Part shown: positions 1 through 64,000 of the stretch, piece by piece
Numbering within the stretch: position 1 is the first letter of the stretch
How the letters are laid out: every line of letters begins with the position of its first letter
From: Flavobacterium sp. SUN046
GTDB taxonomy: Bacteria; Bacteroidota; Bacteroidia; Flavobacteriales; Flavobacteriaceae
Direction: 5' to 3'
Assembly: GCF_028867965.1 (NCBI RefSeq)
Contig: NZ_JAPQNT010000002.1
Coordinates: forward strand, 346,914 to 410,913
DNA: 64,000 nt
The notes under the pieces: model-generated
What the model was told of the DNA's origin: nothing
The model's database searches: none
Seen by the model: the letters and a program-made list of their open reading frames with translations, nothing else
Made by a program: the position numbers and the translations under genes

Positions 1-1420
1 AATCATAATTCGAACCTGCACTTGTATCGGTGAAATTATACAATCCGGTATTTGCTAAAGAGGTGCTATTAAATTTAATCAAACAATGGTTGAATTTATA
101 ATTAAATGCCGCATTACCTTCTGTTTTTTTATCTAATAATAATTCGGTTTGATTGCTTCCATAAATAATACAATTATTGAAATTTGTGGTGGTCAAATCA
201 CTGACATAAATAGCAGTATCAGTTTCTAAATAATTACTCAATAAAACTGCAACCTGTTTAGAACTGTTCCAATTGTTATTAAAAGTACAATGTGCAAAGT
301 TATAAGTTCCGCCAAAAGTTCCAGCAAAACTAGCTTGACCACAAGCATTAATTACTAAATTTTGTCCTGAAACAATTGCTTTTCTAGCCAGAATTCCAAC
401 ATTTGAACAATTATAAATTTGAGAATTAGTAATAGTAACTTGAGGTTTATCAGTATCTGTTAACAGGGCTAAATTTTGCATTAACAATCCAACAGTTGCA
501 TTTTTAAGAGTTAAATGATTTAAAGTATTATCTGTTCTTGTTGAATAAAATAAAATCGTTCCCCATTGTCCTGGAACTTCTGAAAAACTTGGTTCCAATC
601 GGTCGCCTTCAAAAACAACTTCGTTAGTACTATTTTCAGGATTGTTGTCGGTAGGCGCGATTCCGTTAATTTTTAAAGTAGCATTTTTAGCTACAATCAA
701 ACCTGAATTTGCATGAAAATGAACTCGTGCGCCAGCATCAACAATTAGCGTTTCATTATTTGGAACCAACGCATAACCATAAACTACATAAGGTTTTAAA
801 TTACTCCAATGGTATTCGTCACCATTGTTAGGATGACTATGATCTAAAGTATGACCAACGGTTACAACTTGTTGATTGGTATCATCAACACCAAGATTAA
901 TTTCTTCATAGTTGTAGACGTTTGGCGTAACTTCAGTTCTATTCGGACGAATAAAATAGGCATCTTGAATCAAAGTAACCAATTCTACTGTTTGCGGTGC
1001 ACCAGAAACATTAGAAAACTGAATTTGGTCAGTGTACAGAAAATCAGTTGGATTGGCACTTGCAACGTCACTGGTTACTTCAATAAAAATGAACAAACTA
1101 TCTTTAGCTAAAAGTTCTACATTACTAAATATTTTTCCTTGTGCGCCTGCATCGCCTGTCATTCCGTCAACTGTAATTCGGTATTTTGAGCTAGTTCCTT
1201 TGCCCAATTGAACTTTCGGAATAGAAATGTCTTTATTACTTCTGTTGTAAACTTTCAATCGGTACGTACTTGAACCAATATTGGTAAAAACAGTATCTAA
1301 ATAAACTGTGTCTTTTGAAAATTCTAAACCGCCTGTACTTGGCTCAAAAGAAAAATCGTTTCTACAAGAAGTTAATGTTATGGCAATTCCAGCTAGTAAT
1401 AAAAATAGTAATTTACGCAT
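1..1420 (-). CDS. Partial surface lipoprotein with parallel beta-helix (right-handed) repeats
   Basis: This minus-strand frame is open from an ATG at 1420 to the window edge, so the C-terminus is missing; at least 473 residues are visible. The N-terminus MRKLLFLLLAGIAITLTSC is a lipoprotein signal with the lipobox cysteine at residue 19. A beta-sandwich-like stretch follows, then repeated short strand/turn segments with Asn-rich turns (for example around the VTITNSQIYNCSNVGIL stretch), typical of right-handed parallel beta-helix proteins. The probable location is the outer membrane or cell surface. The substrate is unknown, and no catalytic residues of a polysaccharide lyase can be assigned. 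A divergent gap of about 160 bp separates it from menI. Confidence 0.8.
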   Translation of the reverse strand, partial: MRKLLFLLLAGIAITLTSCRNDFSFEPSTGGLEFSKDTVYLDTVFTNIGSSTYRLKVYNRSNKDISIPKVQLGKGTSSKYRITVDGMTGDAGAQGKIFSNVELLAKDSLFIFIEVTSDVASANPTDFLYTDQIQFSNVSGAPQTVELVTLIQDAYFIRPNRTEVTPNVYNYEEINLGVDDTNQQVVTVGHTLDHSHPNNGDEYHWSNLKPYVVYGYALVPNNETLIVDAGARVHFHANSGLIVAKNATLKINGIAPTDNNPENSTNEVVFEGDRLEPSFSEVPGQWGTILFYSTRTDNTLNHLTLKNATVGLLMQNLALLTDTDKPQVTITNSQIYNCSNVGILARKAIVSGQNLVINACGQASFAGTFGGTYNFAHCTFNNNWNSSKQVAVLLSNYLETDTAIYVSDLTTTNFNNCIIYGSNQTELLLDKKTEGNAAFNYKFNHCLIKFNSTSLANTGLYNFTDTSAGSNYD

Positions 1421-1579
1421 TGTTGAATCTAATTTTTGTAAATATAAGTATTAATTTGAAAATTCAAAAGTAGGATTTATTCAAAAACAGATAACGTAAA
1501 AAAAATCTTTTTAGTCTGTATAAATTATCAACCAGCCAATTTCAACTAAAATATTCACTAATTTTGTAAAAAAAAAGTT

Positions 1580-2008
1580 ATGTCTTTCGATAAAGAAAAA
1601 ATGCTGAAATTGTGTAACGAGTGGTCTAAAAACACATTAATGGAGACGCTCGAAATTGAATATACTGATGCTGGAGAAGATTTTTTGGTTGCAACAATGC
1701 CAGTAAATTCAAGAGTTCATCAACCAATGGGATTACTTCACGGCGGTGCATCGGTAGCTTTAGCCGAAAGTGTTGGCAGTGCCGCATCAATAATGTTTGT
1801 TAATCCAGAAAAACAAGAAGTTCGTGGTATTGAAATTTCGGCAAACCATGTAAGAAGCAAACGTGAAGGAATAGTAACTGCAACTGCCAAAATCATTCAT
1901 AAAGGTGCAAGCATTCATTTATGGGAAATTAAAATTGTTGATGAAAATGAAAAGTTGATTTCGTTATGCAAATTGACCAATATGATTTTACCAAGCAAAG
2001 GACGATGA
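1580..2008 (+). CDS. menI: Hotdog-fold thioesterase, probable 1,4-dihydroxy-2-naphthoyl-CoA hydrolase
   Basis: The 142-residue protein is the usual length of PaaI/YdiI-type single-hotdog thioesterases. The family signature HQPMGLLHGGASVALAES is visible around residues 47-64; the His-Gly-Gly and the following Glu are the substrate-binding and catalytic region. Known relatives hydrolyse DHNA-CoA in menaquinone synthesis. That role is inferred here mainly because the gene overlaps the isochorismate synthase gene by ATGA (stop 2006-2008, next ATG 2005). A different acyl-CoA substrate remains possible. The protein is cytoplasmic. Confidence 0.82.
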   Translation: MSFDKEKMLKLCNEWSKNTLMETLEIEYTDAGEDFLVATMPVNSRVHQPMGLLHGGASVALAESVGSAASIMFVNPEKQEVRGIEISANHVRSKREGIVTATAKIIHKGASIHLWEIKIVDENEKLISLCKLTNMILPSKGR

Positions 2009-3063
2009 GTATTTTATTTGATACACTAAAAGTACATTTTAAAAAACAACTTCCGTTTGTGTGTTATTGCAAGCCTAATTCTGAAAAAATTATAGCTTTA
2101 TTTCAAAAGAATGATAAATTATTTGAATTAAATAATGCTGATTCTGGTTTTGCTTTTGTTTCTTTTGATAATGAAAAAAGGTTTTTAATCCCAGAGTCGC
2201 AATCGGATATTTATTTTGAAAATGTTGAAACATACGATTTTGTTTTTTCAAATGATAAACAATTTCCAACAGATTTAGTTGCTAAAACGAATCACGAAAA
2301 ACTTGTTGAAAAAGCTGTTCAAGAAATCGAAAACGGAACTTTTCAAAAAGTAGTTTTGTCACGAACCGAAACTATTGATGTTGTAGATTTCGATTTAGAA
2401 GTAGTTTTCAATAAATTGATTTTTCAGTACCAAAACGCTTTTAAATATGTTTTTTTCCATCCAAAAGTAGGTTTGTGGATGGGAGCAACGCCAGAACAAT
2501 TTTTGAAAATAGATAAAAATAAAATTCAAACTGTTTCTTTAGCTGGAACTATATTAAATACTGGTTCAGAAATGGTTATGTGGTCTAATAAAGAAATTAA
2601 TGAACAACAGATTGTTACAGATTACATTGTTGAATATTTAAAAAAATATGCCAAAAATGTTTCTTTTTCAAAACCGTACGATTTTAAAGCAGGTTCCTTA
2701 ATTCATATAAAAACAGACATTGAAGCTACATTTGAAAACCAATCTGATTTAGAAAATAGCATTCAACTTTTGCATCCAACTCCAGCAGTTTGTGGATTTC
2801 CAAAAGATGCAGCAAAAGAATTTATATTGAAAAATGAAGCGTATAATAGAGAATTTTACGCAGGGTTTTTAGGCGAATGGAATAAAGATTTTTTGACTTA
2901 TAAAGAAAATTGTTCCGATTTATTTGTGAATTTACGCTGTATGAAAATAGAAAATGAGCAAGCTCGATTGTATGTTGGTGGCGGAATTAATAAAGGTAGT
3001 AATCCTGAGAAAGAATATATTGAAACGGTTAACAAATCGCAAACAATGAAAAAGGTTTTATAA
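2005..3063 (+). CDS. menF: Isochorismate synthase (chorismate-binding enzyme)
   Basis: The 352-residue protein converts chorismate to isochorismate, the first committed step to menaquinone. The chorismate-binding domain fills the C-terminal two thirds: VVLSRTETI, GATPEQFLKI, HPTPAVCGFPKDAA, YAGFLGEW and the Mg-binding LYVGGGINKGSNPEKEYIET end are all visible. The HPTPAVCG segment is typical of isochorismate and salicylate synthases rather than PabB/TrpE. I chose the ATG at 2005, which overlaps the menI stop. An upstream in-frame ATG at 1966 would add 13 residues inside menI and is less likely. It probably forms an operon with menI. Confidence 0.88.
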   Translation: MSILFDTLKVHFKKQLPFVCYCKPNSEKIIALFQKNDKLFELNNADSGFAFVSFDNEKRFLIPESQSDIYFENVETYDFVFSNDKQFPTDLVAKTNHEKLVEKAVQEIENGTFQKVVLSRTETIDVVDFDLEVVFNKLIFQYQNAFKYVFFHPKVGLWMGATPEQFLKIDKNKIQTVSLAGTILNTGSEMVMWSNKEINEQQIVTDYIVEYLKKYAKNVSFSKPYDFKAGSLIHIKTDIEATFENQSDLENSIQLLHPTPAVCGFPKDAAKEFILKNEAYNREFYAGFLGEWNKDFLTYKENCSDLFVNLRCMKIENEQARLYVGGGINKGSNPEKEYIETVNKSQTMKKVL

Positions 3064-3242
3064 ACAAGTTTGATACTGATTTTTAGTATTTCAATGAAGT
3101 ATTAGAGAATCTCAGATTGAAAATGTAGTTATAATTGAAATTAGTTTTTATTCAAAAATGTGCTTTTAATGTATTTTAGTTAATTGCAATTATTAGTTTT
3201 AATACATTAATTAATAATAACTTTACAAAATAAATTAGAAAT

Positions 3243-3959
3243 ATGAAATTAAATATATTAGCATTTGGTGCACATCCAGACGATGTTGAATTGGGTTGTG
3301 GCGGAACGCTTGCAAAAGAAATAAGCTTGGGTAAAAAAGTTGGAATTATTGATTTAACTCGTGGCGAATTGGGAACTCGCGGTTCGGTTGAAATTCGAAA
3401 TGCAGAATCGGAGAAAGCATCTAAAATTTTGGGTGTAACCGTGAGAGAAAATTTGGATATGCGCGATGGTTTTTTTGTCAATGATGAAGCACATCAAATG
3501 AAAATTATTCAAATGATACGAAAATACCAACCAGAAATTGTGCTTTGCAATGCTGTTGATGACCGACATATTGATCATGGAAAAGGAAGTAAATTAGTTT
3601 CTGATGCTTGTTTTTTATCAGGTTTAAGAATGATTGAAACTAATTTGAATGGAGAAAATCAAGTAGCTTGGCGTCCAAAAGTGGTTTATCATTACATTCA
3701 ATGGAAGAATTTAGAACCTGATTTTGTGGTTGATATATCTGAATTTATTGATGTTAAAACTGAAGCCATTTTAGCCTATAGCTCTCAGTTTTATGACCCG
3801 AATTCTAAAGAACCTGAATCGCCAATTAGTTCAAAAAACTTTTTGGATAGTGTAAAATATAGAGCACAAGACTTAGGCAGAATCACAGGAACGAGTTACG
3901 CTGAAGGATTTACTGCAGAAAGATATTTGGCAGTCAATAGTTTAGAAAATTTGATATAA
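3243..3959 (+). CDS. bshB1: Bacillithiol biosynthesis deacetylase BshB1 (PIG-L/LmbE family)
   Basis: This 238-residue zinc-dependent deacetylase removes the acetyl group from N-acetylglucosaminyl-malate, the second step of bacillithiol synthesis. The zinc motif AHPDD is at residues 10-14, and the second metal/catalytic motif DDRHIDHGKGS lies near residue 110. The segment LTRGELGTRGS, then EIRNAES, is characteristic of the BshB1 subgroup. It stands alone before tRNA-His. It implies that bacillithiol is the cellular thiol, as in other Flavobacteriia. Confidence 0.92.
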   Translation: MKLNILAFGAHPDDVELGCGGTLAKEISLGKKVGIIDLTRGELGTRGSVEIRNAESEKASKILGVTVRENLDMRDGFFVNDEAHQMKIIQMIRKYQPEIVLCNAVDDRHIDHGKGSKLVSDACFLSGLRMIETNLNGENQVAWRPKVVYHYIQWKNLEPDFVVDISEFIDVKTEAILAYSSQFYDPNSKEPESPISSKNFLDSVKYRAQDLGRITGTSYAEGFTAERYLAVNSLENLI

Positions 3960-3974
3960 TTTTTTCAAATTTTC

Positions 3975-4006
3975 TTTGTGAGAATAAAAGTTTTGCAATA
4001 TATTTG
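3975..4006 (+). promoter_or_regulatory. Bacteroidota-type promoter of tRNA-His
   Basis: TTTG at 3975-3978 and TATATTTG at 3999-4006 are separated by 20 bp, matching the primary sigma consensus TTTG/TAnnTTTG. The following bases CACTCG are shared exactly with the promoters of tRNA-Ser and rpmH in this window. Confidence 0.75.
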
Positions 4007-4020
4007 CACTCGTTAAAATG

Positions 4021-4094
4021 GTGGTTGTAGCTCAGCTGGTTAGAGCGCTGGTTTGTGGTGCCGGAAGTCGCCGGTTCGAACCCGGTCATCCACC
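4021..4094 (+). tRNA. tRNA-His (GTG anticodon)
   Basis: A cloverleaf can be drawn. The acceptor arms GTGGTTG and CATCCAC carry one T-T mismatch. The D arm contains AGCTCAGCTGGTTAGAGC, the anticodon loop TTGTGGT gives GTG, and the T arm is GCCGG TTCGAAC CCGGT. The base before it (G at 4020) can act as the G-1 specific to tRNA-His opposite C at 4094. CCA is not encoded. A strong terminator follows. Confidence 0.95.
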
Positions 4095-4105
4095 CTTAAT
4101 TAAAA

Positions 4106-4134
4106 AGCCTTGAAGAAATTCAAGGCTTTTTTTG
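4106..4134 (+). terminator. Rho-independent terminator after tRNA-His
   Basis: The perfect stem AGCCTTGAA / TTCAAGGCT with a GAAA loop is followed by a run of seven T. Confidence 0.9.
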
Positions 4135-4154
4135 TTTTTATAGATTTTGAATAG

Positions 4155-5144
4155 TTATTCAGTTGCCATTCTCTTAAGAATTGCCCATTGTTTTAATGCA
4201 GTTCTAGCTTCAACTGCTGGATAACCTAACATTGTTTTTCCAGCTGGTACATCAGCAGCTACGCCTGAACCAGCTCCAATCATGGCGCCGTCACCAAGTG
4301 TTAAATGGTCTTTTATAGAAGCGCTTCCGCCAATGATTACTCCGTTTCCTAGTGTAACTGAACCAGCTAATCCGCTATTTCCAGCCATTATACAAAACTT
4401 TCCTAGTTTACTATTGTGTCCAATTTGTACTAAATTATCTATTTTGCAACCATCACCTAATACAGTTGAACTAAATTTTCCTCTATCAACTGATGAATTG
4501 GCACCAATTTCTACATTATTTCCTATGATTACATTTCCGATTTGAGGAATTTTTGCCAATCCGCGTTCTGGACAAGGTCGAAATCCGAATCCGTCGGCAC
4601 CAATAGTACAATTTGGATGTAAAATGCAATATGCACCTACATGACAACGTTCACGAACGACTGCACCTGACCAAATCGTGGTATTTTTACCAATTATACA
4701 TTCGTCTAGTATTGTTACATTTGGATATAATGTTACATTTTCGCCTAAAACTACGTTTGGACCAACATAACAATTTGCGCCAATTCGAGTTCCATTTCCG
4801 ATTTTTGCAGTTGTATCAATAACGGCAGTTGGATGAATTTCATGACTGAATTGTGGTGGAGCAGGAGCGAAGAGTTCTAGTACTTGCGACATTGCTAAAT
4901 CGGCATTTTTAACTTTGATGAATACTTTATTTTCGCCTGGTTCGATTGAAATATCTTCATTTACTATAGCTGCGCATGCTTTTGATGATTCCCATAGTTT
5001 TTCATATTTTCTGCTTCCTATAAAAGAGATTTCAGTTTCAGAAGCGATTTCTAATTGCTCTGGAGCTGATACAGAATGTGAAGTGGTTCCGACAATTTCA
5101 CCATTTAATACAGCATTAATTTCTTGGATGGTTAAATTTTTCAT
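4155..5144 (-). CDS. lpxD: UDP-3-O-(3-hydroxyacyl)glucosamine N-acyltransferase LpxD
   Basis: The 329-residue acyltransferase of lipid A synthesis adds the N-linked hydroxyacyl chain. An N-terminal uridine-binding LpxD domain covers about residues 1-95. A long left-handed beta-helix follows, made of hexapeptide repeats (for example IGANCYVGPNVVLGENV and IGNNVEIGANSSVDRG). The catalytic His is expected in the VQIGHNSKLG segment, near residue 240. It is transcribed alone on the minus strand. Paralogs of LpxD exist in Flavobacteriaceae, so this may be one of two copies. Confidence 0.92.
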   Translation of the reverse strand: MKNLTIQEINAVLNGEIVGTTSHSVSAPEQLEIASETEISFIGSRKYEKLWESSKACAAIVNEDISIEPGENKVFIKVKNADLAMSQVLELFAPAPPQFSHEIHPTAVIDTTAKIGNGTRIGANCYVGPNVVLGENVTLYPNVTILDECIIGKNTTIWSGAVVRERCHVGAYCILHPNCTIGADGFGFRPCPERGLAKIPQIGNVIIGNNVEIGANSSVDRGKFSSTVLGDGCKIDNLVQIGHNSKLGKFCIMAGNSGLAGSVTLGNGVIIGGSASIKDHLTLGDGAMIGAGSGVAADVPAGKTMLGYPAVEARTALKQWAILKRMATE

Positions 5145-5262
5145 TAATTTGGTTTGTTAATAGTTCTCAAATTAAGTAAATAGTTTTCGTTTTTGCTAAT
5201 TTTTGGTTAAATCCATTGTCAATTTTAATTTATTCTTAATTTTGTTTTATTATTTTGATGTA

Positions 5263-5724
5263 ATGAAAAAACTTTTGTTTTTATTTTTATTTCCTATTTT
5301 GGTTCAAGCTCAATTTGAAAAATCAATCAAATTGAAAGTTGCAGTAATGCAAAATTTTGTAAAAATGGGCGAACAAGGCGAAACTGCTTTTTGGCAAACT
5401 AAAGGTAAAATCACTTATGGAATCGTTAACTACACTGAAGAACAGAATCCTATATTTAAAGAATTATTTATCAATCAATACAAAGAATTATTGGTATTAT
5501 TTAATAAAATGAATGCAACCGAAGATGAAAAGGATACGGCTTTGTATATTAAAACGTTGATTCGTCAAGAAGACGACTACAGAAATTTACTAACCAAAAC
5601 CCAATTAAAGTTGTATTTAGATAAATTAGCCGATTTTGAAAAAAACAACCAGCAGGCTAATGAATCGTATTCTTCCTTATTCTTCTCTGAAAAGTTGTTG
5701 GAGGAATATAAGAAGCGGTTTTAG
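5263..5724 (+). CDS. Hypothetical secreted or periplasmic protein
   Basis: This is a 153-residue protein with a signal peptide (MKKLLFLFLFPILVQAQ) followed by a mostly helical, charged mature part. No family is recognised. I use the ATG at 5263, because the upstream in-frame start at 5203 only adds hydrophobic residues in front of a complete signal peptide. The end lies 37 bp before the next gene, where a remnant of the cassette repeat sits. Confidence 0.65.
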   Translation: MKKLLFLFLFPILVQAQFEKSIKLKVAVMQNFVKMGEQGETAFWQTKGKITYGIVNYTEEQNPIFKELFINQYKELLVLFNKMNATEDEKDTALYIKTLIRQEDDYRNLLTKTQLKLYLDKLADFEKNNQQANESYSSLFFSEKLLEEYKKRF

Positions 5725-5729
5725 ATTAG

Positions 5730-5756
5730 AAGTTCGTAAATTTATAAGTTAGCAGC
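5730..5756 (+). repeat. Remnant right end of the cassette-type repeat (locus A boundary)
   Basis: AAGTTCG at 5730-5736 and GTTAGCAGC at 5748-5756 match the right-arm start and the GTT end of the fuller copies elsewhere, but the rest of the element is missing. The following ATG is only 5 bp away, as expected for a cassette boundary. The match is short, so this is tentative. Confidence 0.4.
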
Positions 5757-5761
5757 AATTT

Positions 5762-6361
5762 ATGAAAAACAAAATCATAATATCATTTTTATTAATTCTC
5801 ATGATTTCTAAAATTGGATTTTCACAAGAGAATAAAATATATTTAGGAAATATTATTTGCGATTCAACTTCTATTCAAAATGAAGAAAAGAATGTATGGA
5901 GAAATCATTTTTCTTCAATATTTGAATCTAAAAATAAAATTGAAATTAGAATTTTCATTATGAGATCTAAGCAGTATATATCACTTTCATATGACAGCTC
6001 ATGGAAACTTACAAAATACAAATACAATGAGCAAAATGAAAAATATGATGTTTTAAAAATAACCGATTCAGTAAAACTTGATAAAATTTTCAAAACTTTA
6101 GTCAATAATAATATTTTTTCTTTGCCTGATAGTCAAAAAGTAGAATTAGGAAAATACTATTATGATTTAGATTTAAACGAAATATCAGGTGCAGGAATAG
6201 GATATAGTCATCCTTTTGAGGACTCTATAGAATTTAAAGTTGGTGAAAAATATAGATGTTACTCATATTATGAAACTAAAGAAGTAAGTGACTTTTATCC
6301 ACAAAATATAGAATTTAAGCAATTTTTAAATATTCTTAACTGCTTAAACGAAATAGATTAA
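5762..6361 (+). CDS. Hypothetical secreted protein, cassette-like cargo 1 of locus A
   Basis: This is a 199-residue protein with signal peptide MKNKIIISFLLILMISKIGFSQ, so probably periplasmic or surface exposed. No domain is recognised. It begins 5 bp after a GTTAGCAGC remnant, and its stop codon lies 6 bp before a full copy of the structured repeat. It therefore has the one-ORF-plus-site layout of a gene cassette. Local composition is a little more AT-rich than the flanking core genes. Confidence 0.65.
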   Translation: MKNKIIISFLLILMISKIGFSQENKIYLGNIICDSTSIQNEEKNVWRNHFSSIFESKNKIEIRIFIMRSKQYISLSYDSSWKLTKYKYNEQNEKYDVLKITDSVKLDKIFKTLVNNNIFSLPDSQKVELGKYYYDLDLNEISGAGIGYSHPFEDSIEFKVGEKYRCYSYYETKEVSDFYPQNIEFKQFLNILNCLNEID

Positions 6362-6367
6362 ACTTCT

Positions 6368-6500
6368 GCTAACACAGGTTTCACGAGATTGCGGGTAAAT
6401 TGCTAAAAATTATGTTTATCTTTCGCAAGAAATTTAGTAGTAACAGAAAATACTCGGTTCCGAAGTCCGCAACCTCGTGAAGCCTGGAAACGTTAACAGC
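6368..6500 (+). repeat. Structured cassette-type repeat, copy A (attC-like), full length
   Basis: The 133-bp element starts with GCTAAC at 6368 and ends with GTTAACAGC at 6492-6500. Its arms 6375-6394 and 6467-6486 form a stem of about 20 bp with one A-C mismatch and one wobble pair. Outside the stem there is an asymmetric internal loop (one base on the left, GAAAC on the right) before AAC pairs with GTT. The inner part holds CTTTCGCAAGAAAT, itself a short hairpin, at about 6419-6432. It lies directly after a stop codon, in the same orientation as the gene. Confidence 0.75.
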
Positions 6501-6516
6501 TATTGTAGCTCAGAAA

Positions 6517-6810
6517 ATGCTAAAAATGAATAAAATTAAGGTAACTCCATTATTTTTAGTTTTAGTTCCTTTGGAAATAATTCTAATATTTTGCACACTA
6601 TATTATTTATTAATTGACAATAAAGGAGGAATGGCTCTTGCTGGTTTGATTTCCTTAATTGCAGCAATATTTAATGGAACCTTAATTGTAATTGAACGTT
6701 TGGTTATTAACGTTAAAGGAATGAATAACAAATGGATTTGGACAATCGAATTGATCATAATCGCTTGTGCAATAATTTTTATAATCCAAAATGGTATTTC
6801 TTTTGGTTAA
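6517..6810 (+). CDS. Small multi-pass membrane protein, cassette-like cargo 2 of locus A
   Basis: The 97-residue hydrophobic protein has about three membrane segments (residues about 10-33, 38-55 and 75-93). No family is recognised. A second ATG at 6526 (MNKIKVTPLF) is an equally plausible start. It sits between repeat copy A, 16 bp upstream, and repeat copy B, 12 bp downstream, so it is the only gene of its unit. Confidence 0.6.
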   Translation: MLKMNKIKVTPLFLVLVPLEIILIFCTLYYLLIDNKGGMALAGLISLIAAIFNGTLIVIERLVINVKGMNNKWIWTIELIIIACAIIFIIQNGISFG

Positions 6811-6822
6811 AAAACAACAGAT

Positions 6823-6905
6823 GTTAACAGCTGCTTTATGCTATTGCGAGAAAAGTGCAAAATTCACGTTTATCTTTCGCAAGAAGTTGTATTTTAGCTG
6901 AAAAC
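6823..6905 (+). repeat. Structured cassette-type repeat, copy B, right half lost
   Basis: It begins with GTTAACAGCTGC at 6823 and carries GCTATTGCGAGA and AAGTGCAAAATT, then CTTTCGCAAGAAG, all shared with copy G near 63.8 kb. After about 6905 the similarity ends, and no GTT end with a complementary right arm is found before the convergent peptidase gene. It follows the stop of the 97-residue ORF in the same orientation. It appears to be the decayed last site of locus A. Confidence 0.65.
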
Positions 6906-6971
6906 ACATAATCTCTTATCTGTCAATAAAATAAGGGAGAAACATATCATGCAAAATTAAATATAAAAACC

Positions 6972-8006
6972 TTATTTCCCATCTTTATCAACCACAATTC
7001 TAGCATCACGGTTAGCTATTTCCCAAGCAATTGAAAATCCTAATTGCGCTCTTTTAGTTAAAGCATCAAATTCAATTTTATCAACTTCATCACTTGCTTT
7101 GTGGTAATCGGCGTGAACTCCGTTGAATAAAAATACTACTGGGATTCCGTGTTTTGCAAAATTATAATGATCTGAACGGTAATAAAATCGGTTTGGATCT
7201 TTTCTATCATTAAATTTATAATCAATGTTTAAGTGTGTGTATTTCGTATTAACTGCTTCACAAATATTAAATAAGTCAGTTGAAAGATAATCTGAGCCAA
7301 TTAAATAAATGTAATTATTACTGTCTTTATGCGCATCATCACGGCGACCAATCATGTCAATATTTACATCGGCAACCGTATTTTTTAATGGAAATAGTGG
7401 ATTTTGAGAATAATAACTCGAACCATATAAGCCATGCTCTTCACCAGTCATGTGCAAAATTAAAATGGAACGTTTTGGACCGTGTCCTTCTTTCTTAGCT
7501 TTTTCGAATGCTTGAGCGATTTCTAAAAGTGCTACGGTTCCAGAACCATCATCATCGGCACCATTATAAACTTCTCCATTTTTCATCCCAACATGATCGT
7601 AATGTGCTGAAACTACTACAATTTCTTCAGGTTTTTCTGTTCCTTCAATAAATGCCCAGATGTTTTCTGAATCAGGTAAGTTTTCATTGTATTGTTTGTT
7701 CATGAAAGCTGCAGGAACAGTTTGATAATAACTTGTAGCGCCTTTTGGAAAAGGAATTCCAGCTTTTTTATATTGTTCGATTAAGTAACGTCCGGCTTTT
7801 TTTTGACCTTCACTTCCTGTTTCTCGACCTTGCATTTCATCGGATGCAACTATGTCTAAATGTGTTTTTAATTCGCTTGAAGTAATAGTATTAATGTAGC
7901 TGTTTACATCAATTGGAGTGTTTACTTTATTGACTGTTGTGGGTTGGCTTCCTGAACAACCAATTATTAGTAATGATAAGGTCCCAAATGAGAGTATTTT
8001 TTTCAT
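6972..8006 (-). CDS. M28 family zinc aminopeptidase, lipoprotein
   Basis: The 344-residue metallopeptidase has a lipoprotein signal (MKKILSFGTLSLLIIGC, lipobox Cys at residue 17). The co-catalytic zinc motifs of family M28 are all visible: SAHYDHVG, NGADDDGSGT, MTGEEHGLYGS, NIDMIG and RSDHYNFAKHGIPVVF. It probably releases N-terminal residues from peptides in the periplasm or at the outer membrane. The start codon of the downstream M28 gene and the stop of the DUF3667 gene are 2 bp apart on the minus strand, suggesting co-transcription. Confidence 0.9.
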   Translation of the reverse strand: MKKILSFGTLSLLIIGCSGSQPTTVNKVNTPIDVNSYINTITSSELKTHLDIVASDEMQGRETGSEGQKKAGRYLIEQYKKAGIPFPKGATSYYQTVPAAFMNKQYNENLPDSENIWAFIEGTEKPEEIVVVSAHYDHVGMKNGEVYNGADDDGSGTVALLEIAQAFEKAKKEGHGPKRSILILHMTGEEHGLYGSSYYSQNPLFPLKNTVADVNIDMIGRRDDAHKDSNNYIYLIGSDYLSTDLFNICEAVNTKYTHLNIDYKFNDRKDPNRFYYRSDHYNFAKHGIPVVFLFNGVHADYHKASDEVDKIEFDALTKRAQLGFSIAWEIANRDARIVVDKDGK

Positions 8007-8008
8007 GA

Positions 8009-9154
8009 TTAGTGTATGTTTATAAAAGTGTAAACTACAAAAAGTAGTAATACGATTGATATTAATATGATATTTATTAATAGTAATCCCATGCTCTTAA
8101 AGAAAGATATCGTTCTACTTTCTCCATAAAAGCGATGATGCGCAGGAAAGAAGTAGTAAAACATCCAAAGATATCCCACAAAATTTATTAAAGATTTCAC
8201 TACTTTGATAACTATAAAGTGATCGAAATAGCCAAGCAATTTATTTGTCAAAAATAGAATTAAAACTACTAACAATAAAAACGAGAAATAATGTAAAGTA
8301 AAAATGCCATGGTCAAAATAATACCACCTCTTTTTGTTGTGAAATAACCATAACACAAATGCAAATAGCGGCATGTAAATAAATAGTGTTTTCGGAAAAT
8401 TATGCTTTGCTTCTTCTGTAAATTTTTCCCAAAGTTCACTATTAGTGTATTTATCATTTAACGGAATAGTTTTTTTTGCCAACCAATATTCTATATCATC
8501 AATTTCATCGGGATTTACTTTTCTAATAGAGTCCATTTGAGCAATCGACTTATATCCTGAATTGAAAAGACTATTTGCTTTTTCAATATCTTTATCTTTT
8601 TTGGCTAATTGAATAAACTTCTTCAACGAGTCGGCTTCAACAGGTTTTAGAATTCCCTTGTTTTTTAACTCTTCAATTTTTAACTCTTCACTACTTGGTT
8701 TAGATTTATGAATGGAATCTAAAGCCAATGAATCTTTAATTTCTTCTTGTTTTACTTCATCTTCATAATTGTAATATTCATTTTTTGCTTTTCCATTTGA
8801 TTTATCGTTGATTTGTATAAAGTCAGATTTTTTGTCATTTGGAAAGATAGCAATTAAAAGAAAGGTAACGAAACTAATAAAAATATACAATCGAACAGGA
8901 GCCAAATAGGAAAGTCTCTTTCCAGATAAATACTCTTTTGTAAGCGATGCAGGACGTAATAATAGATTTTTTATTGTTTTCCAAAAAGCATTTTCATAAT
9001 GCGTTAAATCTTCAAAAAAATGGACAAATAAATGAAAAAAAGTTTTTCTAGTATCTGAATTCTCTTGACCACAATTAGAACAAAAACGATTTTCTACTAC
9101 ATAATTGCAGTTCAAACAAGTTTTGTCTTTGCGTAACTGATTTTTGTGTGCCAT
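8009..9154 (-). CDS. DUF3667 membrane protein with N-terminal zinc ribbon
   Basis: In this 381-residue protein the N-terminus holds two CxxC pairs (CLNC and CSNC, residues about 14-33), a zinc ribbon. The conserved DUF3667 block HFFEDLTHYENAFWKTIKNL, then the LSGKRLSYLAPVRLYIFISF region, follows. A charged central region (about residues 125-235) separates the first membrane segment from about four C-terminal segments. The family is common in Bacteroidota; its function is unknown. It lies directly upstream of, and in line with, the M28 peptidase gene. Confidence 0.85.
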   Translation of the reverse strand: MAHKNQLRKDKTCLNCNYVVENRFCSNCGQENSDTRKTFFHLFVHFFEDLTHYENAFWKTIKNLLLRPASLTKEYLSGKRLSYLAPVRLYIFISFVTFLLIAIFPNDKKSDFIQINDKSNGKAKNEYYNYEDEVKQEEIKDSLALDSIHKSKPSSEELKIEELKNKGILKPVEADSLKKFIQLAKKDKDIEKANSLFNSGYKSIAQMDSIRKVNPDEIDDIEYWLAKKTIPLNDKYTNSELWEKFTEEAKHNFPKTLFIYMPLFAFVLWLFHNKKRWYYFDHGIFTLHYFSFLLLVVLILFLTNKLLGYFDHFIVIKVVKSLINFVGYLWMFYYFFPAHHRFYGESRTISFFKSMGLLLINIILISIVLLLFVVYTFINIH

Positions 9155-9267
9155 ATATAATTATCAAAAAATATTCGAATGTAAATCTATTAAAAATATT
9201 TATTATTACTTTTATTTACTTCAATTAGTGACTAAATTTTATATTTGTTACAAATTAACTCCAACTT

Positions 9268-9723
9268 ATGCAATCTAAAGCTACAACACCCGATCAATAC
9301 ATAGACGAATTACCTGAAGATAGAAAAGCAGCAATGCAAAAACTTCGTGATGTTGTCAATCGAAATCTGCCTAAAGGATTAGAAGAAGTTATGAGTTATG
9401 GCATGTTGGGTTATGTTGTACCACATTCAATTTATCCGAAAGGATATCATTGTGATCCTAAATTGCCATTAGGTTTTTTTAATATTGCTTCTCAAAAGAA
9501 TTCTATTAATATTTATCACATGGTTCTTTATGCCAACAAAAATCTTCATGATTGGTTTGTTGCAGAATATCCTAAACATTGCAAATCTAAATTAGATATG
9601 GGAAAAAGTTGTGTTCGATTTAAAAAATTAGACGATATTCCTTATGATTTAATTGGCGAATTGATGACAAAAGTAAGTGTTGAAAAATATATTGAAATGT
9701 ATGAAAAACTATTAGAAAAATAA
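9268..9723 (+). CDS. DUF1801 domain protein
   Basis: The 151-residue protein is of the DUF1801 (YdhG-like, frataxin-like fold) family. The diagnostic features are the N-terminal TTPDQYIDELPEDRKAAMQKLR, the EVMSYGMLGYVVP segment and the later FFNIASQKNSINIYHM strand. Its biochemical role is not established. The stop codon abuts the ATG of the TauE/SafE gene without a gap, so the two are probably co-transcribed. A second, broken DUF1801 gene is present at 39.0-39.4 kb. Confidence 0.85.
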   Translation: MQSKATTPDQYIDELPEDRKAAMQKLRDVVNRNLPKGLEEVMSYGMLGYVVPHSIYPKGYHCDPKLPLGFFNIASQKNSINIYHMVLYANKNLHDWFVAEYPKHCKSKLDMGKSCVRFKKLDDIPYDLIGELMTKVSVEKYIEMYEKLLEK

Positions 9724-10527
9724 ATGGAAGTCAATCATATTATTGGAAATATACTTGCTGTTTTTGTTGGAATTACTTTAGGGCTAATTGGTAGTGGTGG
9801 TTCAATTCTATCAGTTCCTATTTTAGTTTATGTCATGAGTGTTGAGCCGACTTTGGCAACTGCCTATTCGCTTTTTATCGTTGGAACCACGGCATTATTT
9901 GGTGGAATTCAAAAGGCAAATCAAAAATTAGTTGATTTTAAAAAAGTAATTTTATTTGGTATTCCAACAATTTTGGCTGTATTTATTACTCGCAAAGTTA
10001 TTGTGCCAAATATTCCTGATGTTATATTTTCGACTTCATCATTTACATTGAATAAATCGGTTTTAATTATGATTGTATTTGCAATTGTAATGATTTCAGC
10101 ATCAATAAGAATGATAAAACCTGTGAAAGAGAATAATGTTATTGATGATTTTAAACTTAATTATTTTGCCATTTTTATTCAAGGATTATTTATAGGTTTA
10201 GTAGCAGGATTTGTTGGTTCAGGTGGCGGATTTCTTATTATTCCGGCGTTGTTATTTTTAGCTAAAACTCCAATGAAAATGGCTGTTGGAACTTCACTTT
10301 TTATTGTTTCAGCACAATCATTAATAGGATTTATTGGTGACATTCGTCCAGATCAAAGCATTGATTGGAATTTAATTTTAATATTCACTGCTTGTTCAAT
10401 AGTTGGTGTTTTTATTGGTAATTATTTTTCTAAAAAATTTTTGGGCGAAAAATTAAAAGTTGGTTTTGGTTGGTTTGTTCTAGCTATGGGAATTTATATT
10501 ATTATTAAAGAACTTTTTCTTACTTAA
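9724..10527 (+). CDS. TauE/SafE family sulfite/sulfur-anion exporter
   Basis: The 267-residue membrane protein has about seven to eight transmembrane helices. Two inverted half-repeats each begin with a Gly-rich motif (LGLIGSGGSILSVPIL near residue 19 and GFVGSGGGFLIIPALLFL near residue 161), the hallmark of TauE/SafE permeases. It likely exports sulfite or a related sulfur anion from the cytoplasm. The adjacent persulfide-dioxygenase/rhodanese gene would produce sulfite or thiosulfate, which supports this substrate by context. Confidence 0.88.
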   Translation: MEVNHIIGNILAVFVGITLGLIGSGGSILSVPILVYVMSVEPTLATAYSLFIVGTTALFGGIQKANQKLVDFKKVILFGIPTILAVFITRKVIVPNIPDVIFSTSSFTLNKSVLIMIVFAIVMISASIRMIKPVKENNVIDDFKLNYFAIFIQGLFIGLVAGFVGSGGGFLIIPALLFLAKTPMKMAVGTSLFIVSAQSLIGFIGDIRPDQSIDWNLILIFTACSIVGVFIGNYFSKKFLGEKLKVGFGWFVLAMGIYIIIKELFLT

Positions 10528-10676
10528 TATTGAATAATTAAAACTTTTTAATATGTTCCAATGAATTCATTTTTCATTTAATTAATAGATTTGAATAGTA
10601 TTATTTTGTTAAATTTGTAACAAAGGTTATTTCAAATTATAAGGAACGTAGTAATTTTACATAATTAATTTTAGGT

Positions 10677-12098
10677 ATGAAAATCGAACAAATATATACA
10701 GGTTGTTTAGCACAAGGCGCTTATTACATTGAAAGTAATGGTGAAGTTGCTATTATCGACCCATTAAGAGAAGTGCAACAATATATTGACAAAGCAAATA
10801 CTGCTAATGCAAAAATTAAATTCATTTTTGAAACTCATTTTCATGCTGATTTTGTTAGTGGTCATGTAACTTTAGCCCAAAAAACTGGAGCTCCTATTAT
10901 TTATGGTCCAAAAGCAAATCCGAGTTTTGAAGCACATATAGCCAAAGATGGAGAAGTTTTTCAGTTAGGCGAAATTACAATCACTTGTCTGCACACGCCT
11001 GGACATACTATGGAAAGTTCGTGTTATTTATTGAAAGATAAAACCGGTCAAGATTATGCCTTATTTAGCGGAGACACTTTGTTTTTGGGCGATGTTGGTC
11101 GACCAGATTTAGCGCAAAAAGCAGCTGATATTACTCAAGAACAATTAGCAGAAATTTTATATGATAGTTTACGTTCTAAAGTTATGACATTGGCAGATAA
11201 TGTGATTGTTTATCCGGCTCACGGTGCTGGAAGTGCTTGTGGTAAAAATTTAAGTAAAGAAACTATCGGAAGTATTGGCGACCAAAAAGCAACCAATTAT
11301 GCGTTGCGAGCCGATATGACAAAAGCAGAATTTGTTACTGAGGTTACCGACGGATTATTGCCGCCACCAGCATATTTTCCTATGAATGTGAAGTTGAATA
11401 AAGAAGGTTATGATGATGTTCAAAATGTAATTAATAGCGTTAAATCATTTGATGCTAAAACTTTTGAAGCTGTAGCAAATGAAACGAATGCTTTAATTTT
11501 AGATGTTCGTCATGAAAGTGATTTTGAAAAAGGACACATTCCAAATTCAATTTTTATTGGTATTCACGGACAATTTGCGCCTTGGGTTGGAGCTTTAATA
11601 CTAGATAATAAGCAACCAATTCTTTTAGTTACACCTTATGGTAAAGAAGAAGAAACTATAAAACGTTTGGCTAGAGTAGGCTATGACGCTACTTTAGGAT
11701 ATTTGAACGGCGGATTTGAAAGTTGGATAAATGCTGGATATGAATTTGATACCGTAACATCAGTTACCGCTCAAGATTTAGAAACTATCGTTAACGAAAA
11801 AACTGATGATAAAAATGTTTTAATTTTTGATGTAAGAAAACCCGGTGAATATGCAGCAGAACACATTTTAGATGTTCCTTCAACACCATTAGATTTCTTA
11901 AATGAGCATTTATCAGAATTTCCAAAAGAAGAAAATTTCTATTTGCATTGCGCAGGCGGTTATCGTTCAATGATTGCAGCGTCAATTTTAAAATCTCGTG
12001 GTTATCATAATGTTATAAATGTATTAGGTGGATTTTCTGCAATTAAAAACACCGAAATTAAAACATCAAGTTATGTTTGTCCATCAACTTTAAAATAA
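10677..12098 (+). CDS. Persulfide dioxygenase-like MBL hydrolase fused to two rhodanese domains
   Basis: This is a 473-residue fusion. Residues about 1-240 form a metallo-beta-lactamase fold of the persulfide dioxygenase (ETHE1/CstB-like) type with THFHADFVSGH, TPGHTMESS, FSGDTLFLGDVGRPD and YPAHGAGSACG. Residues about 255-360 are a first rhodanese domain whose active-site position reads TPYGKE, without a cysteine. Residues about 370-465 are a second rhodanese domain with the active loop CAGGYRS. It should oxidise low-molecular-weight persulfides (probably bacillithiol persulfide here) and transfer sulfane sulfur. It follows the TauE/SafE exporter. Confidence 0.9.
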   Translation: MKIEQIYTGCLAQGAYYIESNGEVAIIDPLREVQQYIDKANTANAKIKFIFETHFHADFVSGHVTLAQKTGAPIIYGPKANPSFEAHIAKDGEVFQLGEITITCLHTPGHTMESSCYLLKDKTGQDYALFSGDTLFLGDVGRPDLAQKAADITQEQLAEILYDSLRSKVMTLADNVIVYPAHGAGSACGKNLSKETIGSIGDQKATNYALRADMTKAEFVTEVTDGLLPPPAYFPMNVKLNKEGYDDVQNVINSVKSFDAKTFEAVANETNALILDVRHESDFEKGHIPNSIFIGIHGQFAPWVGALILDNKQPILLVTPYGKEEETIKRLARVGYDATLGYLNGGFESWINAGYEFDTVTSVTAQDLETIVNEKTDDKNVLIFDVRKPGEYAAEHILDVPSTPLDFLNEHLSEFPKEENFYLHCAGGYRSMIAASILKSRGYHNVINVLGGFSAIKNTEIKTSSYVCPSTLK

Positions 12099-12189
12099 AT
12101 ACAATTAAGATAAAATTAAGAGCTAAAAATAAATAAATTTATATATTTGAATTATATATTAAAATTAAATAATTAAAAACAATAAAAAA

Positions 12190-12366
12190 ATGAAAAAAGT
12201 AGTTTCAATGTTAGCAGTAGTTGCATTCTTATTTTCAATGAATGTAAATGCACAAGAAGTGGCAAAAGACAAAAAAGATAAAAAAGCAAAAACAGAAAAA
12301 ACCTGTTCTAAAGATAAAAAAGGTTCTTGTTGTGCAGGAAAAAAAATGGAAGAGAAAAAATCTTAA
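12190..12366 (+). CDS. Short secreted Lys/Cys-rich protein
   Basis: This 58-residue ORF starts at ATG 12190 and ends at TAA 12364-12366. It encodes a clear signal peptide (MKKVVSMLAVVAFLFSMNVNAQ) and a mature part of about 36 residues dominated by Lys, Glu and Asp, with three cysteines in TCSKDKKGSCCAGKK. It is preceded by an AT-rich leader and followed by a strong terminator. Metal or sulfur binding is conceivable but unproven. The context after the sulfur-oxidation gene is suggestive only. Confidence 0.7.
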   Translation: MKKVVSMLAVVAFLFSMNVNAQEVAKDKKDKKAKTEKTCSKDKKGSCCAGKKMEEKKS

Positions 12367-12390
12367 TTTTGATTTAAGTTTTATAATTAA

Positions 12391-12418
12391 AAAGTGTTTG
12401 AGAAATCAAACACTTTTT
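12391..12418 (+). terminator. Rho-independent terminator after the 58-residue ORF
   Basis: The stem AAGTGTTTGA / TCAAACACTT with a GAAA loop is followed by a T run. Confidence 0.9.
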
Positions 12419-12430
12419 TTAATTTAAAAT

Positions 12431-12472
12431 ACTAAAAAACCCTTCTCAAGAAATTGAGAAGGGTTTTTTAGT
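12431..12472. terminator. Bidirectional terminator between convergent genes
   Basis: The long perfect inverted repeat ACTAAAAAACCCTTCTCAA / TTGAGAAGGGTTTTTTAGT has a GAAA loop. A-tract and T-tract flanks make it work in both directions, chiefly for the M4 protease gene on the minus strand. Confidence 0.9.
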
Positions 12473-12488
12473 AAACAGAATATAACAA

Positions 12489-15398
12489 CTATTCAATAAT
12501 AATTTTTTTGGTTGAAGTTTTACCGTCAGAAGAAATATTTAATAAATAAACTCCTTTTTGAAGTGAACCAAAATCAACTTCTTGATTAAATATTGGATTT
12601 GAATTTTTATAGATGTTAGAAAAACATTTTCGACCTCTAATATCAAATAAATCCATTTTAACATCATCTGAACTAGACAATTGAACTGTAATTAATCCAT
12701 TACTTGGGTTTGGTGAGATGTTAAATAAACTAAATGCATTTTGTTGATTAGATAAAACAAATGATCCAGTTACTACAAAGTTATCAATAAGAACTCCTTC
12801 ATTTTGAACTCCAGGATCAGAATTAAAATTAAATCTAAAAACAATATTAGATTGTGGTGTAGTTCCACCATAACCAAAGTCGGGCATACTCCACATGTAC
12901 TGTGTTTTTGTAGCATTTGTTCCTGTCCATTGTGCACCAACACAACTTTCACAGTTAGTAGCATTTGGTACATTAGCACTATTGTACCATGTTGTTGTGG
13001 TACTAGAATTACCTAAAATATTCCATGTTGTTCCTCCATTTGTAGTATATTCTACATTAATGTAATCATAGTCTGCTTCTAGATCATAAGCCATATCAAA
13101 TTTTATAATCGGATTTTGATATTGAGATAAATCATAACATTGTGAAACTAAATAAGATGTAGTACTATCGGGATATAAACCTGAAAGATTTGTGCCGTAA
13201 ACTTTAGAATTTCCAGCAGCAACATTGTCTAAAATTGTTCCAGCTGCATTTCCTCTTTGCCACAGTAAATTAGTGTTACTTTTTTCAATAGAAATTAAAT
13301 TATCAGAAGTTGCTTCAAAGGTATTGATTGTATTTACAACTCCGTTATCATTTACCAATAGCAAACTAGTTTTGGTATTGTTAGCACTATTACCATCACT
13401 TGTAGTATTTATGTTGAATGTAATTGTATGCGTTCCTCTTGAAAGCGCTCCAATAGTGAGCGGATAATCAAATGTTTGACATGCACTAATATTTCCTGTC
13501 CAATTAAAGTTTGTTGCAGCACCACCATCAATACTATAAGAAATTGTAGCTGAAGTAATAGCATTAGTACCAGTATTTTCTAGAGTAAGTGTTGGATTAT
13601 TAGAAGCTCCACAGGCTACAATCATTGGTTGAATAACTTTTTTCAAAGCAATATCGGTAGCGTATCCAACATATTGATTTCCAACATTAACGGCATACCA
13701 GGCGTTAGTGACAGCAATAACTTCGGCACTTGAACCACAATACAAGCTATTGGCTACTTCAAGAGTTGCATTTCTCATATCTAAATAAGTTGCATTTGGA
13801 GTTAGATAATCTCTTTCAGCATAATAAGTAATTTGTGCCGATTTGGTCATTCCAATTCCAGTAACCGAATAAGTATATGGAGTTGGTGCATTGTTAGTTC
13901 CTGATTTTCCGACTGTAAGAATGTAAAACCAATGATTTAAAACACCACTATTATTGTGAACTCCACATTGATCGTTAGTAGAAGACGGAGTACATGTACC
14001 TTCGTCACCAGTTGTTGTCCAGTAAGTTCCTAAATAAGTATCTGGATTTCCATAAGTATTAGGACTACTCATACTTCTAAAAGGTGAACTTCCTAAATCT
14101 TCAGCAATTTTCCACACTCCAGTTCCAAACGTACCAGTTAATGAACCGGTTCGTCCGTAATGCTCTATACAAGCACCCCAAACATCTGAAAGGCCTTCAT
14201 TTATTGCTCCTGATTGATTTTGATAAGCTAGATTTGCAGTTGTAGAACAAATTCCATGACCAATTTCGTGACCACAAACATCAATTGATGTTAAAATTGA
14301 TACTGAAGTATTTCCGTCTCCATACGACATTACAGATCCATTCCAAAAAGCATTGACCAAGCTTGTATTTGCAACTTTACGGTAGTGAACATAACTTTTT
14401 AAAGCACTTCCATTACCATCGTAACTATCTCTATTGAAATTGTTTTTCCAAAAATCATAAGTCATTTCAGCACCCCAATGAGCATCTAAAGCTCCAATAT
14501 CTTTGTTAGCATTATTAAATTCTGCAGTTGTCCAATTGTTATCAATATCTGAAAAATTTGTTGTTGGATAACCAGTAGTTCTAGCACTATTAAAAGTCTG
14601 AACACCACCACCACGAGTATCATCTTGTAATACATATTTACCAGTAGTAGTTAACAAAGTGGTTTTTATTGGACGAACACCACTGTATTTTGTTGTATTT
14701 GCTGAACCAGTAACTGATGCTGCAACTACAACCGCTTGTGTAGTTTCATTAGTATTCGAGACTCTATCGTTGGCATGCTTTATAATAGGATTACTATAAA
14801 TAATTGCTCCAGAATGTGCATCAACATATATTTCATCTCTTGCTAATGGTTCTGTAGTATATATATCAAACTTGTATGCTAATTTTACTTCTCCAGTTTT
14901 TACTAAGGGTAAAATAACCAATTCACCTGTAGGTTTTTCATAATTTAATGCTGCTGCATCTTCTTTAGAATCCCAAAGATATGTAGCTCCATTTTTAGAA
15001 TTTAAAATAACATTTAATGCTTGATTATTAGTTAAAGTTGGAGCGATAGACAAACCATTTGTGTTATATGCTTCTCCATTAATCATGTACACTTCATTAT
15101 TTTGACTGTGTGTTATGATTACACCAAACTCTACTTTTAATCCTTTATAAAATTGTTGCAGGTGTTGGTGCGTTCTACCTGATTCATCGGTATTGGAATA
15201 AGTAGGAGCATAGTTAGTTGCTTTTTCTAATTTATTTTTAGATTTAAATTTTGCTATAGCTTCCGATGTAGATAAAGGAAATTCAAATCGAACTACAGTT
15301 TGTATAGGTTCTTTATCATTTATTTTTTTGTTAGTTTGACCAACAACTGGTTGTAAAAATAATAAAGAAAAACAAGCAGAAAGTGTAGTAATTCTCAT
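12489..15398 (-). CDS. Secreted M4 (thermolysin-like) metalloprotease with T9SS sorting domain
   Basis: This is a 969-residue exoprotease. The order is a signal peptide ending VVGQ (about residue 20), a fungalysin/thermolysin-type propeptide (about 35-200), and an M4 catalytic domain with HEIGH near residue 375 and the third zinc ligand in NEGLSDVWGA about 20 residues later. A CARDB-like beta domain (about 590-690), a MAM-like jelly roll (about 710-880) and a C-terminal type A sorting domain (about 895-969: FNISPNPSNGLITV ... KGVYLLNISSDGKTSTKKIIIE) follow. The sorting domain sends it through the type IX secretion system. It is a single-gene unit. Confidence 0.93.
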   Translation of the reverse strand: MRITTLSACFSLLFLQPVVGQTNKKINDKEPIQTVVRFEFPLSTSEAIAKFKSKNKLEKATNYAPTYSNTDESGRTHQHLQQFYKGLKVEFGVIITHSQNNEVYMINGEAYNTNGLSIAPTLTNNQALNVILNSKNGATYLWDSKEDAAALNYEKPTGELVILPLVKTGEVKLAYKFDIYTTEPLARDEIYVDAHSGAIIYSNPIIKHANDRVSNTNETTQAVVVAASVTGSANTTKYSGVRPIKTTLLTTTGKYVLQDDTRGGGVQTFNSARTTGYPTTNFSDIDNNWTTAEFNNANKDIGALDAHWGAEMTYDFWKNNFNRDSYDGNGSALKSYVHYRKVANTSLVNAFWNGSVMSYGDGNTSVSILTSIDVCGHEIGHGICSTTANLAYQNQSGAINEGLSDVWGACIEHYGRTGSLTGTFGTGVWKIAEDLGSSPFRSMSSPNTYGNPDTYLGTYWTTTGDEGTCTPSSTNDQCGVHNNSGVLNHWFYILTVGKSGTNNAPTPYTYSVTGIGMTKSAQITYYAERDYLTPNATYLDMRNATLEVANSLYCGSSAEVIAVTNAWYAVNVGNQYVGYATDIALKKVIQPMIVACGASNNPTLTLENTGTNAITSATISYSIDGGAATNFNWTGNISACQTFDYPLTIGALSRGTHTITFNINTTSDGNSANNTKTSLLLVNDNGVVNTINTFEATSDNLISIEKSNTNLLWQRGNAAGTILDNVAAGNSKVYGTNLSGLYPDSTTSYLVSQCYDLSQYQNPIIKFDMAYDLEADYDYINVEYTTNGGTTWNILGNSSTTTTWYNSANVPNATNCESCVGAQWTGTNATKTQYMWSMPDFGYGGTTPQSNIVFRFNFNSDPGVQNEGVLIDNFVVTGSFVLSNQQNAFSLFNISPNPSNGLITVQLSSSDDVKMDLFDIRGRKCFSNIYKNSNPIFNQEVDFGSLQKGVYLLNISSDGKTSTKKIIIE

Positions 15399-15508
15399 AA
15401 TAGGTATTTTTTGGTTTATTAAGCAAATATAAACAAATTAGAATGTTCTCAAAATAGATGGTATTATTTTAAGAATTATTTGCAATATTACGTAAGGTTA
15501 TAGTAAGT

Positions 15509-16120
15509 TTAAATTTGTTTTTTCTTAAAATCTTCAATTTTTTTTAATTGATGTTTATAGACTACAACAGTGTTTCCTGAAAAGTCAGAAATACTTCTTT
15601 TTCTGGAATTTGTTAGAAAAAGTATCAGACTTGTGAATAAAAAAATGTAGGTTAAACCCAATTGACTGTAAAACATTTTCGGATTCAGACTGCTAATATA
15701 ATTAGATTGTTCCATAAATTTTGCGCTATTATAAAAATCTGCATCTGCACGAGTAACAGCAATTACATTAGTAACTAAAGCAGTTAAAGCTAGAACTAAT
15801 GAAGGCAAATTTCTTAAAAATGCATCTTTATAATTAATTGCTGTTCCGTCAATTTTGAGTATTTGCATATTCATTAGTAATTTTCCTGGAGTTGCACCAT
15901 ATTTTACAGGTAAATAAATGTAATAAAACAATGAAATTAAGTTAGTTAAAGGAAGTGTTATGTAAAAATTAGTGAGATTGACACTATTTAATATTGCTGA
16001 AATCACTATCAAAGGTGTTAAGAATAATCCGTCTAGGAGTAGTGCGGCAAAGCGATGGCCAAAGCTTCCATAAAGGTTTTTAAAAGATTCGTTAAATGGT
16101 GTTGGTAAAGGTTCGTTCAT
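15509..16120 (-). CDS. RDD family membrane protein
   Basis: The 203-residue protein begins its RDD domain with FGHRFAALLLDGLFLTPL (the RDD-type Arg and Asp are visible) and has about four hydrophobic segments. The internal YGATPGKLLMNMQILKIDG stretch is diagnostic of RDD proteins. Some relatives act as ion exchangers, but the role here is unknown. It starts 7 bp after the stop of the small secreted OB-like protein and is likely co-transcribed with it. Confidence 0.85.
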   Translation of the reverse strand: MNEPLPTPFNESFKNLYGSFGHRFAALLLDGLFLTPLIVISAILNSVNLTNFYITLPLTNLISLFYYIYLPVKYGATPGKLLMNMQILKIDGTAINYKDAFLRNLPSLVLALTALVTNVIAVTRADADFYNSAKFMEQSNYISSLNPKMFYSQLGLTYIFLFTSLILFLTNSRKRSISDFSGNTVVVYKHQLKKIEDFKKKQI

Positions 16121-16127
16121 TTTGGTT

Positions 16128-16481
16128 TTAATTTATTATTGTAATGTCTTTTTCTCGTTTAATTATGAATTCTGGTTTTCCTTTGTACATTTTTACAGTT
16201 GCAGTTACACAAATTGTTTTTCCGAGTAGAAACTGCATTGGATTGTAACTAAAATTTTTCAAATGTTTTTCTTTAATTATAATAGTAAATTTATTATCAG
16301 GATACGCTTTTTCACCAAAATTTAAAAATGTAATATAGTTGTGGTGCGATTTGAATGTTGTAGTAACTCTTTCACAAATGGTTATTTCTTGTCCTTCATA
16401 TTTTGCTATACTGTCAAGAATTATTTTTTCTTGCGAGTAGGTTAGTGGTGATAATAACAGAAATAAAAACCATTTTTTCAT
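16128..16481 (-). CDS. Secreted OB-fold-like protein (paralog 1)
   Basis: The 117-residue protein has a signal peptide ending TYSQ and a beta-rich mature part. The pattern YEGQEITICERV, then TFLNFGEKAYPDNKFTIII and FLLGKTICVTATVKMYKGKPEFIIK, is that of OB-fold domains attached to some nucleases and nucleic-acid-binding proteins. It is clearly a paralog of the protein encoded at 17883-18236, with which it shares the same motif order and length. The ligand is unknown. Confidence 0.7.
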   Translation of the reverse strand: MKKWFLFLLLSPLTYSQEKIILDSIAKYEGQEITICERVTTTFKSHHNYITFLNFGEKAYPDNKFTIIIKEKHLKNFSYNPMQFLLGKTICVTATVKMYKGKPEFIIKREKDITIIN

Positions 16482-16593
16482 TTAGTAAAGTTATTAAACT
16501 TATTTGTAAAATCAAGACTTTAGAAATTTTCATCTAATTTTTAATGGTTGTATATTATTGATACTCAAATTTATTGTTTTATTAATTAGAATT

Positions 16594-16632
16594 AAAAAAA
16601 TAAACCACATAAAACTATGTAATATGTGGTTT
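16594..16632 (-). terminator. Terminator of the alcohol dehydrogenase gene
   Basis: On the minus strand AAACCACATA / TATGTGGTTT forms a stem, followed by a T run (A run at 16594-16600 on the plus strand). Confidence 0.8.
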
Positions 16633-16672
16633 AAAATTAGCTATTTATTAAAATTAACTTAGAATAACTTTT

Positions 16673-17725
16673 TTATAAAGTAGTCATGTCAATTACAAAA
16701 CGGTATTTAACATCGCTGTTTATCATTCGTTCATACGCTTCGTTAATATCTTGCATTTTGATGATTTCAATTTCAGATACAATATTGTTTGCACCACAAA
16801 AATCTAACATTTCTTGGGTTTCTGCAATTCCGCCAATTAATGATCCAGCAACTGATTTTCTGCCTAGAATCATAGGAACAGAATTTAAAAACGGATCTAA
16901 CGGACCTAAATAACCAACTAAAACTAATGTTCCGCTAACTGCTAATGCAGCTACATACGGATTAATGTCATGAATAGTTGGAACGGTATCAATGATTAAA
17001 TCAAATTTTCCTGAAACGGTTGCCATTTGGTTTTCGTCTGTTGAAATAATTACAGTATCTGCACCTAAATCTTTAGCATCTTGAACTTTATCTAAAGTTC
17101 TAGAAAACAAAGTTACTTCGGCACCCAACCCTTTAGCTAGTTTTATAGCCATGTGTCCTAAACCACCCAAACCTACAACGGCAACTTTACTGCCTTTTCC
17201 AACATTCCAATGTTTTAATGGCGACCAAGTTGTTATTCCGGCACAAAGTAACGGAGCAACAGCAGCTAAATTTAAATTAGTTGGTATTGTTAACACAAAA
17301 TGTTCGTCAACAACAATTTTTTCAGAATAACCTCCAAATGTGTGACCACCTATATATTGATCGGCACCATTATAGGTTCCAACCCAACCATTAGAACAAT
17401 ATTGCTCTAAATCGTTCTTGCAACTGTCGCAAGTGCTGCATGAGCCAACCAAGCACCCAACACCAGCTAAATCACCAACTTTTAGTTTGGTTACTTCGCT
17501 TCCTATTTTGGTAACTCTTCCTACAATTTCATGACCAGGCACAGATGGATATAATGTTCCGCCCCAATCATTGCGTGCAGTATGCAAATCAGAATGACAA
17601 ACGCCACAATACAAAATTTCAATTTCAATATCGGTTGCAGTAACTTCACGTCGGTTGATATTTAATTCTTTTAAATCGGCAGTAGCTGCTTCTGTGCCGA
17701 ATGCTTTCACTAGAGTTGTGTTCAT
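16673..17725 (-). CDS. Zinc-dependent NAD(P) alcohol dehydrogenase (YahK/cinnamyl-alcohol type)
   Basis: The 350-residue medium-chain dehydrogenase shows CGVCHSDLH (catalytic zinc Cys) and PGHEIVGRV (His-Glu). Its structural zinc cluster is GSCSTCDSCKNDLEQYC and its Rossmann motif is VVGLGGLGHMAIKLAKGLGA near residue 185. It belongs to the YahK/CAD-like group that reduces aldehydes with broad specificity. It is cytoplasmic. It stands between two paralogous secreted OB-like genes, with separate promoters likely. Confidence 0.9.
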   Translation of the reverse strand: MNTTLVKAFGTEAATADLKELNINRREVTATDIEIEILYCGVCHSDLHTARNDWGGTLYPSVPGHEIVGRVTKIGSEVTKLKVGDLAGVGCLVGSCSTCDSCKNDLEQYCSNGWVGTYNGADQYIGGHTFGGYSEKIVVDEHFVLTIPTNLNLAAVAPLLCAGITTWSPLKHWNVGKGSKVAVVGLGGLGHMAIKLAKGLGAEVTLFSRTLDKVQDAKDLGADTVIISTDENQMATVSGKFDLIIDTVPTIHDINPYVAALAVSGTLVLVGYLGPLDPFLNSVPMILGRKSVAGSLIGGIAETQEMLDFCGANNIVSEIEIIKMQDINEAYERMINSDVKYRFVIDMTTL

Positions 17726-17882
17726 AATTTGTTATTTTTCAGAGTATTAAATATTTTTTTTGAAAGTTTTAAAATAATTTTTAATCCTAAAACTGACGAT
17801 ATAAAGTTAATCAAAGATTGTTATTTGTTACCTAAGTTTAATTATTTAACTTTTATTTAATTTGACCGTACTTTTATGTTTA

Positions 17883-18236
17883 TTATTGTATCAAAATATC
17901 TTTTTCATCTTTTATTATAATTTCTGGCATTCCTTTATAAATAATGACTGTGCCAGTAACACAAACTGTTTTTCCTTTTAAAAAGATACTTGGTTCGTAA
18001 CTAAAATTAACCAAATCTTTCTCGAAAATGGTAATTATAAATGTCTGATTCGGATAAGGTTTTCCAAAATTCAGCATAGTTGTTTTACTGTTTTTTGATA
18101 AAAAAGTGCTTTGTACTTTCTCACAAATTGTAACAATTTTACCTTCATATTGATCAATTTTGTTTAAGCTTACTTTTTCTTGAGAAAAGCTTGATGTAAA
18201 TGTAAAAAGTAGTAGTAAGAGATTGATTTTTTTCAT
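17883..18236 (-). CDS. Secreted OB-fold-like protein (paralog 2)
   Basis: The 117-residue protein has a signal peptide ending SFSQ. The mature part YEGKIVTICEKV ... TMLNFGKPYPNQTFIITIF ... FLKGKTVCVTGTVIIYKGMPEI parallels the protein at 16128-16481 and looks like a complete OB-fold. The same pattern occurs C-terminal to secreted thermonuclease-like enzymes, so nucleic-acid binding is possible but unproven. The two copies probably arose by duplication with the dehydrogenase gene between them. Confidence 0.7.
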   Translation of the reverse strand: MKKINLLLLLFTFTSSFSQEKVSLNKIDQYEGKIVTICEKVQSTFLSKNSKTTMLNFGKPYPNQTFIITIFEKDLVNFSYEPSIFLKGKTVCVTGTVIIYKGMPEIIIKDEKDILIQ

Positions 18237-18345
18237 TTTAAAAAATTAATTAAAATTTTATTATGCAATTATTTAACAAAATTGAATAGTATCAAATGTA
18301 AATATTTTTTATAATATAAATTTGAATCAAATGTTAATAATATTA

Positions 18346-18849
18346 TCATTCTTCTTCATCGTCATCCAAAAAATCGTCCATATCAAAATCATCCATATCA
18401 AAATCATTGTATTCGCCTTCAATTGGTGGAACTGCTCCAATTGGATTAAATAGACCCCATTCATCCCAAATATGATTATTAGAATCAAAATTTGCAACCC
18501 AGTCAATAAACAACAATCTAAATGCATCTAATTCTTCACGAATGAGTTTTACATATTCTTGATCTTTGTAGTTCTTCTGAAAACGAAAACTTCCTACATG
18601 AACATACAAGTGCATTGCATGGTCACGTATTATTGCAGCATTTTGCATTCTAATACTGTATAAATCGCCACCTTCGGCTCCAGCTATTTTGGCAGTAATT
18701 ATCATAGCATCTTCAAGCATCAAATGTTTTGTACCTTGAATATATTCATCATCTTCGGGTAATGATGCTAACAAACTTTGAACTAGTTGAAAAATTAATT
18801 CAGCTTTTTTATAAATAGGCAGATTGTTTGTTTTATCTTTTCTTGGCAT
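18346..18849 (-). CDS. Conserved helical hypothetical protein with acidic tail
   Basis: The 167-residue protein is predicted to be mainly helical in its first 130 residues, resembling a four-helix bundle. It ends in an acidic tail made of the tandem unit DFDMDDFDMDDF followed by LDDDEEE. No signal peptide or membrane segment is seen. I do not recognise a function. The repeated tail codons are also visible as a tandem DNA repeat at about 18355-18400. Confidence 0.65.
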   Translation of the reverse strand: MPRKDKTNNLPIYKKAELIFQLVQSLLASLPEDDEYIQGTKHLMLEDAMIITAKIAGAEGGDLYSIRMQNAAIIRDHAMHLYVHVGSFRFQKNYKDQEYVKLIREELDAFRLLFIDWVANFDSNNHIWDEWGLFNPIGAVPPIEGEYNDFDMDDFDMDDFLDDDEEE

Positions 18850-18960
18850 AGTTAAGGTTTGATATTGATATGATTAATCAGAATTTTTAAGGTTTATTTT
18901 TAGATTAGTATTTTTATAAAAATAGATAAAAATAAATTAAATATCGAAAGTATTAAACAA

Positions 18961-18992
18961 TAAAAAAACCGATTAGTTCCCTAATCGGTTTT
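18961..18992 (-). terminator. Terminator of tRNA-Ser
   Basis: On the minus strand the stem AAAACCGATTAG / CTAATCGGTTTT (loop GGA) is followed by a T run. Confidence 0.88.
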
Positions 18993-18999
18993 AATTCAG

Positions 19000-19084
19000 C
19001 GGAGAAAGAGGGATTCGAACCCCCGGACCTGTTACAGTCAACAGTTTTCAAGACTGCCGCATTCGACCGCTCTGCCATTTCTCC
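19000..19084 (-). tRNA. tRNA-Ser (TGA anticodon)
   Basis: The minus-strand transcript of about 85 nt has acceptor arms GGAGAAA and TTTCTCC. Its anticodon loop CTTGAAA gives TGA. The long variable arm GTTGACTGTAACAG is typical of type II tRNA-Ser, and the T loop is TTCGAAT. The discriminator is G. CCA is not encoded. Confidence 0.95.
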
Positions 19085-19117
19085 AGTTTGAGCGTGCGCA
19101 ATTCGTTATTGCGAGTG

Positions 19118-19148
19118 CAAATATAAGAACCTTTTTTAGTTTACCAAA
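19118..19148 (-). promoter_or_regulatory. Bacteroidota-type promoter of tRNA-Ser
   Basis: On the minus strand TTTG (19148-19145) and TATATTTG (19125-19118) are 19 bp apart. The TATATTTG is followed by CACTCG, identical to the tRNA-His and rpmH promoters. Confidence 0.75.
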
Positions 19149-19160
19149 TAGATTTTAAAT

Positions 19161-19199
19161 AAAAAAACGATTAATTTTTAATATAAAAAGTAATCGTTT
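19161..19199 (-). terminator. Terminator of the ribB gene
   Basis: On the minus strand AAACGATTA / TAATCGTTT forms the stem, followed by TTTTTTT. Confidence 0.7.
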
Positions 19200-19241
19200 C
19201 ATTTTCTAGATATTAGGAGTTGAAAAATCAACTATTCTTTC

Positions 19242-20372
19242 TTAATATCTTACATATTCTGTGATTTCTAATCCATAGCCAATCATTCCAACTCGTTTGG
19301 TTTGCTCAGTATTGGATACTAATCTTATTTTAGAAATGTCAATGTCATGCAAAATTTGTGCACCAATTCCGAAATCTTTAGAATCGATAATTATTTTTGG
19401 TGCCTTCATTACGCCTTGACTTTGTAATGATTTTAATTCGATAATTCGATTTAATAAACTCACCGATTGCATGTCTTGATTGATGAAAATTACCGCGCCT
19501 TTTCCTTCTTCGTTTATAACTTTAAACATGTCATCAAGCTGTTGGTCTGCATTGTTAGTTAATGTTCCCAATAAATCATTGTTTACTTGTGATGAATTTA
19601 TTCGTGTTAAAATTGGTTCATCAGAATTCCAAGTTCCTTTAGTTAATGCAATATGCACTTGTTTGTTGGTTGTTTGAACGTAAGCTCTCAAGCGAAACGT
19701 TCCAAAACGCGTTTCTATGTCAAAATCTTCTTTCTTAACAATTAAGCTATCGTGTTGCATTCTGTAAGCAACTAAATCTTCAATAGAAACTAATTTCAAA
19801 TCGAATTTTTTGGCAACATCAACAAGTTGAGGTAAACGCGCCATTGTACCATCTTCATTCATGATTTCCACAATTACACCAGCTGATTTTAATCCGGCAA
19901 GTCTAGCAAAATCAATAGCAGCTTCGGTATGACCAGTTCGTCTTAAGACACCACCTTGTTTAGCAACTAACGGAAAAATGTGACCAGGACGCGCTAAATC
20001 ATGTGGTTTGGTAGTTTCATCTACTAATGATAAAATGGTTTTGGCTCTATCGGCAGCAGAAATTCCTGTTGTGACTCCGTTTCCTTTTAAATCTACCGAA
20101 ACCGTGAAAGCAGTTTCCATATGATCGGTATTATTGCTTACCATTGCATGAAGTCCTAATTCTTTGCAACGACTTTCGGTAAGTGGCGCGCATATTAATC
20201 CGCGTCCGTGAGTAGCCATGAAGTTAATCATTTCGGGAGTTACTTTTTCGGCAGCAGCCAAAAAATCGCCTTCATTTTCTCTATCTTCGTCATCAACTAC
20301 TATAATTATTTTGCCTTGACGAATATCTTCAATGGCTTCTTCAATAGTGTTGAGTTGTATGTTATCTGACAT
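19242..20372 (-). CDS. ribB: 3,4-dihydroxy-2-butanone-4-phosphate synthase with degenerate GTP cyclohydrolase II domain
   Basis: The protein has 376 residues. The N-terminal RibB domain (about 1-205) is intact: [29 protein letters not shown] and [16 protein letters not shown] are all present, so it should make the four-carbon unit of riboflavin from ribulose 5-phosphate. The C-terminal RibA-like domain (about 210-376) lacks the zinc cysteines: the region normally HSECLTGDVFGSLRCDCG reads [18 protein letters not shown]. The RQEGRGIGL loop is replaced by NQDMQSVSL. This half is therefore probably not a cyclohydrolase, and a separate RibA must exist elsewhere. Confidence 0.92.
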
Positions 20373-20400
20373 CTGTAAAATGTTTTTGTAAAGTAGTTAT

Positions 20401-22194
20401 TTATTTAATATCAATTTCTTGAAGCACTTTTTTATTGTATAAGTAAATCAAAATATAAAAAGGAAAAGCAATTAATAGTGAAATTAGTAACCCCGGTTCA
20501 ATATTTTTTCCAGTTTTTGCTGCAATTTCATCAATATTTTGTTGTGTTTTGTAAGTAAAATATAGAAAAAATAACAAACTAATTGCCGTAAAAGTTAGGA
20601 TTAAATTAGTATGTAAAAATAGTAAAGTCAAACTTAAAAGTACTGTAATTCCGTAAAGCAATAATGTGATTTTAAGTTGTTTATGATAATCAATAATATT
20701 TTCAATCGGATTTATATAGTCGTTTTTTTTCAATTCATCTGTAGTAATTGGTATAATTACTTCAGATTTTTTCACATTCAAAAGTTTTTTTATAGGCTCT
20801 AGTATAGCATCAAAACTTATCATTCCGCCAATATCATTTATAGCTCTGTAAGTTAGTAAAATGGCTAATGGCGTGAGTATCATCGATGACATCCAAACGC
20901 CAAGAAATGCTGGCATTTGATTTTCTTGAGCAACTCTTTTTCCGAAAGTATTTATAAAGTGAAATACTATAAATATAGCTACAGCAAATACGATTGGCAT
21001 TCCTAATCCGCCTTTTCGTATGATTGAACCAAGAGGCGCTCCAATAAAAAACATTAAAAGACACGAAAAAGCAATCATGAATTTATCATAAAGTGCTATC
21101 CAATGGCTATTGATGTTTTTTTCTTTCGATTCCATTTCAAATTTAGAACTATCAATTGAAAATCCAGTGTTTTCAATATTGTTTAAAGCAATTTTGAAAA
21201 TTTCTTTTTTCTGACTTTCGTTCAAATTTTGTAATAAATCTAAACCTATAAATTTTTTTGTTGGAATTGCTGACGTTGAATTATAAAAAGTATTTGCAAC
21301 ACCAGTTCTTAGATAAATATTTTCGGCATACGACTTGATGTCTTTTTTATAATTTTTATTAAGTGAATCAATTGTAAATCGCAATTCATTGATGTTTAGC
21401 ATTGTAGTAGTATTAGATACATCAACATTTTGCATATTGTCTTGATTTAATTTCGATAAATCGATATTGATTACATCTCGTTTAAATGTACCTTTTGCAA
21501 ACGGAATTTTATTGCGTTCTTCATAACGCTTTGGGATAATGTCTTCGTAATAATTTCCGTTAGTTAGCACTAGTTTTAAAGTATTTGAAGATTCACTGCT
21601 AACTAATTCTCCTTTTTCAGCCTTGATTACAGTTGTGCTTCCTTCACCATTATCTAGTTTACGATGAATTGTTACACCTTTTAGTAAATTTCCTTTTTCA
21701 CCTAATTTCTTTTCAACTTTGATAGTGTAATTTCCAACTTCACTAAATTGTCCTTCGGCAATAGCCATTGCAGGCTTGACTTGTGCAATATTTCGTCTAA
21801 AATTAATGAATTTATACTCGGCATACGGAATTACATTATTTGCAAAGAAAAATGATAAAATACTCAATAATAGAATAAATACCGTTATACTTTGCATTGA
21901 TCTTTGAAATGAAATTCCAGATGATTTCATCGCTGCAAATTCATAATTTTCTGCTAAGCTACCAAACGTCATGATTGAAGAAAGCAATACCGAAAGCGGT
22001 AGTACTAAAGGAACTATTCGTGGCATTGAAAACAAAAGAAATTTTAATACCAATATAAAATCTAAATCTTTACCAGCAAGTTCCGAAATGAATAACCAAA
22101 CAGTTTGTAGTATGAATATAAAAAACAAGATTACAAATACCGTAGTAAATGTAATCAAGAATGTTTTTAATAAGTATTTATCGAGGATTTTCAC
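20401..22194 (-). CDS. LptF/LptG family lipopolysaccharide export permease
   Basis: This 597-residue inner-membrane permease of the LptB2FG system extracts LPS from the inner membrane. The N-terminal ILDKYLLKTFLITF and three following membrane segments precede a large periplasmic beta-jellyroll domain (about residues 125-370). Three or more C-terminal membrane helices contain FIGAPLGSIIRKGGLGMP. A charged extension with further hydrophobic segments forms the last about 120 residues. Its neighbours LolA and FtsK fit an envelope operon; the gap to lolA is only 6 bp. Confidence 0.9.
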   Translation of the reverse strand: MKILDKYLLKTFLITFTTVFVILFFIFILQTVWLFISELAGKDLDFILVLKFLLFSMPRIVPLVLPLSVLLSSIMTFGSLAENYEFAAMKSSGISFQRSMQSITVFILLLSILSFFFANNVIPYAEYKFINFRRNIAQVKPAMAIAEGQFSEVGNYTIKVEKKLGEKGNLLKGVTIHRKLDNGEGSTTVIKAEKGELVSSESSNTLKLVLTNGNYYEDIIPKRYEERNKIPFAKGTFKRDVINIDLSKLNQDNMQNVDVSNTTTMLNINELRFTIDSLNKNYKKDIKSYAENIYLRTGVANTFYNSTSAIPTKKFIGLDLLQNLNESQKKEIFKIALNNIENTGFSIDSSKFEMESKEKNINSHWIALYDKFMIAFSCLLMFFIGAPLGSIIRKGGLGMPIVFAVAIFIVFHFINTFGKRVAQENQMPAFLGVWMSSMILTPLAILLTYRAINDIGGMISFDAILEPIKKLLNVKKSEVIIPITTDELKKNDYINPIENIIDYHKQLKITLLLYGITVLLSLTLLFLHTNLILTFTAISLLFFLYFTYKTQQNIDEIAAKTGKNIEPGLLISLLIAFPFYILIYLYNKKVLQEIDIK

Positions 22195-22200
22195 TTCAAA

Positions 22201-22842
22201 TTAATCTAATTTATTGATGTAGTAGTTTGGATATTTACTAGCTACAAAGGTAAATTGATTTTTTGACAATGGCTGATTGGTTTTGAAAGAATTAACAGTC
22301 AAAGTTGTTTTTGTTCCGTTTTTTCCAATCTCGATTAAATTGTAAATAGTTTTTGTTTGCACATCAATTCCAAGAAGAATTTCTTTACGTTGGTCTTTAG
22401 AATTTGTTGGAGTTAACTTAATGTACTGAATTTTACGACCTTTAATATCTTGAAGAATATCCCAAGTAAATTTGTAACCACTATTAAAAAAAGTCAACAT
22501 TTTAGATGGTGTAATCGCTTTTTCATCTGAATCATTTACACTTGAAATGGTAACTTCTTCATCTTCGGGTACAATTGTGTAGGTTTTTTTACCATCATAA
22601 ATTTTGGTAACACCCATAAAATTTAAAACATATTTATTTCCTTCAAGAACAACATTTCCTTTACTGTCTTGATTTATATTTTCTTTAGCGTTATTTAAAG
22701 TATATTTAAAATCAATAGTTATGTTTTTATAACTTTTAATTTTAGCAGTAACTTCGTCTAAAAGTACTTTTGCTTTTTTGTCTTGCGCATTAGTGGTTAA
22801 ACCAATAAATAATAATAAGGCAATTGACAGAAATTTGTTCAT
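22201..22842 (-). CDS. lolA: Outer-membrane lipoprotein carrier protein LolA family
   Basis: The protein has 213 residues from the ATG at 22842. This start gives a standard signal peptide (MNKFLSIALLLFIGLTTNAQ) and lies 5 bp after the ftsK stop. An upstream start at 22863 would overlap ftsK and spoil the signal peptide. The mature part is a LolA-like half-barrel with KNITIDFKYTLNN and later KEILLGIDVQTKTIYNLIEIGKNGTKTTLTVNSF. It ferries lipoproteins across the periplasm. Confidence 0.88.
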   Translation of the reverse strand: MNKFLSIALLLFIGLTTNAQDKKAKVLLDEVTAKIKSYKNITIDFKYTLNNAKENINQDSKGNVVLEGNKYVLNFMGVTKIYDGKKTYTIVPEDEEVTISSVNDSDEKAITPSKMLTFFNSGYKFTWDILQDIKGRKIQYIKLTPTNSKDQRKEILLGIDVQTKTIYNLIEIGKNGTKTTLTVNSFKTNQPLSKNQFTFVASKYPNYYINKLD

Positions 22843-22846
22843 TTTA

Positions 22847-25333
22847 CTATTTGTTTTGTTCATTACTTAAAAATTGATCGAGAGCAACTAAATCAGAAAT
22901 GTTTACACTTCTGGCTTTGCTGCCTTCAAATGGACCTACAATTCCTGCTGCTTCCAATTGATCAATCAATCTTCCTGCACGGTTGTAACCCAGTTTTAGT
23001 TTTCTTTGCAATAATGATGCCGAACCTTGTTGTGCAGTAACAATTATTTCGGCAGCTTCTCTAAACATAACATCTCTTTCAGAAATATCGATGTCTAATT
23101 TCACACTACTTTCTTCACCAACATATTCTGGCAACATGAATGCCGTTGCGTATGCTTTTTGTGAACCAATATAATCTACAATTTTTTCAACTTCGGGTGT
23201 GTCAACGAAGGCACATTGCACACGAACTAAGTCATTTCCGTTAGAAAAAAGTAAATCTCCACGACCAATTAATTGATCTGCACCGCCTGAATCTAAAATA
23301 GTTCTTGAATCGATTTTAGAAGTAACTCTAAAGGCAATACGCGCCGGAAAATTCGCTTTAATCATACCAGTAATTACGTTTACTGACGGACGTTGTGTTG
23401 CAATAATCAAGTGAATTCCGATGGCACGGGCCAGTTGTGCTAAACGTGCGATTGGAATTTCAACTTCTTTTCCAGCGGTCATAATTAAATCGGCAAACTC
23501 ATCAACAACCAAAACGATATAAGGTAGAAATTGGTGTCCGTGTTCAGGATTTAATTTACGTGCTTTAAATTTCTCGTTGTATTCTTTTATATTACGAACC
23601 ATCGCATCTTTTAATAAAGAATAACGGTTGTCCATTTCGATACAAAGAGAATTTAATGTATTGATTACTTTACTGTTATCAGTGATGATTGCATCTTCTG
23701 AATCAGGTAATTTTGCTAAATAATGTCTTTCGATTTTATTAAACAAAGTTAATTCTACTTTCTTTGGATCTACTAAAACAAACTTCACTTCGGCAGGATG
23801 TTTTTTGTACAATAAAGAAGTTAAAACAGCATTCAATCCAACCGATTTTCCTTGTCCGGTTGCGCCAGCCATTAATAGGTGAGGCATTTTGGCTAAATCG
23901 AATACAAAAGTTTCGTTCGAAATTGTTTTTCCTAATGCGATTGGTAATTCCATTTCGGCTTCTTGAAATTTAGCAGAAGAAATAACCGTTTTCATCGGAA
24001 CCATTGTTGGGTTTTTATTCGGAACTTCAATACCAATAGTACCTTTTCCAGGAATTGGTGCAATAATACGAATTCCTAATGCCGAAAGTGAAAGCGCAAT
24101 ATCGTCTTCCAAACTTTTAATCTTAGAAATACGAATTCCAGCTTCGGGAACAATTTCATATAATGTTACCGATGGTCCAACAGTAGCTTTAATTTGTGCA
24201 ATATCAATTTTGTAGTTGCGAAGTGTTTCTACAATTCGATTTTTATTTTCTTCTAATTCTTCTTGATTGATTGTGATTCCAACGCTTGCATATTCTTTTA
24301 ACAAATCAATTGTCGGAAATTTGTAATTTGACAATTCTAAAGTTGGATCAAATAAACCAAAATCGGCTACAAGTCTTGCGGCTAAATTATCTTCTACAAT
24401 ATCTTCATCTTGAGGTTTTTCGATGATAAATTCTTCTTCAACAGTTGAAACAACTTCTTGTGGTGTAATTTCTAAAGTTGGAGTAGGAGTAAGCGGAATA
24501 TTTTTGGGTTCATTTTTTAAAGTTGGCTCCAATTCAATTTCAGAATAACTTGATATTGTTGGTTTTAACGCTTCTTTATTAACTTCAAATTGTGTAGTCG
24601 GTTTGATGTATGGTTCTTCAATAACAGCATCCAAGTTGTCTTTAGATTCTTCAACGGCATATTCTTCTAAATTATAAGCTCCAGAATCGCCATCTGCAAT
24701 TGAACCTTTCATTTCGGCTAATTCATCTGATGCTTCCTTGTGTTTCTTTTCAAAAAACGTTTTGATTGTATCTGGAGAAATTTTGATTTTGAAAATTAAA
24801 TAAATAATTACTCCAAAAACCAATACTAATAATGTGCCAATTTTACCTATGTAATCTTGAAAAAACAAGTTCATTTCATAGCCAATTATTCCGCCAAGTT
24901 CAGGAATTGAATTAGCAAAAAATCCGAATAAAATGGATAAAATAATTATGGCAAATAAATCCCAAAACCAAGTTGATTTTAATTTTTTTAAAGGTAAATC
25001 TAAAACTAAAAAAGCACCAGTAACAAAAAATAATTTTACGAATAAAAATGATGCTGCTCCAAAACCTCTGTAAACAAAGAAATCAGCTAAATATGCACCA
25101 AATTTTCCTAACCAATTGTTGGTAGTTTCGTTTCTGTTTGCCAACGCATCAACAGCACTTTGATCTTCTTGACCGTGCATGAAGAACGAAATAAATGCCG
25201 CCAACAACCCAACAGATAAAAGTACCAAAAGGCAACCCAAAATTACTTTGTATTGCCTTTTCATTTTCCAAGGAAGTTTTTCGCCTAATTCCTCTGTTGA
25301 TTTTTTAGTTTCTTTTTTTACTGTTTTTGCCAT
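22847..25333 (-). CDS. ftsK: DNA translocase FtsK
   Basis: The 828-residue septal DNA pump has four N-terminal membrane helices (about residues 28-185) and an acidic linker (about 190-330). The motor carries Walker A GATGQGKSVG and Walker B VLVVDEFADL, plus the ATQRPSVNVITG motif. A C-terminal winged-helix gamma domain (ASLLQRKLKLGYNRAGRLID) recognises polar DNA signals. It coordinates chromosome dimer resolution with division. It is the first gene of a tight group with lolA and lptFG. Confidence 0.95.
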   Translation of the reverse strand: MAKTVKKETKKSTEELGEKLPWKMKRQYKVILGCLLVLLSVGLLAAFISFFMHGQEDQSAVDALANRNETTNNWLGKFGAYLADFFVYRGFGAASFLFVKLFFVTGAFLVLDLPLKKLKSTWFWDLFAIIILSILFGFFANSIPELGGIIGYEMNLFFQDYIGKIGTLLVLVFGVIIYLIFKIKISPDTIKTFFEKKHKEASDELAEMKGSIADGDSGAYNLEEYAVEESKDNLDAVIEEPYIKPTTQFEVNKEALKPTISSYSEIELEPTLKNEPKNIPLTPTPTLEITPQEVVSTVEEEFIIEKPQDEDIVEDNLAARLVADFGLFDPTLELSNYKFPTIDLLKEYASVGITINQEELEENKNRIVETLRNYKIDIAQIKATVGPSVTLYEIVPEAGIRISKIKSLEDDIALSLSALGIRIIAPIPGKGTIGIEVPNKNPTMVPMKTVISSAKFQEAEMELPIALGKTISNETFVFDLAKMPHLLMAGATGQGKSVGLNAVLTSLLYKKHPAEVKFVLVDPKKVELTLFNKIERHYLAKLPDSEDAIITDNSKVINTLNSLCIEMDNRYSLLKDAMVRNIKEYNEKFKARKLNPEHGHQFLPYIVLVVDEFADLIMTAGKEVEIPIARLAQLARAIGIHLIIATQRPSVNVITGMIKANFPARIAFRVTSKIDSRTILDSGGADQLIGRGDLLFSNGNDLVRVQCAFVDTPEVEKIVDYIGSQKAYATAFMLPEYVGEESSVKLDIDISERDVMFREAAEIIVTAQQGSASLLQRKLKLGYNRAGRLIDQLEAAGIVGPFEGSKARSVNISDLVALDQFLSNEQNK

Positions 25334-25374
25334 TCGAGATTAAATAGATGCTATAAAAATAGAAATTTTTAGTG

Positions 25375-25755
25375 TTATAAATTACAAATATGTGGAATAT
25401 AAATAATACATCCAATTGCAATTGCTGTCATTGCTGCAAAGAAAACGGCTCCTGCGGCAATATCTTTAATAAATCCGATGCGTTCGTGGTATTCTGGATG
25501 GATAAAATCGGCTACTTTTTCGACAGCGGTATTCAAACCTTCAATTCCAAGAACTAAGCCAATTGCGAGTGTTTGAACCAACCATTCTTCATGCGAAATA
25601 TGGAAGTAAAAACCAGCAATTATCATTAAAATTCCAATACTACTTTGCACCATAACGCTGTGTTCGGTAGTGATGAGTTTGATAGCACCTTTCAATGCAA
25701 ATCCCATACTCTTGAAGCGTCCGGTTAAAAAAGTTTTATCTCTTTCGAATTCCAT
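25375..25755 (-). CDS. dgkA: Diacylglycerol kinase (DgkA family)
   Basis: The 126-residue integral membrane kinase has three transmembrane helices. The family motif with the catalytic and metal Glu/Asn residues reads LGIEGLNTAVEKVADF (about residues 68-83), followed by KDIAAGAVFFAA. It recycles diacylglycerol or phosphorylates a related lipid at the inner membrane. It lies 10 bp downstream of the tpx gene on the same strand and is probably co-transcribed with it. Confidence 0.92.
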   Translation of the reverse strand: MEFERDKTFLTGRFKSMGFALKGAIKLITTEHSVMVQSSIGILMIIAGFYFHISHEEWLVQTLAIGLVLGIEGLNTAVEKVADFIHPEYHERIGFIKDIAAGAVFFAAMTAIAIGCIIYIPHICNL

Positions 25756-25765
25756 AAAAGGTATA

Positions 25766-26263
25766 TTATAGTGCTGCTAATGCCGCTTCGTAATTAGGTT
25801 CGTTAGCAATTTCTGCAACTTGTTCTTCATATTTTACAACGCCATTTTCATCCAAAACGATTACAACTCTTGAGTGTAAACCTGCAAATGCGCTATCAAC
25901 TAATTCTAAACCATAGTCTTTTCCGAAACTTCCTGTTTTAAAATCAGATAAACTGATTACATTTTCCAAACCTTCTGCACCACAAAAACGATTTTGAGCA
26001 AATGGTAAATCTCTTGAAATACACAATACTTTAGTGTTTTCTAATGTACTTGCTTTTGCGTTAAATGCTCTTACAGACGCCGCGCAAGTTCCAGTATCAA
26101 CACTTGGAAATATGTTCAAAACCAATTTGCTTCCAGCAAAATCTGCTAATGAAACCACTGATAAATCGGTTTTTACTAATTGAAATTGAGGTGCATTTGA
26201 ACCTGTTTTTGGTAATTCACCATTTGTGTTTACTGGGTTTCCACCTAATGTTATTTGAGCCAT
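25766..26263 (-). CDS. tpx: Thiol peroxidase (Tpx, atypical 2-Cys peroxiredoxin)
   Basis: The 165-residue peroxiredoxin carries its peroxidatic Cys in FPSVDTGTCAASVRAFN (about residue 59) and its resolving Cys in LPFAQNRFCGAEGL (about 93). These are the two Tpx-specific positions. It reduces alkyl and hydrogen peroxides with thioredoxin. The gene precedes dgkA with a short gap. Confidence 0.95.
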   Translation of the reverse strand: MAQITLGGNPVNTNGELPKTGSNAPQFQLVKTDLSVVSLADFAGSKLVLNIFPSVDTGTCAASVRAFNAKASTLENTKVLCISRDLPFAQNRFCGAEGLENVISLSDFKTGSFGKDYGLELVDSAFAGLHSRVVIVLDENGVVKYEEQVAEIANEPNYEAALAAL

Positions 26264-26331
26264 TTTTTTTGATTTTTTAGAAGCTTCAAAAGTATGAAAT
26301 TATTTCGGAATAGTGAAACTTATCCTTTGCA

Positions 26332-26787
26332 TTACTTTGAATTCGACTTTTTAGTTTTTTTGTAGGTTTTAATTTGATTAAAATCTTTTAAACTTGGATG
26401 ATTTTTAGTTCCGATTTTTAAAATTGAATCGTTTAATTCAATAATGATTAAATCTAAATATTGTCCTTTAAAACGAACTTTTATTATATATTCCCATTCA
26501 TTTTTCCCACTATTGTAATCATTTGTAATCTTGTATTTTGAAGTATTAATTTCTTTGAAACACTTGGTGCCAAAACTTGAGTAGGTTATGTTTTTATAAA
26601 TGCTGTCTTTGAATTGCAGCGTTTCTTTTTTTTCGCAATCTGCATAGTGTTCTAAATTGAGTTTGTTTTTTCCATCATAATAAAATTCATATAATTGCCA
26701 ATCTCCAATAATTTTTTGGAAATCGTTTTTTGGAGTAGTTTTTATAAACGAAATCAATATCAGAAAATAAATCAAAGTAATTTTCAT
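26332..26787 (-). CDS. Secreted lipocalin-like hypothetical protein
   Basis: The 151-residue protein has an N-terminal hydrophobic signal (MKITLIYFLILISFIKT). The GDWQLYEFYYDG motif near residue 28 is the usual first strand of lipocalin-like proteins of Bacteroidota. Two cysteines at about residues 51 and 76 could form a disulfide. The function is unknown. It is divergent from the arsR gene with a 120-bp gap. Confidence 0.65.
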   Translation of the reverse strand: MKITLIYFLILISFIKTTPKNDFQKIIGDWQLYEFYYDGKNKLNLEHYADCEKKETLQFKDSIYKNITYSSFGTKCFKEINTSKYKITNDYNSGKNEWEYIIKVRFKGQYLDLIIIELNDSILKIGTKNHPSLKDFNQIKTYKKTKKSNSK

Positions 26788-26877
26788 AGCTCAGAAAATA
26801 AGTCAGTTTTAAAACATTTAAAATTAAATAATATTGTCTTTATAAATAAATTTGGATTGTATTATTATATTATCGTA

Positions 26878-26889
26878 ATATTGCAATAT
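26878..26889. promoter_or_regulatory. Candidate ArsR operator palindrome
   Basis: The perfect 12-bp palindrome ATATTGCAATAT lies 19-30 bp before the arsR ATG, within a larger imperfect dyad (TTATCGTAATATTGCAATATAA). ArsR-type repressors bind such AT-rich dyads and usually repress their own operon. Assignment is by position and symmetry only. Confidence 0.5.
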
Positions 26890-26907
26890 AAAAATAACTA
26901 TTACCAA

Positions 26908-27231
26908 ATGGGAGTTTCTAAAACAGAATCATTTTCGGATAAACACAACGAGTTATCAATACTTTTTAAAGCGCTTTCGCATCCGGCAAGAGTTGCTATA
27001 ATTGAATATTTATTAAAAGTAGATAAATGTATTTGTGGTGATATTGTGAACGAATTACCATTGGCACAACCAACAATTTCACAGCATTTAAAAGAATTAA
27101 AAAATGCAAATATTATTAAAGGAACAATTGATGGAACAGCTATTTGTTATTGTTTGAATTCAGATACAATGACAAAAATCGAACTGTATTTCAGCGGAAT
27201 TTCTAAAGAATTAATGAGTAAATGTTGTTAA
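26908..27231 (+). CDS. arsR: ArsR/SmtB family metalloregulator
   Basis: The 107-residue winged-helix repressor starts its core with LFKALSHPARVAIIEYLLK. The metal-sensing motif in helix 3 reads DKCICGDIV (ELCVCDL-type, two Cys). The recognition helix is LAQPTISQHLKELKNANII, and the protein ends in a vicinal CysCys. I chose the ATG at 26908; the longer upstream frame extends through the promoter. It should derepress the following genes on arsenite or a related thiophilic metalloid. Confidence 0.92.
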   Translation: MGVSKTESFSDKHNELSILFKALSHPARVAIIEYLLKVDKCICGDIVNELPLAQPTISQHLKELKNANIIKGTIDGTAICYCLNSDTMTKIELYFSGISKELMSKCC

Positions 27232-27271
27232 ATAGTAAAAATATAAAGTTCTAATTTCTAAAATTTAAAAA

Positions 27272-27748
27272 ATGAAACTATCAGAAATTAAAAATGAATT
27301 GAATAAGTTATCAAAAATCGCATTTCAATTGCCAAACGGAGATTTTGTACCCAATCATTTTCATGTAACCGAAGTTGGTAAAATCACTAAAAATTTTATC
27401 GATTGTGGCGGAAAAGTTAGGCTAGAAGAAGTGGCTAATTTTCAGCTTTGGGAAGCCAATGATTATGATCATCAATTGCATCCAGAAAAATTGGTTCACA
27501 TTATTGAATTATCCGAAAAACAATTGCAAATTTCATCCGATTTAGAAATTGAGGTCGAATATCAAATGAAGGAAACAATTGGAAAATTTAATTTAGATTT
27601 TGATGGAACTAATTTTCTGTTAACTTCAAAATTAACCGATTGTTTGGCTAAAGATAATTGTGGAATTCCAGCAGAAAAAGAAAAAATTAAAATTGGCGAG
27701 TGGAAAGAAAAAGTCACTAGTTGTAATCCAAATTCAGGTTGTTGTTAG
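27272..27748 (+). CDS. DUF6428 family protein
   Basis: The 158-residue cytoplasmic protein is of a family regularly found behind arsR in Flavobacteriia. Conserved features are NGDFVPNHFHVTEVG near residue 20, ANDYDHQLHPEKL and the Cys-rich tail SCNPNSGCC. Six cysteines in all suggest metalloid binding, but the biochemical role is not known. It follows arsR by 40 bp in the same operon. Confidence 0.82.
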   Translation: MKLSEIKNELNKLSKIAFQLPNGDFVPNHFHVTEVGKITKNFIDCGGKVRLEEVANFQLWEANDYDHQLHPEKLVHIIELSEKQLQISSDLEIEVEYQMKETIGKFNLDFDGTNFLLTSKLTDCLAKDNCGIPAEKEKIKIGEWKEKVTSCNPNSGCC

Positions 27749-27750
27749 GT

Positions 27751-27876
27751 ATGAAAGCATTTTTAATAAAATATAAAAAGCCAATTGTAATTACTGTTTC
27801 CATTACTATTTTACAATTAATTTGGGGTTTCGATCCTAAGTTTTGTATCATAAATATTGTATGGTTATTTGTGTAA
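27751..27876 (+). CDS. 41-residue single-span membrane protein in the ars operon
   Basis: The ATG at 27751 is 2 bp after the preceding stop, and the TAA at 27874-27876 is 2 bp before the next ATG. The peptide has a Lys-rich start (MKAFLIKYKKP), one hydrophobic segment and a GFDPKFCIINIVWLFV end with one Cys. The tight spacing on both sides supports a real gene. Its function is unknown. Confidence 0.6.
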   Translation: MKAFLIKYKKPIVITVSITILQLIWGFDPKFCIINIVWLFV

Positions 27877-27878
27877 AC

Positions 27879-28493
27879 ATGGAAAATAAAAAGCAACATT
27901 GGGAGCAAGTTTTTGCAACAAAATTAGAAAATGAAGTTAGTTGGTACCAACAAAAACCACAAACATCAATTAATTTTTTTATCGAAAATGATATTCCAAA
28001 AAGTGCTAAAATCATAGATATTGGCGGCGGTGATAGCTATTTAATTGATTCGCTTTTAGTTATGGGTTACACCAATTTATGGTTATTAGATATTTCACAA
28101 AATGCTATTGAACGCATCAAAAGTAGGTTAGGAGCAAAAGCCGAAAATGTGACTTTTATAGTTTCGGATGTTATTGATTTTCAACCTATAACTTTATTCG
28201 ATGTTTGGCATGACAGAGCAAGTTTTCATTTTTTAACTTCTGAAATGGAGATAGAAAGTTATCGAAATTTGGTTTCAAATTCTATAAATTCTAATGGATT
28301 TTTATTCTTGGGAACTTTTTCTGAAAACGGACCTTTAAAATGCAGTGGCTTGGAAATAACTCAATATTCTGAAACAAAATTTGACACTATTTTTGGTGAA
28401 AAATTTCAGAAAATAAAGTGCTTCACCGAAAATCATTCAACACCGTTTAACACCATTCAAAATTTTATTTTTTGCAGTTTTAAAAAGAAATAA
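27879..28493 (+). CDS. Class I SAM-dependent methyltransferase
   Basis: The protein has 204 residues from ATG 27879. The SAM-binding motif I reads IIDIGGGDSYLIDSLL (about residues 41-56), motif II has the acidic LLDISQNAIERI, and the later DVWHDRASFHFL segment resembles thiopurine/tellurite-type methyltransferases. It is shorter than ArsM and lacks its conserved Cys set, so arsenic methylation is not supported by motif. The operon position suggests methylation of a metalloid, thiol or toxic compound. Confidence 0.8.
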   Translation: MENKKQHWEQVFATKLENEVSWYQQKPQTSINFFIENDIPKSAKIIDIGGGDSYLIDSLLVMGYTNLWLLDISQNAIERIKSRLGAKAENVTFIVSDVIDFQPITLFDVWHDRASFHFLTSEMEIESYRNLVSNSINSNGFLFLGTFSENGPLKCSGLEITQYSETKFDTIFGEKFQKIKCFTENHSTPFNTIQNFIFCSFKKK

Positions 28494-28495
28494 TT

Positions 28496-28915
28496 ATGAT
28501 AAATATTTTAGTACTTTGTACCGGTAATAGTTGCCGAAGTCAAATAGCACATGGCTATTTAGAGCATTTTACAAATCAAAATTCAGTTAAAATTTATTCG
28601 GCTGGAGTTGAAACACACGGAGTAAATCCGAAGGCAATTTCAATAATGAATGAAGACGGAATTGATATTTCAAGTTATACTTCAAATAATGTTGATGAAT
28701 ATTTTGATATTGAGTTTAGTTATGTAATTACAGTTTGTGATAATGCTAAAGAACGATGTCCGTTTTTTCCAACTAAAGCAGTTAAATTACATTATAATTT
28801 TCCAGATCCAGCCAAAGCAATTGGAACGGACGAAGAAGTTTCAGAACAATTTCGCTCAGTAAGAAAAATGATAAAAGAGTATTGTAAAGATTTTGTAGAA
28901 AAAAATAAATTATAA
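28496..28915 (+). CDS. arsC: Arsenate reductase, low-molecular-weight phosphatase fold
   Basis: The 139-residue enzyme has P-loop CTGNSCRSQIAHGYLEHF at residues 8-25 and the two additional redox cysteines in TVCDNAKERCPFFP (about residues 82-92). This is the thioredoxin- or bacillithiol-coupled ArsC type that reduces arsenate to arsenite. It is the last gene of the operon and is followed by a terminator. No arsenite pump gene follows. Confidence 0.92.
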   Translation: MINILVLCTGNSCRSQIAHGYLEHFTNQNSVKIYSAGVETHGVNPKAISIMNEDGIDISSYTSNNVDEYFDIEFSYVITVCDNAKERCPFFPTKAVKLHYNFPDPAKAIGTDEEVSEQFRSVRKMIKEYCKDFVEKNKL

Positions 28916-28917
28916 AA

Positions 28918-28950
28918 AAACCGCCTCAAATTTTACTGTTGGGGCGGTTT
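28918..28950 (+). terminator. Terminator of the ars operon
   Basis: The stem AAACCGCC / GGCGGTTT has a loop of about 17 nt and a modest T tail. It can also serve the convergent katG gene. Confidence 0.75.
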
Positions 28951-28978
28951 CTTGTTTAATTATAATTACTTAAAAGTT

Positions 28979-31201
<2,223 letters not shown>

Positions 31202-31393
31202 TCATTTTAGAATTTAAAATTGAATCCATGCAAATTTACACATTTTAACTGTCGAACTATAGATAAGTAATGAATAGTTTTTATGTTTTAATAGATATTT
31301 GTTATAGTATATGGAGCAGTCACTTTTGTAAATCATAATGAAATTATGTTATATTTGTTTTTACTAAATTACCAAAAATATTATCAATTATAT

Positions 31394-33352
31394 ATGAATT
31401 TTTCAAAATTATTCAGAAAGAAAACCGTTCAAGATATTCTTAATCAAGTTGCTAAAAATGAAGCAGATGGTCATCAAGCATTAGGAAAACATTTAACTGC
31501 AAGAGATTTAACTGCCTTTGGAATTGCCGCTATCATTGGTGCTGGAATTTTCAGCACAATTGGAAAAGCAAGTGCCGATGGTGGTCCAGCCGTTATATTT
31601 TTATTTATTTTTACAGCTGTTGCTTGTAGTTTTGCGGCTTTTGCTTACGCAGAATTTGCTTCGATGGTTCCAGTTTCGGGTAGCGCATATACATATTCGT
31701 ATGTTGCATTTGGAGAAATTATTGCATGGATTATTGGTTGGGCTTTAATTATGGAATACGCCATCGGAAACATAACCGTTGCAATTTCCTGGAGCGATTA
31801 TTTTACAGGATTACTCGACGGAATTGTAACCACTTTAAACTCAAAATACAATTGGCATTTAAGTTATTTAGCCGATTGGGTTCAAATGGATTATCTAACT
31901 GCGTCTAACGGATTTAAAGAAGCCACAGCCTTAATGCAAGGCGGAAAGACTTTTGGAAATTTATCAGAAAGTTTGCAAGCGGCTTACACAGCATATACAA
32001 CATCGCCAACACTTGGTTCGCTTCATATTATAGCCGATTTACCAGCATTATTGATTATTGTTTTAATTACTTGGTTGGTTTATCGCGGCATGAAAGAATC
32101 TCGCAACGCTAGTAATATGATGGTTGTAGTAAAACTGTGTATTATTTTATTAGTAATTGCAGTCGGAATTTTCTATGTTGATACAGCTAATTGGCATCCA
32201 TTTGCACCTAATGGAGTTAGCGGAATTTTAAAAGGAGTTTCAGCAGTTTTCTTTGCTTACATAGGTTTTGATGCTATTTCAACTACTGCCGAAGAATGTA
32301 AAGATCCACAACGTGATTTGCCTCGTGGAATGATGTGGGCGATTATAATTTGTACCGTTTTATATGTAATTATTGCTTTGGTTTTAACCGGAATGGTAAA
32401 CTATTCCGATTTGAATGTTGGCGATCCATTAGCCTTTGTATTTGATAAATTAAATCTAAAATGGATGTCTGGAATTATCGCTGTTAGTGCAGTAATTGCA
32501 ATGGCTAGCGTATTATTAGTTTTCCAAATGGGACAACCTCGTATTTGGATGAGTATGAGTCGCGACGGATTGTTGCCAAAACGTTTTTCTAAAGTGCATC
32601 CAAAATACCAAACGCCATCGTATGCAACAATTGTAACCGGATTTGTTGTAGCAATTCCAGCATTGTTTTTAAACTTAACAATGGTAACTGATTTGTGTAG
32701 TATCGGAACTTTATTTGCTTTCGTATTGGTATGTGCAGGAGTTTTAGTGTTGCAAAACAAACCTAATATTCCCAGAGGAAAATTTAAAACACCTTATGTG
32801 AATTCTAAATTTGTATTTCCAGTTTTGATTTTGATAGGATTGGTTTTTGGTTTTACAAAATTCAAATCGGATTCAATACACTTTATTACCAATGAAAAAC
32901 AGATAAAAAATCCAACGGAATTAATAACTTCAATAGGAGAAGACGGAACAAAAAAGGTTTTTAGCTTTTTATTAGAATCAAATAAAAGCAAAGAACGTCC
33001 AACCGATTTGGAGCAATTGTTGAGTAAATATTATGAAAATGAAGCGCAATATAAAACTGTAGTTGATTCATTACCAGTTGATAATTCGTTAAAATATGAA
33101 AGCGGATTTAGTTTGTTCAAACACAAAATTCCGATGTGGATTTTCTTAATTTCGTTAGTAGGATTTGTAGTTTGGTCTTGGAAACAAAACCTTTCATTAA
33201 TTCCGTTATTAGGATTAATAAGTTGCCTTTATATGATGGCGCAATTGAGCATTTGGAATTGGATTTACTTCACTTGCTGGTTGTTAATTGGGCTTGTAAT
33301 TTACTTTGGGTTTAGCCATAAGAATAGTAAGTTGAATAGGATTGTGGAGTAA
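31394..33352 (+). CDS. APC-family amino-acid permease (cationic amino acid transporter type)
   Basis: The protein has 652 residues from ATG 31394; the upstream start at 31346 would put an odd hydrophobic leader in front. The CAT/YfnA signature LTAFGIAAIIGAGIFSTIG near residue 38 begins TM1, and GYKGFDA-like AYIGFDAISTTAEE marks TM8. Twelve or more helices are predicted. Near residues 500-590 there is a hydrophilic insert of about 85 residues, followed by two or three more helices. It imports amino acids across the inner membrane. Confidence 0.9.
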   Translation: MNFSKLFRKKTVQDILNQVAKNEADGHQALGKHLTARDLTAFGIAAIIGAGIFSTIGKASADGGPAVIFLFIFTAVACSFAAFAYAEFASMVPVSGSAYTYSYVAFGEIIAWIIGWALIMEYAIGNITVAISWSDYFTGLLDGIVTTLNSKYNWHLSYLADWVQMDYLTASNGFKEATALMQGGKTFGNLSESLQAAYTAYTTSPTLGSLHIIADLPALLIIVLITWLVYRGMKESRNASNMMVVVKLCIILLVIAVGIFYVDTANWHPFAPNGVSGILKGVSAVFFAYIGFDAISTTAEECKDPQRDLPRGMMWAIIICTVLYVIIALVLTGMVNYSDLNVGDPLAFVFDKLNLKWMSGIIAVSAVIAMASVLLVFQMGQPRIWMSMSRDGLLPKRFSKVHPKYQTPSYATIVTGFVVAIPALFLNLTMVTDLCSIGTLFAFVLVCAGVLVLQNKPNIPRGKFKTPYVNSKFVFPVLILIGLVFGFTKFKSDSIHFITNEKQIKNPTELITSIGEDGTKKVFSFLLESNKSKERPTDLEQLLSKYYENEAQYKTVVDSLPVDNSLKYESGFSLFKHKIPMWIFLISLVGFVVWSWKQNLSLIPLLGLISCLYMMAQLSIWNWIYFTCWLLIGLVIYFGFSHKNSKLNRIVE

Positions 33353-33415
33353 TTTCTTACATGTATAAAGTACAAGAAAGGTAAAAAAAAATCGGAGAAT
33401 ACTACAACAAATAAT

Positions 33416-34528
33416 ATGTATCAAATTAATACTTCAACAAATAGAATTAAAGGATTAAAGAAAATTAAGTTTTCTGAACACGGAATCAAAGAACGCCAAC
33501 ATTTACAAGAATGGCTTGCTAATGAACCTAAAGTATTTGGAGGTGAAGATTTGTTAATTATTCAAAAAGAATTTAGCGGATTTAATGACACTAACGAAAG
33601 GTTAGATTTATTAGCTCTTGACAAATTTGGAAATATAGTTATAATCGAAAATAAATTAGACGATACAGGAAAAAATGTCACTTGGCAAGCTCTTAAATAC
33701 GCTTCTTATTGTGCGACCCTCAAAAAAGAAAATATTAAATCTATATTTCAAGATTATCTTAATAAACAGAGTGAAAATGAGATTGCAGAAAACGTGTTAG
33801 CAGAATTCTACGATTTGGAATATGACGAAATATTACATTTAAATCAAGGTAACACCCAAAGAATAATATTTGTAGCCAATGAATATAGGAAAGAAGTAAC
33901 ATCAACTGTTTTTTGGCTTTTAAACTATAAAGTTAAGATACAATGTTTTAAAGTGACGCCATTTGCTCTTGACGAGCAGTTGTTTTTGACTATGGAACAA
34001 ATAATCCCACAAAAAGATTCTGAAGATTATATAATTAAAATGGCTGACAAAAATTATGAAGAAATTGCTACCCAAGAAGGTTTAAAGGATAGACATCTTG
34101 GGAGATTAGAATTTTGGAATAAAATTTTACCAATGTTAAAAGGGAAAACTACAATATTTCAGAACATTAGTCCAACTAAAGATTATTGGTTACATTCAAC
34201 TGTATTAGGTGTAAAATATACCTTGGTAATTACAAAATCATATTGTAGTGTATTAGTTGAATTTACTAAACCAAACAAAGAAGAAAATAAAAAAATGTTT
34301 GATGAAATATTTAAATTTAAAGAAGAGATTGAGAGAAATTTTGGTAACGAGTTAAATTGGAATAGGTCAGACAATAAAATTAGCAGTCAAATAGGATTTT
34401 ATCTAATGGATGTAGATATTTTTAATAAACAAGATTGGGATAAAATGTTGCGATTTCTATCAAATAATATAATAAAACTCGAAGAAGCGACAAGGAATCC
34501 ACTTGCTAAAATTAGAAAAGAAATGTAA
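33416..34528 (+). CDS. DUF4268 protein with PD-(D/E)xK-like nuclease core
   Basis: The 370-residue protein has an N-terminal domain with NERLDLLALDKFGNIVIIENKLDD (residues about 58-81). This is a D...ExK arrangement typical of PD-(D/E)xK endonuclease folds. A C-terminal DUF4268 domain (about 210-350) follows, with FWNKILPMLKGK and later IGFYLMDVDIFNKQDWDKM. Such proteins are frequent near defence or restriction genes. The adjacent MNT/HEPN pair is in line with that, but the substrate is unknown. Confidence 0.82.
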   Translation: MYQINTSTNRIKGLKKIKFSEHGIKERQHLQEWLANEPKVFGGEDLLIIQKEFSGFNDTNERLDLLALDKFGNIVIIENKLDDTGKNVTWQALKYASYCATLKKENIKSIFQDYLNKQSENEIAENVLAEFYDLEYDEILHLNQGNTQRIIFVANEYRKEVTSTVFWLLNYKVKIQCFKVTPFALDEQLFLTMEQIIPQKDSEDYIIKMADKNYEEIATQEGLKDRHLGRLEFWNKILPMLKGKTTIFQNISPTKDYWLHSTVLGVKYTLVITKSYCSVLVEFTKPNKEENKKMFDEIFKFKEEIERNFGNELNWNRSDNKISSQIGFYLMDVDIFNKQDWDKMLRFLSNNIIKLEEATRNPLAKIRKEM

Positions 34529-34699
34529 AAAAAAACCTTCTGGTAAAAACTGTTTGCAAGAATGACGAGTAAAATCTTCTTCTCAAATTTGTTTTTTAGT
34601 AATCATAATTTACGTTATTTGAAAATGAGACAAGTTGATTTCAACAAAAACTCTTTTTAGAAAAGTAAATAAAATCATAAAAATATTTATCTTAGCACA

Positions 34700-35035
34700 A
34701 TGAATTTAAAAGATTCCATAAATAGTAATTCGAAAGAGTTTTTATCATTATGCCAAAGTCATGATGTTAAAACTTTGTATGCTTTTGGTTCATCAACTAA
34801 TGATCAATTCGACGAAATAACAAGTGATATTGATTTATTAGTTGAGCTTGATACAAAAGATCCAATTAAACGCGGAGAAAACTTAATTGATTTGTGGGAT
34901 AAATTCGAAAAAATATTTCAACGTAAAGTTGACTTACTTACAAATTCCTCAATCAAAAATCCTATTCTTAGAAAAAGTATCGAATCATCAAAAATTTTAA
35001 TCTATGACGGAAAAGTGCGAAAAGTATCTTTCTGA
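34700..35035 (+). CDS. mntA: MNT-type minimal nucleotidyltransferase antitoxin
   Basis: In this 111-residue protein the nucleotidyltransferase motif GSSTNDQFDEITSDIDLLVEL lies at residues about 29-49: GS, then D-x-D in SDIDLLV. In known MntA/HepT modules this enzyme neutralises the HEPN toxin by AMPylation. It overlaps the next gene by 32 bp, which argues for translational coupling. The symbol is by family and arrangement. Confidence 0.85.
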   Translation: MNLKDSINSNSKEFLSLCQSHDVKTLYAFGSSTNDQFDEITSDIDLLVELDTKDPIKRGENLIDLWDKFEKIFQRKVDLLTNSSIKNPILRKSIESSKILIYDGKVRKVSF

Positions 35036-35336
35036 TATTTTGATGGCAATTGATTTAATCGAAGAATTTCTTTTGGAAATGGATTTCACTTCTTACGAAA
35101 AAGACCGAAAAACTCAAAGTGCTGTTGAGAGACAATTTTCTATTATTGGAGAAGCGTTAAATCAATTTAAAAAAATAGAAAATTCAATAAGTATTGAAAA
35201 TGACAAACAAATTGTTGCTTTCAGAAATCGTTTAGTTCATGCTTATGATAGTTTAGATAATTCAATTATTTGGGCAATTGTACATAGAAATATAAAACCT
35301 TTAAAAGCTGAAATAGAAAATTTATTAAAAAAATAA
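35004..35336 (+). CDS. hepT: HepT-like HEPN ribonuclease toxin (DUF86)
   Basis: The 110-residue all-helical protein has the HEPN RNase motif Rx4-6H followed by Tyr: RNRLVHAYDSLD, near residues 72-83, including the Tyr that MntA modifies in characterised systems. The N-terminal ERQFSIIGEALNQF helix is typical of DUF86. It forms a toxin-antitoxin pair with the overlapping upstream nucleotidyltransferase. Confidence 0.87.
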   Translation: MTEKCEKYLSDILMAIDLIEEFLLEMDFTSYEKDRKTQSAVERQFSIIGEALNQFKKIENSISIENDKQIVAFRNRLVHAYDSLDNSIIWAIVHRNIKPLKAEIENLLKK

Positions 35337-35367
35337 AAACTTTCATTTAACAGTGAATGTTACAATT

Positions 35368-35403
35368 AAATCCGCTAAAGAAAACTCTCAAGCGGATTTT
35401 TTT
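35368..35403. terminator. Bidirectional terminator after the MNT/HEPN pair
   Basis: The stem AAATCCGCT / AGCGGATTT has an interior loop of about 17 nt and is followed by a T run. The convergent trans-sulfuration gene ends just beyond it. Confidence 0.75.
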
Positions 35404-35417
35404 CTAAAATCACAACT

Positions 35418-36620
35418 CTACAAAACGCCTAATTCCAACATACATTCCTTCATCATTTGATACGTACGTTCAATATCATTATCTAAACCGATTGAAAAAC
35501 GAATTAATCCATCGGTTAAACCCATTTCAATTTGTTCTTCCAACGGAATTTCCGATGAAGTAGAAGTTCCTGGAGCAGAAAATAAGGTTTTGTAAAATCC
35601 TAAACTCACTGCTAAATAGCCTAAATTTCTATCTTGCATCAATTCCATTAATTCGTTGGCTTTGTCAATTGTACCAACATCAACGGTCATCATTCCGCCA
35701 AAACCATATTCGTGATTAATCATAGAATTGTACAATTTATGACTCGGATGACTTGCTAATCCTGGATATACGACTTTCAATCCGTCGTTTTCAAATTTTG
35801 TAGCCAAGTGCATTGCGTTAAAGCTGTGTTGTTTCATTCGGATATGTAATGTTCTCAAATTTTTCATTACCGAAGCACTACGCAAACTATCCATTGTTGG
35901 TCCGAGTAGCATGCTTGCACCCGAATTTACATCTTTCAAACTGTTTATGAATTCTCTTGTTCCACAAACAACGCCGCCAACTGTATCGCTACTTCCGTTA
36001 ATGTATTTGGTTAAAGAATGAATTACAACATCGGCACCCATTTTAGCTGGAGCAACTGATAAAGGCGAAAAAGTATTATCAACAACTAATTTCAAATTGT
36101 GTTTGATTGCCAATTTTGCCAAACCAGTAATATCGGCGACTTCCAATAGCGGATTACTTACCGTTTCACAATACAAAACTTTGGTATTTGGAGTTATAGC
36201 AGCCTCGACAACGTCTAATTTTGTGATGTCAACAAATGTGGTTTTGATTCCAAATCGAGGTGTAAAATTTTTAAGAAAAGCATACGTTCCGCCATAGATT
36301 GTTCTACTAGAAACTATATGATCACCATTGCCACACAATTGCAAAAGAGTAGGCGTGATTGCACCCATTCCAGATGCCGAAACATTGGCAGCTTCAGTTC
36401 CTTCCATTGCAGCGATAGCTTTGTCTAGATATAAATTACTTGGAGAAGAATGTCTAGAATATAAATAACAACCTTCGACATTTCCTTCAAAAGTATCAAA
36501 CATAGTTTTGGCAGAAAGAAACGTGTAAGTTGAAGAATCAGAAATTGATGGATTCACACCACCAAATTCTCCGAAGTATTGTAAGTCTTGTATTTTATCA
36601 GCTGGATTGAAGTTGTTCAT
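35418..36620 (-). CDS. Cys/Met metabolism PLP-dependent enzyme (trans-sulfuration family)
   Basis: In this 400-residue fold-type I enzyme the PLP lysine is in VIHSLTKYINGSSDTVGG (about residue 208), with phosphate contacts at NVSASGMGAI and SRHSSPSN. The position that carries the active Cys in methionine gamma-lyases reads YGGTYAFL, with Gly, so gamma-lyase activity on methionine is not assured. Cystathionine gamma-synthase/lyase or homocysteine synthase activity is equally possible. The Lrp-type regulator gene is divergent at 220 bp, suggesting amino-acid-responsive control. Confidence 0.85.
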   Translation of the reverse strand: MNNFNPADKIQDLQYFGEFGGVNPSISDSSTYTFLSAKTMFDTFEGNVEGCYLYSRHSSPSNLYLDKAIAAMEGTEAANVSASGMGAITPTLLQLCGNGDHIVSSRTIYGGTYAFLKNFTPRFGIKTTFVDITKLDVVEAAITPNTKVLYCETVSNPLLEVADITGLAKLAIKHNLKLVVDNTFSPLSVAPAKMGADVVIHSLTKYINGSSDTVGGVVCGTREFINSLKDVNSGASMLLGPTMDSLRSASVMKNLRTLHIRMKQHSFNAMHLATKFENDGLKVVYPGLASHPSHKLYNSMINHEYGFGGMMTVDVGTIDKANELMELMQDRNLGYLAVSLGFYKTLFSAPGTSTSSEIPLEEQIEMGLTDGLIRFSIGLDNDIERTYQMMKECMLELGVL

Positions 36621-36841
36621 TGTTTTTATTTTAGTTTGTTCAAAATTCGTTAATCAGAATTTTATCATTCAAAATAATAAAATATTAATCTTAATTTCAA
36701 TAGTTTAGACATAATTTAGATTTAAAAACTATTTTAATTTACATTTGTAGTTTATTTTATTAAAAATGATATTAATATCAGATTTATTCCAAAAATAAAA
36801 AAGTAACAAGGAATTTTGAAGAGTTTAAATACAAAGAAAAT

Positions 36842-37294
36842 ATGGACACAACCGACAAAAAACTTCTAGAATTACTACAAAACGATACCAAGAAAACTAC
36901 GAAAGAACTTTCCTTGAAATTAAATCTTTCGGTAACTGCTGTTTACGAACGTATTAAGAAATTGGAGCGTGAAGGAATTATTGAAAAATATGTAGTTTTA
37001 TTAAACAGAAACAAAATCAATAAAGGATTTGTGGTATTTTGTCATTTGAAGTTATTGCAACACACTAGAGAATTCATCAATCAATTTGAAAAAGAAGTGG
37101 TTCGATTAACCGAAGTTTTAGAATGTTTTCACGTAAGTGGCGACTATGATTATATTTTGAAAATCTGTGTAAAAGACATGGAAGAATACCGTGAATTTAT
37201 GGTAACTAAGCTGACTACTTTGCAACATATTGGTAGTACCCACAGTACTTTTATGATTGGAGAAGTTAAGAACACTACTGCTTTTATGGTTTAA
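36842..37294 (+). CDS. Lrp/AsnC family transcriptional regulator
   Basis: The 150-residue protein has an N-terminal winged HTH (about residues 1-50: DKKLLELLQNDTKKTTKEL, then VTAVYERIKKLEREGII). A RAM/AsnC ligand-binding domain (about 60-145) contains VLECFHVSGDYDYILKI. It probably senses an amino acid and controls the divergent trans-sulfuration gene and itself. Confidence 0.92.
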   Translation: MDTTDKKLLELLQNDTKKTTKELSLKLNLSVTAVYERIKKLEREGIIEKYVVLLNRNKINKGFVVFCHLKLLQHTREFINQFEKEVVRLTEVLECFHVSGDYDYILKICVKDMEEYREFMVTKLTTLQHIGSTHSTFMIGEVKNTTAFMV

Positions 37295-37423
37295 ATTTGG
37301 TATGATTTTTTGAATACGGATTTGAGAAGTTAAAGAAATGTGATAATCTTTTATTTTTTCTAATTTCTAAAACCAGTGTCATAAATATCAAATTATTATC
37401 AAAATTGACTATACGTTTTACTA

Positions 37424-37452
37424 TTGTCATTATAATTTAATTCGTAAATTTG
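37424..37452 (+). promoter_or_regulatory. Bacteroidota-type promoter of lpd
   Basis: TTG at 37424-37426 and TAAATTTG at 37445-37452 are separated by 18 bp, upstream of the lpd start at 37493. Confidence 0.55.
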
Positions 37453-37492
37453 CATTGCAAAAAAAATAAACACACATAAAAAAAATATAAAC

Positions 37493-38896
37493 ATGAGTTC
37501 ATTTGACGTAGTCATTATAGGTTCTGGTCCAGGCGGATATGTTTCGGCAATTCGTTGTGCACAATTAGGTTTCAAAACCGCAATTATAGAAAAATATTCA
37601 ACTCTTGGTGGAACTTGTCTTAATGTTGGTTGCATTCCATCCAAAGCGTTGTTGGCATCATCACATCATTATGAAGAATTACAACATTTTGCTGATCACG
37701 GAATTGAAGTTTCGGGCGAAGTAAAAGTAAATCTTGAAAAAATGATTGCGCGCAAACAAGCGGTTGTTGACCAAACATCTGGTGGCGTTAAGTTTTTAAT
37801 GGATAAAAATAAAATTACCGTTTTTGAAGGATTAGGTTCATTTGTAGATGCGACTCATGTTGCTGTTGCAAAACCCGATGGTACTTCGGAAACTATTGAA
37901 GCTAAAAATATTATTATTGCAACAGGTTCTAAACCATCTTCGTTGCCATTTATCAAATTAGATAAAGAAAGAATAATCACATCAACCGAAGCATTAAAAT
38001 TACCAGAAGTTCCTAAACATTTAGTAATTATTGGTGGTGGCGTTATCGGAATTGAATTAGGTCAAGTCTATTTACGTCTAGGTGCAGAAGTTTCAGTTGT
38101 GGAATATTTAGACCGAATTATTCCCGGAATGGATGCAGGTTTGTCTAAAGAATTGACCAAAGTTTTGAAAAAACAAGGCATGAAATTCTATACTTCTCAC
38201 AAAGTGAAATCGGTAGAACGAAAAGGAAAAACAGTTACCGTTCAAGCCGATAATGCTAAAGGAGAAACAATTTCGTTAGAAGGCGATTATTGTTTGGTTG
38301 CCGTTGGTCGTCGTCCGTACACAGACGGATTGAGCGCAGACAAAGCAGGAGTGAAGCTAACCGATAGAGGAATGGTGGAAGTAAACGATCATTTGCAAAC
38401 TAACGTTTCAAACATATACGCAATTGGTGATGTAGTTCGTGGCGCAATGTTAGCGCACAAAGCCGAAGAAGAAGGAACTATGGTTGCTGAAATTTTAGCA
38501 GGTCAAAAACCACATATTGATTATAATTTAATTCCAGGTGTAGTGTATACTTGGCCCGAAGTTGCCGCTGTTGGAAAAACCGAAGAGCAATTAAAAGCTG
38601 ATGGAGTTGCATACAAAGCAGGAAGTTTTCCATTCAAAGCATTAGGAAGAGCAAGAGCGAGTAGTGATACCGATGGATTTGTAAAAATCTTAGCCGATGC
38701 CAAAACCGATGAAGTTTTAGGTGTACACATGATTGGTGCACGTTGTGCCGATTTAATTGCCGAAGCTGTTACCGCAATGGAATTTAGAGCAAGTGCCGAA
38801 GATATTTCGAGAATGAGCCATGCACATCCAACATTTGCAGAAGCTATTAAAGAAGCAGCTTTGGCAGCTACTGATAATAGAGCGTTGCACGTGTAA
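37493..38896 (+). CDS. lpd: Dihydrolipoyl dehydrogenase
   Basis: The 467-residue flavoenzyme has FAD-binding GSGPGGYVSAIRCAQLG at the N-terminus and the redox disulfide GGTCLNVGCIPSKALL at about residues 39-54. NAD binding is by IIGGGVIGIELGQV near residue 180. The C-terminal interface carries SHAHPTFAEAIKEA with the catalytic His-Glu pair. It is the E3 subunit of pyruvate, 2-oxoglutarate or branched-chain dehydrogenase complexes. It is a single gene with its own terminator. Confidence 0.95.
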   Translation: MSSFDVVIIGSGPGGYVSAIRCAQLGFKTAIIEKYSTLGGTCLNVGCIPSKALLASSHHYEELQHFADHGIEVSGEVKVNLEKMIARKQAVVDQTSGGVKFLMDKNKITVFEGLGSFVDATHVAVAKPDGTSETIEAKNIIIATGSKPSSLPFIKLDKERIITSTEALKLPEVPKHLVIIGGGVIGIELGQVYLRLGAEVSVVEYLDRIIPGMDAGLSKELTKVLKKQGMKFYTSHKVKSVERKGKTVTVQADNAKGETISLEGDYCLVAVGRRPYTDGLSADKAGVKLTDRGMVEVNDHLQTNVSNIYAIGDVVRGAMLAHKAEEEGTMVAEILAGQKPHIDYNLIPGVVYTWPEVAAVGKTEEQLKADGVAYKAGSFPFKALGRARASSDTDGFVKILADAKTDEVLGVHMIGARCADLIAEAVTAMEFRASAEDISRMSHAHPTFAEAIKEAALAATDNRALHV

Positions 38897-38915
38897 TTGA
38901 TAAATAAAAAATTTT

Positions 38916-38956
38916 AAATCCCAAATTCCATTTAGTAATGGAGTTTGGGATTTTTT
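38916..38956 (+). terminator. Terminator of lpd
   Basis: The stem AAATCCCAAA(T)TCCATT / AATGGA(G)TTTGGGATTT has a TAGT loop and is followed by a T run. Confidence 0.85.
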
Positions 38957-39015
38957 AGTTTTTTTATTGAAAATTTGAATTTTATGTTGTTTCTCTCCAT
39001 TTATTCAAACTGCTT

Positions 39016-39381
39016 TTAGTTGCTTTCTTGACTATTTATAAGAGCTTTTGCAATTATTTCTTTTAAAATAGTAAGATCAATATCCTCTAGTTTGTTTATA
39101 CATAGACATCCTTTTCCGGTTTTGTGTTTACCTAATTTATTTAAAAGTAGTTATTCTTTTTCAACTGTTCCAGAAATATAAAAAGCAAAGTTTTGCTTTC
39201 GTGGAGAAAATCCCACGATAAACCAATCCAATTCACGATCACTTTCATATTTCAAAACACTATCACCAAAACCTATAATTGCTGTACCCCACATTTTAGC
39301 TTTTGCATTTGTGGCTTTTTCCATCATATCAATAATTACTGTAGCGTATTTTTGTTTAAATTCTTCTGCAATATTATTCAT
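39016..39381 (-). pseudogene. DUF1801 protein gene interrupted by an in-frame stop
   Basis: Translation from ATG 39381 gives 76 residues ending SGTVEKE and a TAA at 39153-39151. In the same frame, without any shift, the coding pattern resumes directly: LLLNKLGKHKTGKGC, then INKLEDIDLTILKEIIAKAL, ending at TAA 39018-39016. These are the normal C-terminal motifs of DUF1801 proteins, so a single nonsense change (for example GAA to TAA) broke a 121-residue gene. A sequencing error could also explain it. It is the terminal unit of the repeat-separated array of locus B, beginning about 120 bp after repeat copy C. Confidence 0.8.
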
Positions 39382-39499
39382 AAAATCAGTAATACTTAGC
39401 TCAGTTTTTTTTTGTTTTTAATTCAGCCATTAAAAAAAAATAGATTAGGTGGTTTATTTAGTTAACTTATTTTAAGATGATATATTTGTTATTCTCATA

Positions 39500-39630
39500 C
39501 GTAACTTTCCGTCACTTTTAATCAGTTGCTAACCTCATTAATCGCATATTTTCTATTAGAAATACTATTTCTTTCGAATGATAACTGTGAATTTAGCGAT
39601 TTCTTGTAATTTATTTAAAGGGCTGTTAGC
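39500..39630 (-). repeat. Structured cassette-type repeat, copy C, divergent full length
   Basis: Read on the minus strand it runs from GCTAACAGCCC (39630) to GGAAAGTTACG (39500). It keeps the hairpin core in altered form (CATTCGAAAGAAAT), the GAAAATATGCG block, and the arms CCCTTTAAATAA / TGATTAAAAGTGA. The inserted GGAAA before GTT corresponds to the asymmetric loop of copy A. It follows the stop of the 157-residue DUF2628-like gene by 8 bp in the same orientation. Confidence 0.65.
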
Positions 39631-39638
39631 GATAGTTT

Positions 39639-40112
39639 TTATTTTTCACTTAAATACATTATTAAAATAAAACAAAACAAAACTGAAATTACTGTTAAAA
39701 TTGAGGTTCCGCTTGTTTTCGCTATGTATTTTTTTTTCAATATTTCGTCACTATCAAATTTTGTCAAAGCTTCATTTATTTTTTTCTTTGCATGTTTTAT
39801 ATAAATCCAATTGCCAAAAAAACCGACAAAAAAACAAAGTGTGATATTAATTGAAAATTGAATTAATTTATTTAATTCTATGGAATAATTTAGCTTCAAA
39901 AATAATATTTGTTGAGCAGTAGTGAAGATTAATATTATTCCAAATATTAGTAATGATTGCTTATACATTTTCCTATATAAAATCCAAAATATTCCAAATA
40001 AAAAAGCAGGTAAATTAAAACTTATTCTTTTTCCCTTTTCAAATTTTTCCACTTTGTCTATGTAATATTCAATAGACTTTTTAAAAAATATTTCAAAGTA
40101 TAATTTTTCCAT
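39639..40112 (-). CDS. DUF2628-like small membrane protein, cassette-like cargo of locus B
   Basis: The 157-residue protein contains FNLPAFLFGIFWILYRKMYKQ (residues about 33-53), the typical DUF2628 segment. Further membrane helices lie at about 55-70, 88-106 and 137-153. The function is unknown. It is the only gene between repeat copies D (upstream, 52 bp) and C (downstream), in the same orientation as both. Confidence 0.65.
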   Translation of the reverse strand: MEKLYFEIFFKKSIEYYIDKVEKFEKGKRISFNLPAFLFGIFWILYRKMYKQSLLIFGIILIFTTAQQILFLKLNYSIELNKLIQFSINITLCFFVGFFGNWIYIKHAKKKINEALTKFDSDEILKKKYIAKTSGTSILTVISVLFCFILIMYLSEK

Positions 40113-40163
40113 AGATGATTTTAGCTTTTGTTGTTTGGTTCAATTTTGAAGTTATAAAATGTC

Positions 40164-40257
40164 ACTCAACGTTTCGCGCCTTCATGAATTGGCGAACATC
40201 GTGACGGCTATATTTTCTACTAAGATACTATTTTTTGCGAAAGAAATACATCAATTT
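40164..40257 (-). repeat. Structured cassette-type repeat, copy D, left arm missing
   Basis: On the minus strand the element enters at TAAATTGATGTATTTC, immediately after the stop of the 141-residue ORF. It then runs through CTTTCGCAAAAAAT, the TTAGTAGAAAATAT block and GTTCGCCAATTCATGAAGG to GAAACGTTGAGT at 40164. The left arm with AAC is absent, so the ORF end appears joined directly into the middle of the site. The end GTTGAGT fits the canonical GTTRRRY form. Confidence 0.7.
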
Positions 40258-40258
40258 A

Positions 40259-40684
40259 TCAGTAGCTTTTGTTTTCAAAAAATGTAATTTTCTTCTTTAC
40301 AGTTTCTTTAAGGACATTTTCTAAAATCTTGAATTTCGTTAAATGACTTTCACTTTTTTCTTTAATAAACAAGAAATCAAACTTATTAAATGATTTAGTC
40401 GATTTTTTGTATTCTGTATATTCAACTAACTTGTTTTCTATTGTATATTTTTTTTCTATTAGAAAAACATTTAAGTAAGTTAATTCTAAATTGTTTTCAC
40501 TTATTTCAATACTTTTTAAATATTTTTTTTGCTCAAATATTAAATCTGTAAGCCAAAGCAAACCTAAAATAAAATACGTTCGATAACTAATTTTTTTATC
40601 AAGTAAAAAATAACTAAGAATTGATAATCCTCCAAAAATTAGAATATAAGAATAATAATTGTCAAATAATATTCGAAACTTCAT
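40259..40684 (-). CDS. Hypothetical membrane-anchored protein, cassette-like cargo of locus B
   Basis: The 141-residue protein has two short hydrophobic segments in its first 50 residues, then a Lys-rich soluble part. No family is recognised. Its stop codon lies inside the place where repeat copy D should have its left arm, so the C-terminus may be a fusion product or truncation. It starts 35 bp after repeat copy E. Confidence 0.55.
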   Translation of the reverse strand: MKFRILFDNYYSYILIFGGLSILSYFLLDKKISYRTYFILGLLWLTDLIFEQKKYLKSIEISENNLELTYLNVFLIEKKYTIENKLVEYTEYKKSTKSFNKFDFLFIKEKSESHLTKFKILENVLKETVKKKITFFENKSY

Positions 40685-40718
40685 TTGATGTCTTTTTTTT
40701 TTAAAAGTTACTACTTAT

Positions 40719-40845
40719 GTTACGCTGTTTGGAGCAGTGGCGAACTTCGTAACCGCATATTTTCCACTAAGATACTATTTCTTGCGAAAGAAATACATCA
40801 ATTTTAGCACATTTATAGCCATTTCTTGAAACCGTTGTTATATGC
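40719..40845 (-). repeat. Structured cassette-type repeat, copy E, full length
   Basis: On the minus strand it begins GCATATAACAACGGTTTC (40845). It contains CTTTCGCAAGAAAT, GTGGAAAATATGC and GCGGTTACGAAGTTCGCCA, and ends near GCGTAACA at 40719. The arms GGTTTCAAGAAATGGC and GCCACTGCTCCAAAC pair imperfectly. It lies 8 bp after the stop of the 199-residue FG-GAP-like gene, in the same orientation. Confidence 0.75.
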
Positions 40846-40853
40846 AGCTTTTC

Positions 40854-41453
40854 TTATTCTAATTTATCATAAATCAACTTCCATTTTTTCGCTTTCTGAT
40901 TGTATTTAAAAATCCTTCTATTCTTTTGATATGCGTTTGCATGAAGAAAAGTTGTAATTGTTTTCTTTGTTGAATTGATTTCGATTGGGAAAAATTCTAC
41001 CGTATTGCTTAAATATAAACTTTCATAAAATTTTTTGTCTTTAGCTTGTAGAAAGTAAGCATACAAAGGTCCACCGTTTCCACCAACATCACGTTTAATC
41101 GCCAAATCTTCCATTCCGTCAAAATTAAAATCGGCAACTATAAAGTTTCCAGAGTCGTTTTCGTCACCTGTTGGCAATTCGCTATTTATTTTAGTACTGT
41201 ATGATTTAACATTTTTGCAATCATTGAAAGAATCTATATAAAGTCCTTCAGTTTCTATTTTTAAAGCTTGAATTTTTTGAGACACTTTGTTTGTAATCTT
41301 AATTAAAACTTGAATAGAATCGAGTTTTTTCGAATTTAATGTAATTGTAAAATCAAATTCTTTTGAAAGCTTTTTGTATGAACAAGTTTGACTTACAGCT
41401 TTAAAGGAAATCAAAGTTATTAAAAAAATTAGTTTCAAAACGTTCATTTTCAA
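40854..41453 (-). CDS. Secreted FG-GAP/XAC2610-like protein, cassette-like cargo of locus B
   Basis: The 199-residue protein has a signal peptide (MKMNVLKLIFLITLISFKAVSQ). The motif VADFNFDGMEDLAIKRDVGG, followed by GPLYAYFLQ, is a calcium-binding-like DxDxDGxxD repeat seen in FG-GAP/VCBS and XAC2610-related proteins. Location is periplasmic or surface. It is the first gene of the minus-strand array of locus B and is followed directly by repeat copy E. Confidence 0.7.
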   Translation of the reverse strand: MKMNVLKLIFLITLISFKAVSQTCSYKKLSKEFDFTITLNSKKLDSIQVLIKITNKVSQKIQALKIETEGLYIDSFNDCKNVKSYSTKINSELPTGDENDSGNFIVADFNFDGMEDLAIKRDVGGNGGPLYAYFLQAKDKKFYESLYLSNTVEFFPIEINSTKKTITTFLHANAYQKNRRIFKYNQKAKKWKLIYDKLE

Positions 41454-41613
41454 CGATTTGTTGTTTTAAAGTTGTATATAACTCTCAAATAAGCTATACC
41501 TCATTCAAGTTTATCAAATGTAATAACTTCCTACAAATAATTGAACCAATACAATAATAACTTATCAATAAACTACTTAAAAGCATTTATAACTCAATAA
41601 GATAAGCAGTTTT

Positions 41614-42486
41614 TTATCGTTCTGTTTCCCATTCTTGTTCAAAATGATCTACATAATTAGTGTATTGTGAATTAGGTTGCGCAAATTTTCTTAGTAAAAC
41701 TGCCCATTCTTCAAATTTTACTTTGTTTTTTTGCATGTAATAATAAGTCACCAAATTAATTAACATTTCGCTATTAAGTTGGTTGTCTTTTGACATTTTT
41801 AAACCTTGTTTGTAAAGCGCTTCTGCTTCATCTAACTTAAGTAAATTTAAGTAAGCAAAAGCGAATTCTCTATACAAATAAGCATCTGTAGGAGTTTTGC
41901 TAGTAGCTTTGTTTAACACTTCAATAGCTTTTTCGTATTGCTTTAAGGCGTTGTAAGCTACTCCAATTTCAAGTGCTAATCCTTTGTAATTTGCGTTCGT
42001 TTTATATAATTTTAATAAATAGTCAAGTGCTTTTTGGTGCGCTCCAATTTCATTTAAAGCTTTTCCAGTTTTGACTAAATTAGCTGAAATAGTTTTCGGA
42101 TTTTTATAATTAGTAAACCACAAAGGCATAATCGGTAGCACTAATTCTTTTCTTTTTTGTTGATTAAGTAATGCTACTTTTGGAGTATTTTGCAATAATA
42201 ATTGTTTGGTAGTGTTTTTATCATTCTTTTTTAAAACAACCCATTTGCCTAATTTATCAATATAAAATTTTAACTCCGTATTGAATGTAAATCCAGTTTT
42301 CAAATCCAAATAAACAAAACCAGCAGAGTAAATCGAATCTTTTTCTTGCTTCGGAAAAACAATCCATTTGTCTAAAGCATCATAATAATTGGTGTCAAAC
42401 TTTAATTCAGCAGTTTTAGTATCATTTTGAGCAATACAATTTAAAGTGAAAAAAGGGAATAAAAGATAAAAAAATAGTCTTTTCAT
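41614..42486 (-). CDS. Periplasmic tetratricopeptide-repeat protein
   Basis: The 290-residue protein has a signal peptide ending NCIAQ. The N-terminal beta-rich part (about 20-125) contains two similar YYDALDKWIVFP/VYLDLKTGFTF-like segments. About four TPR units (about 130-260) follow, for example ALEIGVAYNALKQYEKAIEVLNKA. It probably mediates protein contacts. It has no operon partner, since doxX upstream has its own terminator. Confidence 0.7.
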   Translation of the reverse strand: MKRLFFYLLFPFFTLNCIAQNDTKTAELKFDTNYYDALDKWIVFPKQEKDSIYSAGFVYLDLKTGFTFNTELKFYIDKLGKWVVLKKNDKNTTKQLLLQNTPKVALLNQQKRKELVLPIMPLWFTNYKNPKTISANLVKTGKALNEIGAHQKALDYLLKLYKTNANYKGLALEIGVAYNALKQYEKAIEVLNKATSKTPTDAYLYREFAFAYLNLLKLDEAEALYKQGLKMSKDNQLNSEMLINLVTYYYMQKNKVKFEEWAVLLRKFAQPNSQYTNYVDHFEQEWETER

Positions 42487-42512
42487 GTTTAAAATTTGAA
42501 TTCAAATATAAT

Positions 42513-42544
42513 AAAAAAATACCACTAGTTTCCCAGTGGTATTT
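42513..42544 (-). terminator. Terminator of the DoxX family gene
   Basis: On the minus strand AATACCACT / AGTGGTATT forms the stem, followed by a T run. Confidence 0.85.
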
Positions 42545-42562
42545 ATTGATTTGTTTATGAAA

Positions 42563-42937
42563 TTATGCTGTAAATAATTGTTTGTAGCTACTCCAATTAA
42601 CATAAATTAAAAATAGATTTCCTAAAAACAAAGCTGCTGCAATTGGAATTCCTTCGGGCATCATGAACACATTAATTAATAAAATATTCAAAGTTACTGG
42701 AACTAAAACAACTGCTCCAATTTTCATAAATTTTCCAGATATAATGGTTAATCCGCAAATAAGTTCAACACTTTTTGCTAACGGTAAAATATATTTTGAA
42801 GCCATAAATCCATCCATCAATGTTTTCATGACTCCAACAGGTGCAGGTTGTTCTCCAAATTTAAAAAAGTAGGATAATGAAGCAAAAAGCATTAAAGCTC
42901 CAACAAGTAAACGAACAATAATAGTTGCAATTTTCAT
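42563..42937 (-). CDS. DoxX family membrane protein
   Basis: The 124-residue protein has four transmembrane helices, and the first helix reads IVRLLVGALMLFASLSYFF. DoxX/DUF6041-like proteins are linked to thiol or oxidative stress processes in other bacteria; the role here is undefined. It is monocistronic, with terminators on both sides. Confidence 0.82.
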   Translation of the reverse strand: MKIATIIVRLLVGALMLFASLSYFFKFGEQPAPVGVMKTLMDGFMASKYILPLAKSVELICGLTIISGKFMKIGAVVLVPVTLNILLINVFMMPEGIPIAAALFLGNLFLIYVNWSSYKQLFTA

Positions 42938-42987
42938 AAGTATTAAAATTTATTGGTTAGTCTAACAAAGTTAAATACTAATCGCAA

Positions 42988-43015
42988 TAAAAAAACCACT
43001 GCAAATGAGTGGTTT
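42988..43015 (-). terminator. Terminator of the DUF4349 gene
   Basis: On the minus strand AAACCACT / AGTGGTTT with a 7-nt loop is followed by TTTTTATT. Confidence 0.85.
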
Positions 43016-43035
43016 ATCAACAAAGTTTTCAATAA

Positions 43036-43938
43036 TTATTTTTTCAAAAACTTCTTATAACCAAGAAATCCTAAAAATCCAAGTAATGCGAAAGGCCAAA
43101 GCAACACTACAAACGAAATAATATTTTCGAGTACAAACCAACCAGTTTTTATAGAATCCCAAACTTGTAAACCAATATTTGGTCGGTAGGCATTAATACT
43201 TTTTTGATTGGCAATCATTTCTTGTTTTACTGTTTCATCTTGATAAATTTGCAAGGTTAATGTGCTAAAATTCACTTGATCATTTAACGATAAATTTTCT
43301 AATGTTTTGGAATCATTAGCTTCTTTTTTGGCTGCTAAATTTTCTTCGGCATCTAGAACTTGATTTAATTTTTTTCCTTTAGAATCTATATCATTGGCAA
43401 TTCTATTTTCGGTTGAAGTGCTTCTTTTTTGAGCCATTTTGTTGGAAAGCATTTGTAAAGTCACGTCATCTGCTTTGATCACTCGGTAATTTAAAAAACC
43501 AATTTGATGTGCAATTGTTTTTACAACGGTGTCTAATTGTGTATTTGGAACACGAATTGTAATGTTGTTTTGAACCGTATATTTTGTAGAAACCAAAGTA
43601 CTATCGGGACTTATTTTAGTTTTATCTTCATCAGAAATGGGGCTTTGTAGGTTGGTGTAAGTTACAAATCCACCAAATTTATTGGTAGCGTCTTCTACAA
43701 TTCCAGTTGATTTATAGACATTTTTGACCTTGAATTTAATGTCGGCTGTTCGTACGAATTTCCGATTGCTTTTCTTGGGTTGTACCACTGCCGATGAAGA
43801 AATTACCGCTGTACTATCGGCAGCTGAAACTTCGGTTTTGTCTAATGTTGCTTCAGCGTTTTCACTTTGCGCTTGTTTGCAAGAAATTGCGATGCCTATT
43901 AAAAGCAAAGCCACTACGAATTTAGTGTTTTTTTTCAT
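43036..43938 (-). CDS. DUF4349 lipoprotein
   Basis: The 300-residue protein has a lipoprotein signal with Cys at about residue 20 (GIAISCKQ). The DUF4349 domain runs from RKFVRTADIKFKVKNV through TIRVPNTQLDTVV to the VNFSTLTLQIYQDE strand. It has a coiled-coil middle (about 165-215) and a C-terminal membrane helix (about 270-293). The topology suggests an envelope-spanning protein. The function is unknown. Confidence 0.85.
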   Translation of the reverse strand: MKKNTKFVVALLLIGIAISCKQAQSENAEATLDKTEVSAADSTAVISSSAVVQPKKSNRKFVRTADIKFKVKNVYKSTGIVEDATNKFGGFVTYTNLQSPISDEDKTKISPDSTLVSTKYTVQNNITIRVPNTQLDTVVKTIAHQIGFLNYRVIKADDVTLQMLSNKMAQKRSTSTENRIANDIDSKGKKLNQVLDAEENLAAKKEANDSKTLENLSLNDQVNFSTLTLQIYQDETVKQEMIANQKSINAYRPNIGLQVWDSIKTGWFVLENIISFVVLLWPFALLGFLGFLGYKKFLKK

Positions 43939-44107
43939 AAAGAATCATTTTAAAGTTATTATTGAGATAATTGTATTTAACTAATAGATATAAGTAGTTT
44001 TGTTATCAATAATAAAAATGATTTTTTAAGTGAATAATAAGTTAATTTGCTTAGTATAAAAATCGTGCCAAAAAATGAGAAACTTAATTTTAGCTTAAGA
44101 TTTTTTT

Positions 44108-44230
44108 AAACACTTAAAGACATAGTTTTTTTAAATCTTATAAACCGTTTCACTTTTTAGAGAAAAGCATAGTTATGTGAACCAAAAATTTGGCTATCAA
44201 CTTTTTTTGATCTATGTTTCTATGTGTTTT
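44108..44230. repeat. MITE-like palindromic unit 1 upstream of pabB
   Basis: This is an AT-rich unit of about 122 bp whose ends are inverted: AAACAC...ACATAG on the left and CTATGTTTCTATGTGTTT on the right. The inside contains GTTTCACTTTTTAGAGAAAAG and TAGTTATGTGAA... shared with units 2 and 3. No ORF is present. It is repeated almost directly as unit 2 after 9 bp. Confidence 0.65.
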
Positions 44231-44238
44231 AATTTTTT

Positions 44239-44360
44239 AAACACATAGCGACATAGTTTTTTAAAATTTTAAAAGGCGTTTCACTTTTTAGAGAAAAGTA
44301 TAGTTATGTGAACTAAAATTTTGGCTATCAACTTCTTTTAATCTATGTTTCTATGAGTTT
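44239..44360. repeat. MITE-like palindromic unit 2 upstream of pabB
   Basis: This is a direct neighbour of unit 1 in the same orientation and of the same length. It starts AAACACATAG and ends CTATGTTTCTATGAGTTT. Together the two units fill most of the 503-bp gap between the DUF4349 gene and pabB, which otherwise holds only the pabB promoter region. Confidence 0.65.
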
Positions 44361-44441
44361 TAATTTACTTTTACTTGTTTTGTAATTACATCAAATAGTC
44401 TTTAGCTTAAAAATAAATTGTTGTATTTTTGAAACTTAAAT

Positions 44442-45746
44442 TTGAAGTTGTTGAGAACTAGTAGTACCAAGTCTGTTGAAAATCCAAATGAATTAAAATC
44501 GCAATTGCTTTTGTGGTCAGCACAATTTAGAGAAGTGGTTGCTTTGGATTCTAATAAGTATCAACAAGATTATTCTAATTATGATTTTGTGCTTGCTGTC
44601 GAAGCTTTCACAGCTATCAAAACCGATTTTCAAAATGCTTTTGAAGATTTGCAACAATACCAAAGTAAAACTAAAGATTGGTTGTTTGGTTGCCTTTCCT
44701 ATGATTTAAAAAACAATGTAGAAGACTTAAAATCCAATAATTATGACGGATTAGAATTTCCAGATTTGTTCTTTTTTCAACCTAAAAAGTTATTTTTATT
44801 GAAAGGAAATCAATTAGAAATTCAGTATTTACGAATGTGTGATGATGAAATTGATCATGATTTTGATGAAATTATAAACCAAAAAACAAATAATTTATCG
44901 GATGATGTCACACTGAGTGCAGTCGAGGTGCTTCAACGTATTTCTAAAGAAAGTTATTTAGAAAAAACATCCAAAATGCTAGAATACATTCATCGTGGCG
45001 ACATTTATGAAGCTAACTTTTGTATGGAATTCTATGCAGAAAATGCGCTTATAAATCCATTAGAAACTTATCTAAAGTTGAATAAAATTTCGGAACCACC
45101 ATTTGCAGTTTATTTTAAAAATAACCATCAGTATTTAATGTGTGCTTCGCCAGAACGTTATTTGAAAAAGGAAAATGAAAAAATAATTTCACAACCAATA
45201 AAAGGAACTTCTAAACGATTTGAAGATTCAGAATTAGATGAGCAATCAAAATTAGAATTATCAACTAACCCAAAAGAACGTTCCGAAAACATTATGATTG
45301 TTGATTTGGTGCGCAATGATTTGTCTAAATCAGCAATTAAAGGAAGCGTAAAAGTGGAAGAATTGTGTCAAATATATTCGTTCAAACAAGTGCATCAAAT
45401 GATTTCGACAATAGTTTCTGAGGTCGAAAATACAACTTCGCCAGTAGCAATTATCCAATCAACATTTCCGATGGGAAGTATGACTGGTGCACCTAAAATT
45501 TCGGCGATGACTATTATTGAAGAGTTGGAAGAAACCCAACGCGGACTATACAGCGGCGCAGTTGGATATTTTACACCCAACGGCGATTTTGATTTTAATG
45601 TAGTAATCCGCAGTATTTTGTACAATTCTCAAAATCAATATCTTTCGTTTTCGGTTGGAAGTGCAATTACATCAGAAGCAATTCCTGAAAATGAATACGA
45701 AGAATGTATGTTGAAAGCCAAAGCAATGTTTGAAGTTTTGAGTTAA
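44442..45746 (+). CDS. pabB: Aminodeoxychorismate synthase component I (PabB type)
   Basis: The 434-residue chorismate-utilising enzyme carries EASGSTSSTKS-free PabB/TrpE core motifs: the FCMEFYAENALINPLETYLKL stretch, ASPERYL, QPIKGTSKR, IMIVDLVRNDLSKSA and FPMGSMTGAPKISAM. It makes aminodeoxychorismate for folate with a PabA partner. No ATG fits: the frame opens with TTG codons at 44442, 44448 and 44451 (the last gives MRTSSTKSV). A TTG start is therefore likely and its exact position is open. It is flanked by MITE-like repeats on both sides. Confidence 0.87.
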   Translation: MKLLRTSSTKSVENPNELKSQLLLWSAQFREVVALDSNKYQQDYSNYDFVLAVEAFTAIKTDFQNAFEDLQQYQSKTKDWLFGCLSYDLKNNVEDLKSNNYDGLEFPDLFFFQPKKLFLLKGNQLEIQYLRMCDDEIDHDFDEIINQKTNNLSDDVTLSAVEVLQRISKESYLEKTSKMLEYIHRGDIYEANFCMEFYAENALINPLETYLKLNKISEPPFAVYFKNNHQYLMCASPERYLKKENEKIISQPIKGTSKRFEDSELDEQSKLELSTNPKERSENIMIVDLVRNDLSKSAIKGSVKVEELCQIYSFKQVHQMISTIVSEVENTTSPVAIIQSTFPMGSMTGAPKISAMTIIEELEETQRGLYSGAVGYFTPNGDFDFNVVIRSILYNSQNQYLSFSVGSAITSEAIPENEYEECMLKAKAMFEVLS

Positions 45747-45805
45747 TTTTTATTATTTAAGTAACCTGTTGGGTGCAATTATTAAAAAACAAAAAAGATA
45801 AAATT

Positions 45806-45930
45806 AAACACATAGAAACATAGAAAAAAGTAGTCTATAGACCAATTCTTGGTTTTGCATAGCTATATTTTACCTCTGAAAAGTGAAACACCTTAAAAAA
45901 AAGAAACAAAATCTATGTTTCTATGTGTTT
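45806..45930. repeat. MITE-like palindromic unit 3, inverted, downstream of pabB
   Basis: The 125-bp unit starts AAACACATAGAAACATAG and ends CTATGTTTCTATGTGTTT, a perfect terminal inverted repeat of 18 bp. Its interior is the reverse complement of the units 1 and 2 pattern (TGTTTCACTTTTCAGAGG on the minus strand). It fills the 309-bp gap before tilS together with a short 9-bp tandem. Confidence 0.7.
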
Positions 45931-45978
45931 AAAAAGAATAAAAATTAATTACACCTATCGGGTTATTTGAGTACTATA

Positions 45979-46007
45979 ACTTTTGTGACTTTTGTGACTT
46001 TTGTGTT
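45979..46007 (+). repeat. Short tandem repeat, three 9-bp units
   Basis: ACTTTTGTG occurs three times in tandem, 50 bp upstream of tilS. No regulatory meaning can be assigned. Confidence 0.6.
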
Positions 46008-46055
46008 GAATAAATGTAAATTTTTCGAGTTAAATTAAAATCCGTATTTTTGGAA

Positions 46056-47366
46056 ATGCTTAAGAAATTCCTCAACCATCTCAATTCAAATTTTTCTTTC
46101 TTGAAAGGTAAATATTTGTTTATTGCTACGAGTGGCGGAATAGACAGTATGGTTTTGGTACATTTATTTCAGAATCTTGACTACAATTTCGGTATGCTTC
46201 ACTGCAATTTTAATTTGAGAGGAAAAGAAAGCGATGGCGATATGAAATTTGTTCAAGATTATGGAGACAAGTATTTGATTCCATGGTCGGTTGGACATTT
46301 TGATACTAAAGGTTATGCTAAAGAAAATAAAGTTTCCATTCAAGTTGCGGCTCGTGAGATGCGTTATGATTGGTTTTTGGAGCAATTAGAGGAGAAACAA
46401 TTTGATTACGTTTTGACAGCGCATCATTTAGACGACAATTTAGAAACCTTTATAATTAATTTATCTCGTGGAACTGGACTTGATGGTTTGACAGGCATTC
46501 CAGCTATAAATGACAAAATATTAAGACCATTACTACCTTTTTCTCGTGAAGAAATAGAAATTTATGCCAAAGAAAATAGTTTAAAATGGCGCGAAGATTC
46601 TAGTAATGAATCGGATAAATATTTACGCAATAAAATACGTCATCACATTGTTCCAATTTTGAAGGAAATTAATCCGAATTTTTTAGATTCATTTCAAAAA
46701 ACTCAAAATTATTTAAGTCAATCGCAATCAATTGTAAAAGATGGAGAATATATAATTTTTAACGAAGTTGCATCCGAAAAGGTTGATGGAACTATTCAAT
46801 TTGATTTGAAAAAGTTACTTCAAATGCCAAATTATCAAGCCTATTTGTACCAATTTTTGCATCAATTTGGGTTCACAGCTTGGAATGATATTTATGATTT
46901 GGTTCATGCACAATCGGGAAAACAAGTATTTTCAGAAAAATTCACTTTATTAAAAAACAGGTATTTTCTAATCCTTTATCCAACAGAAAACGTAAATAAA
47001 AACGAATACTATTTGATTGAAAAAAATCAAAAAGACGTTAAAGTTCCCTTAAATCTTGCTTTTTGCAATGTAAGTGACATTTCAAATCCTAATTCGAATT
47101 GTATCTTTGTAGACGAAGAATTATTGCAATTTCCGCTAGTAATTCGAAAATGGAATGAAGGTGATTCTTTTTATCCATTAGGAATGAAAGGCAAAAAGAA
47201 AGTCAGTAAATATTTCAAAGACGAAAAACTATCATTAATTGATAAATCAAATCAATGGATTTTATGTTCTGATAATCAGATTGTATGGATTATTGGAAAA
47301 CGTCAAGACGAACGATTTAAAATAACAACAAACACAACTAGAATTTTACAAATTACGCTTCAATGA
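46056..47366 (+). CDS. tilS: tRNA(Ile)-lysidine synthase
   Basis: The protein has 436 residues from ATG 46056. The N-type ATP-pyrophosphatase loop SGGIDSMVL is at about residues 26-34. LTAHHLDDNLETFIINLSRGTGLDGLTGI carries the second conserved motif. The C-terminal TilS domain begins near DSFYPLGMKGKKKVSKYFKDEKL. It converts cytidine 34 of tRNA-Ile(CAU) to lysidine and is essential in most bacteria. Its stop overlaps the dsbD start (ATGA at 47363-47366). Confidence 0.95.
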   Translation: MLKKFLNHLNSNFSFLKGKYLFIATSGGIDSMVLVHLFQNLDYNFGMLHCNFNLRGKESDGDMKFVQDYGDKYLIPWSVGHFDTKGYAKENKVSIQVAAREMRYDWFLEQLEEKQFDYVLTAHHLDDNLETFIINLSRGTGLDGLTGIPAINDKILRPLLPFSREEIEIYAKENSLKWREDSSNESDKYLRNKIRHHIVPILKEINPNFLDSFQKTQNYLSQSQSIVKDGEYIIFNEVASEKVDGTIQFDLKKLLQMPNYQAYLYQFLHQFGFTAWNDIYDLVHAQSGKQVFSEKFTLLKNRYFLILYPTENVNKNEYYLIEKNQKDVKVPLNLAFCNVSDISNPNSNCIFVDEELLQFPLVIRKWNEGDSFYPLGMKGKKKVSKYFKDEKLSLIDKSNQWILCSDNQIVWIIGKRQDERFKITTNTTRILQITLQ

Positions 47367-49363
47367 AAAAAATAATCTTAATATTGCTTGCTTTTTTTGC
47401 TTTAACAACGGTTTCTGCACAAATCAAAAAACCAGTAAAATGGACGGCTAAAACTGAAAAAATATCGGATACAGAATTCAATTTAGTAATGAATGCTACA
47501 ATTGAAGAAGGTTGGCACATGTATTCACAATTCACGCCAGACGATGGACCGCTGCCTATAACGTTGAAATTTAAAAATCAAAAAGGTAATTTTGAATTAA
47601 TTGGAAAAGCCAAAGAAAGTCCGTATCAAAAACAGTTCAATAAAGATTTTGCGGTTGATGAATATTTCTTTGAAAACAAAGCGACTTTAACTCAAAAGGT
47701 TAAAATTACCAATCCGAAAACAGCTAAAATTGATGTAAATATTGATTTTCAGGCTTGTCAAAATGCTTGTATTAATGATAATAAAGATTTGACATTTGAA
47801 ATTCCTGTAACTTCTAAAACTGAAACTGCTTTACCAACAACTGTTGATACTTCCAAAGCACAAATTAAAGAAGTTGATACAGCAAAAGCAGAAGTTAAAG
47901 CTGTTTCAACTGAACCAATTACTTCATCTCCAAAAGAAGAGAAAAAAGGTTTGTGGACGATTTTCTTTTTAGCATTTCTTGGCGGATTTGCAGCATTGCT
48001 AACGCCATGTGTATTTCCGATGATTCCGATGACCGTAAGTTTTTTTACAAAACAAAGTAAAACTCCAGCGCAAGGAAAACGAAATGCAATTTTATACGGA
48101 ATTTCGATTATTGCTATTTATGTAATTTTAGGTTTAACTATTAATGCCATTTTTGGTGCAAAAGCATTGAACGCGCTTTCTACAAATGTTTGGTTTAATA
48201 TTATATTTTTCATTTTATTGATAGTTTTTGCTGCTTCATTTTTGGGAGCTTTCGAAATTATGTTGCCTAATTCATGGGCAAATAAAGTGGATAGACAAGC
48301 CGATAGAGGAGGAGTTATTGGAATTTTCTTCATGGCGTTGGCATTAGCAATTGTATCATTTTCATGCACCGGACCAATTGTAGGTACATTATTAGTAGAA
48401 TCGGCGTCCAAAGGCGGAATCGCTCCAGTTATTGGAATGTTAGGATTTTCATCAGCAATTGCGTTGCCATTTATGTTGTTTGCATTGTTTCCAGCTTGGA
48501 TGAATTCGTTACCAAAATCAGGCGGTTGGTTGAATACAGTTAAAGTTTCACTAGGATTTTTAGAACTTGCTTTTGCTTTCAAATTTTTATCAAATGCCGA
48601 TTTGGTTTTACAATTGCATTATTTTGAAAGAGAAACATTTTTAGCCATTTGGATTGCTATTTTTGGAACTTGGGGAATTTATTTGTTAGGAAAAATAACA
48701 TTGCCACACGATTCACCATTAACTCATATTTCAGTAGGAAGATTAACACTAGCTTTATTAGTTTTATCGTTTACTTTTTACATGATTCCGGGTCTTTTTG
48801 GAGCACCATTAAAAATAATTAGTGCGTTTACACCGCCACAAACATATAGTGAAAGTCCGAGAGGATTTATTGGTTCGTCAAATTCAACTGAAAAACTACC
48901 AGACGGTGCAGAGTTTGGACCAAATGGATTAATGATTTTCACGAGTTATGATGTAGGTATTGCTTATGCAAAAGAAGTAAAAAAACCAGTTTTGCTTGAC
49001 TTTACAGGCCATGCTTGTTCTAATTGTAGAAAAATGGAAAATAATGTTTGGACCGATGAAAATGTGTCTAAAATATTAAAAAATGAAGTGGTAATCATTT
49101 CATTATTTGCAGACGATAAACGTGATTTACCTAAAAACGAGCAATTTATATCAAAATCAACAGGCTCAGAAATTGTAACAATTGGTGATAAATGGACTGA
49201 TTTTATGATTACTAAATACAATACCAATACACAACCGTTATACGTTTTAGTTGATACCGATGGAACTAATTTGAATCCAGAAAAACCAACTACAAGTTAC
49301 AATCCAGATGTTAAATTGTATGAAAATTGGTTGAAACAAGGAATAAAGAATTTTAAAAAGTAA
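47363..49363 (+). CDS. dsbD: Thiol:disulfide interchange protein DsbD family
   Basis: The protein has 666 residues. A signal peptide ends VSAQ. The periplasmic N-terminal domain has DFQACQNACI (alpha-domain Cys pair, about residues 129-134). The membrane domain (about 200-450) contains the conserved CVFPMIPMTVSFF and SCTGPIVGTLL with one Cys each. The C-terminal thioredoxin-like domain has FTGHACSNCRKMENN (CxxC near 550). It passes electrons from cytoplasmic thioredoxin to periplasmic thiols. It is coupled to tilS by a 4-bp overlap. Confidence 0.94.
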   Translation: MKKIILILLAFFALTTVSAQIKKPVKWTAKTEKISDTEFNLVMNATIEEGWHMYSQFTPDDGPLPITLKFKNQKGNFELIGKAKESPYQKQFNKDFAVDEYFFENKATLTQKVKITNPKTAKIDVNIDFQACQNACINDNKDLTFEIPVTSKTETALPTTVDTSKAQIKEVDTAKAEVKAVSTEPITSSPKEEKKGLWTIFFLAFLGGFAALLTPCVFPMIPMTVSFFTKQSKTPAQGKRNAILYGISIIAIYVILGLTINAIFGAKALNALSTNVWFNIIFFILLIVFAASFLGAFEIMLPNSWANKVDRQADRGGVIGIFFMALALAIVSFSCTGPIVGTLLVESASKGGIAPVIGMLGFSSAIALPFMLFALFPAWMNSLPKSGGWLNTVKVSLGFLELAFAFKFLSNADLVLQLHYFERETFLAIWIAIFGTWGIYLLGKITLPHDSPLTHISVGRLTLALLVLSFTFYMIPGLFGAPLKIISAFTPPQTYSESPRGFIGSSNSTEKLPDGAEFGPNGLMIFTSYDVGIAYAKEVKKPVLLDFTGHACSNCRKMENNVWTDENVSKILKNEVVIISLFADDKRDLPKNEQFISKSTGSEIVTIGDKWTDFMITKYNTNTQPLYVLVDTDGTNLNPEKPTTSYNPDVKLYENWLKQGIKNFKK

Positions 49364-49399
49364 AAAAAATCCGTTAGAAATTTCTAACGGATTTTTTTT
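49362..49399. terminator. Bidirectional terminator between dsbD and the HTH gene
   Basis: The inverted repeat AAAAATCCGTTAGAAA / TTTCTAACGGATTTTT is perfect and flanked by A and T tracts. It overlaps the last codon of the convergent HTH gene. Confidence 0.9.
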
Positions 49400-49598
49400 A
49401 ATCTGTTTCTTCCAAAGTGAAAATTTCTTGAACTGGTTTATCAAAAAAACGTGCTAATTTTAAAGCTAAAACTGTTGACGGAACATACTTTCCTTTTTCC
49501 ATAGCGTTAATTGTTTGCCGACTTACCTCAATTTTTTTTGCTAATTCTTCTTGTGAAACATTTGCAATGGCTCGTAAAACTTTTAAATTATTCGTCAT
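49398..49598 (-). CDS. Small XRE-type helix-turn-helix regulator
   Basis: The 66-residue protein is a single HTH_3 domain: LKVLRAIANVSQEELAKKI, then VSRQTINAMEKGKYVPST, and a KPVQEIFTLEE end. It is of the YozG/PadR-independent minimal type that is often paired with a membrane protein. Its start overlaps the 3' end of the upstream membrane gene by 11 bp, so the two are co-transcribed. The target is unknown. Confidence 0.88.
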   Translation of the reverse strand: MTNNLKVLRAIANVSQEELAKKIEVSRQTINAMEKGKYVPSTVLALKLARFFDKPVQEIFTLEETD

Positions 49599-50067
49599 AA
49601 CTTGATGATTTATTTAGTTTGTAAATCATGTAATGAAATCGGATCATAAAGAAAATTAAAACGGTGTAAACGTTATATACAATTACATTCAAAAAAGGCA
49701 TTCCGTACAGAAATAATGTGAAAAATAAAATTAGTGCATAATTAAAATAAGTTGCCCAAACTAAACTTTCATATCGTATTTTAGTAATTAATTCATCTTC
49801 ATTTTTAAGTTTTGAAAAGCAAATTAGTAATCCTCCAATAATTATAAAAATGGTTAATAATTCATAACTAAAACTATCTTGAATTATTTTAAAAAAGCCA
49901 GATTTTTCTCCAATTGATTGTTCATAAATTGCAAATACTTTAATATTAAAATATTTGTCAAGATCAATTGAAAAAATAGAAGAAATTATAAAAATAAATA
50001 AACTCGGAGTGAACAAAATCCAACCTAAAGTTTTGTACTTGTTCGGAAATAAAAAGTGTGTTTTCAT
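49588..50067 (-). CDS. Four-helix membrane protein paired with HTH regulator
   Basis: The protein has 159 residues from ATG 50067 (MKTHFLFPNKYKTLGW). The longer frame to 50121 has an unlikely N-terminus. Four hydrophobic helices lie at about residues 13-33, 60-80, 98-118 and 125-145. The pattern resembles membrane proteins that accompany YozG-like HTH proteins. The function is unknown. Confidence 0.7.
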   Translation of the reverse strand: MKTHFLFPNKYKTLGWILFTPSLFIFIISSIFSIDLDKYFNIKVFAIYEQSIGEKSGFFKIIQDSFSYELLTIFIIIGGLLICFSKLKNEDELITKIRYESLVWATYFNYALILFFTLFLYGMPFLNVIVYNVYTVLIFFMIRFHYMIYKLNKSSSYDE

Positions 50068-50159
50068 AATGAATGATTTTAAATTCATTACAAATGTAAA
50101 GTATATTTTACATATAGACAAATAAAAATGACAAAAAGTTTATTTTACTTTACATTTTT

Positions 50160-51347
50160 TTATTTACTCAAATAAATTTTAAAAATACTTCCTTCATTTA
50201 GAATTGATTGTACTTCAATTTTGCCATTTAAGTTTGTGACAATTTTTTTGACAGTTGATAATCCAATACCAGTGCCGTATTTTCCGAATCGGTCTTTAAT
50301 GTTTAATATTTTGAAAGAATCATAAATTACATCAAATTTATCTTTACTTATTCCGATACCATTATCAGATATTTTGATGCAATAATATTCTGAATCTTCT
50401 GAAAAATTTACAGAAAGTTCGATAATTTCTTTATCATTATATTTTATTCCATTTGATAAAAGATTTAAAAGAATTTGAATTAAACCATATTTATTGCAAT
50501 TTATATATTCATAATCTGTAGTATATTTCAAATTAAAATTTGAATCTATATTAAGCATTAATTTAGTTTCTTCGATTATTTTTCTAATTGATATTACTTC
50601 TTTATCATATAAATTAATGGTATCAGCTCTGTAGTAATTTAATAATCCATCAATATAATATTTTAGTTGCATTGATGCTTCCTCAATGTGATTTATAAGT
50701 TCGAAACTTTCTTCAGAAATTATATTTTCGCTGTCTCTTTTAATGATATGAATTAGCGAAATAATATTATTTATTGGCGATTTTATATCGTGCGAAACTA
50801 CACTTGCAAATTGCTCTAATTCAATATATTTTAAATTTAAACTTTCGTTGATTTTAGATACCGATTTGTATCTTTTACGAAGTTCTAATAATTTAGAAGT
50901 TTGTTCGGCAAGAATTTCTAATGAAGATATTTGGGCTTCTGTTAGCTTTTTGTTTTCATAATCAATTACACAAAGAGTACCAATTATATAGCCAGTTGAT
51001 CTATCTTTTATTGGTACACCAGCATAAAATCCAGAATTTGTTAGTCCGTTTAACAATCCTATTTTTTTAAAATCCTCGTCTTCCATTAATCGCTCAATGA
51101 CAATTGTTTTAGATGATTTTTCAATTGCTAATGAACAAAAAGAGCTTTCTCTTGGGCTTTCTGTATGATTTAATCCAATTTTAGATTTGAACCATTGTCG
51201 GTATTTATCAACAAGAGTTATTGTTGATATTGGAGTATTACATAAAGTCGAGGCCAAAAAAGTTATATTATCAAATTCTATTTCAGGTATCGAATCTAAA
51301 ACTTCAAAACTATATAATGCATCAATACGCTTTTCTTCCTCAGTCAT
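50160..51347 (-). CDS. GAF-domain sensor histidine kinase
   Basis: The 395-residue cytoplasmic kinase has a GAF domain at about residues 20-155 (STITLVDKYRQWFKSKIGL, SFCSLAIE and GTLCVID), a coiled-coil linker, and a HisKA domain with phosphoacceptor VVSHDIKSPINNI (about residue 187). The HATPase domain shows NLLSNGIKYND, ISDNGIGIS and GKYGTGIGLS. No membrane segment or response regulator partner is adjacent. The GAF subtype is the one seen with phytochrome-like kinases, but no chromophore Cys is recognisable. Confidence 0.9.
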   Translation of the reverse strand: MTEEEKRIDALYSFEVLDSIPEIEFDNITFLASTLCNTPISTITLVDKYRQWFKSKIGLNHTESPRESSFCSLAIEKSSKTIVIERLMEDEDFKKIGLLNGLTNSGFYAGVPIKDRSTGYIIGTLCVIDYENKKLTEAQISSLEILAEQTSKLLELRKRYKSVSKINESLNLKYIELEQFASVVSHDIKSPINNIISLIHIIKRDSENIISEESFELINHIEEASMQLKYYIDGLLNYYRADTINLYDKEVISIRKIIEETKLMLNIDSNFNLKYTTDYEYINCNKYGLIQILLNLLSNGIKYNDKEIIELSVNFSEDSEYYCIKISDNGIGISKDKFDVIYDSFKILNIKDRFGKYGTGIGLSTVKKIVTNLNGKIEVQSILNEGSIFKIYLSK

Positions 51348-51453
51348 ATTTAGTTAGGTTTAGGATTTTTAATTTACGAAATTAATTGTCAATTAGTTTT
51401 ATTATTTTAATATATTTGCATTTGTATAAGCCATTTAATTAAATATATAAGCC

Positions 51454-52989
51454 ATGTTAGTAAAAGTCTATGGAAGCGCCGTCTTTGGCGTTGAAGCAAC
51501 AAATATTACTGTAGAAGTAAATATTGATAAAGGTGTTGGGTACCATCTTGTAGGTTTACCTGATAATGCCATAAAAGAGAGTAGTTACCGAATTGCGGCA
51601 GCACTCAAAAATAACGGATACCAACTTCCGGTAAAGAAAATCACTATAAATTTAGCTCCTGCCGATTTACGAAAAGAAGGTTCAGCTTACGATTTGACAT
51701 TAGCAATTGGAATTTTAGTTGCTTCCGGGCAAATAAAAGCCGATGAAGTTGACAAATATATAATTATGGGCGAATTATCACTCGATGGTGGATTACAGCC
51801 AATCAAAGGTGCTCTTTCTATTGCAATTAAAGCTCGTGAAGAAGGATTTAAAGGGTTTTTTCTACCAAAACAAAACGTCAAAGAAGCCGCAGTAGTTGAC
51901 GGTTTAGACGTTTACGGAATCGAAAATGTAACCGAAGTAATCGATTTTTTTGAAGGAAAAGGTACTTTAGAACCAACAATAATTAACACAAGAGAAGAGT
52001 TTTATAAAGAATTGGATTTTCCAGAATTCGATTTCTCAGATGTCAAAGGTCAAGAAAGTATTAAAAGATGTATGGAAATTGCTGCTGCTGGCGGACATAA
52101 TATTATTTTAATTGGTCCACCAGGTTCAGGAAAAACTATGTTAGCCAAGCGATTGCCAAGTATTTTGCCACCAATGACATTGAAAGAAGCATTAGAAACT
52201 ACAAAAATCCACAGTGTTGCCGGAAAAATAAAAGACGCTGGATTGATGAGTCAACGACCATTTCGTGCGCCGCATCATACTGCTTCAAGTGTTTCATTAG
52301 TAGGTGGCGGAAGTTATCCGCAACCAGGAGAAATTTCATTGTCACATAATGGTGTTTTATTTTTAGATGAATTACCCGAATTTAAACGAGAAGTTTTAGA
52401 AGTAATGCGTCAACCGCTTGAAGATAGAGAAGTTACTATTTCGAGAGCTAAATTCACGATAACTTATCCGTCTTCGTTTATGTTGGTTGCTAGTATGAAT
52501 CCGAGTCCGAGTGGTTATTTTAACGATCCAGGTTCGCCACAAAGTTCATCACCACAAGAAATGCAACGTTATTTAAGTAAAATTTCGGGACCACTTTTAG
52601 ACCGAATTGACATTCATATTGAAGTAACTCCAGTTCCATTTGACAAACTTACCGAAACTAGAAAAGCTGAAAGCAGTTCAGAAATAAGAAAACGAGTTAC
52701 AGCTGCAAGAGAAATTCAAACCAAACGTTTTGAGGCTTCCGATTCGATTCATTATAATGCTCAAATGAGTTCTAAACAAATTCGTGAGTATTGCGCATTA
52801 GGTGAAACTTCATTAAATTTGTTGAAAACAGCCATGGAAAAATTGAATCTTTCGGCAAGAGCATTCGATAGAATTCTAAAAGTTGCGAGAACAATTGCCG
52901 ATTTGGAAAGTGCAGAAGTTGTAGTTTCCAATCATATTGCAGAAGCAATTCAGTATCGAAGTTTGGATAGAGACGGTTGGTTGGGTTGA
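51454..52989 (+). CDS. YifB family Mg chelatase-like AAA ATPase (ComM-like)
   Basis: The 511-residue protein has an N-terminal ChlI/Lon-protease-like domain (about 1-180) and a AAA+ domain with Walker [12 protein letters not shown] (about residue 222) and Walker [13 protein letters not shown]-terminal Mg chelatase-related domain (about 400-505) follows. ComM homologues promote branch migration during natural transformation. That role here is by family only. Confidence 0.92.
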
Positions 52990-53005
52990 TTTTTTTTGAT
53001 GCAAA

Positions 53006-53150
53006 TAAAAATATAACACAAATTACACAAATTTTCACAAATTAAAGAAAAGGTAAAATTTCACTAATAGTAATTGTTTGTGTTAGATTTGTGTAATTAA
53101 AGTTAATCTTTTTTGTGTAAATTAGTGAAATTCGTGTAAAAAAAACTAAC
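53006..53150. repeat. AT-rich intergenic palindrome of GTGTAA/TTACAC elements
   Basis: The gap after the YifB gene is filled with ACACAAATTACACAAATTTTCAC on the left and its loose reverse complement AAATTAGTGAAATTCGTGT on the right. Additional TTTGTGTTAGATTTGTGTAATT elements lie between. No ORF is present. Similar noncoding palindromes are common between Bacteroidota genes. Confidence 0.5.
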
Positions 53151-53198
53151 ATAATTTGGGATCAATTTCCTTAAGGTTCAGATTAAAACAAAGGAGTT

Positions 53199-54122
53199 AT
53201 GAAAAATTTTATTCAATTGGGATTTTTATTTCTTACTCAAATTATTTTTTCGCAGGAAATACCTAAAGTAGTTTCGGTAAAAATTGAGCGATTAGAGAAT
53301 TTTAAATCAAAATATGTCACATCACGAAATGTAGATGTTTGGTTGCCAGAAAATTATTCGGATTCTAAAAAATATGCAGTTTTGTATATGAATGACGGAC
53401 AAGCTTTATTTGATTCAGAAACTACTTGGAACAAACAAGCTTGGGAAGTTGATGACGTTCTATCAAAATTGATTAAAGAAAATAAAATTCAAGACGTAAT
53501 TGTAGTCGGAATTTGGAATGGTGGTTTAACGCGGCACATTGATTATTTTCCGCAGAAACCTTTTGAAAGTTTGAATAAACAGCAACAAGATTCAATTTAC
53601 AATGCGAATAGAAGCAATGGTCAAAGTGTGTTTAATAGTCAAAAAATCAATTCTGATAATTATTTGAAATTTATTGTAAAAGAATTGAAACCTTTAATTG
53701 ATGAAAAGTATGCTGTTTACACTGACCAAAAGCATACTTTTATAGCCGGCAGCAGCATGGGCGGATTAATTTCGATGTATGCTATTTGTGAATATCCTAA
53801 AATATTTGGTGGAGCAGTTTGTATGTCAACTCATTGGCCTGGTATTTTTACTTTAGAAAAGAATCCAATTCCGAATGCTTTTTTTAATTATTTGAAAAAG
53901 CATTTACCAAATCCGAAGAATCATAAATTTTATTTTGATTACGGAACCGCAACATTAGATGCTTTGTATCAAACGCTACAACCTAAAGTTGATGAAATCA
54001 TGAAAGAAAAAGGATTTAATTCTACTAATTGTAAAACCCAAAAATTTGATGGTGATGACCATAGCGAAAAATCGTGGAGCAAACGGTTTTATATTCCTAT
54101 GGAGTTTATTTTGAAGAATTAG
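53199..54122 (+). CDS. Alpha/beta hydrolase esterase (esterase D / enterochelin-esterase-like)
   Basis: The 307-residue protein has a signal peptide ending IIFSQ. The nucleophile elbow AGSSMGGLISMYA lies near residue 186, and DVWLPENYSDSKKYAVLYMNDGQALFD is the typical N-terminal segment of the putative-esterase family. A late DGDDHSEKSW supplies the His. It is probably a periplasmic carboxyl-esterase or a siderophore or feruloyl-type esterase. The natural substrate is unknown. Confidence 0.87.
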   Translation: MKNFIQLGFLFLTQIIFSQEIPKVVSVKIERLENFKSKYVTSRNVDVWLPENYSDSKKYAVLYMNDGQALFDSETTWNKQAWEVDDVLSKLIKENKIQDVIVVGIWNGGLTRHIDYFPQKPFESLNKQQQDSIYNANRSNGQSVFNSQKINSDNYLKFIVKELKPLIDEKYAVYTDQKHTFIAGSSMGGLISMYAICEYPKIFGGAVCMSTHWPGIFTLEKNPIPNAFFNYLKKHLPNPKNHKFYFDYGTATLDALYQTLQPKVDEIMKEKGFNSTNCKTQKFDGDDHSEKSWSKRFYIPMEFILKN

Positions 54123-54162
54123 GTAGGATTGGATTCAGCTATTTTTATTTTTTAAATAAAAA

Positions 54163-54504
54163 TTAATATTTATTATCAAATCGAATTCGAGTAATTCTAA
54201 AAACACTTTCACCATATTGCTCAACAAATTCATATTTATGTCGGCCAGGTTGCTTGAAATCAATAATTCGTTCTCCAGAAATTTCGTAGTACATTTTACT
54301 TCCTTCAAACATAAATCGGTTACCATTATTTCTATAAGCTGAGCGAATTAAATCGAATTCAGATAAATTCCATGTAGTTAAATTGGCATCCAAGTCATCA
54401 TAATCTGAAAACAAACCTTCTGTGATTTCAGTTTTGCAACCGTAATATTTTTGGATGGTTTCGAAGAATGCAACGAGATTACTATTTAGTTGTTCAGAAT
54501 TCAT
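54163..54504 (-). CDS. Small conserved hypothetical protein
   Basis: The protein has 113 residues from ATG 54504 (MNSEQLNSNLVAFF). The upstream start at 54531 adds hydrophobic residues and is less likely. The predicted fold is alpha/beta with FEGSKMYYEISGERII and a VFRITRIRFDNKY end. No family is recognised. It is cytoplasmic and lies between the esterase gene and a GNAT-like gene. Confidence 0.6.
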   Translation of the reverse strand: MNSEQLNSNLVAFFETIQKYYGCKTEITEGLFSDYDDLDANLTTWNLSEFDLIRSAYRNNGNRFMFEGSKMYYEISGERIIDFKQPGRHKYEFVEQYGESVFRITRIRFDNKY

Positions 54505-54520
54505 TTGATAAAAATAAATA

Positions 54521-54564
54521 AAAAATTCCAAATTCTAATTGATATTATTGGAATTTGGAATTTT
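54521..54564 (-). terminator. Terminator downstream of the GNAT-like gene
   Basis: The inverted repeat AAATTCCAAATTC / GAATTTGGAATTT has a loop of about 15 nt and a T-rich tail on the minus strand. Confidence 0.6.
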
Positions 54565-54585
54565 AATTTTTGAAATTTTATTGAA

Positions 54586-54897
54586 TTATATCTTAATTCC
54601 TGGAGGCAATAAATCTCTATAAGTAGTATTTTTTCTAAAAAACAAAGCAATTTTTGGCAAAATTGGAACTACTTTTAATTTGCGTTCATAAGCAATTTCC
54701 ATAATATTTTTTAATAAATCATTGATAAAGTCTTCATTATCAAACCCATCAAAAGTATTGATTCGAGTTAAGAAAATCTTTTTCTCTTGAAACGAATACT
54801 CAACAGAAACTAGTTTTCCATCAAACAAAGTTTCAAACTGTCGTGCAAAGGTATTGTCCTTAATTTCCATTTTTTCTAGAATTAACTCTGAGTTCAT
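54586..54897 (-). CDS. GNAT-like N-acetyltransferase (YidJ/COG2388 type)
   Basis: The protein has 103 residues from ATG 54897 (MNSELILEKM). The C-terminal block MEIAYERKLKVVPILPKIALFFRKNTTYRDLL matches the end of small COG2388-type GNAT proteins, in which this part contacts acetyl-CoA. The usual glycine-rich acetyl-CoA loop is poorly conserved. Activity is therefore uncertain. Confidence 0.72.
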   Translation of the reverse strand: MNSELILEKMEIKDNTFARQFETLFDGKLVSVEYSFQEKKIFLTRINTFDGFDNEDFINDLLKNIMEIAYERKLKVVPILPKIALFFRKNTTYRDLLPPGIKI

Positions 54898-54977
54898 AAA
54901 TAAGTGGGATAAATAAATTAATTTTATGCAAATTTCGGAATAAATAATGAATAAAACCAAGATGTTAAGTTAAAGTT

Positions 54978-55643
54978 ATGAGCAAGATACCAGTTTATTT
55001 TATGCCAGGATTAGCAGCAAGTTCAACGATATTTGAACGAATTGAGTTGCCTAAAGATACTTTTGAAATTCATTTATTAGAATGGTTTTTACCTGAAAAG
55101 CAAGAAACTCTAGAAAATTATGCCAAACGAATGGCTGAAAAAGTGACTCATGAAAATGCAGTTTTAGTTGGAGTTTCCTTTGGTGGAATTTTGGTTCAAG
55201 AAATGGCACAATTTTTAACTCTAAAAAAAATAATTATTATTTCAAGTGTTAAATCGTATGCCGAATTACCACGCAGAATGAAAATTGCAAAAACCACTAA
55301 AGCTTATAAGTTACTGCCAACTGGTTTGCTAGAAAATGTTGAATCGCTTGTAAAATATGCTTTTGGCGATGTTTTAAAACAAAAATTAAAACTATATGAA
55401 AAATTTTTACACATGCGCAATAAAGATTATTTAGATTGGGCAATAGAACAAGTAATTTGTTGGGATAGAAAAATTATTGACACGAAAGTAATTCATATTC
55501 ATGGCGATGCAGACGAGGTTTTTCCATCTAAATACATCAATGGATTTATAAATGTAAAAGGTGGAACTCATGCTATGATTTTGAATCGTTTTCGTTGGTT
55601 TAATCAACATTTACCTGAAATCATTTTAGAAAATAAAATCTAG
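54978..55643 (+). CDS. Alpha/beta hydrolase
   Basis: The 221-residue cytoplasmic hydrolase has the nucleophile elbow VGVSFGGILVQEMA (Ser near residue 68). An acidic residue is in HIHGDADEVFPSKY, and a late His lies in GGTHAMILNRF. The short length and PVYFMPGLAASSTIFERI start are typical of small Flavobacterium hydrolases. The substrate is unknown. It is 48 bp before the lytic transglycosylase gene on the same strand and may share its operon. Confidence 0.85.
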   Translation: MSKIPVYFMPGLAASSTIFERIELPKDTFEIHLLEWFLPEKQETLENYAKRMAEKVTHENAVLVGVSFGGILVQEMAQFLTLKKIIIISSVKSYAELPRRMKIAKTTKAYKLLPTGLLENVESLVKYAFGDVLKQKLKLYEKFLHMRNKDYLDWAIEQVICWDRKIIDTKVIHIHGDADEVFPSKYINGFINVKGGTHAMILNRFRWFNQHLPEIILENKI

Positions 55644-55690
55644 TTTTCGGCTCGATTTTTGTAGTTTTGCAGTGAAATAAATAAGTGAAG

Positions 55691-56584
55691 ATGAAAAAGG
55701 TTAGTGTTTTAGGAATTGTTTTATTAGTTCTTTTTGCAAGTGGTTTATTTGTATTTGCACTTTCGGGTGATGATAAAAAGAAATCTTTACACGAAGGAAC
55801 ATCTCAATATTTTCCAACTACAGTTGATTTTGCTGGTGAAAAAGCACCTTTGCAAATAGCAGATGTTAAAGAACGCTTTGACAGAGAATTATTGGTAAAT
55901 GCCAATCTTCATTCGTCAACTATTTTAATTATTAAACGTGCTAATCGTGTATTTCCTATCATTGAACCTATTTTAAAACAATATGGAGTACCGGATGATT
56001 TTAAATATTTAGCAGTAATTGAAAGTGCTTTGACTAATGCAGTTTCGGCTTCTGGAGCAAAAGGCGTTTGGCAATTTATGCCCGAAACAGCTAAAGAAAA
56101 AGGAATGGAAGTTAATGACGGAGTTGACGAACGCTATCATTTGCAAAAATCTACCGAAGCAGCTTGTAAATATTTATTGGTTGCCAAGCAAAAATTTGGG
56201 AATTGGACTTTAGCAGCAGCATCTTACAATGGCGGAATGAATGGCGTAAATACCAAAATATCAGAACAACAAGTTTCAGATTATTATGACTTATTGTTAA
56301 CCGATGAAACGTCAAGATATGTATTTAGAATTTTAGCTTTAAAAGAAATCATGCAGCATCCAAATTTATATGGCTTTGATGTTTCCAAACAAGAAATGTA
56401 TGAAAATATTCCAACTAAAACACTTGAAATTGATAGTTCTATAACAGATTTAGCCACTTTTGCAAAAGCACAAGGAATCAATTATAAGATATTAAAAATT
56501 CATAATCCGTGGTTACGAGATAAAAAATTATCGAATCCAACTAAGAAAAAATATTTAATTGAAATTCCTACTGAAGGATATTAG
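55691..56584 (+). CDS. Lytic murein transglycosylase (MltD/SLT type)
   Basis: The protein has 297 residues from ATG 55691 (a GTG at 55685 is an alternative). The N-terminal signal anchor VLGIVLLVLFASGLFVFAL is followed by an SLT domain (about 95-215). This has the catalytic Glu in AVIESALTNAVSASGAKGVWQFMPETAK and AAASYNGGMNGV. A LysM-like end (IPTEGY) is incomplete or absent. It cleaves peptidoglycan glycan strands in the periplasm. Confidence 0.9.
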   Translation: MKKVSVLGIVLLVLFASGLFVFALSGDDKKKSLHEGTSQYFPTTVDFAGEKAPLQIADVKERFDRELLVNANLHSSTILIIKRANRVFPIIEPILKQYGVPDDFKYLAVIESALTNAVSASGAKGVWQFMPETAKEKGMEVNDGVDERYHLQKSTEAACKYLLVAKQKFGNWTLAAASYNGGMNGVNTKISEQQVSDYYDLLLTDETSRYVFRILALKEIMQHPNLYGFDVSKQEMYENIPTKTLEIDSSITDLATFAKAQGINYKILKIHNPWLRDKKLSNPTKKKYLIEIPTEGY

Positions 56585-56634
56585 TAGGCAGATTTTAGAT
56601 TAAATATATTTTGCTTGTTTAAGTAACTCTTATT

Positions 56635-56952
56635 ATGAATTTATTTGCTTTATCATTTTTATTAGTTCTTATTCCAGTTATCTCACAAGTCACTCTAGGT
56701 ACTTATGTTTTATATAATCAAATTAAATTGTCTTTTGGAAAAATAACTATATTTAATACGATTTTATTATTTGTAATGATATTTAGTGGATTAGATACAA
56801 TTAATAAAGACTTAATAAATCAAAATGTAAAATGCGGAATGCCTAGTGCTTCTTTTTTCTTTTTGTGTTTTGTAATATTTCTTCTTTTTCTATTAATACT
56901 TTTTTTTCAATTACTATTTAAAAAGAGAATCCAACGAAATTTAACAAAATAA
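56635..56952 (+). CDS. Small hypothetical membrane protein
   Basis: The 105-residue protein has three hydrophobic helices (about residues 2-28, 38-54 and 74-96). No family is recognised. It is followed by a clear terminator, which supports it being a real transcribed gene. Confidence 0.55.
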   Translation: MNLFALSFLLVLIPVISQVTLGTYVLYNQIKLSFGKITIFNTILLFVMIFSGLDTINKDLINQNVKCGMPSASFFFLCFVIFLLFLLILFFQLLFKKRIQRNLTK

Positions 56953-56953
56953 A

Positions 56954-56987
56954 AAACACTTTCAATTTAAACTGAAAGTGTTTTTTT
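56954..56987 (+). terminator. Terminator after the small membrane protein gene
   Basis: The stem AAACACTTTCA / TGAAAGTGTTT with an 8-nt loop is followed by a T run. Confidence 0.88.
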
Positions 56988-57014
56988 ATTTTAGTAATAC
57001 CTGCAAACTGAAAT

Positions 57015-57530
57015 CTAAATTTTCTTCATCTGCTCTTTCATCATTGCAATTTGGTCTTTCAGCATACCTTGTTTGTCAAGCTTTTTAACTTCTGCAATTA
57101 GTGTTGTTGCTTCCAGTTTTCTTCTTCTAGACATCGCTACACCTGCAAGATTTAGTTTTGCAACGGCTAAGTCCATATCCATATTTAATCCCAATTGAAT
57201 TGCTTTTTTGAAGTATTTTTCTGCCTGAATCAAATTGGTTTGAGACAGCATTAAACCTTGCAGATAGTTGTAATATCCTTGTTGTTTTTGCACTAAAGCC
57301 GTTTCAGGATTAGTGATTTTAGCCAACCATTTTTTAGCGCCCTCAAAGTTTTGTTTGCGCAATTGTAAGAAAGCTAGTAAAATAAATTCATTTCTAAAGT
57401 AAAGAAAAATCGGAATTAGCGTTAATAGAATAAGAAAAATTCCATTTCCAATGTTACTTTCTGTAAATTGCCATACTGCTGTGGCTAAGATTAAACCTGC
57501 AATTACAAGTTTGATATTTCTATGAAACAT
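57015..57530 (-). CDS. Membrane-anchored tetratricopeptide-like protein
   Basis: The 171-residue protein has two N-terminal transmembrane helices (about residues 7-45). A cytoplasmic helical region of about two TPR units (about 55-140) follows, with YYNYLQGLMLSQTNLIQAEKYFKKAIQLG. A late MLKDQIAMMKEQMKKI helix ends the protein. Its role is unknown. It is divergent from rpmH. Confidence 0.7.
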   Translation of the reverse strand: MFHRNIKLVIAGLILATAVWQFTESNIGNGIFLILLTLIPIFLYFRNEFILLAFLQLRKQNFEGAKKWLAKITNPETALVQKQQGYYNYLQGLMLSQTNLIQAEKYFKKAIQLGLNMDMDLAVAKLNLAGVAMSRRRKLEATTLIAEVKKLDKQGMLKDQIAMMKEQMKKI

Positions 57531-57591
57531 AATAAAAAATTTTAGATTGCAAAGGTAATAAAAGGTTTTTAAAATATTTTTAAAAAACTAC

Positions 57592-57621
57592 TTGCAAGTA
57601 ATAAAAACCTTTGTATATTTG
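57592..57621 (+). promoter_or_regulatory. Bacteroidota-type promoter of rpmH
   Basis: TTG at 57592-57594 and TATATTTG at 57614-57621 are 19 bp apart. The following CACTCG matches the two tRNA promoters in this window. Confidence 0.75.
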
Positions 57622-57679
57622 CACTCGGTTTTAAAAACACATCAAAACGATTATTACACGATTTTAAAGATAAAAAGCA

Positions 57680-57841
57680 ATGAGCAAAAGAACGTTTCAA
57701 CCATCGAAAAGAAAAAGAAGAAATAAACACGGATTTATGGACAGAATGGCTTCTGCAAATGGAAGAAAAGTCCTTGCGCGTCGTAGAGCTAAAGGAAGAC
57801 ACAAATTAACTGTTTCATCTGAACCAAGACACAAAAAATAA
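57680..57841 (+). CDS. rpmH: Ribosomal protein L34 (bL34)
   Basis: ATG 57680 to TAA 57841 gives 53 residues. The protein is very basic, starting [19 protein letters not shown] and continuing with the family core [19 protein letters not shown] promoter precedes it and a terminator follows. It is not in an operon with rnpA or yidC here, unlike many bacteria. Confidence 0.97.
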
Positions 57842-57864
57842 TGATTAGTTTCTAGTCAATATCA

Positions 57865-57897
57865 AGCCGTTACTTTTATTAGTAGCGGCTTTTTTTT
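57865..57897 (+). terminator. Terminator of rpmH
   Basis: AGCCGTTACT / AGTAGCGGCT forms a stem with one wobble and a TTTATT loop, followed by seven T. Confidence 0.85.
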
Positions 57898-58005
57898 GAA
57901 TCTGTTTATAAAATTTAATAAGTTTTAGAAGCTATTTTTTTCATTTCAAAGCAAACAGATTATTTTTGAACACATAACAATACAACTAACTACACAATAA
58001 CTACA

Positions 58006-60858
58006 ATGCCAAAAGACAATTCAATAAAATCGGTTTTAATTATAGGTTCAGGTCCAATCGTTATTGGGCAAGCATGCGAATTTGATTACGCAGGTTCACA
58101 ATCAGCGCGTTCTATTCGCGAAGAAGGAATTGAAGTAATTTTAATCAATTCCAATCCAGCAACAATTATGACCGATCCAAGTATGGCAGATCATATTTAT
58201 TTATTGCCATTAACTACCAAATCAATAATTCAAATTCTAAAAGAACACCCACAAATTGATGCTGTTCTTCCCACAATGGGCGGACAAACAGCATTAAATT
58301 TATGTCTTGAAGCCGATGAAAAAGGAATTTGGGAAGATTTTGGTGTAAAAATGATTGGTGTTGATGTAAATGCAATCAATATTACCGAAGATAGAGAACA
58401 ATTTAAACAATTATTACACCGAATTAATGTACCAACTGCACCAGCAGAAACAGCAACATCGTTCTTAAAAGGAAAAGAAATTGCTCAAAAGTTCGGATTT
58501 CCATTGGTAATTCGTCCGTCATTTACACTTGGCGGAACTGGAGCAGCATTTGTACACAGCAAAGAGGAGTTTGACGAAAAACTAACCTACGGATTAGAAA
58601 TGTCACCCATTCATGAAGTGCTTATTGATAAAGCATTAATTGGTTGGAAAGAATACGAATTAGAACTTTTAAGAGATAAAAACGACAATGTTGTAATCAT
58701 TTGTTCTATCGAAAATATGGATCCAATGGGAATTCATACCGGAGATTCAATTACGGTCGCACCAGCAATGACCTTATCAGATACTACTTTTCAGAAAATG
58801 CGTGATATGGCCATTTTGATGATGCGTTCTATCGGAAATTTTGCAGGCGGTTGTAATGTACAATTCGCAGTTTCACCAGACGAAAAAGAAGATATTGTTG
58901 CCATTGAAATCAATCCGAGAGTTTCTCGTTCATCAGCATTAGCATCAAAAGCAACTGGTTATCCAATTGCAAAAGTAGCTTCAAAATTGGCTTTAGGATA
59001 TCATTTAGATGAATTACCAAATCAAATTACCAAACTAACTTCAGCATTATTCGAACCAACTTTAGATTATGTTATCGTAAAAATTCCAAGATGGAACTTC
59101 GATAAATTTGAAGGTGCCGACCGAACTTTAGGACTTCAAATGAAATCAGTTGGCGAAGTTATGGGAATTGGTCGTTCGTTTCAAGAAGCACTTCATAAAG
59201 CAACACAATCGCTTGAAATTAAGCGAAATGGGTTAGGAGCAGACGGAAAAGGATACAAAAACTACGAACAAATCATTGAGAAATTAACGTTTGCAAGTTG
59301 GGATAGAGTTTTTGTTATATATGATGCGATTGCCATGGGAATTCCGCTTTCGAGAATCCACGAAATCACCAAAATTGATATGTGGTTTTTGAAACAGTAT
59401 GAAGAATTATATTCACTAGAAAGAGAAATTTCGACATATAAATTAGAAAATTTACCAAAAGAATTATTATTAGAAGCCAAACAAAAAGGCTATGGCGACC
59501 GTCAAATTGCTCACATGTTGGGTTGTTTGGAAAGTCAGGTTTATAAATTGCGTGATGAAATGAATATCAAGCGCGTTTATAAATTAGTAGATACTTGTGC
59601 TGCCGAATTTAAAGCACAAACGCCTTATTATTACTCAACTTTTGAAGCTGAAATTCAAACAGCAAATGGCGAAAGATACGTTCACAACGAAAGTATAGTT
59701 TCTGATAAAAAGAAAGTTGTTGTTTTGGGTTCGGGTCCAAATAGAATTGGGCAAGGAATTGAATTTGACTATTCTTGCGTTCACGGAGTTTTGGCTGCCA
59801 AAGAATGTGGTTATGAAACGATTATGATTAATTGTAATCCTGAAACAGTTTCTACCGATTTTGATACAGCCGATAAATTGTATTTTGAACCTGTTTTTTG
59901 GGAACATATTTACGACATCATTCGCCACGAAAAACCCGAAGGCGTAATCGTTCAATTAGGCGGACAAACGGCTTTAAAATTAGCAGAAAAATTATCTAAA
60001 TACGGAATCAAAATATTAGGAACTTCGTTTGATGCTTTAGATTTAGCCGAAGATAGAGGTCGTTTTTCAGATTTATTAACCGAACTTAAAATTCCATTTC
60101 CACAATTCGGAATTGCAGAAAATGCAGATCAAGCAAGTGCTTTGGCCGATGTTTTAGATTTTCCTTTATTGGTTCGTCCATCGTATGTATTAGGCGGACA
60201 AGGAATGAAAATTGTAATTAACAAACAAGAATTAGAAGAACATGTAATTGATTTATTGAAAAATATTCCAGGAAATAAATTGCTTTTGGATCATTATTTG
60301 GATGGTGCAATTGAAGCCGAAGCTGATGCCATTTGCGACGGTGAAAATGTGTATATCATTGGAGTTATGGAACATATTGAACCATGCGGAATTCATTCGG
60401 GTGATTCAAATGCTACTTTACCACCATTTAATTTGGGTGAATTTGTGATGCAACAAATAAAAGATCATACTAAAAAAATTGCTTTAGCACTGCGAACAGT
60501 TGGTTTAATCAACATTCAATTTGCTATAAAAGACGATACGGTGTATATCATTGAAGCCAATCCGAGAGCTTCTAGAACGGTTCCTTTTATTGCAAAAGCA
60601 TATGGCGAACCTTATGTGAACTATGCTACCAAAGTAATGCTGGGCGAAAATAAAGTGACCGATTTCACATTTAATCCGCAATTAAAAGGTTATGCTATAA
60701 AACAACCCGTTTTTTCTTTTAGTAAATTTAAAGATGTAAATAAAGCACTTGGTCCCGAAATGAAATCTACAGGTGAAAGTATTTTGTTTATTGATGACTT
60801 AAAAGATGATCAGTTTTATGAATTGTATTCTAGACGAAAAATGTATTTGAGTAAATAA
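58006..60858 (+). CDS. carB: Carbamoyl-phosphate synthase large subunit, short form
   Basis: The 950-residue enzyme makes carbamoyl phosphate for pyrimidines and arginine. The two ATP-grasp halves are visible with their start motifs (VLIIGSGPIVIGQACEFDYAG at residue 9; VVVLGSGPNRIGQGIEFDY near 567) and phosphate loops GGTGAAFV and GGQGMKIV. An oligomerisation domain (about 400-545) lies between. The usual C-terminal allosteric MGS domain of about 120 residues is absent: the chain stops after SILFIDDLKDDQFYELYSRRKMY. carA is not adjacent. Confidence 0.95.
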   Translation: MPKDNSIKSVLIIGSGPIVIGQACEFDYAGSQSARSIREEGIEVILINSNPATIMTDPSMADHIYLLPLTTKSIIQILKEHPQIDAVLPTMGGQTALNLCLEADEKGIWEDFGVKMIGVDVNAINITEDREQFKQLLHRINVPTAPAETATSFLKGKEIAQKFGFPLVIRPSFTLGGTGAAFVHSKEEFDEKLTYGLEMSPIHEVLIDKALIGWKEYELELLRDKNDNVVIICSIENMDPMGIHTGDSITVAPAMTLSDTTFQKMRDMAILMMRSIGNFAGGCNVQFAVSPDEKEDIVAIEINPRVSRSSALASKATGYPIAKVASKLALGYHLDELPNQITKLTSALFEPTLDYVIVKIPRWNFDKFEGADRTLGLQMKSVGEVMGIGRSFQEALHKATQSLEIKRNGLGADGKGYKNYEQIIEKLTFASWDRVFVIYDAIAMGIPLSRIHEITKIDMWFLKQYEELYSLEREISTYKLENLPKELLLEAKQKGYGDRQIAHMLGCLESQVYKLRDEMNIKRVYKLVDTCAAEFKAQTPYYYSTFEAEIQTANGERYVHNESIVSDKKKVVVLGSGPNRIGQGIEFDYSCVHGVLAAKECGYETIMINCNPETVSTDFDTADKLYFEPVFWEHIYDIIRHEKPEGVIVQLGGQTALKLAEKLSKYGIKILGTSFDALDLAEDRGRFSDLLTELKIPFPQFGIAENADQASALADVLDFPLLVRPSYVLGGQGMKIVINKQELEEHVIDLLKNIPGNKLLLDHYLDGAIEAEADAICDGENVYIIGVMEHIEPCGIHSGDSNATLPPFNLGEFVMQQIKDHTKKIALALRTVGLINIQFAIKDDTVYIIEANPRASRTVPFIAKAYGEPYVNYATKVMLGENKVTDFTFNPQLKGYAIKQPVFSFSKFKDVNKALGPEMKSTGESILFIDDLKDDQFYELYSRRKMYLSK

Positions 60859-60864
60859 AAATTT

Positions 60865-60892
60865 AATCCCGAGTAACATCGGGATTTTTTTT
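60865..60892 (+). terminator. Terminator of carB
   Basis: The stem AATCCCGA / TCGGGATT has a 6-nt loop and is followed by a T run. Confidence 0.9.
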
Positions 60893-61035
60893 ACTGCTTT
60901 ATTTTCAATTTTTGTCGACTAAATGCACTGCTGTTGTGGTTTGAAGAGTATTTTCTCCTTTGAACGATTTTCGAATGTTTATAGAATCAATCTTTATAAA
61001 TTTGATATATAATTACTAAAGATTAGTTATTCGCT

Positions 61036-61431
61036 ATGAATGATATTTTTAATCCGATATATAGACAAGATTATTTAGAAGGCTATTCTAATGGTTTGAA
61101 TCCGCAGTTTCAAATGAATGAGACAGTTGATAACCTTGCATTTATCAGTGGATTTAATTCTGGAAGATTCGATTATGAGAGTTGGAATGGAAGTATTTCA
61201 AATGGAATTCCAAAGCGAATTATCACCAAAGAGATTTTGGAAGATTTTCTTCTTTCGGGATTATTAGGATTGAATATAGACACTAATGATTATACAATTT
61301 TTCAATTGAATATACTTTCAAAATGGTACCAAAGCGGCACAGAAAAGTATGAGCCAAACCATAGTTTGTATCTTTTTTCAATTTTAGAAAAGAATTCTAT
61401 TCAAATTAAAAATGAGACTTTTTATTTGTAG
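61036..61431 (+). CDS. Small conserved hypothetical protein
   Basis: The 131-residue cytoplasmic protein has the motif YLEGYSNGLNPQF and FISGFNSGRFDYE in its first half, then a helical part (ITKEILEDFLLSGLLGL). No function is known to me. The following 170-bp gap contains no recognisable element. Confidence 0.6.
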   Translation: MNDIFNPIYRQDYLEGYSNGLNPQFQMNETVDNLAFISGFNSGRFDYESWNGSISNGIPKRIITKEILEDFLLSGLLGLNIDTNDYTIFQLNILSKWYQSGTEKYEPNHSLYLFSILEKNSIQIKNETFYL

Positions 61432-61601
61432 ATAATTATTATATTTTATTAAATATCCAATTTTTAATTAGTTGAAAACTTTTATAATAATTATTTAATT
61501 TTAAATAAGAACTTAGATTTTATCATGTTTTTTTAAAAATTACAAACTTTATTAATTTTGTTTTTAAGCACAGTTCTTTGTTGGCAGATGCCTTATTTAT
61601 T

Positions 61602-61841
61602 TTAGTGATTTCCATATTTTTTTATAAACAATTTATACGTTTTATATAAAATGAATAATGAAAGAGGAATTGTTATAATTAAGGAAAAAACAAGTGCACC
61701 TATTGGCATATATGTATGTTTTTGAATTGGTTCAGTTAATTTCGAATAAGTTGTAATACAAAAATATAAACTAAAAAAAGTAACAAAACTTGCTGTTATT
61801 GTAATAAAAAGAGCTAAAATAAAAGTTGCTAATTTTTCCAT
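61602..61841 (-). CDS. Small two-helix membrane protein, cassette-like cargo of locus C
   Basis: The 79-residue protein has transmembrane helices at about residues 5-30 and 42-66, with a basic end. No family is recognised. It starts 19 bp after the right end of repeat copy F in the same orientation. No further repeat copy is recognisable after its stop, so it is the terminal unit of the array. Confidence 0.55.
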   Translation of the reverse strand: MEKLATFILALFITITASFVTFFSLYFCITTYSKLTEPIQKHTYMPIGALVFSLIITIPLSLFILYKTYKLFIKKYGNH

Positions 61842-61860
61842 AATTATTTTTCAAGGTTTC

Positions 61861-61993
61861 TGTCAACGTTTCGTAGCTTCACAAAGTGGCGAACTTCGTA
61901 ACCGCATATTTTCCACTAAGATACTATTTCTTGCGAAAGAAATGCATCAATTTATCACATTTCTCGCCATTTCTTGAAACCGATGTTAATAGC
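61861..61993 (-). repeat. Structured cassette-type repeat, copy F, full length
   Basis: On the minus strand it runs from AGCTATTAACATCGGTTTC to GAAACGTTGACA at 61861. Its arms GGTTTCAAGAAATGGCGA and TCGCCACTTTGTGAAGC pair imperfectly. The centre ATTTCTTTCGCAAGAAAT is a perfect hairpin with a TCGC loop, followed by GTGGAAAATATGC and GCGGTTACGAAG. It begins 11 bp after the stop of the HEPN-motif gene, same orientation. It is the best copy for building a consensus. Confidence 0.78.
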
Positions 61994-62004
61994 TGTACTT
62001 CTTT

Positions 62005-63714
62005 TTACTCTATATTTTCTATTATAGAAAGTATTGTATTATTCAATTTTATGGATAACTCTTTGATTTTATTTTGATTACTTAAATTATTTAATTTGTA
62101 TTTTTCAAGACTTTGTTCAAATTTTTCACCTTTTCTATGAGCTGCTCCAGTTGAACGAATTGTTTGGATTGCTTGTAAAACATCTATTATTAAAACAACA
62201 TTCTCTGTATTAATTCCAATTTCGTCCAAAGTTACATACAATAGAGAAATAGACCCTTTTATTGTTTTCCCATCGATTTTTTTTAGTGAAATCTTTTCTA
62301 ATAATTTCACATTTATTGAATCACAAAATATTTTTGCTAAAGCCTGAATTTGTTCATCAAATTCTTTCCATTCTTCTGTAAGAGGAATTCGTATTATTTT
62401 TAGAATATGTTTATCGTTTTCAGTTAATTCAATAAATAATTCTTCTTCGTACTTTTCTTTAAATATTGTGTTGATTTTTTCATATGATATTAAAAGGTGT
62501 GCTATTGGAGATTGTTCAACACTTGGAGAAGAAAATTTTGCTTCAAAATCAGTTTCAAATCTGTAATTTGAAATTGTTCCTCTTGGCGGAACATTATATT
62601 GTTTCCAATGTAATTGATCATTTTTTGGCAAACTACCTAAATCACCTAACCATACTTGGACTAAATCCTCTGATGTAATATCCAAATCAATACCCCATAG
62701 GTTTAAGCAAGTAAATCTATGTGAAGAAACTGTATATTTTTTTGGTTCTGAATAATATTTTAATAGTACAGATTTATTGAAGTAAACAGGAGTTAAAAAA
62801 TTTGGTGCTCCTGTATCTTTGAAATAACTACTCAATAACTTTTTATTACAAGAGAATTCAATATTCTGTCCATTCTCATTAACTTCATATATAAATTCAA
62901 TGAAGTCACTTTCTGTTTTCTTAAAACTATCTCTTGAAATTGGATTTTCGTATGGTCTAATAATATCTTTTCCTAAAAGTCTTGAATAACTTTTGAATCC
63001 CTTTACAAAATTTTCATTATAAACTTCAATGCTATATGAGCTATCAGTGTTTTTATATGAAGCATCTTTACTATCAAAAGGCATTTCCTTTTCAAATTTT
63101 CTTCTGTAGTCGTGAAATCTTACAAGACATGATTTTGTTAATGTCAAATAATTTCGTAAATATTTAGTATTTATGTATATAACTTCAAAATCTTCATCTT
63201 TTTTTAAATGTTTTGCGATTATATTTATATCACCATTAATTTCAATAGTATGAAACTCTTGTTTCTCCTCAACCCAAAATGCTTGATGATATAATATAAA
63301 ATGTTGTATTAATTCAAATCTATTTGGAATATAAGAATGAAAATGTCTTTGAATTACAAAAGGTTTTAAAGTTATCCCTTTAATCTTATACTTTATATTC
63401 TCTTCAAAATCCCAATCATTATCTACATTACCATCTATATATGGAATACCAAATTCAGAACCAATTTCCCAATCACCTCTTTCAAATAATACCTTTGTAG
63501 TTTTTTCATTTATAGGTTTGGCAAAACATGAAATAGTTGTTAAATCTTCATTTTTCTTTTGATGATCAATTTTTGCTATTAATGTCCAGTCATTATTGAG
63601 ATAATCCTTTTCAGAAATCCAATCTTCAAACGCTAAATAAGCATAACCTTCTATCGTTTCGTCTTTTTTAGGTTTGACAAAATCTTTAATCACTTTCGGT
63701 ATTCGGTTATCCAT
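62005..63714 (-). CDS. Large HEPN-motif protein, candidate defence RNase, cassette-like cargo of locus C
   Basis: The protein has 569 residues from ATG 63714 (MDNRIPKVIKDF). The frame stays open up to 63783, but that extension runs into repeat copy G and is not used. A conserved middle block reads TPVYFNKSVLLKYY, then FTCLNLWGIDLDI and VWLGDLGSLPKNDQLHWKQ; I know this pattern from a widespread uncharacterised family of similar size. Near residues 519-526 the sequence RSTGAAHR fits the HEPN ribonuclease motif Rx4-6H inside a predicted helix. An abortive-infection role is inferred. It is flanked by repeat copies G and F. Confidence 0.7.
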   Translation of the reverse strand: MDNRIPKVIKDFVKPKKDETIEGYAYLAFEDWISEKDYLNNDWTLIAKIDHQKKNEDLTTISCFAKPINEKTTKVLFERGDWEIGSEFGIPYIDGNVDNDWDFEENIKYKIKGITLKPFVIQRHFHSYIPNRFELIQHFILYHQAFWVEEKQEFHTIEINGDINIIAKHLKKDEDFEVIYINTKYLRNYLTLTKSCLVRFHDYRRKFEKEMPFDSKDASYKNTDSSYSIEVYNENFVKGFKSYSRLLGKDIIRPYENPISRDSFKKTESDFIEFIYEVNENGQNIEFSCNKKLLSSYFKDTGAPNFLTPVYFNKSVLLKYYSEPKKYTVSSHRFTCLNLWGIDLDITSEDLVQVWLGDLGSLPKNDQLHWKQYNVPPRGTISNYRFETDFEAKFSSPSVEQSPIAHLLISYEKINTIFKEKYEEELFIELTENDKHILKIIRIPLTEEWKEFDEQIQALAKIFCDSINVKLLEKISLKKIDGKTIKGSISLLYVTLDEIGINTENVVLIIDVLQAIQTIRSTGAAHRKGEKFEQSLEKYKLNNLSNQNKIKELSIKLNNTILSIIENIE

Positions 63715-63760
63715 TTTTGATTTTGTTTTGTTATAATTATTACGATTTTTCAGAGTATAG

Positions 63761-63890
63761 CTACTAACGTTTTGTGACTTCAAGAAGTGTCGAACTTCGT
63801 AACCGCATATTTTCCACTAAGATAAAATTTCTTGCGAAAGATAAGCGTCAATTTTGCACTTATCTCGCAATAGCGCAAAGCATCTATGTA
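63761..63890 (-). repeat. Structured cassette-type repeat, copy G, abutting the IS110-family element
   Basis: On the minus strand the right part is complete: CTTTCGCAAGAAAT, GTGGAAAATATGC, GCGGTTACGAAGTTCG, CACTTCTTGAAGTC, ending AAAACGTTAGTAGC at 63761. The left part matches copy B (GCTATTGCGAGA, AAGTGCAAAATT, GATGCTTT) instead of copy F and loses similarity at about 63886-63890. Only about 40 bp then separate it from the transposase ATG. It precedes the HEPN gene by about 50 bp. Confidence 0.7.
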
Positions 63891-63925
63891 AAAGCATAAC
63901 TTTGAGTTCTCTAAAAACAACAATT

Positions 63926-64000
63926 ATGCAATTACAAGATGCCTTAACTAATCCAAAGATATTCATTGGTTTAGACATTCACAAAAAAAGTTGGACTGTT
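63926..64000 (+). mobile_element. IS110-family transposase, N-terminal fragment at window edge
   Basis: The frame opens at ATG 63926 and runs off the window after 25 residues. The segment KIFIGLDIHKKSWTV is the start of the IS110-family DEDD transposase: beta strand, first catalytic Asp, then H-K-x-S-W. Nothing more of the element can be seen, so subgroup and ends are open. Its left end must lie between copy G of the repeat and the ATG, unless copy G itself is part of the element. Confidence 0.8.

Follow-up and report, generated by a model that had tools for sequence, protein, structure and literature searches.

The structured repeat of this window, a 64,000-nucleotide stretch of the Flavobacterium sp. 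SUN046 genome, is in our judgement (with a probability of roughly 0.87) the attC-like site of an integron-like cassette system found in Flavobacterium and some other Bacteroidota, in which the recombinase encoded at the array head lacks the IntI insertion and cassettes are also inserted away from attI. We base this reading on sequence: stem covariation, cassette borders, the pairing of sites with the start of their own cassette, recurring units, the position and core of attI, the attI-like junctions of dispersed groups and one empty site.

Sites and arrays of the window

A first-pass annotation had described integron-cassette-like units bounded by a repeat that follows stop codons in the orientation of the gene. 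Both the placement and the orientation hold, and the repeat is real, with seven copies in the window and 42 full sites in the genome, where scoring covered 150 of 5650 candidate stretches. A covariance model, whose training set included two of the seven copies (6367 and 61859), finds exactly these seven in the window, at 57 to 147 bits, the next-best match having 16 bits. The exact core CTTTCGCAAGAAAT lies at 6420(+), 40777(-), 61926(-) and 63827(-); near copies lie at 6874, 40230 and 39567. With 3 mismatches the core occurs 29 times against 17 expected, only a mild excess over chance (reached by 0 of 100 shuffles). Up to 3 mismatches in GCGGTTACGAAGTTCG give 5 matches against 0.12 expected. 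For GTGGAAAATATGC, 3 mismatches give no excess over chance (38 against 30.6, reached by 11 shuffles), and its three exact copies all lie inside repeats. The whole genome contains 13 exact cores and none of the reversed control. An Rfam scan of the window returned two tRNAs and nothing else.

The site is a long imperfect palindrome of about 133 nt, with the R''-L''-L'-R' order and the AAC/GTT ends expected of attC. Its stem covaries at 17 of 18 pairs in an alignment that had been fitted to the structure, with a score of 0.59 compared with 0.14 for shuffled and 0.03-0.08 for slid alignments. A variant on contigs C20 and C22 has, by eye, one bulge. The features of the three arrays are as follows.

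5731..5750 (+), attI-like insertion site, AGTTCGTAAATTTATAA followed by GTT, first cassette junction of array 1; complementary at 8/9 to the R'' of cassette 1
5748..6492 (+), cassette 1 of array 1; ORF 5762-6361, 199 aa, without Pfam match
6367..6500 (+), attC-like site, best preserved palindrome; 131.5 bits (training-set member), DNA fold z -4.2
6493..6952 (+), cassette 2 of array 1; ORF 6517-6810, 97 aa
6822-6952 (+), decayed attC-like site of array 1 cassette 2; 57 bits, 8/9 pairing between R'' and the 6492 junction
41480..41499 (-), attI-like junction of array 2, GTATAGCTTATTTGAGA followed by GTT; complementary at 8/9 to the first R''
40854..41453 (-), ORF of the first cassette of array 2, without Pfam match
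40710..40843 (-), attC-like site; 121 bits, GTAACA at the expected position of the R' GTT
40259..40684 (-), ORF of the second cassette of array 2, 141 aa, without Pfam match
40162..40293 (-), attC-like site, 5' arm (R'', L'') absent; 72 bits, AAC sought and not found
39639..40112 (-), ORF of the third cassette of array 2, DUF2628 (PF10947, 3.3e-15)
39497..39631 (-), degenerate attC-like site; 57 bits
63760..63892 (-), attC-like site with a probable IS end in place of its 5' arm; 100 bits
62005..63783 (-), ORF of the cassette following the 63760 site; 8/9 pairing between R'' and the 63768 junction; no Pfam or PADLOC match in the scanned part (62008-63714)
61859..61991 (-), attC-like site, consensus-like; 147 bits (training-set member), DNA fold not significant (z -1.0)
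61602..61841 (-), ORF of the last cassette, 79 aa, without Pfam match
61580..61588 (-), R'' TCTGCCAAC of the last cassette, 8/9 to its own start GTTGACAGA; remaining site not seen

The third array runs to the contig end. The element at 5731-5750, previously taken for a remnant, is not a decayed repeat; it is an attI-like junction, matching the genome's own attI-like site at 14 of 17 positions (background fraction 0.00025), while the junction at 41480..41499 matches at 9 of 17 (background 0.033). The end that replaces the 5' arm at 63760-63892 recurs at the contig ends of C20, C22 and C33. The sequence shared by the contig ends of C14, C20 and C22 was considered as an attC variant and dropped, a probable IS end inside L'' being suggested instead. 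Subterminal repeats of this probable IS end match by eye.

Cassettes, array heads and dispersed groups

In integrons the partner of R'' is the R' of the same cassette, following the logic of a circular cassette, and such pairing is found here too. Over 121 pairs, R'' matches the distant start of its own cassette at 6.27 of 8 positions and the adjacent R' at 3.08 (shuffle maximum 3.48), the own start being better in 111, tied in 7 and worse in 3. Rows dropped ahead of counting were two of 133 from arrays (the reverse strand of a palindrome and a 196-nt match) and one of 43 from a further set of sites. The result was repeated in 67 pairs from other genomes, where an exact 6/6 is seen in 50 for the own start and in 1 for the adjacent R', after removal of 8 of 120 named-locus sites (seven of L277, one of L318). 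Units also recur as wholes: cut at GTT before comparison, 22 pairs of duplicated cassettes are 97.5-100% identical, and their neighbours on both sides average 32% identity, with a maximum of 41%. Both flanking genes were found together in only one of 23 relatives searched, G013, and there the site is empty, its target base not being identifiable. Together with the covarying stem, these observations strongly support the cassette-like character of the units. A dispersed MITE or other palindromic repeat, lying after genes by chance, might account for small scattered groups, hairpins and the probable IS copies in some sites. It would not, however, be expected to give R'' pairing with the far cassette end, recurring units amid unrelated neighbours or long uniform arrays with a recombinase at their head; the recurring units carry an ORF, in contrast to insertion independent of neighbouring genes, and we find this explanation scarcely credible.

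Where do the cassettes enter? In a survey of 64 recombinases of the genus, out of 71 search matches, 37 have same-strand sites downstream, 18 end with the contig and 9 have no site nearby though the contig continues. Of 172 sites, 164 lie downstream on the same strand, none downstream on the opposite strand, one upstream on the same strand and seven upstream on the opposite strand, these last confined to G084 (six; a 276-aa enzyme) and G131 (one). At 71 named loci, 14 of which lie on contigs equal in length to contigs of that survey so that the two sets overlap, 118 of 120 sites are downstream on the recombinase strand. Of 36 first cassettes, 33 start 36-155 bp past the stop of the recombinase gene, 29 of them with a 9/9 complement; in the other three the attI position did not fit, and in the second array of G061 the first junction was sought and not found. 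A putative attI-like site, about 36-158 bp beyond the stop codon, adjoins the recombinase gene, as in integrons. Its core varies, by eye, among recombinase subfamilies: the strict pattern beginning TATAWACNAGTTR has no match in the SUN046 genome, whose recombinase subfamily has a different core. The attI consensus leaves out nine of 35 junctions, namely six of long type, L182 and L191 (in both the junction lies elsewhere) and L206, the last (core TATT) excluded after inspection while L218 of the same subfamily was kept.

The units had been described as being without an integrase, which is true of the window, where at least two attC-like sites stand without one, but not of the genome. Contig C14 carries a recombinase, an attI-like site (GTTAGGTGC, its exact complement recurring as R'' 2.3 kb on) and a first cassette; in G038, G011 and G028, arrays are headed by homologues with 61-63% identity to the C14 recombinase. 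The first cassette of this genome includes antiphage-system genes resembling ShosT and ShosA. Eleven dispersed junctions match the own attI at a mean of 10.5 of 17 positions against a background of 5.06, a value reached by none of 100000 random sets, although four of them match at 7 to 9. Placement of dispersed first cassettes at attI-like sequences would explain the scattered groups, and this resemblance suggests a link from C14 to the window arrays.

Host XerC/XerD might instead move the cassettes, as they do pdif modules, the adjacent recombinase being a bystander. The genome does encode further tyrosine recombinases that are Xer-like by length and tree position, and the left half of its attI-like site, TTTCGTATA, may resemble a Xer arm. 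Yet pdif modules are flanked by 28-bp XerC/XerD sites, compared with 133 positions and an 18-pair covarying stem here, and both the insertion point 36-155 bp from the recombinase stop (33 of 36 arrays) and the variation, by eye, of attI cores with recombinase subfamily argue against host Xer, which we regard as very unlikely.

The recombinase at the array head is probably the catalyst. Free circular cassettes, usually of one ORF and one attC-like site, would insert at the attI-like site shortly past its stop codon, with strand exchange inside GTT, so that arrays would grow in the reading direction of the recombinase gene. The substrate may be a folded single strand, and insertion may be active today. 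The same enzyme would sometimes target chromosomal resemblances of attI, seeding small scattered groups such as those of the window.

A recombinase without the IntI insertion

A passage of PMC9668308 describes integron integrases as marked by an IntI-specific additional domain at patch III. This insertion is absent from all 29 aligned recombinases (that of C14 and 28 belonging to further genomes of the genus), and every one of the 29 canonical Bacteroidota IntI in the alignment has it; for this reason we prefer the name integron-like to that of an ordinary integron or a CALIN. The core domains are preceded by one N-terminal module or, by eye, about three, each some 60-75 aa long and without Pfam match. 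The predicted structural model is uncertain between domains (pTM 0.53), and a fold search returned generic tyrosine recombinases. Of three proteins scanned, two have NF040815, "site-specific tyrosine recombinase/integron integrase", as their best family, and one exceeds its cut-off of 220 bits with 221, the remaining two scoring 193 and 214.

An ordinary IntI-family integron, with the window groups as CALINs (attC clusters without intI), would share the logic of cassettes, R''/R' pairing, GTT and attI; TIGR02249 and PDB 2a3v (IntI4) are among the recombinase's best relatives, and the site model also matches families with canonical IntI. Nevertheless, the TIGR02249 cut-off of 265 bits is reached in none of 150 genomes of the genus, this one included, compared with 105 of 395 across the phylum, and the three scanned recombinases score 196-217 bits. 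IntI forms a separate clade (91/69, not a starred branch), and the missing insertion and the co-directional recombinase likewise argue against this explanation, which we consider unlikely.

Distribution and comparison with known systems

Site model R1, at E 1e-4, finds sites in 113 of the 150 genomes of the genus and none in the other 37; 56 of the 113 have at least four sites, their best E being no higher than 1e-10, and 27 have a single site. Spread beyond Flavobacterium is less certain. Across the phylum, model R2 matches 87 of 198 genomes, including members of families that have canonical IntI and some where the matches are scattered, so that outside the genus a match alone does not mark this system; these non-specific matches led us to lower the claim of spread, and the odds slightly. 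Matches in phage records are all below 60% identity.

Our literature search found no description of such a system. In what PMC9024848 says of Bacteroidetes, its authors' earlier study had reported only In0, and one complete integron is now given, in Salinibacter ruber M1. Integron surveys rely on IntI for recognition. If our reading is true, Flavobacterium has a gene-capturing system of its own, common in these bacteria and so far overlooked, whose enzyme would reveal the parts of IntI needed for recombination of structured sites and whose cassettes form a large unstudied gene pool. We lean somewhat towards a second integron lineage of Bacteroidota, its recombinase lacking a domain thought necessary and being either an independent invention or a relic of IntI before the insertion; it would be common in Flavobacterium, head arrays in Pedobacter, Nubsella, Saprospiraceae and a Chryseobacterium plasmid, and scatter single genes by insertion away from attI.

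With XerA, XerC and XerD the recombinase shares its core domains, but not the many structured sites per genome, the cassettes or the N-terminal module. The window groups have the appearance of CALINs, from which the genome differs by its recombinase outside the IntI family, attI-like site and first cassette. Chromosomal integrons likewise consist of cassettes that mostly hold one gene, in long arrays whose sites all point the same way; their sites are imperfect palindromes, R'' pairs with the R' of the same cassette, the junction falls at GTT and attI lies beside the recombinase. They differ, however, in an intI that is usually divergent from its array, whereas the recombinase here reads toward the cassettes, is devoid of the IntI-specific insertion and carries additional N-terminal modules. 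The attC R' of IntI integrons follows GTTRRRY, a rule not kept here, where R' reads GTTRNNNNN; the main site type is equal-armed with conserved non-Watson-Crick positions, and cassettes also lie away from attI.

attC-like sites and the pairing of R''

All seven repeat copies that the first-pass annotation had placed in three groups of the window are recovered, at 57 to 147 bits, by R1, a model of the attC-like repeat trained on 14 copies from the SUN046 genome, two of them window copies; the best further match in the window reaches 16 bits.

attC-like sites in the window (R1 matches)
6367-6500, + strand, attC-like site
6822-6952, + strand, attC-like site
40710-40843, - strand, attC-like site
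40162-40293, - strand, attC-like site
39497-39631, - strand, attC-like site
63760-63892, - strand, attC-like site
61859-61991, - strand, attC-like site

A model search of the whole genome, which that annotation had also proposed, yields 42 sites, a 43rd row being the reverse strand of a palindrome and not counted. From 5' to 3', a site comprises R'' (NNNNNNAAC), a one-base spacer (A), L'' (such as GCGGTTTCAAGAAATGGCG), a ∼75-nt loop, L' (CGCCACTTCTTGAAGCCGC), a second spacer (GAAAC) and R' (GTTRNNNNN). The 18-pair stem of R1 was set by hand from a reading of the alignment. In an alignment of 145 sites, 144 of them distinct, both partners vary in 17 of the 18 pairs, 90.3% of stem cells are paired compared with 64.1% after shuffling, and the covariation score is 0.59 against 0.14 for shuffled sites and 0.03-0.08 when the partner is slid, figures that lean toward the proposed stem because the alignment was fitted to it. 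Of 143 sites, 122 retain a T.G pair, and the stem frequently has an A/C mismatch; as a guess, these may serve strand choice, as do the bulged bases in attC.

In an integron cassette, R'' has its partner in the R' that opens that same cassette, since both once met in the cassette circle, and the adjacent R' stems from the next cassette. The same relationship is found here. For 121 neighbouring pairs from six arrays in five genomes (131 of 133 hits kept), R'' agrees with the R' at its own start at a mean of 6.27 of 8 positions, compared with 3.08 for the adjacent R'; the own start is the better partner in 111 pairs, equal in 7 and worse in 3. Shuffled pairing gives a mean of 3.03 and a maximum of 3.48 in 10000, and each of the first six positions after GTT agrees in 111-116 of the 121 pairs. 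A second set of 67 pairs was drawn from named loci in further genomes, where 39 of 70 loci had sites and L277 was omitted as the same genome; it gives 5.58 of 6 for the own start against 2.66 for the adjacent R' (shuffle maximum 3.06), with exact agreement in 50 pairs and 1 pair, respectively. The simplest explanation of this pairing would be circular cassettes that insert at GTT.

Recombinases and attI-like sites at the array heads

A family search for IntI, the integrase of ordinary integrons, places none of 150 genomes of the genus over its cut-off, SUN046 included; the same search gives 71 hits with an E of at most 1e-30, spread over 64 genomes. We examined 64 of these recombinases, leaving out the hits of G058, G050, G056, G009, G043, G080 and G109. 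For 37, sites follow downstream within 6 kb and share the recombinase strand; 18 have a contig end within 1.5 kb and no site, and 9 have no site nearby though not at a contig end. The 172 sites at these loci comprise 164 downstream on the same strand, none downstream on the opposite strand, 1 upstream on the same strand and 7 upstream on the opposite strand (six in G084, one in G131).

A search of a public genome collection with a profile built from three short-type enzymes yielded 71 loci; 14 of these lie on contigs equal in length to contigs of the genus set, so the two counts overlap. Sites lie downstream on the recombinase strand at 40 loci, accounting for 118 of 120 sites; one of the two exceptions is upstream (L298) and the other, where a contig ends, is on the minus strand (L318). 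The 40 include Flavobacterium psychrophilum DSM 3660, F. soli, Nubsella zeaxanthinifaciens, Pedobacter aquatilis (five sites) and Saprospiraceae MAGs. The Chryseobacterium plasmid NZ_CP041688 (L345) carries the recombinase and four attC-like sites, and its array also holds an annotated IS110 transposase and a group II intron maturase. A second Chryseobacterium plasmid, NZ_CP094530, carries the recombinase, and the site search detected no site on it.

For 36 of the 37 arrays, R'' of the first cassette served to trace where that cassette starts. In 33 of the 36 the start lies 36-155 bp past the recombinase stop, with agreement of 9/9 in 29 and 8/9 in 4; of the other three, L182 lies at 222 bp, L191 farther off, and L214 gave no start. 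In 26 such attI junctions TATA (positions -9 to -6) and A (position -1) never vary, a set that leaves out six long-type loci, L182, L191 and L206, the last omitted after its core was seen to read TATT.

In SUN046 itself, contig C14 encodes a 357-aa recombinase, followed about 143 bp later by TATACTTCGTATATTTATGA/GTTAGGTGC (solidus, junction) and, 2.3 kb beyond, by the exact complement GCACCTAAC. Its first cassette (L066 13301-15525) adjoins the attI-like site and carries three genes, for a HAD protein and for ShosT-like and ShosA-like proteins, which would form an antiphage-like unit in a single cassette. Homologues of this recombinase, 61-63% identical, head arrays in G038, G011 and G028. Of 11 relatives read in this subfamily, 9 have a core like TGCGTATATTTATGA/GTT at 123-158 bp past the stop, that of L350 differing in sequence, and L348 and L358 gave no core candidate; the matching R'' was located in 4 of the 9 within the stretch fetched.

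Probable cassette movement and scattered groups

Comparison of 122 cassettes (median length 733 bp), pre-cut at GTT, gave 22 recurring pairs at a threshold of at least 85% identity over 90% of length. Each pair lies inside one genome and is 97.5-100% identical, aligned from first to last base, and the bodies of the neighbouring cassettes average 32% identity on each side (maximum 39% upstream, 41% downstream). This suggests that cassettes move as whole units. The largest ORFs of 109 unique cassettes read with the site in 101 and against it in 8.

In the relative G013 the two genes that flank array 1 (near 5.7 kb in the window) are both present, at 66 and 76% identity, with a 69-bp gap between them and no site. 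The right-hand gene is present in 28 of 40 genomes, SUN046 included. Of 24 of its loci searched with R2, a second model of the repeat, SUN046's has two sites and the remaining 23 gave none; among 23 relatives, only G013 has the left flanking gene beside it, within 1.5 kb of flank.

Thirteen loci in SUN046 have no preceding site in reach of the first. A junction agreeing in at least 8/9 is present at 11 of them; L057 and L061 reach 7/9 only and were omitted. The 17 bases before GTT at these 11 match SUN046's own attI-like site at a mean of 10.5 positions (range 7 to 14), against a background of 5.06 over 8040 GTT; none of 100000 randomly drawn sets of 11 came up to this mean. The dispersed junctions have the consensus TTTCGTATATTTTAGA/GTT. 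The simplest reading of the scattered groups is that they would arise by insertion at chromosomal sites resembling attI.

One end sequence is common to contigs C14, C20 and C22, and another to C12 (the end of the window), C20, C22 and C33, abutting attC-like sites at all four. In our interpretation these sequences are the two termini of an IS inside L'' of attC-like sites, and array 3 of the window may be the tail of the C14 array. The open frame at 63925-64000 in the window reads MQLQDALTNPKIFIGLDIHKKSWTV, which we take to resemble the start of an IS110-family transposase. IS1111-attC elements target attC, and the end sequence shared by the four contigs recalls them. On C20 (L062 1586-2629) a 347-aa ORF adjoining an attC-like site looks like another IS110-type transposase, and the end AAAGAACTGTGCTTAAAAACA at this locus is found again near 61580 in the window.

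Distribution and relationship to integrons

In the genus, 113 of 150 genomes have R1 matches at E 1e-4. The best E is 1e-10 or lower in 70 of them, 68 have four or more sites, and 27 have one. The model searches covered genomes within the phylum. R2 matches 96 of 296 genomes in the order (40 of 90 genera) and 87 of 198 in the phylum. Among these 87 are members of families that have canonical IntI, as well as some whose hits are scattered; the phylum-wide matches could represent canonical attC, the Flavobacterium system's sites or other hairpins. In two distant Bacteroidota (G206:C1, G333:C1) R2 matches are strewn across whole contigs and may be dispersed cassettes or palindromic repeats of another kind. 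Beyond the genus, we count as evidence for the system only loci that combine a recombinase with downstream sites. No paper on such a system is among the literature matches listed, subscription papers and preprints lying outside that search; the works consulted were PMC9024848, PMC2426708, PMC8618304, PMC9668308, PMC8946536 and PMC8400371.

Canonical IntI is common elsewhere in the phylum, in 105 of 395 genomes. In alignment, 29 canonical Bacteroidota IntI have the insertion that defines IntI, located after the KDR motif and before HxLRH; it is absent from 28 recombinases of other genomes and from the C14 enzyme. Judged by this insertion, the predicted array recombinase is not IntI. In the tree the 29 IntI form one clade (support 91/69, branch not starred), separate from the short-type (17 rows, 100/99) and long-type (9 rows, 100/100) enzymes; the C14 recombinase sits on a long branch and groups with the long-type enzymes (97/91). 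Pfam matches cover the SAM-like and catalytic domains only, and the N-terminal part is predicted to fold as strand-strand-helix-strand-strand-helix. The recombinases of ∼590 aa (L103, L104, L109, L132) have, by eye, about three copies of this module. The 276-aa enzyme of the congener G084 (L106, G084:C1:1169115-1169936) has no N-terminal module; its six sites, located upstream and on the other strand, give it the classical divergent layout.
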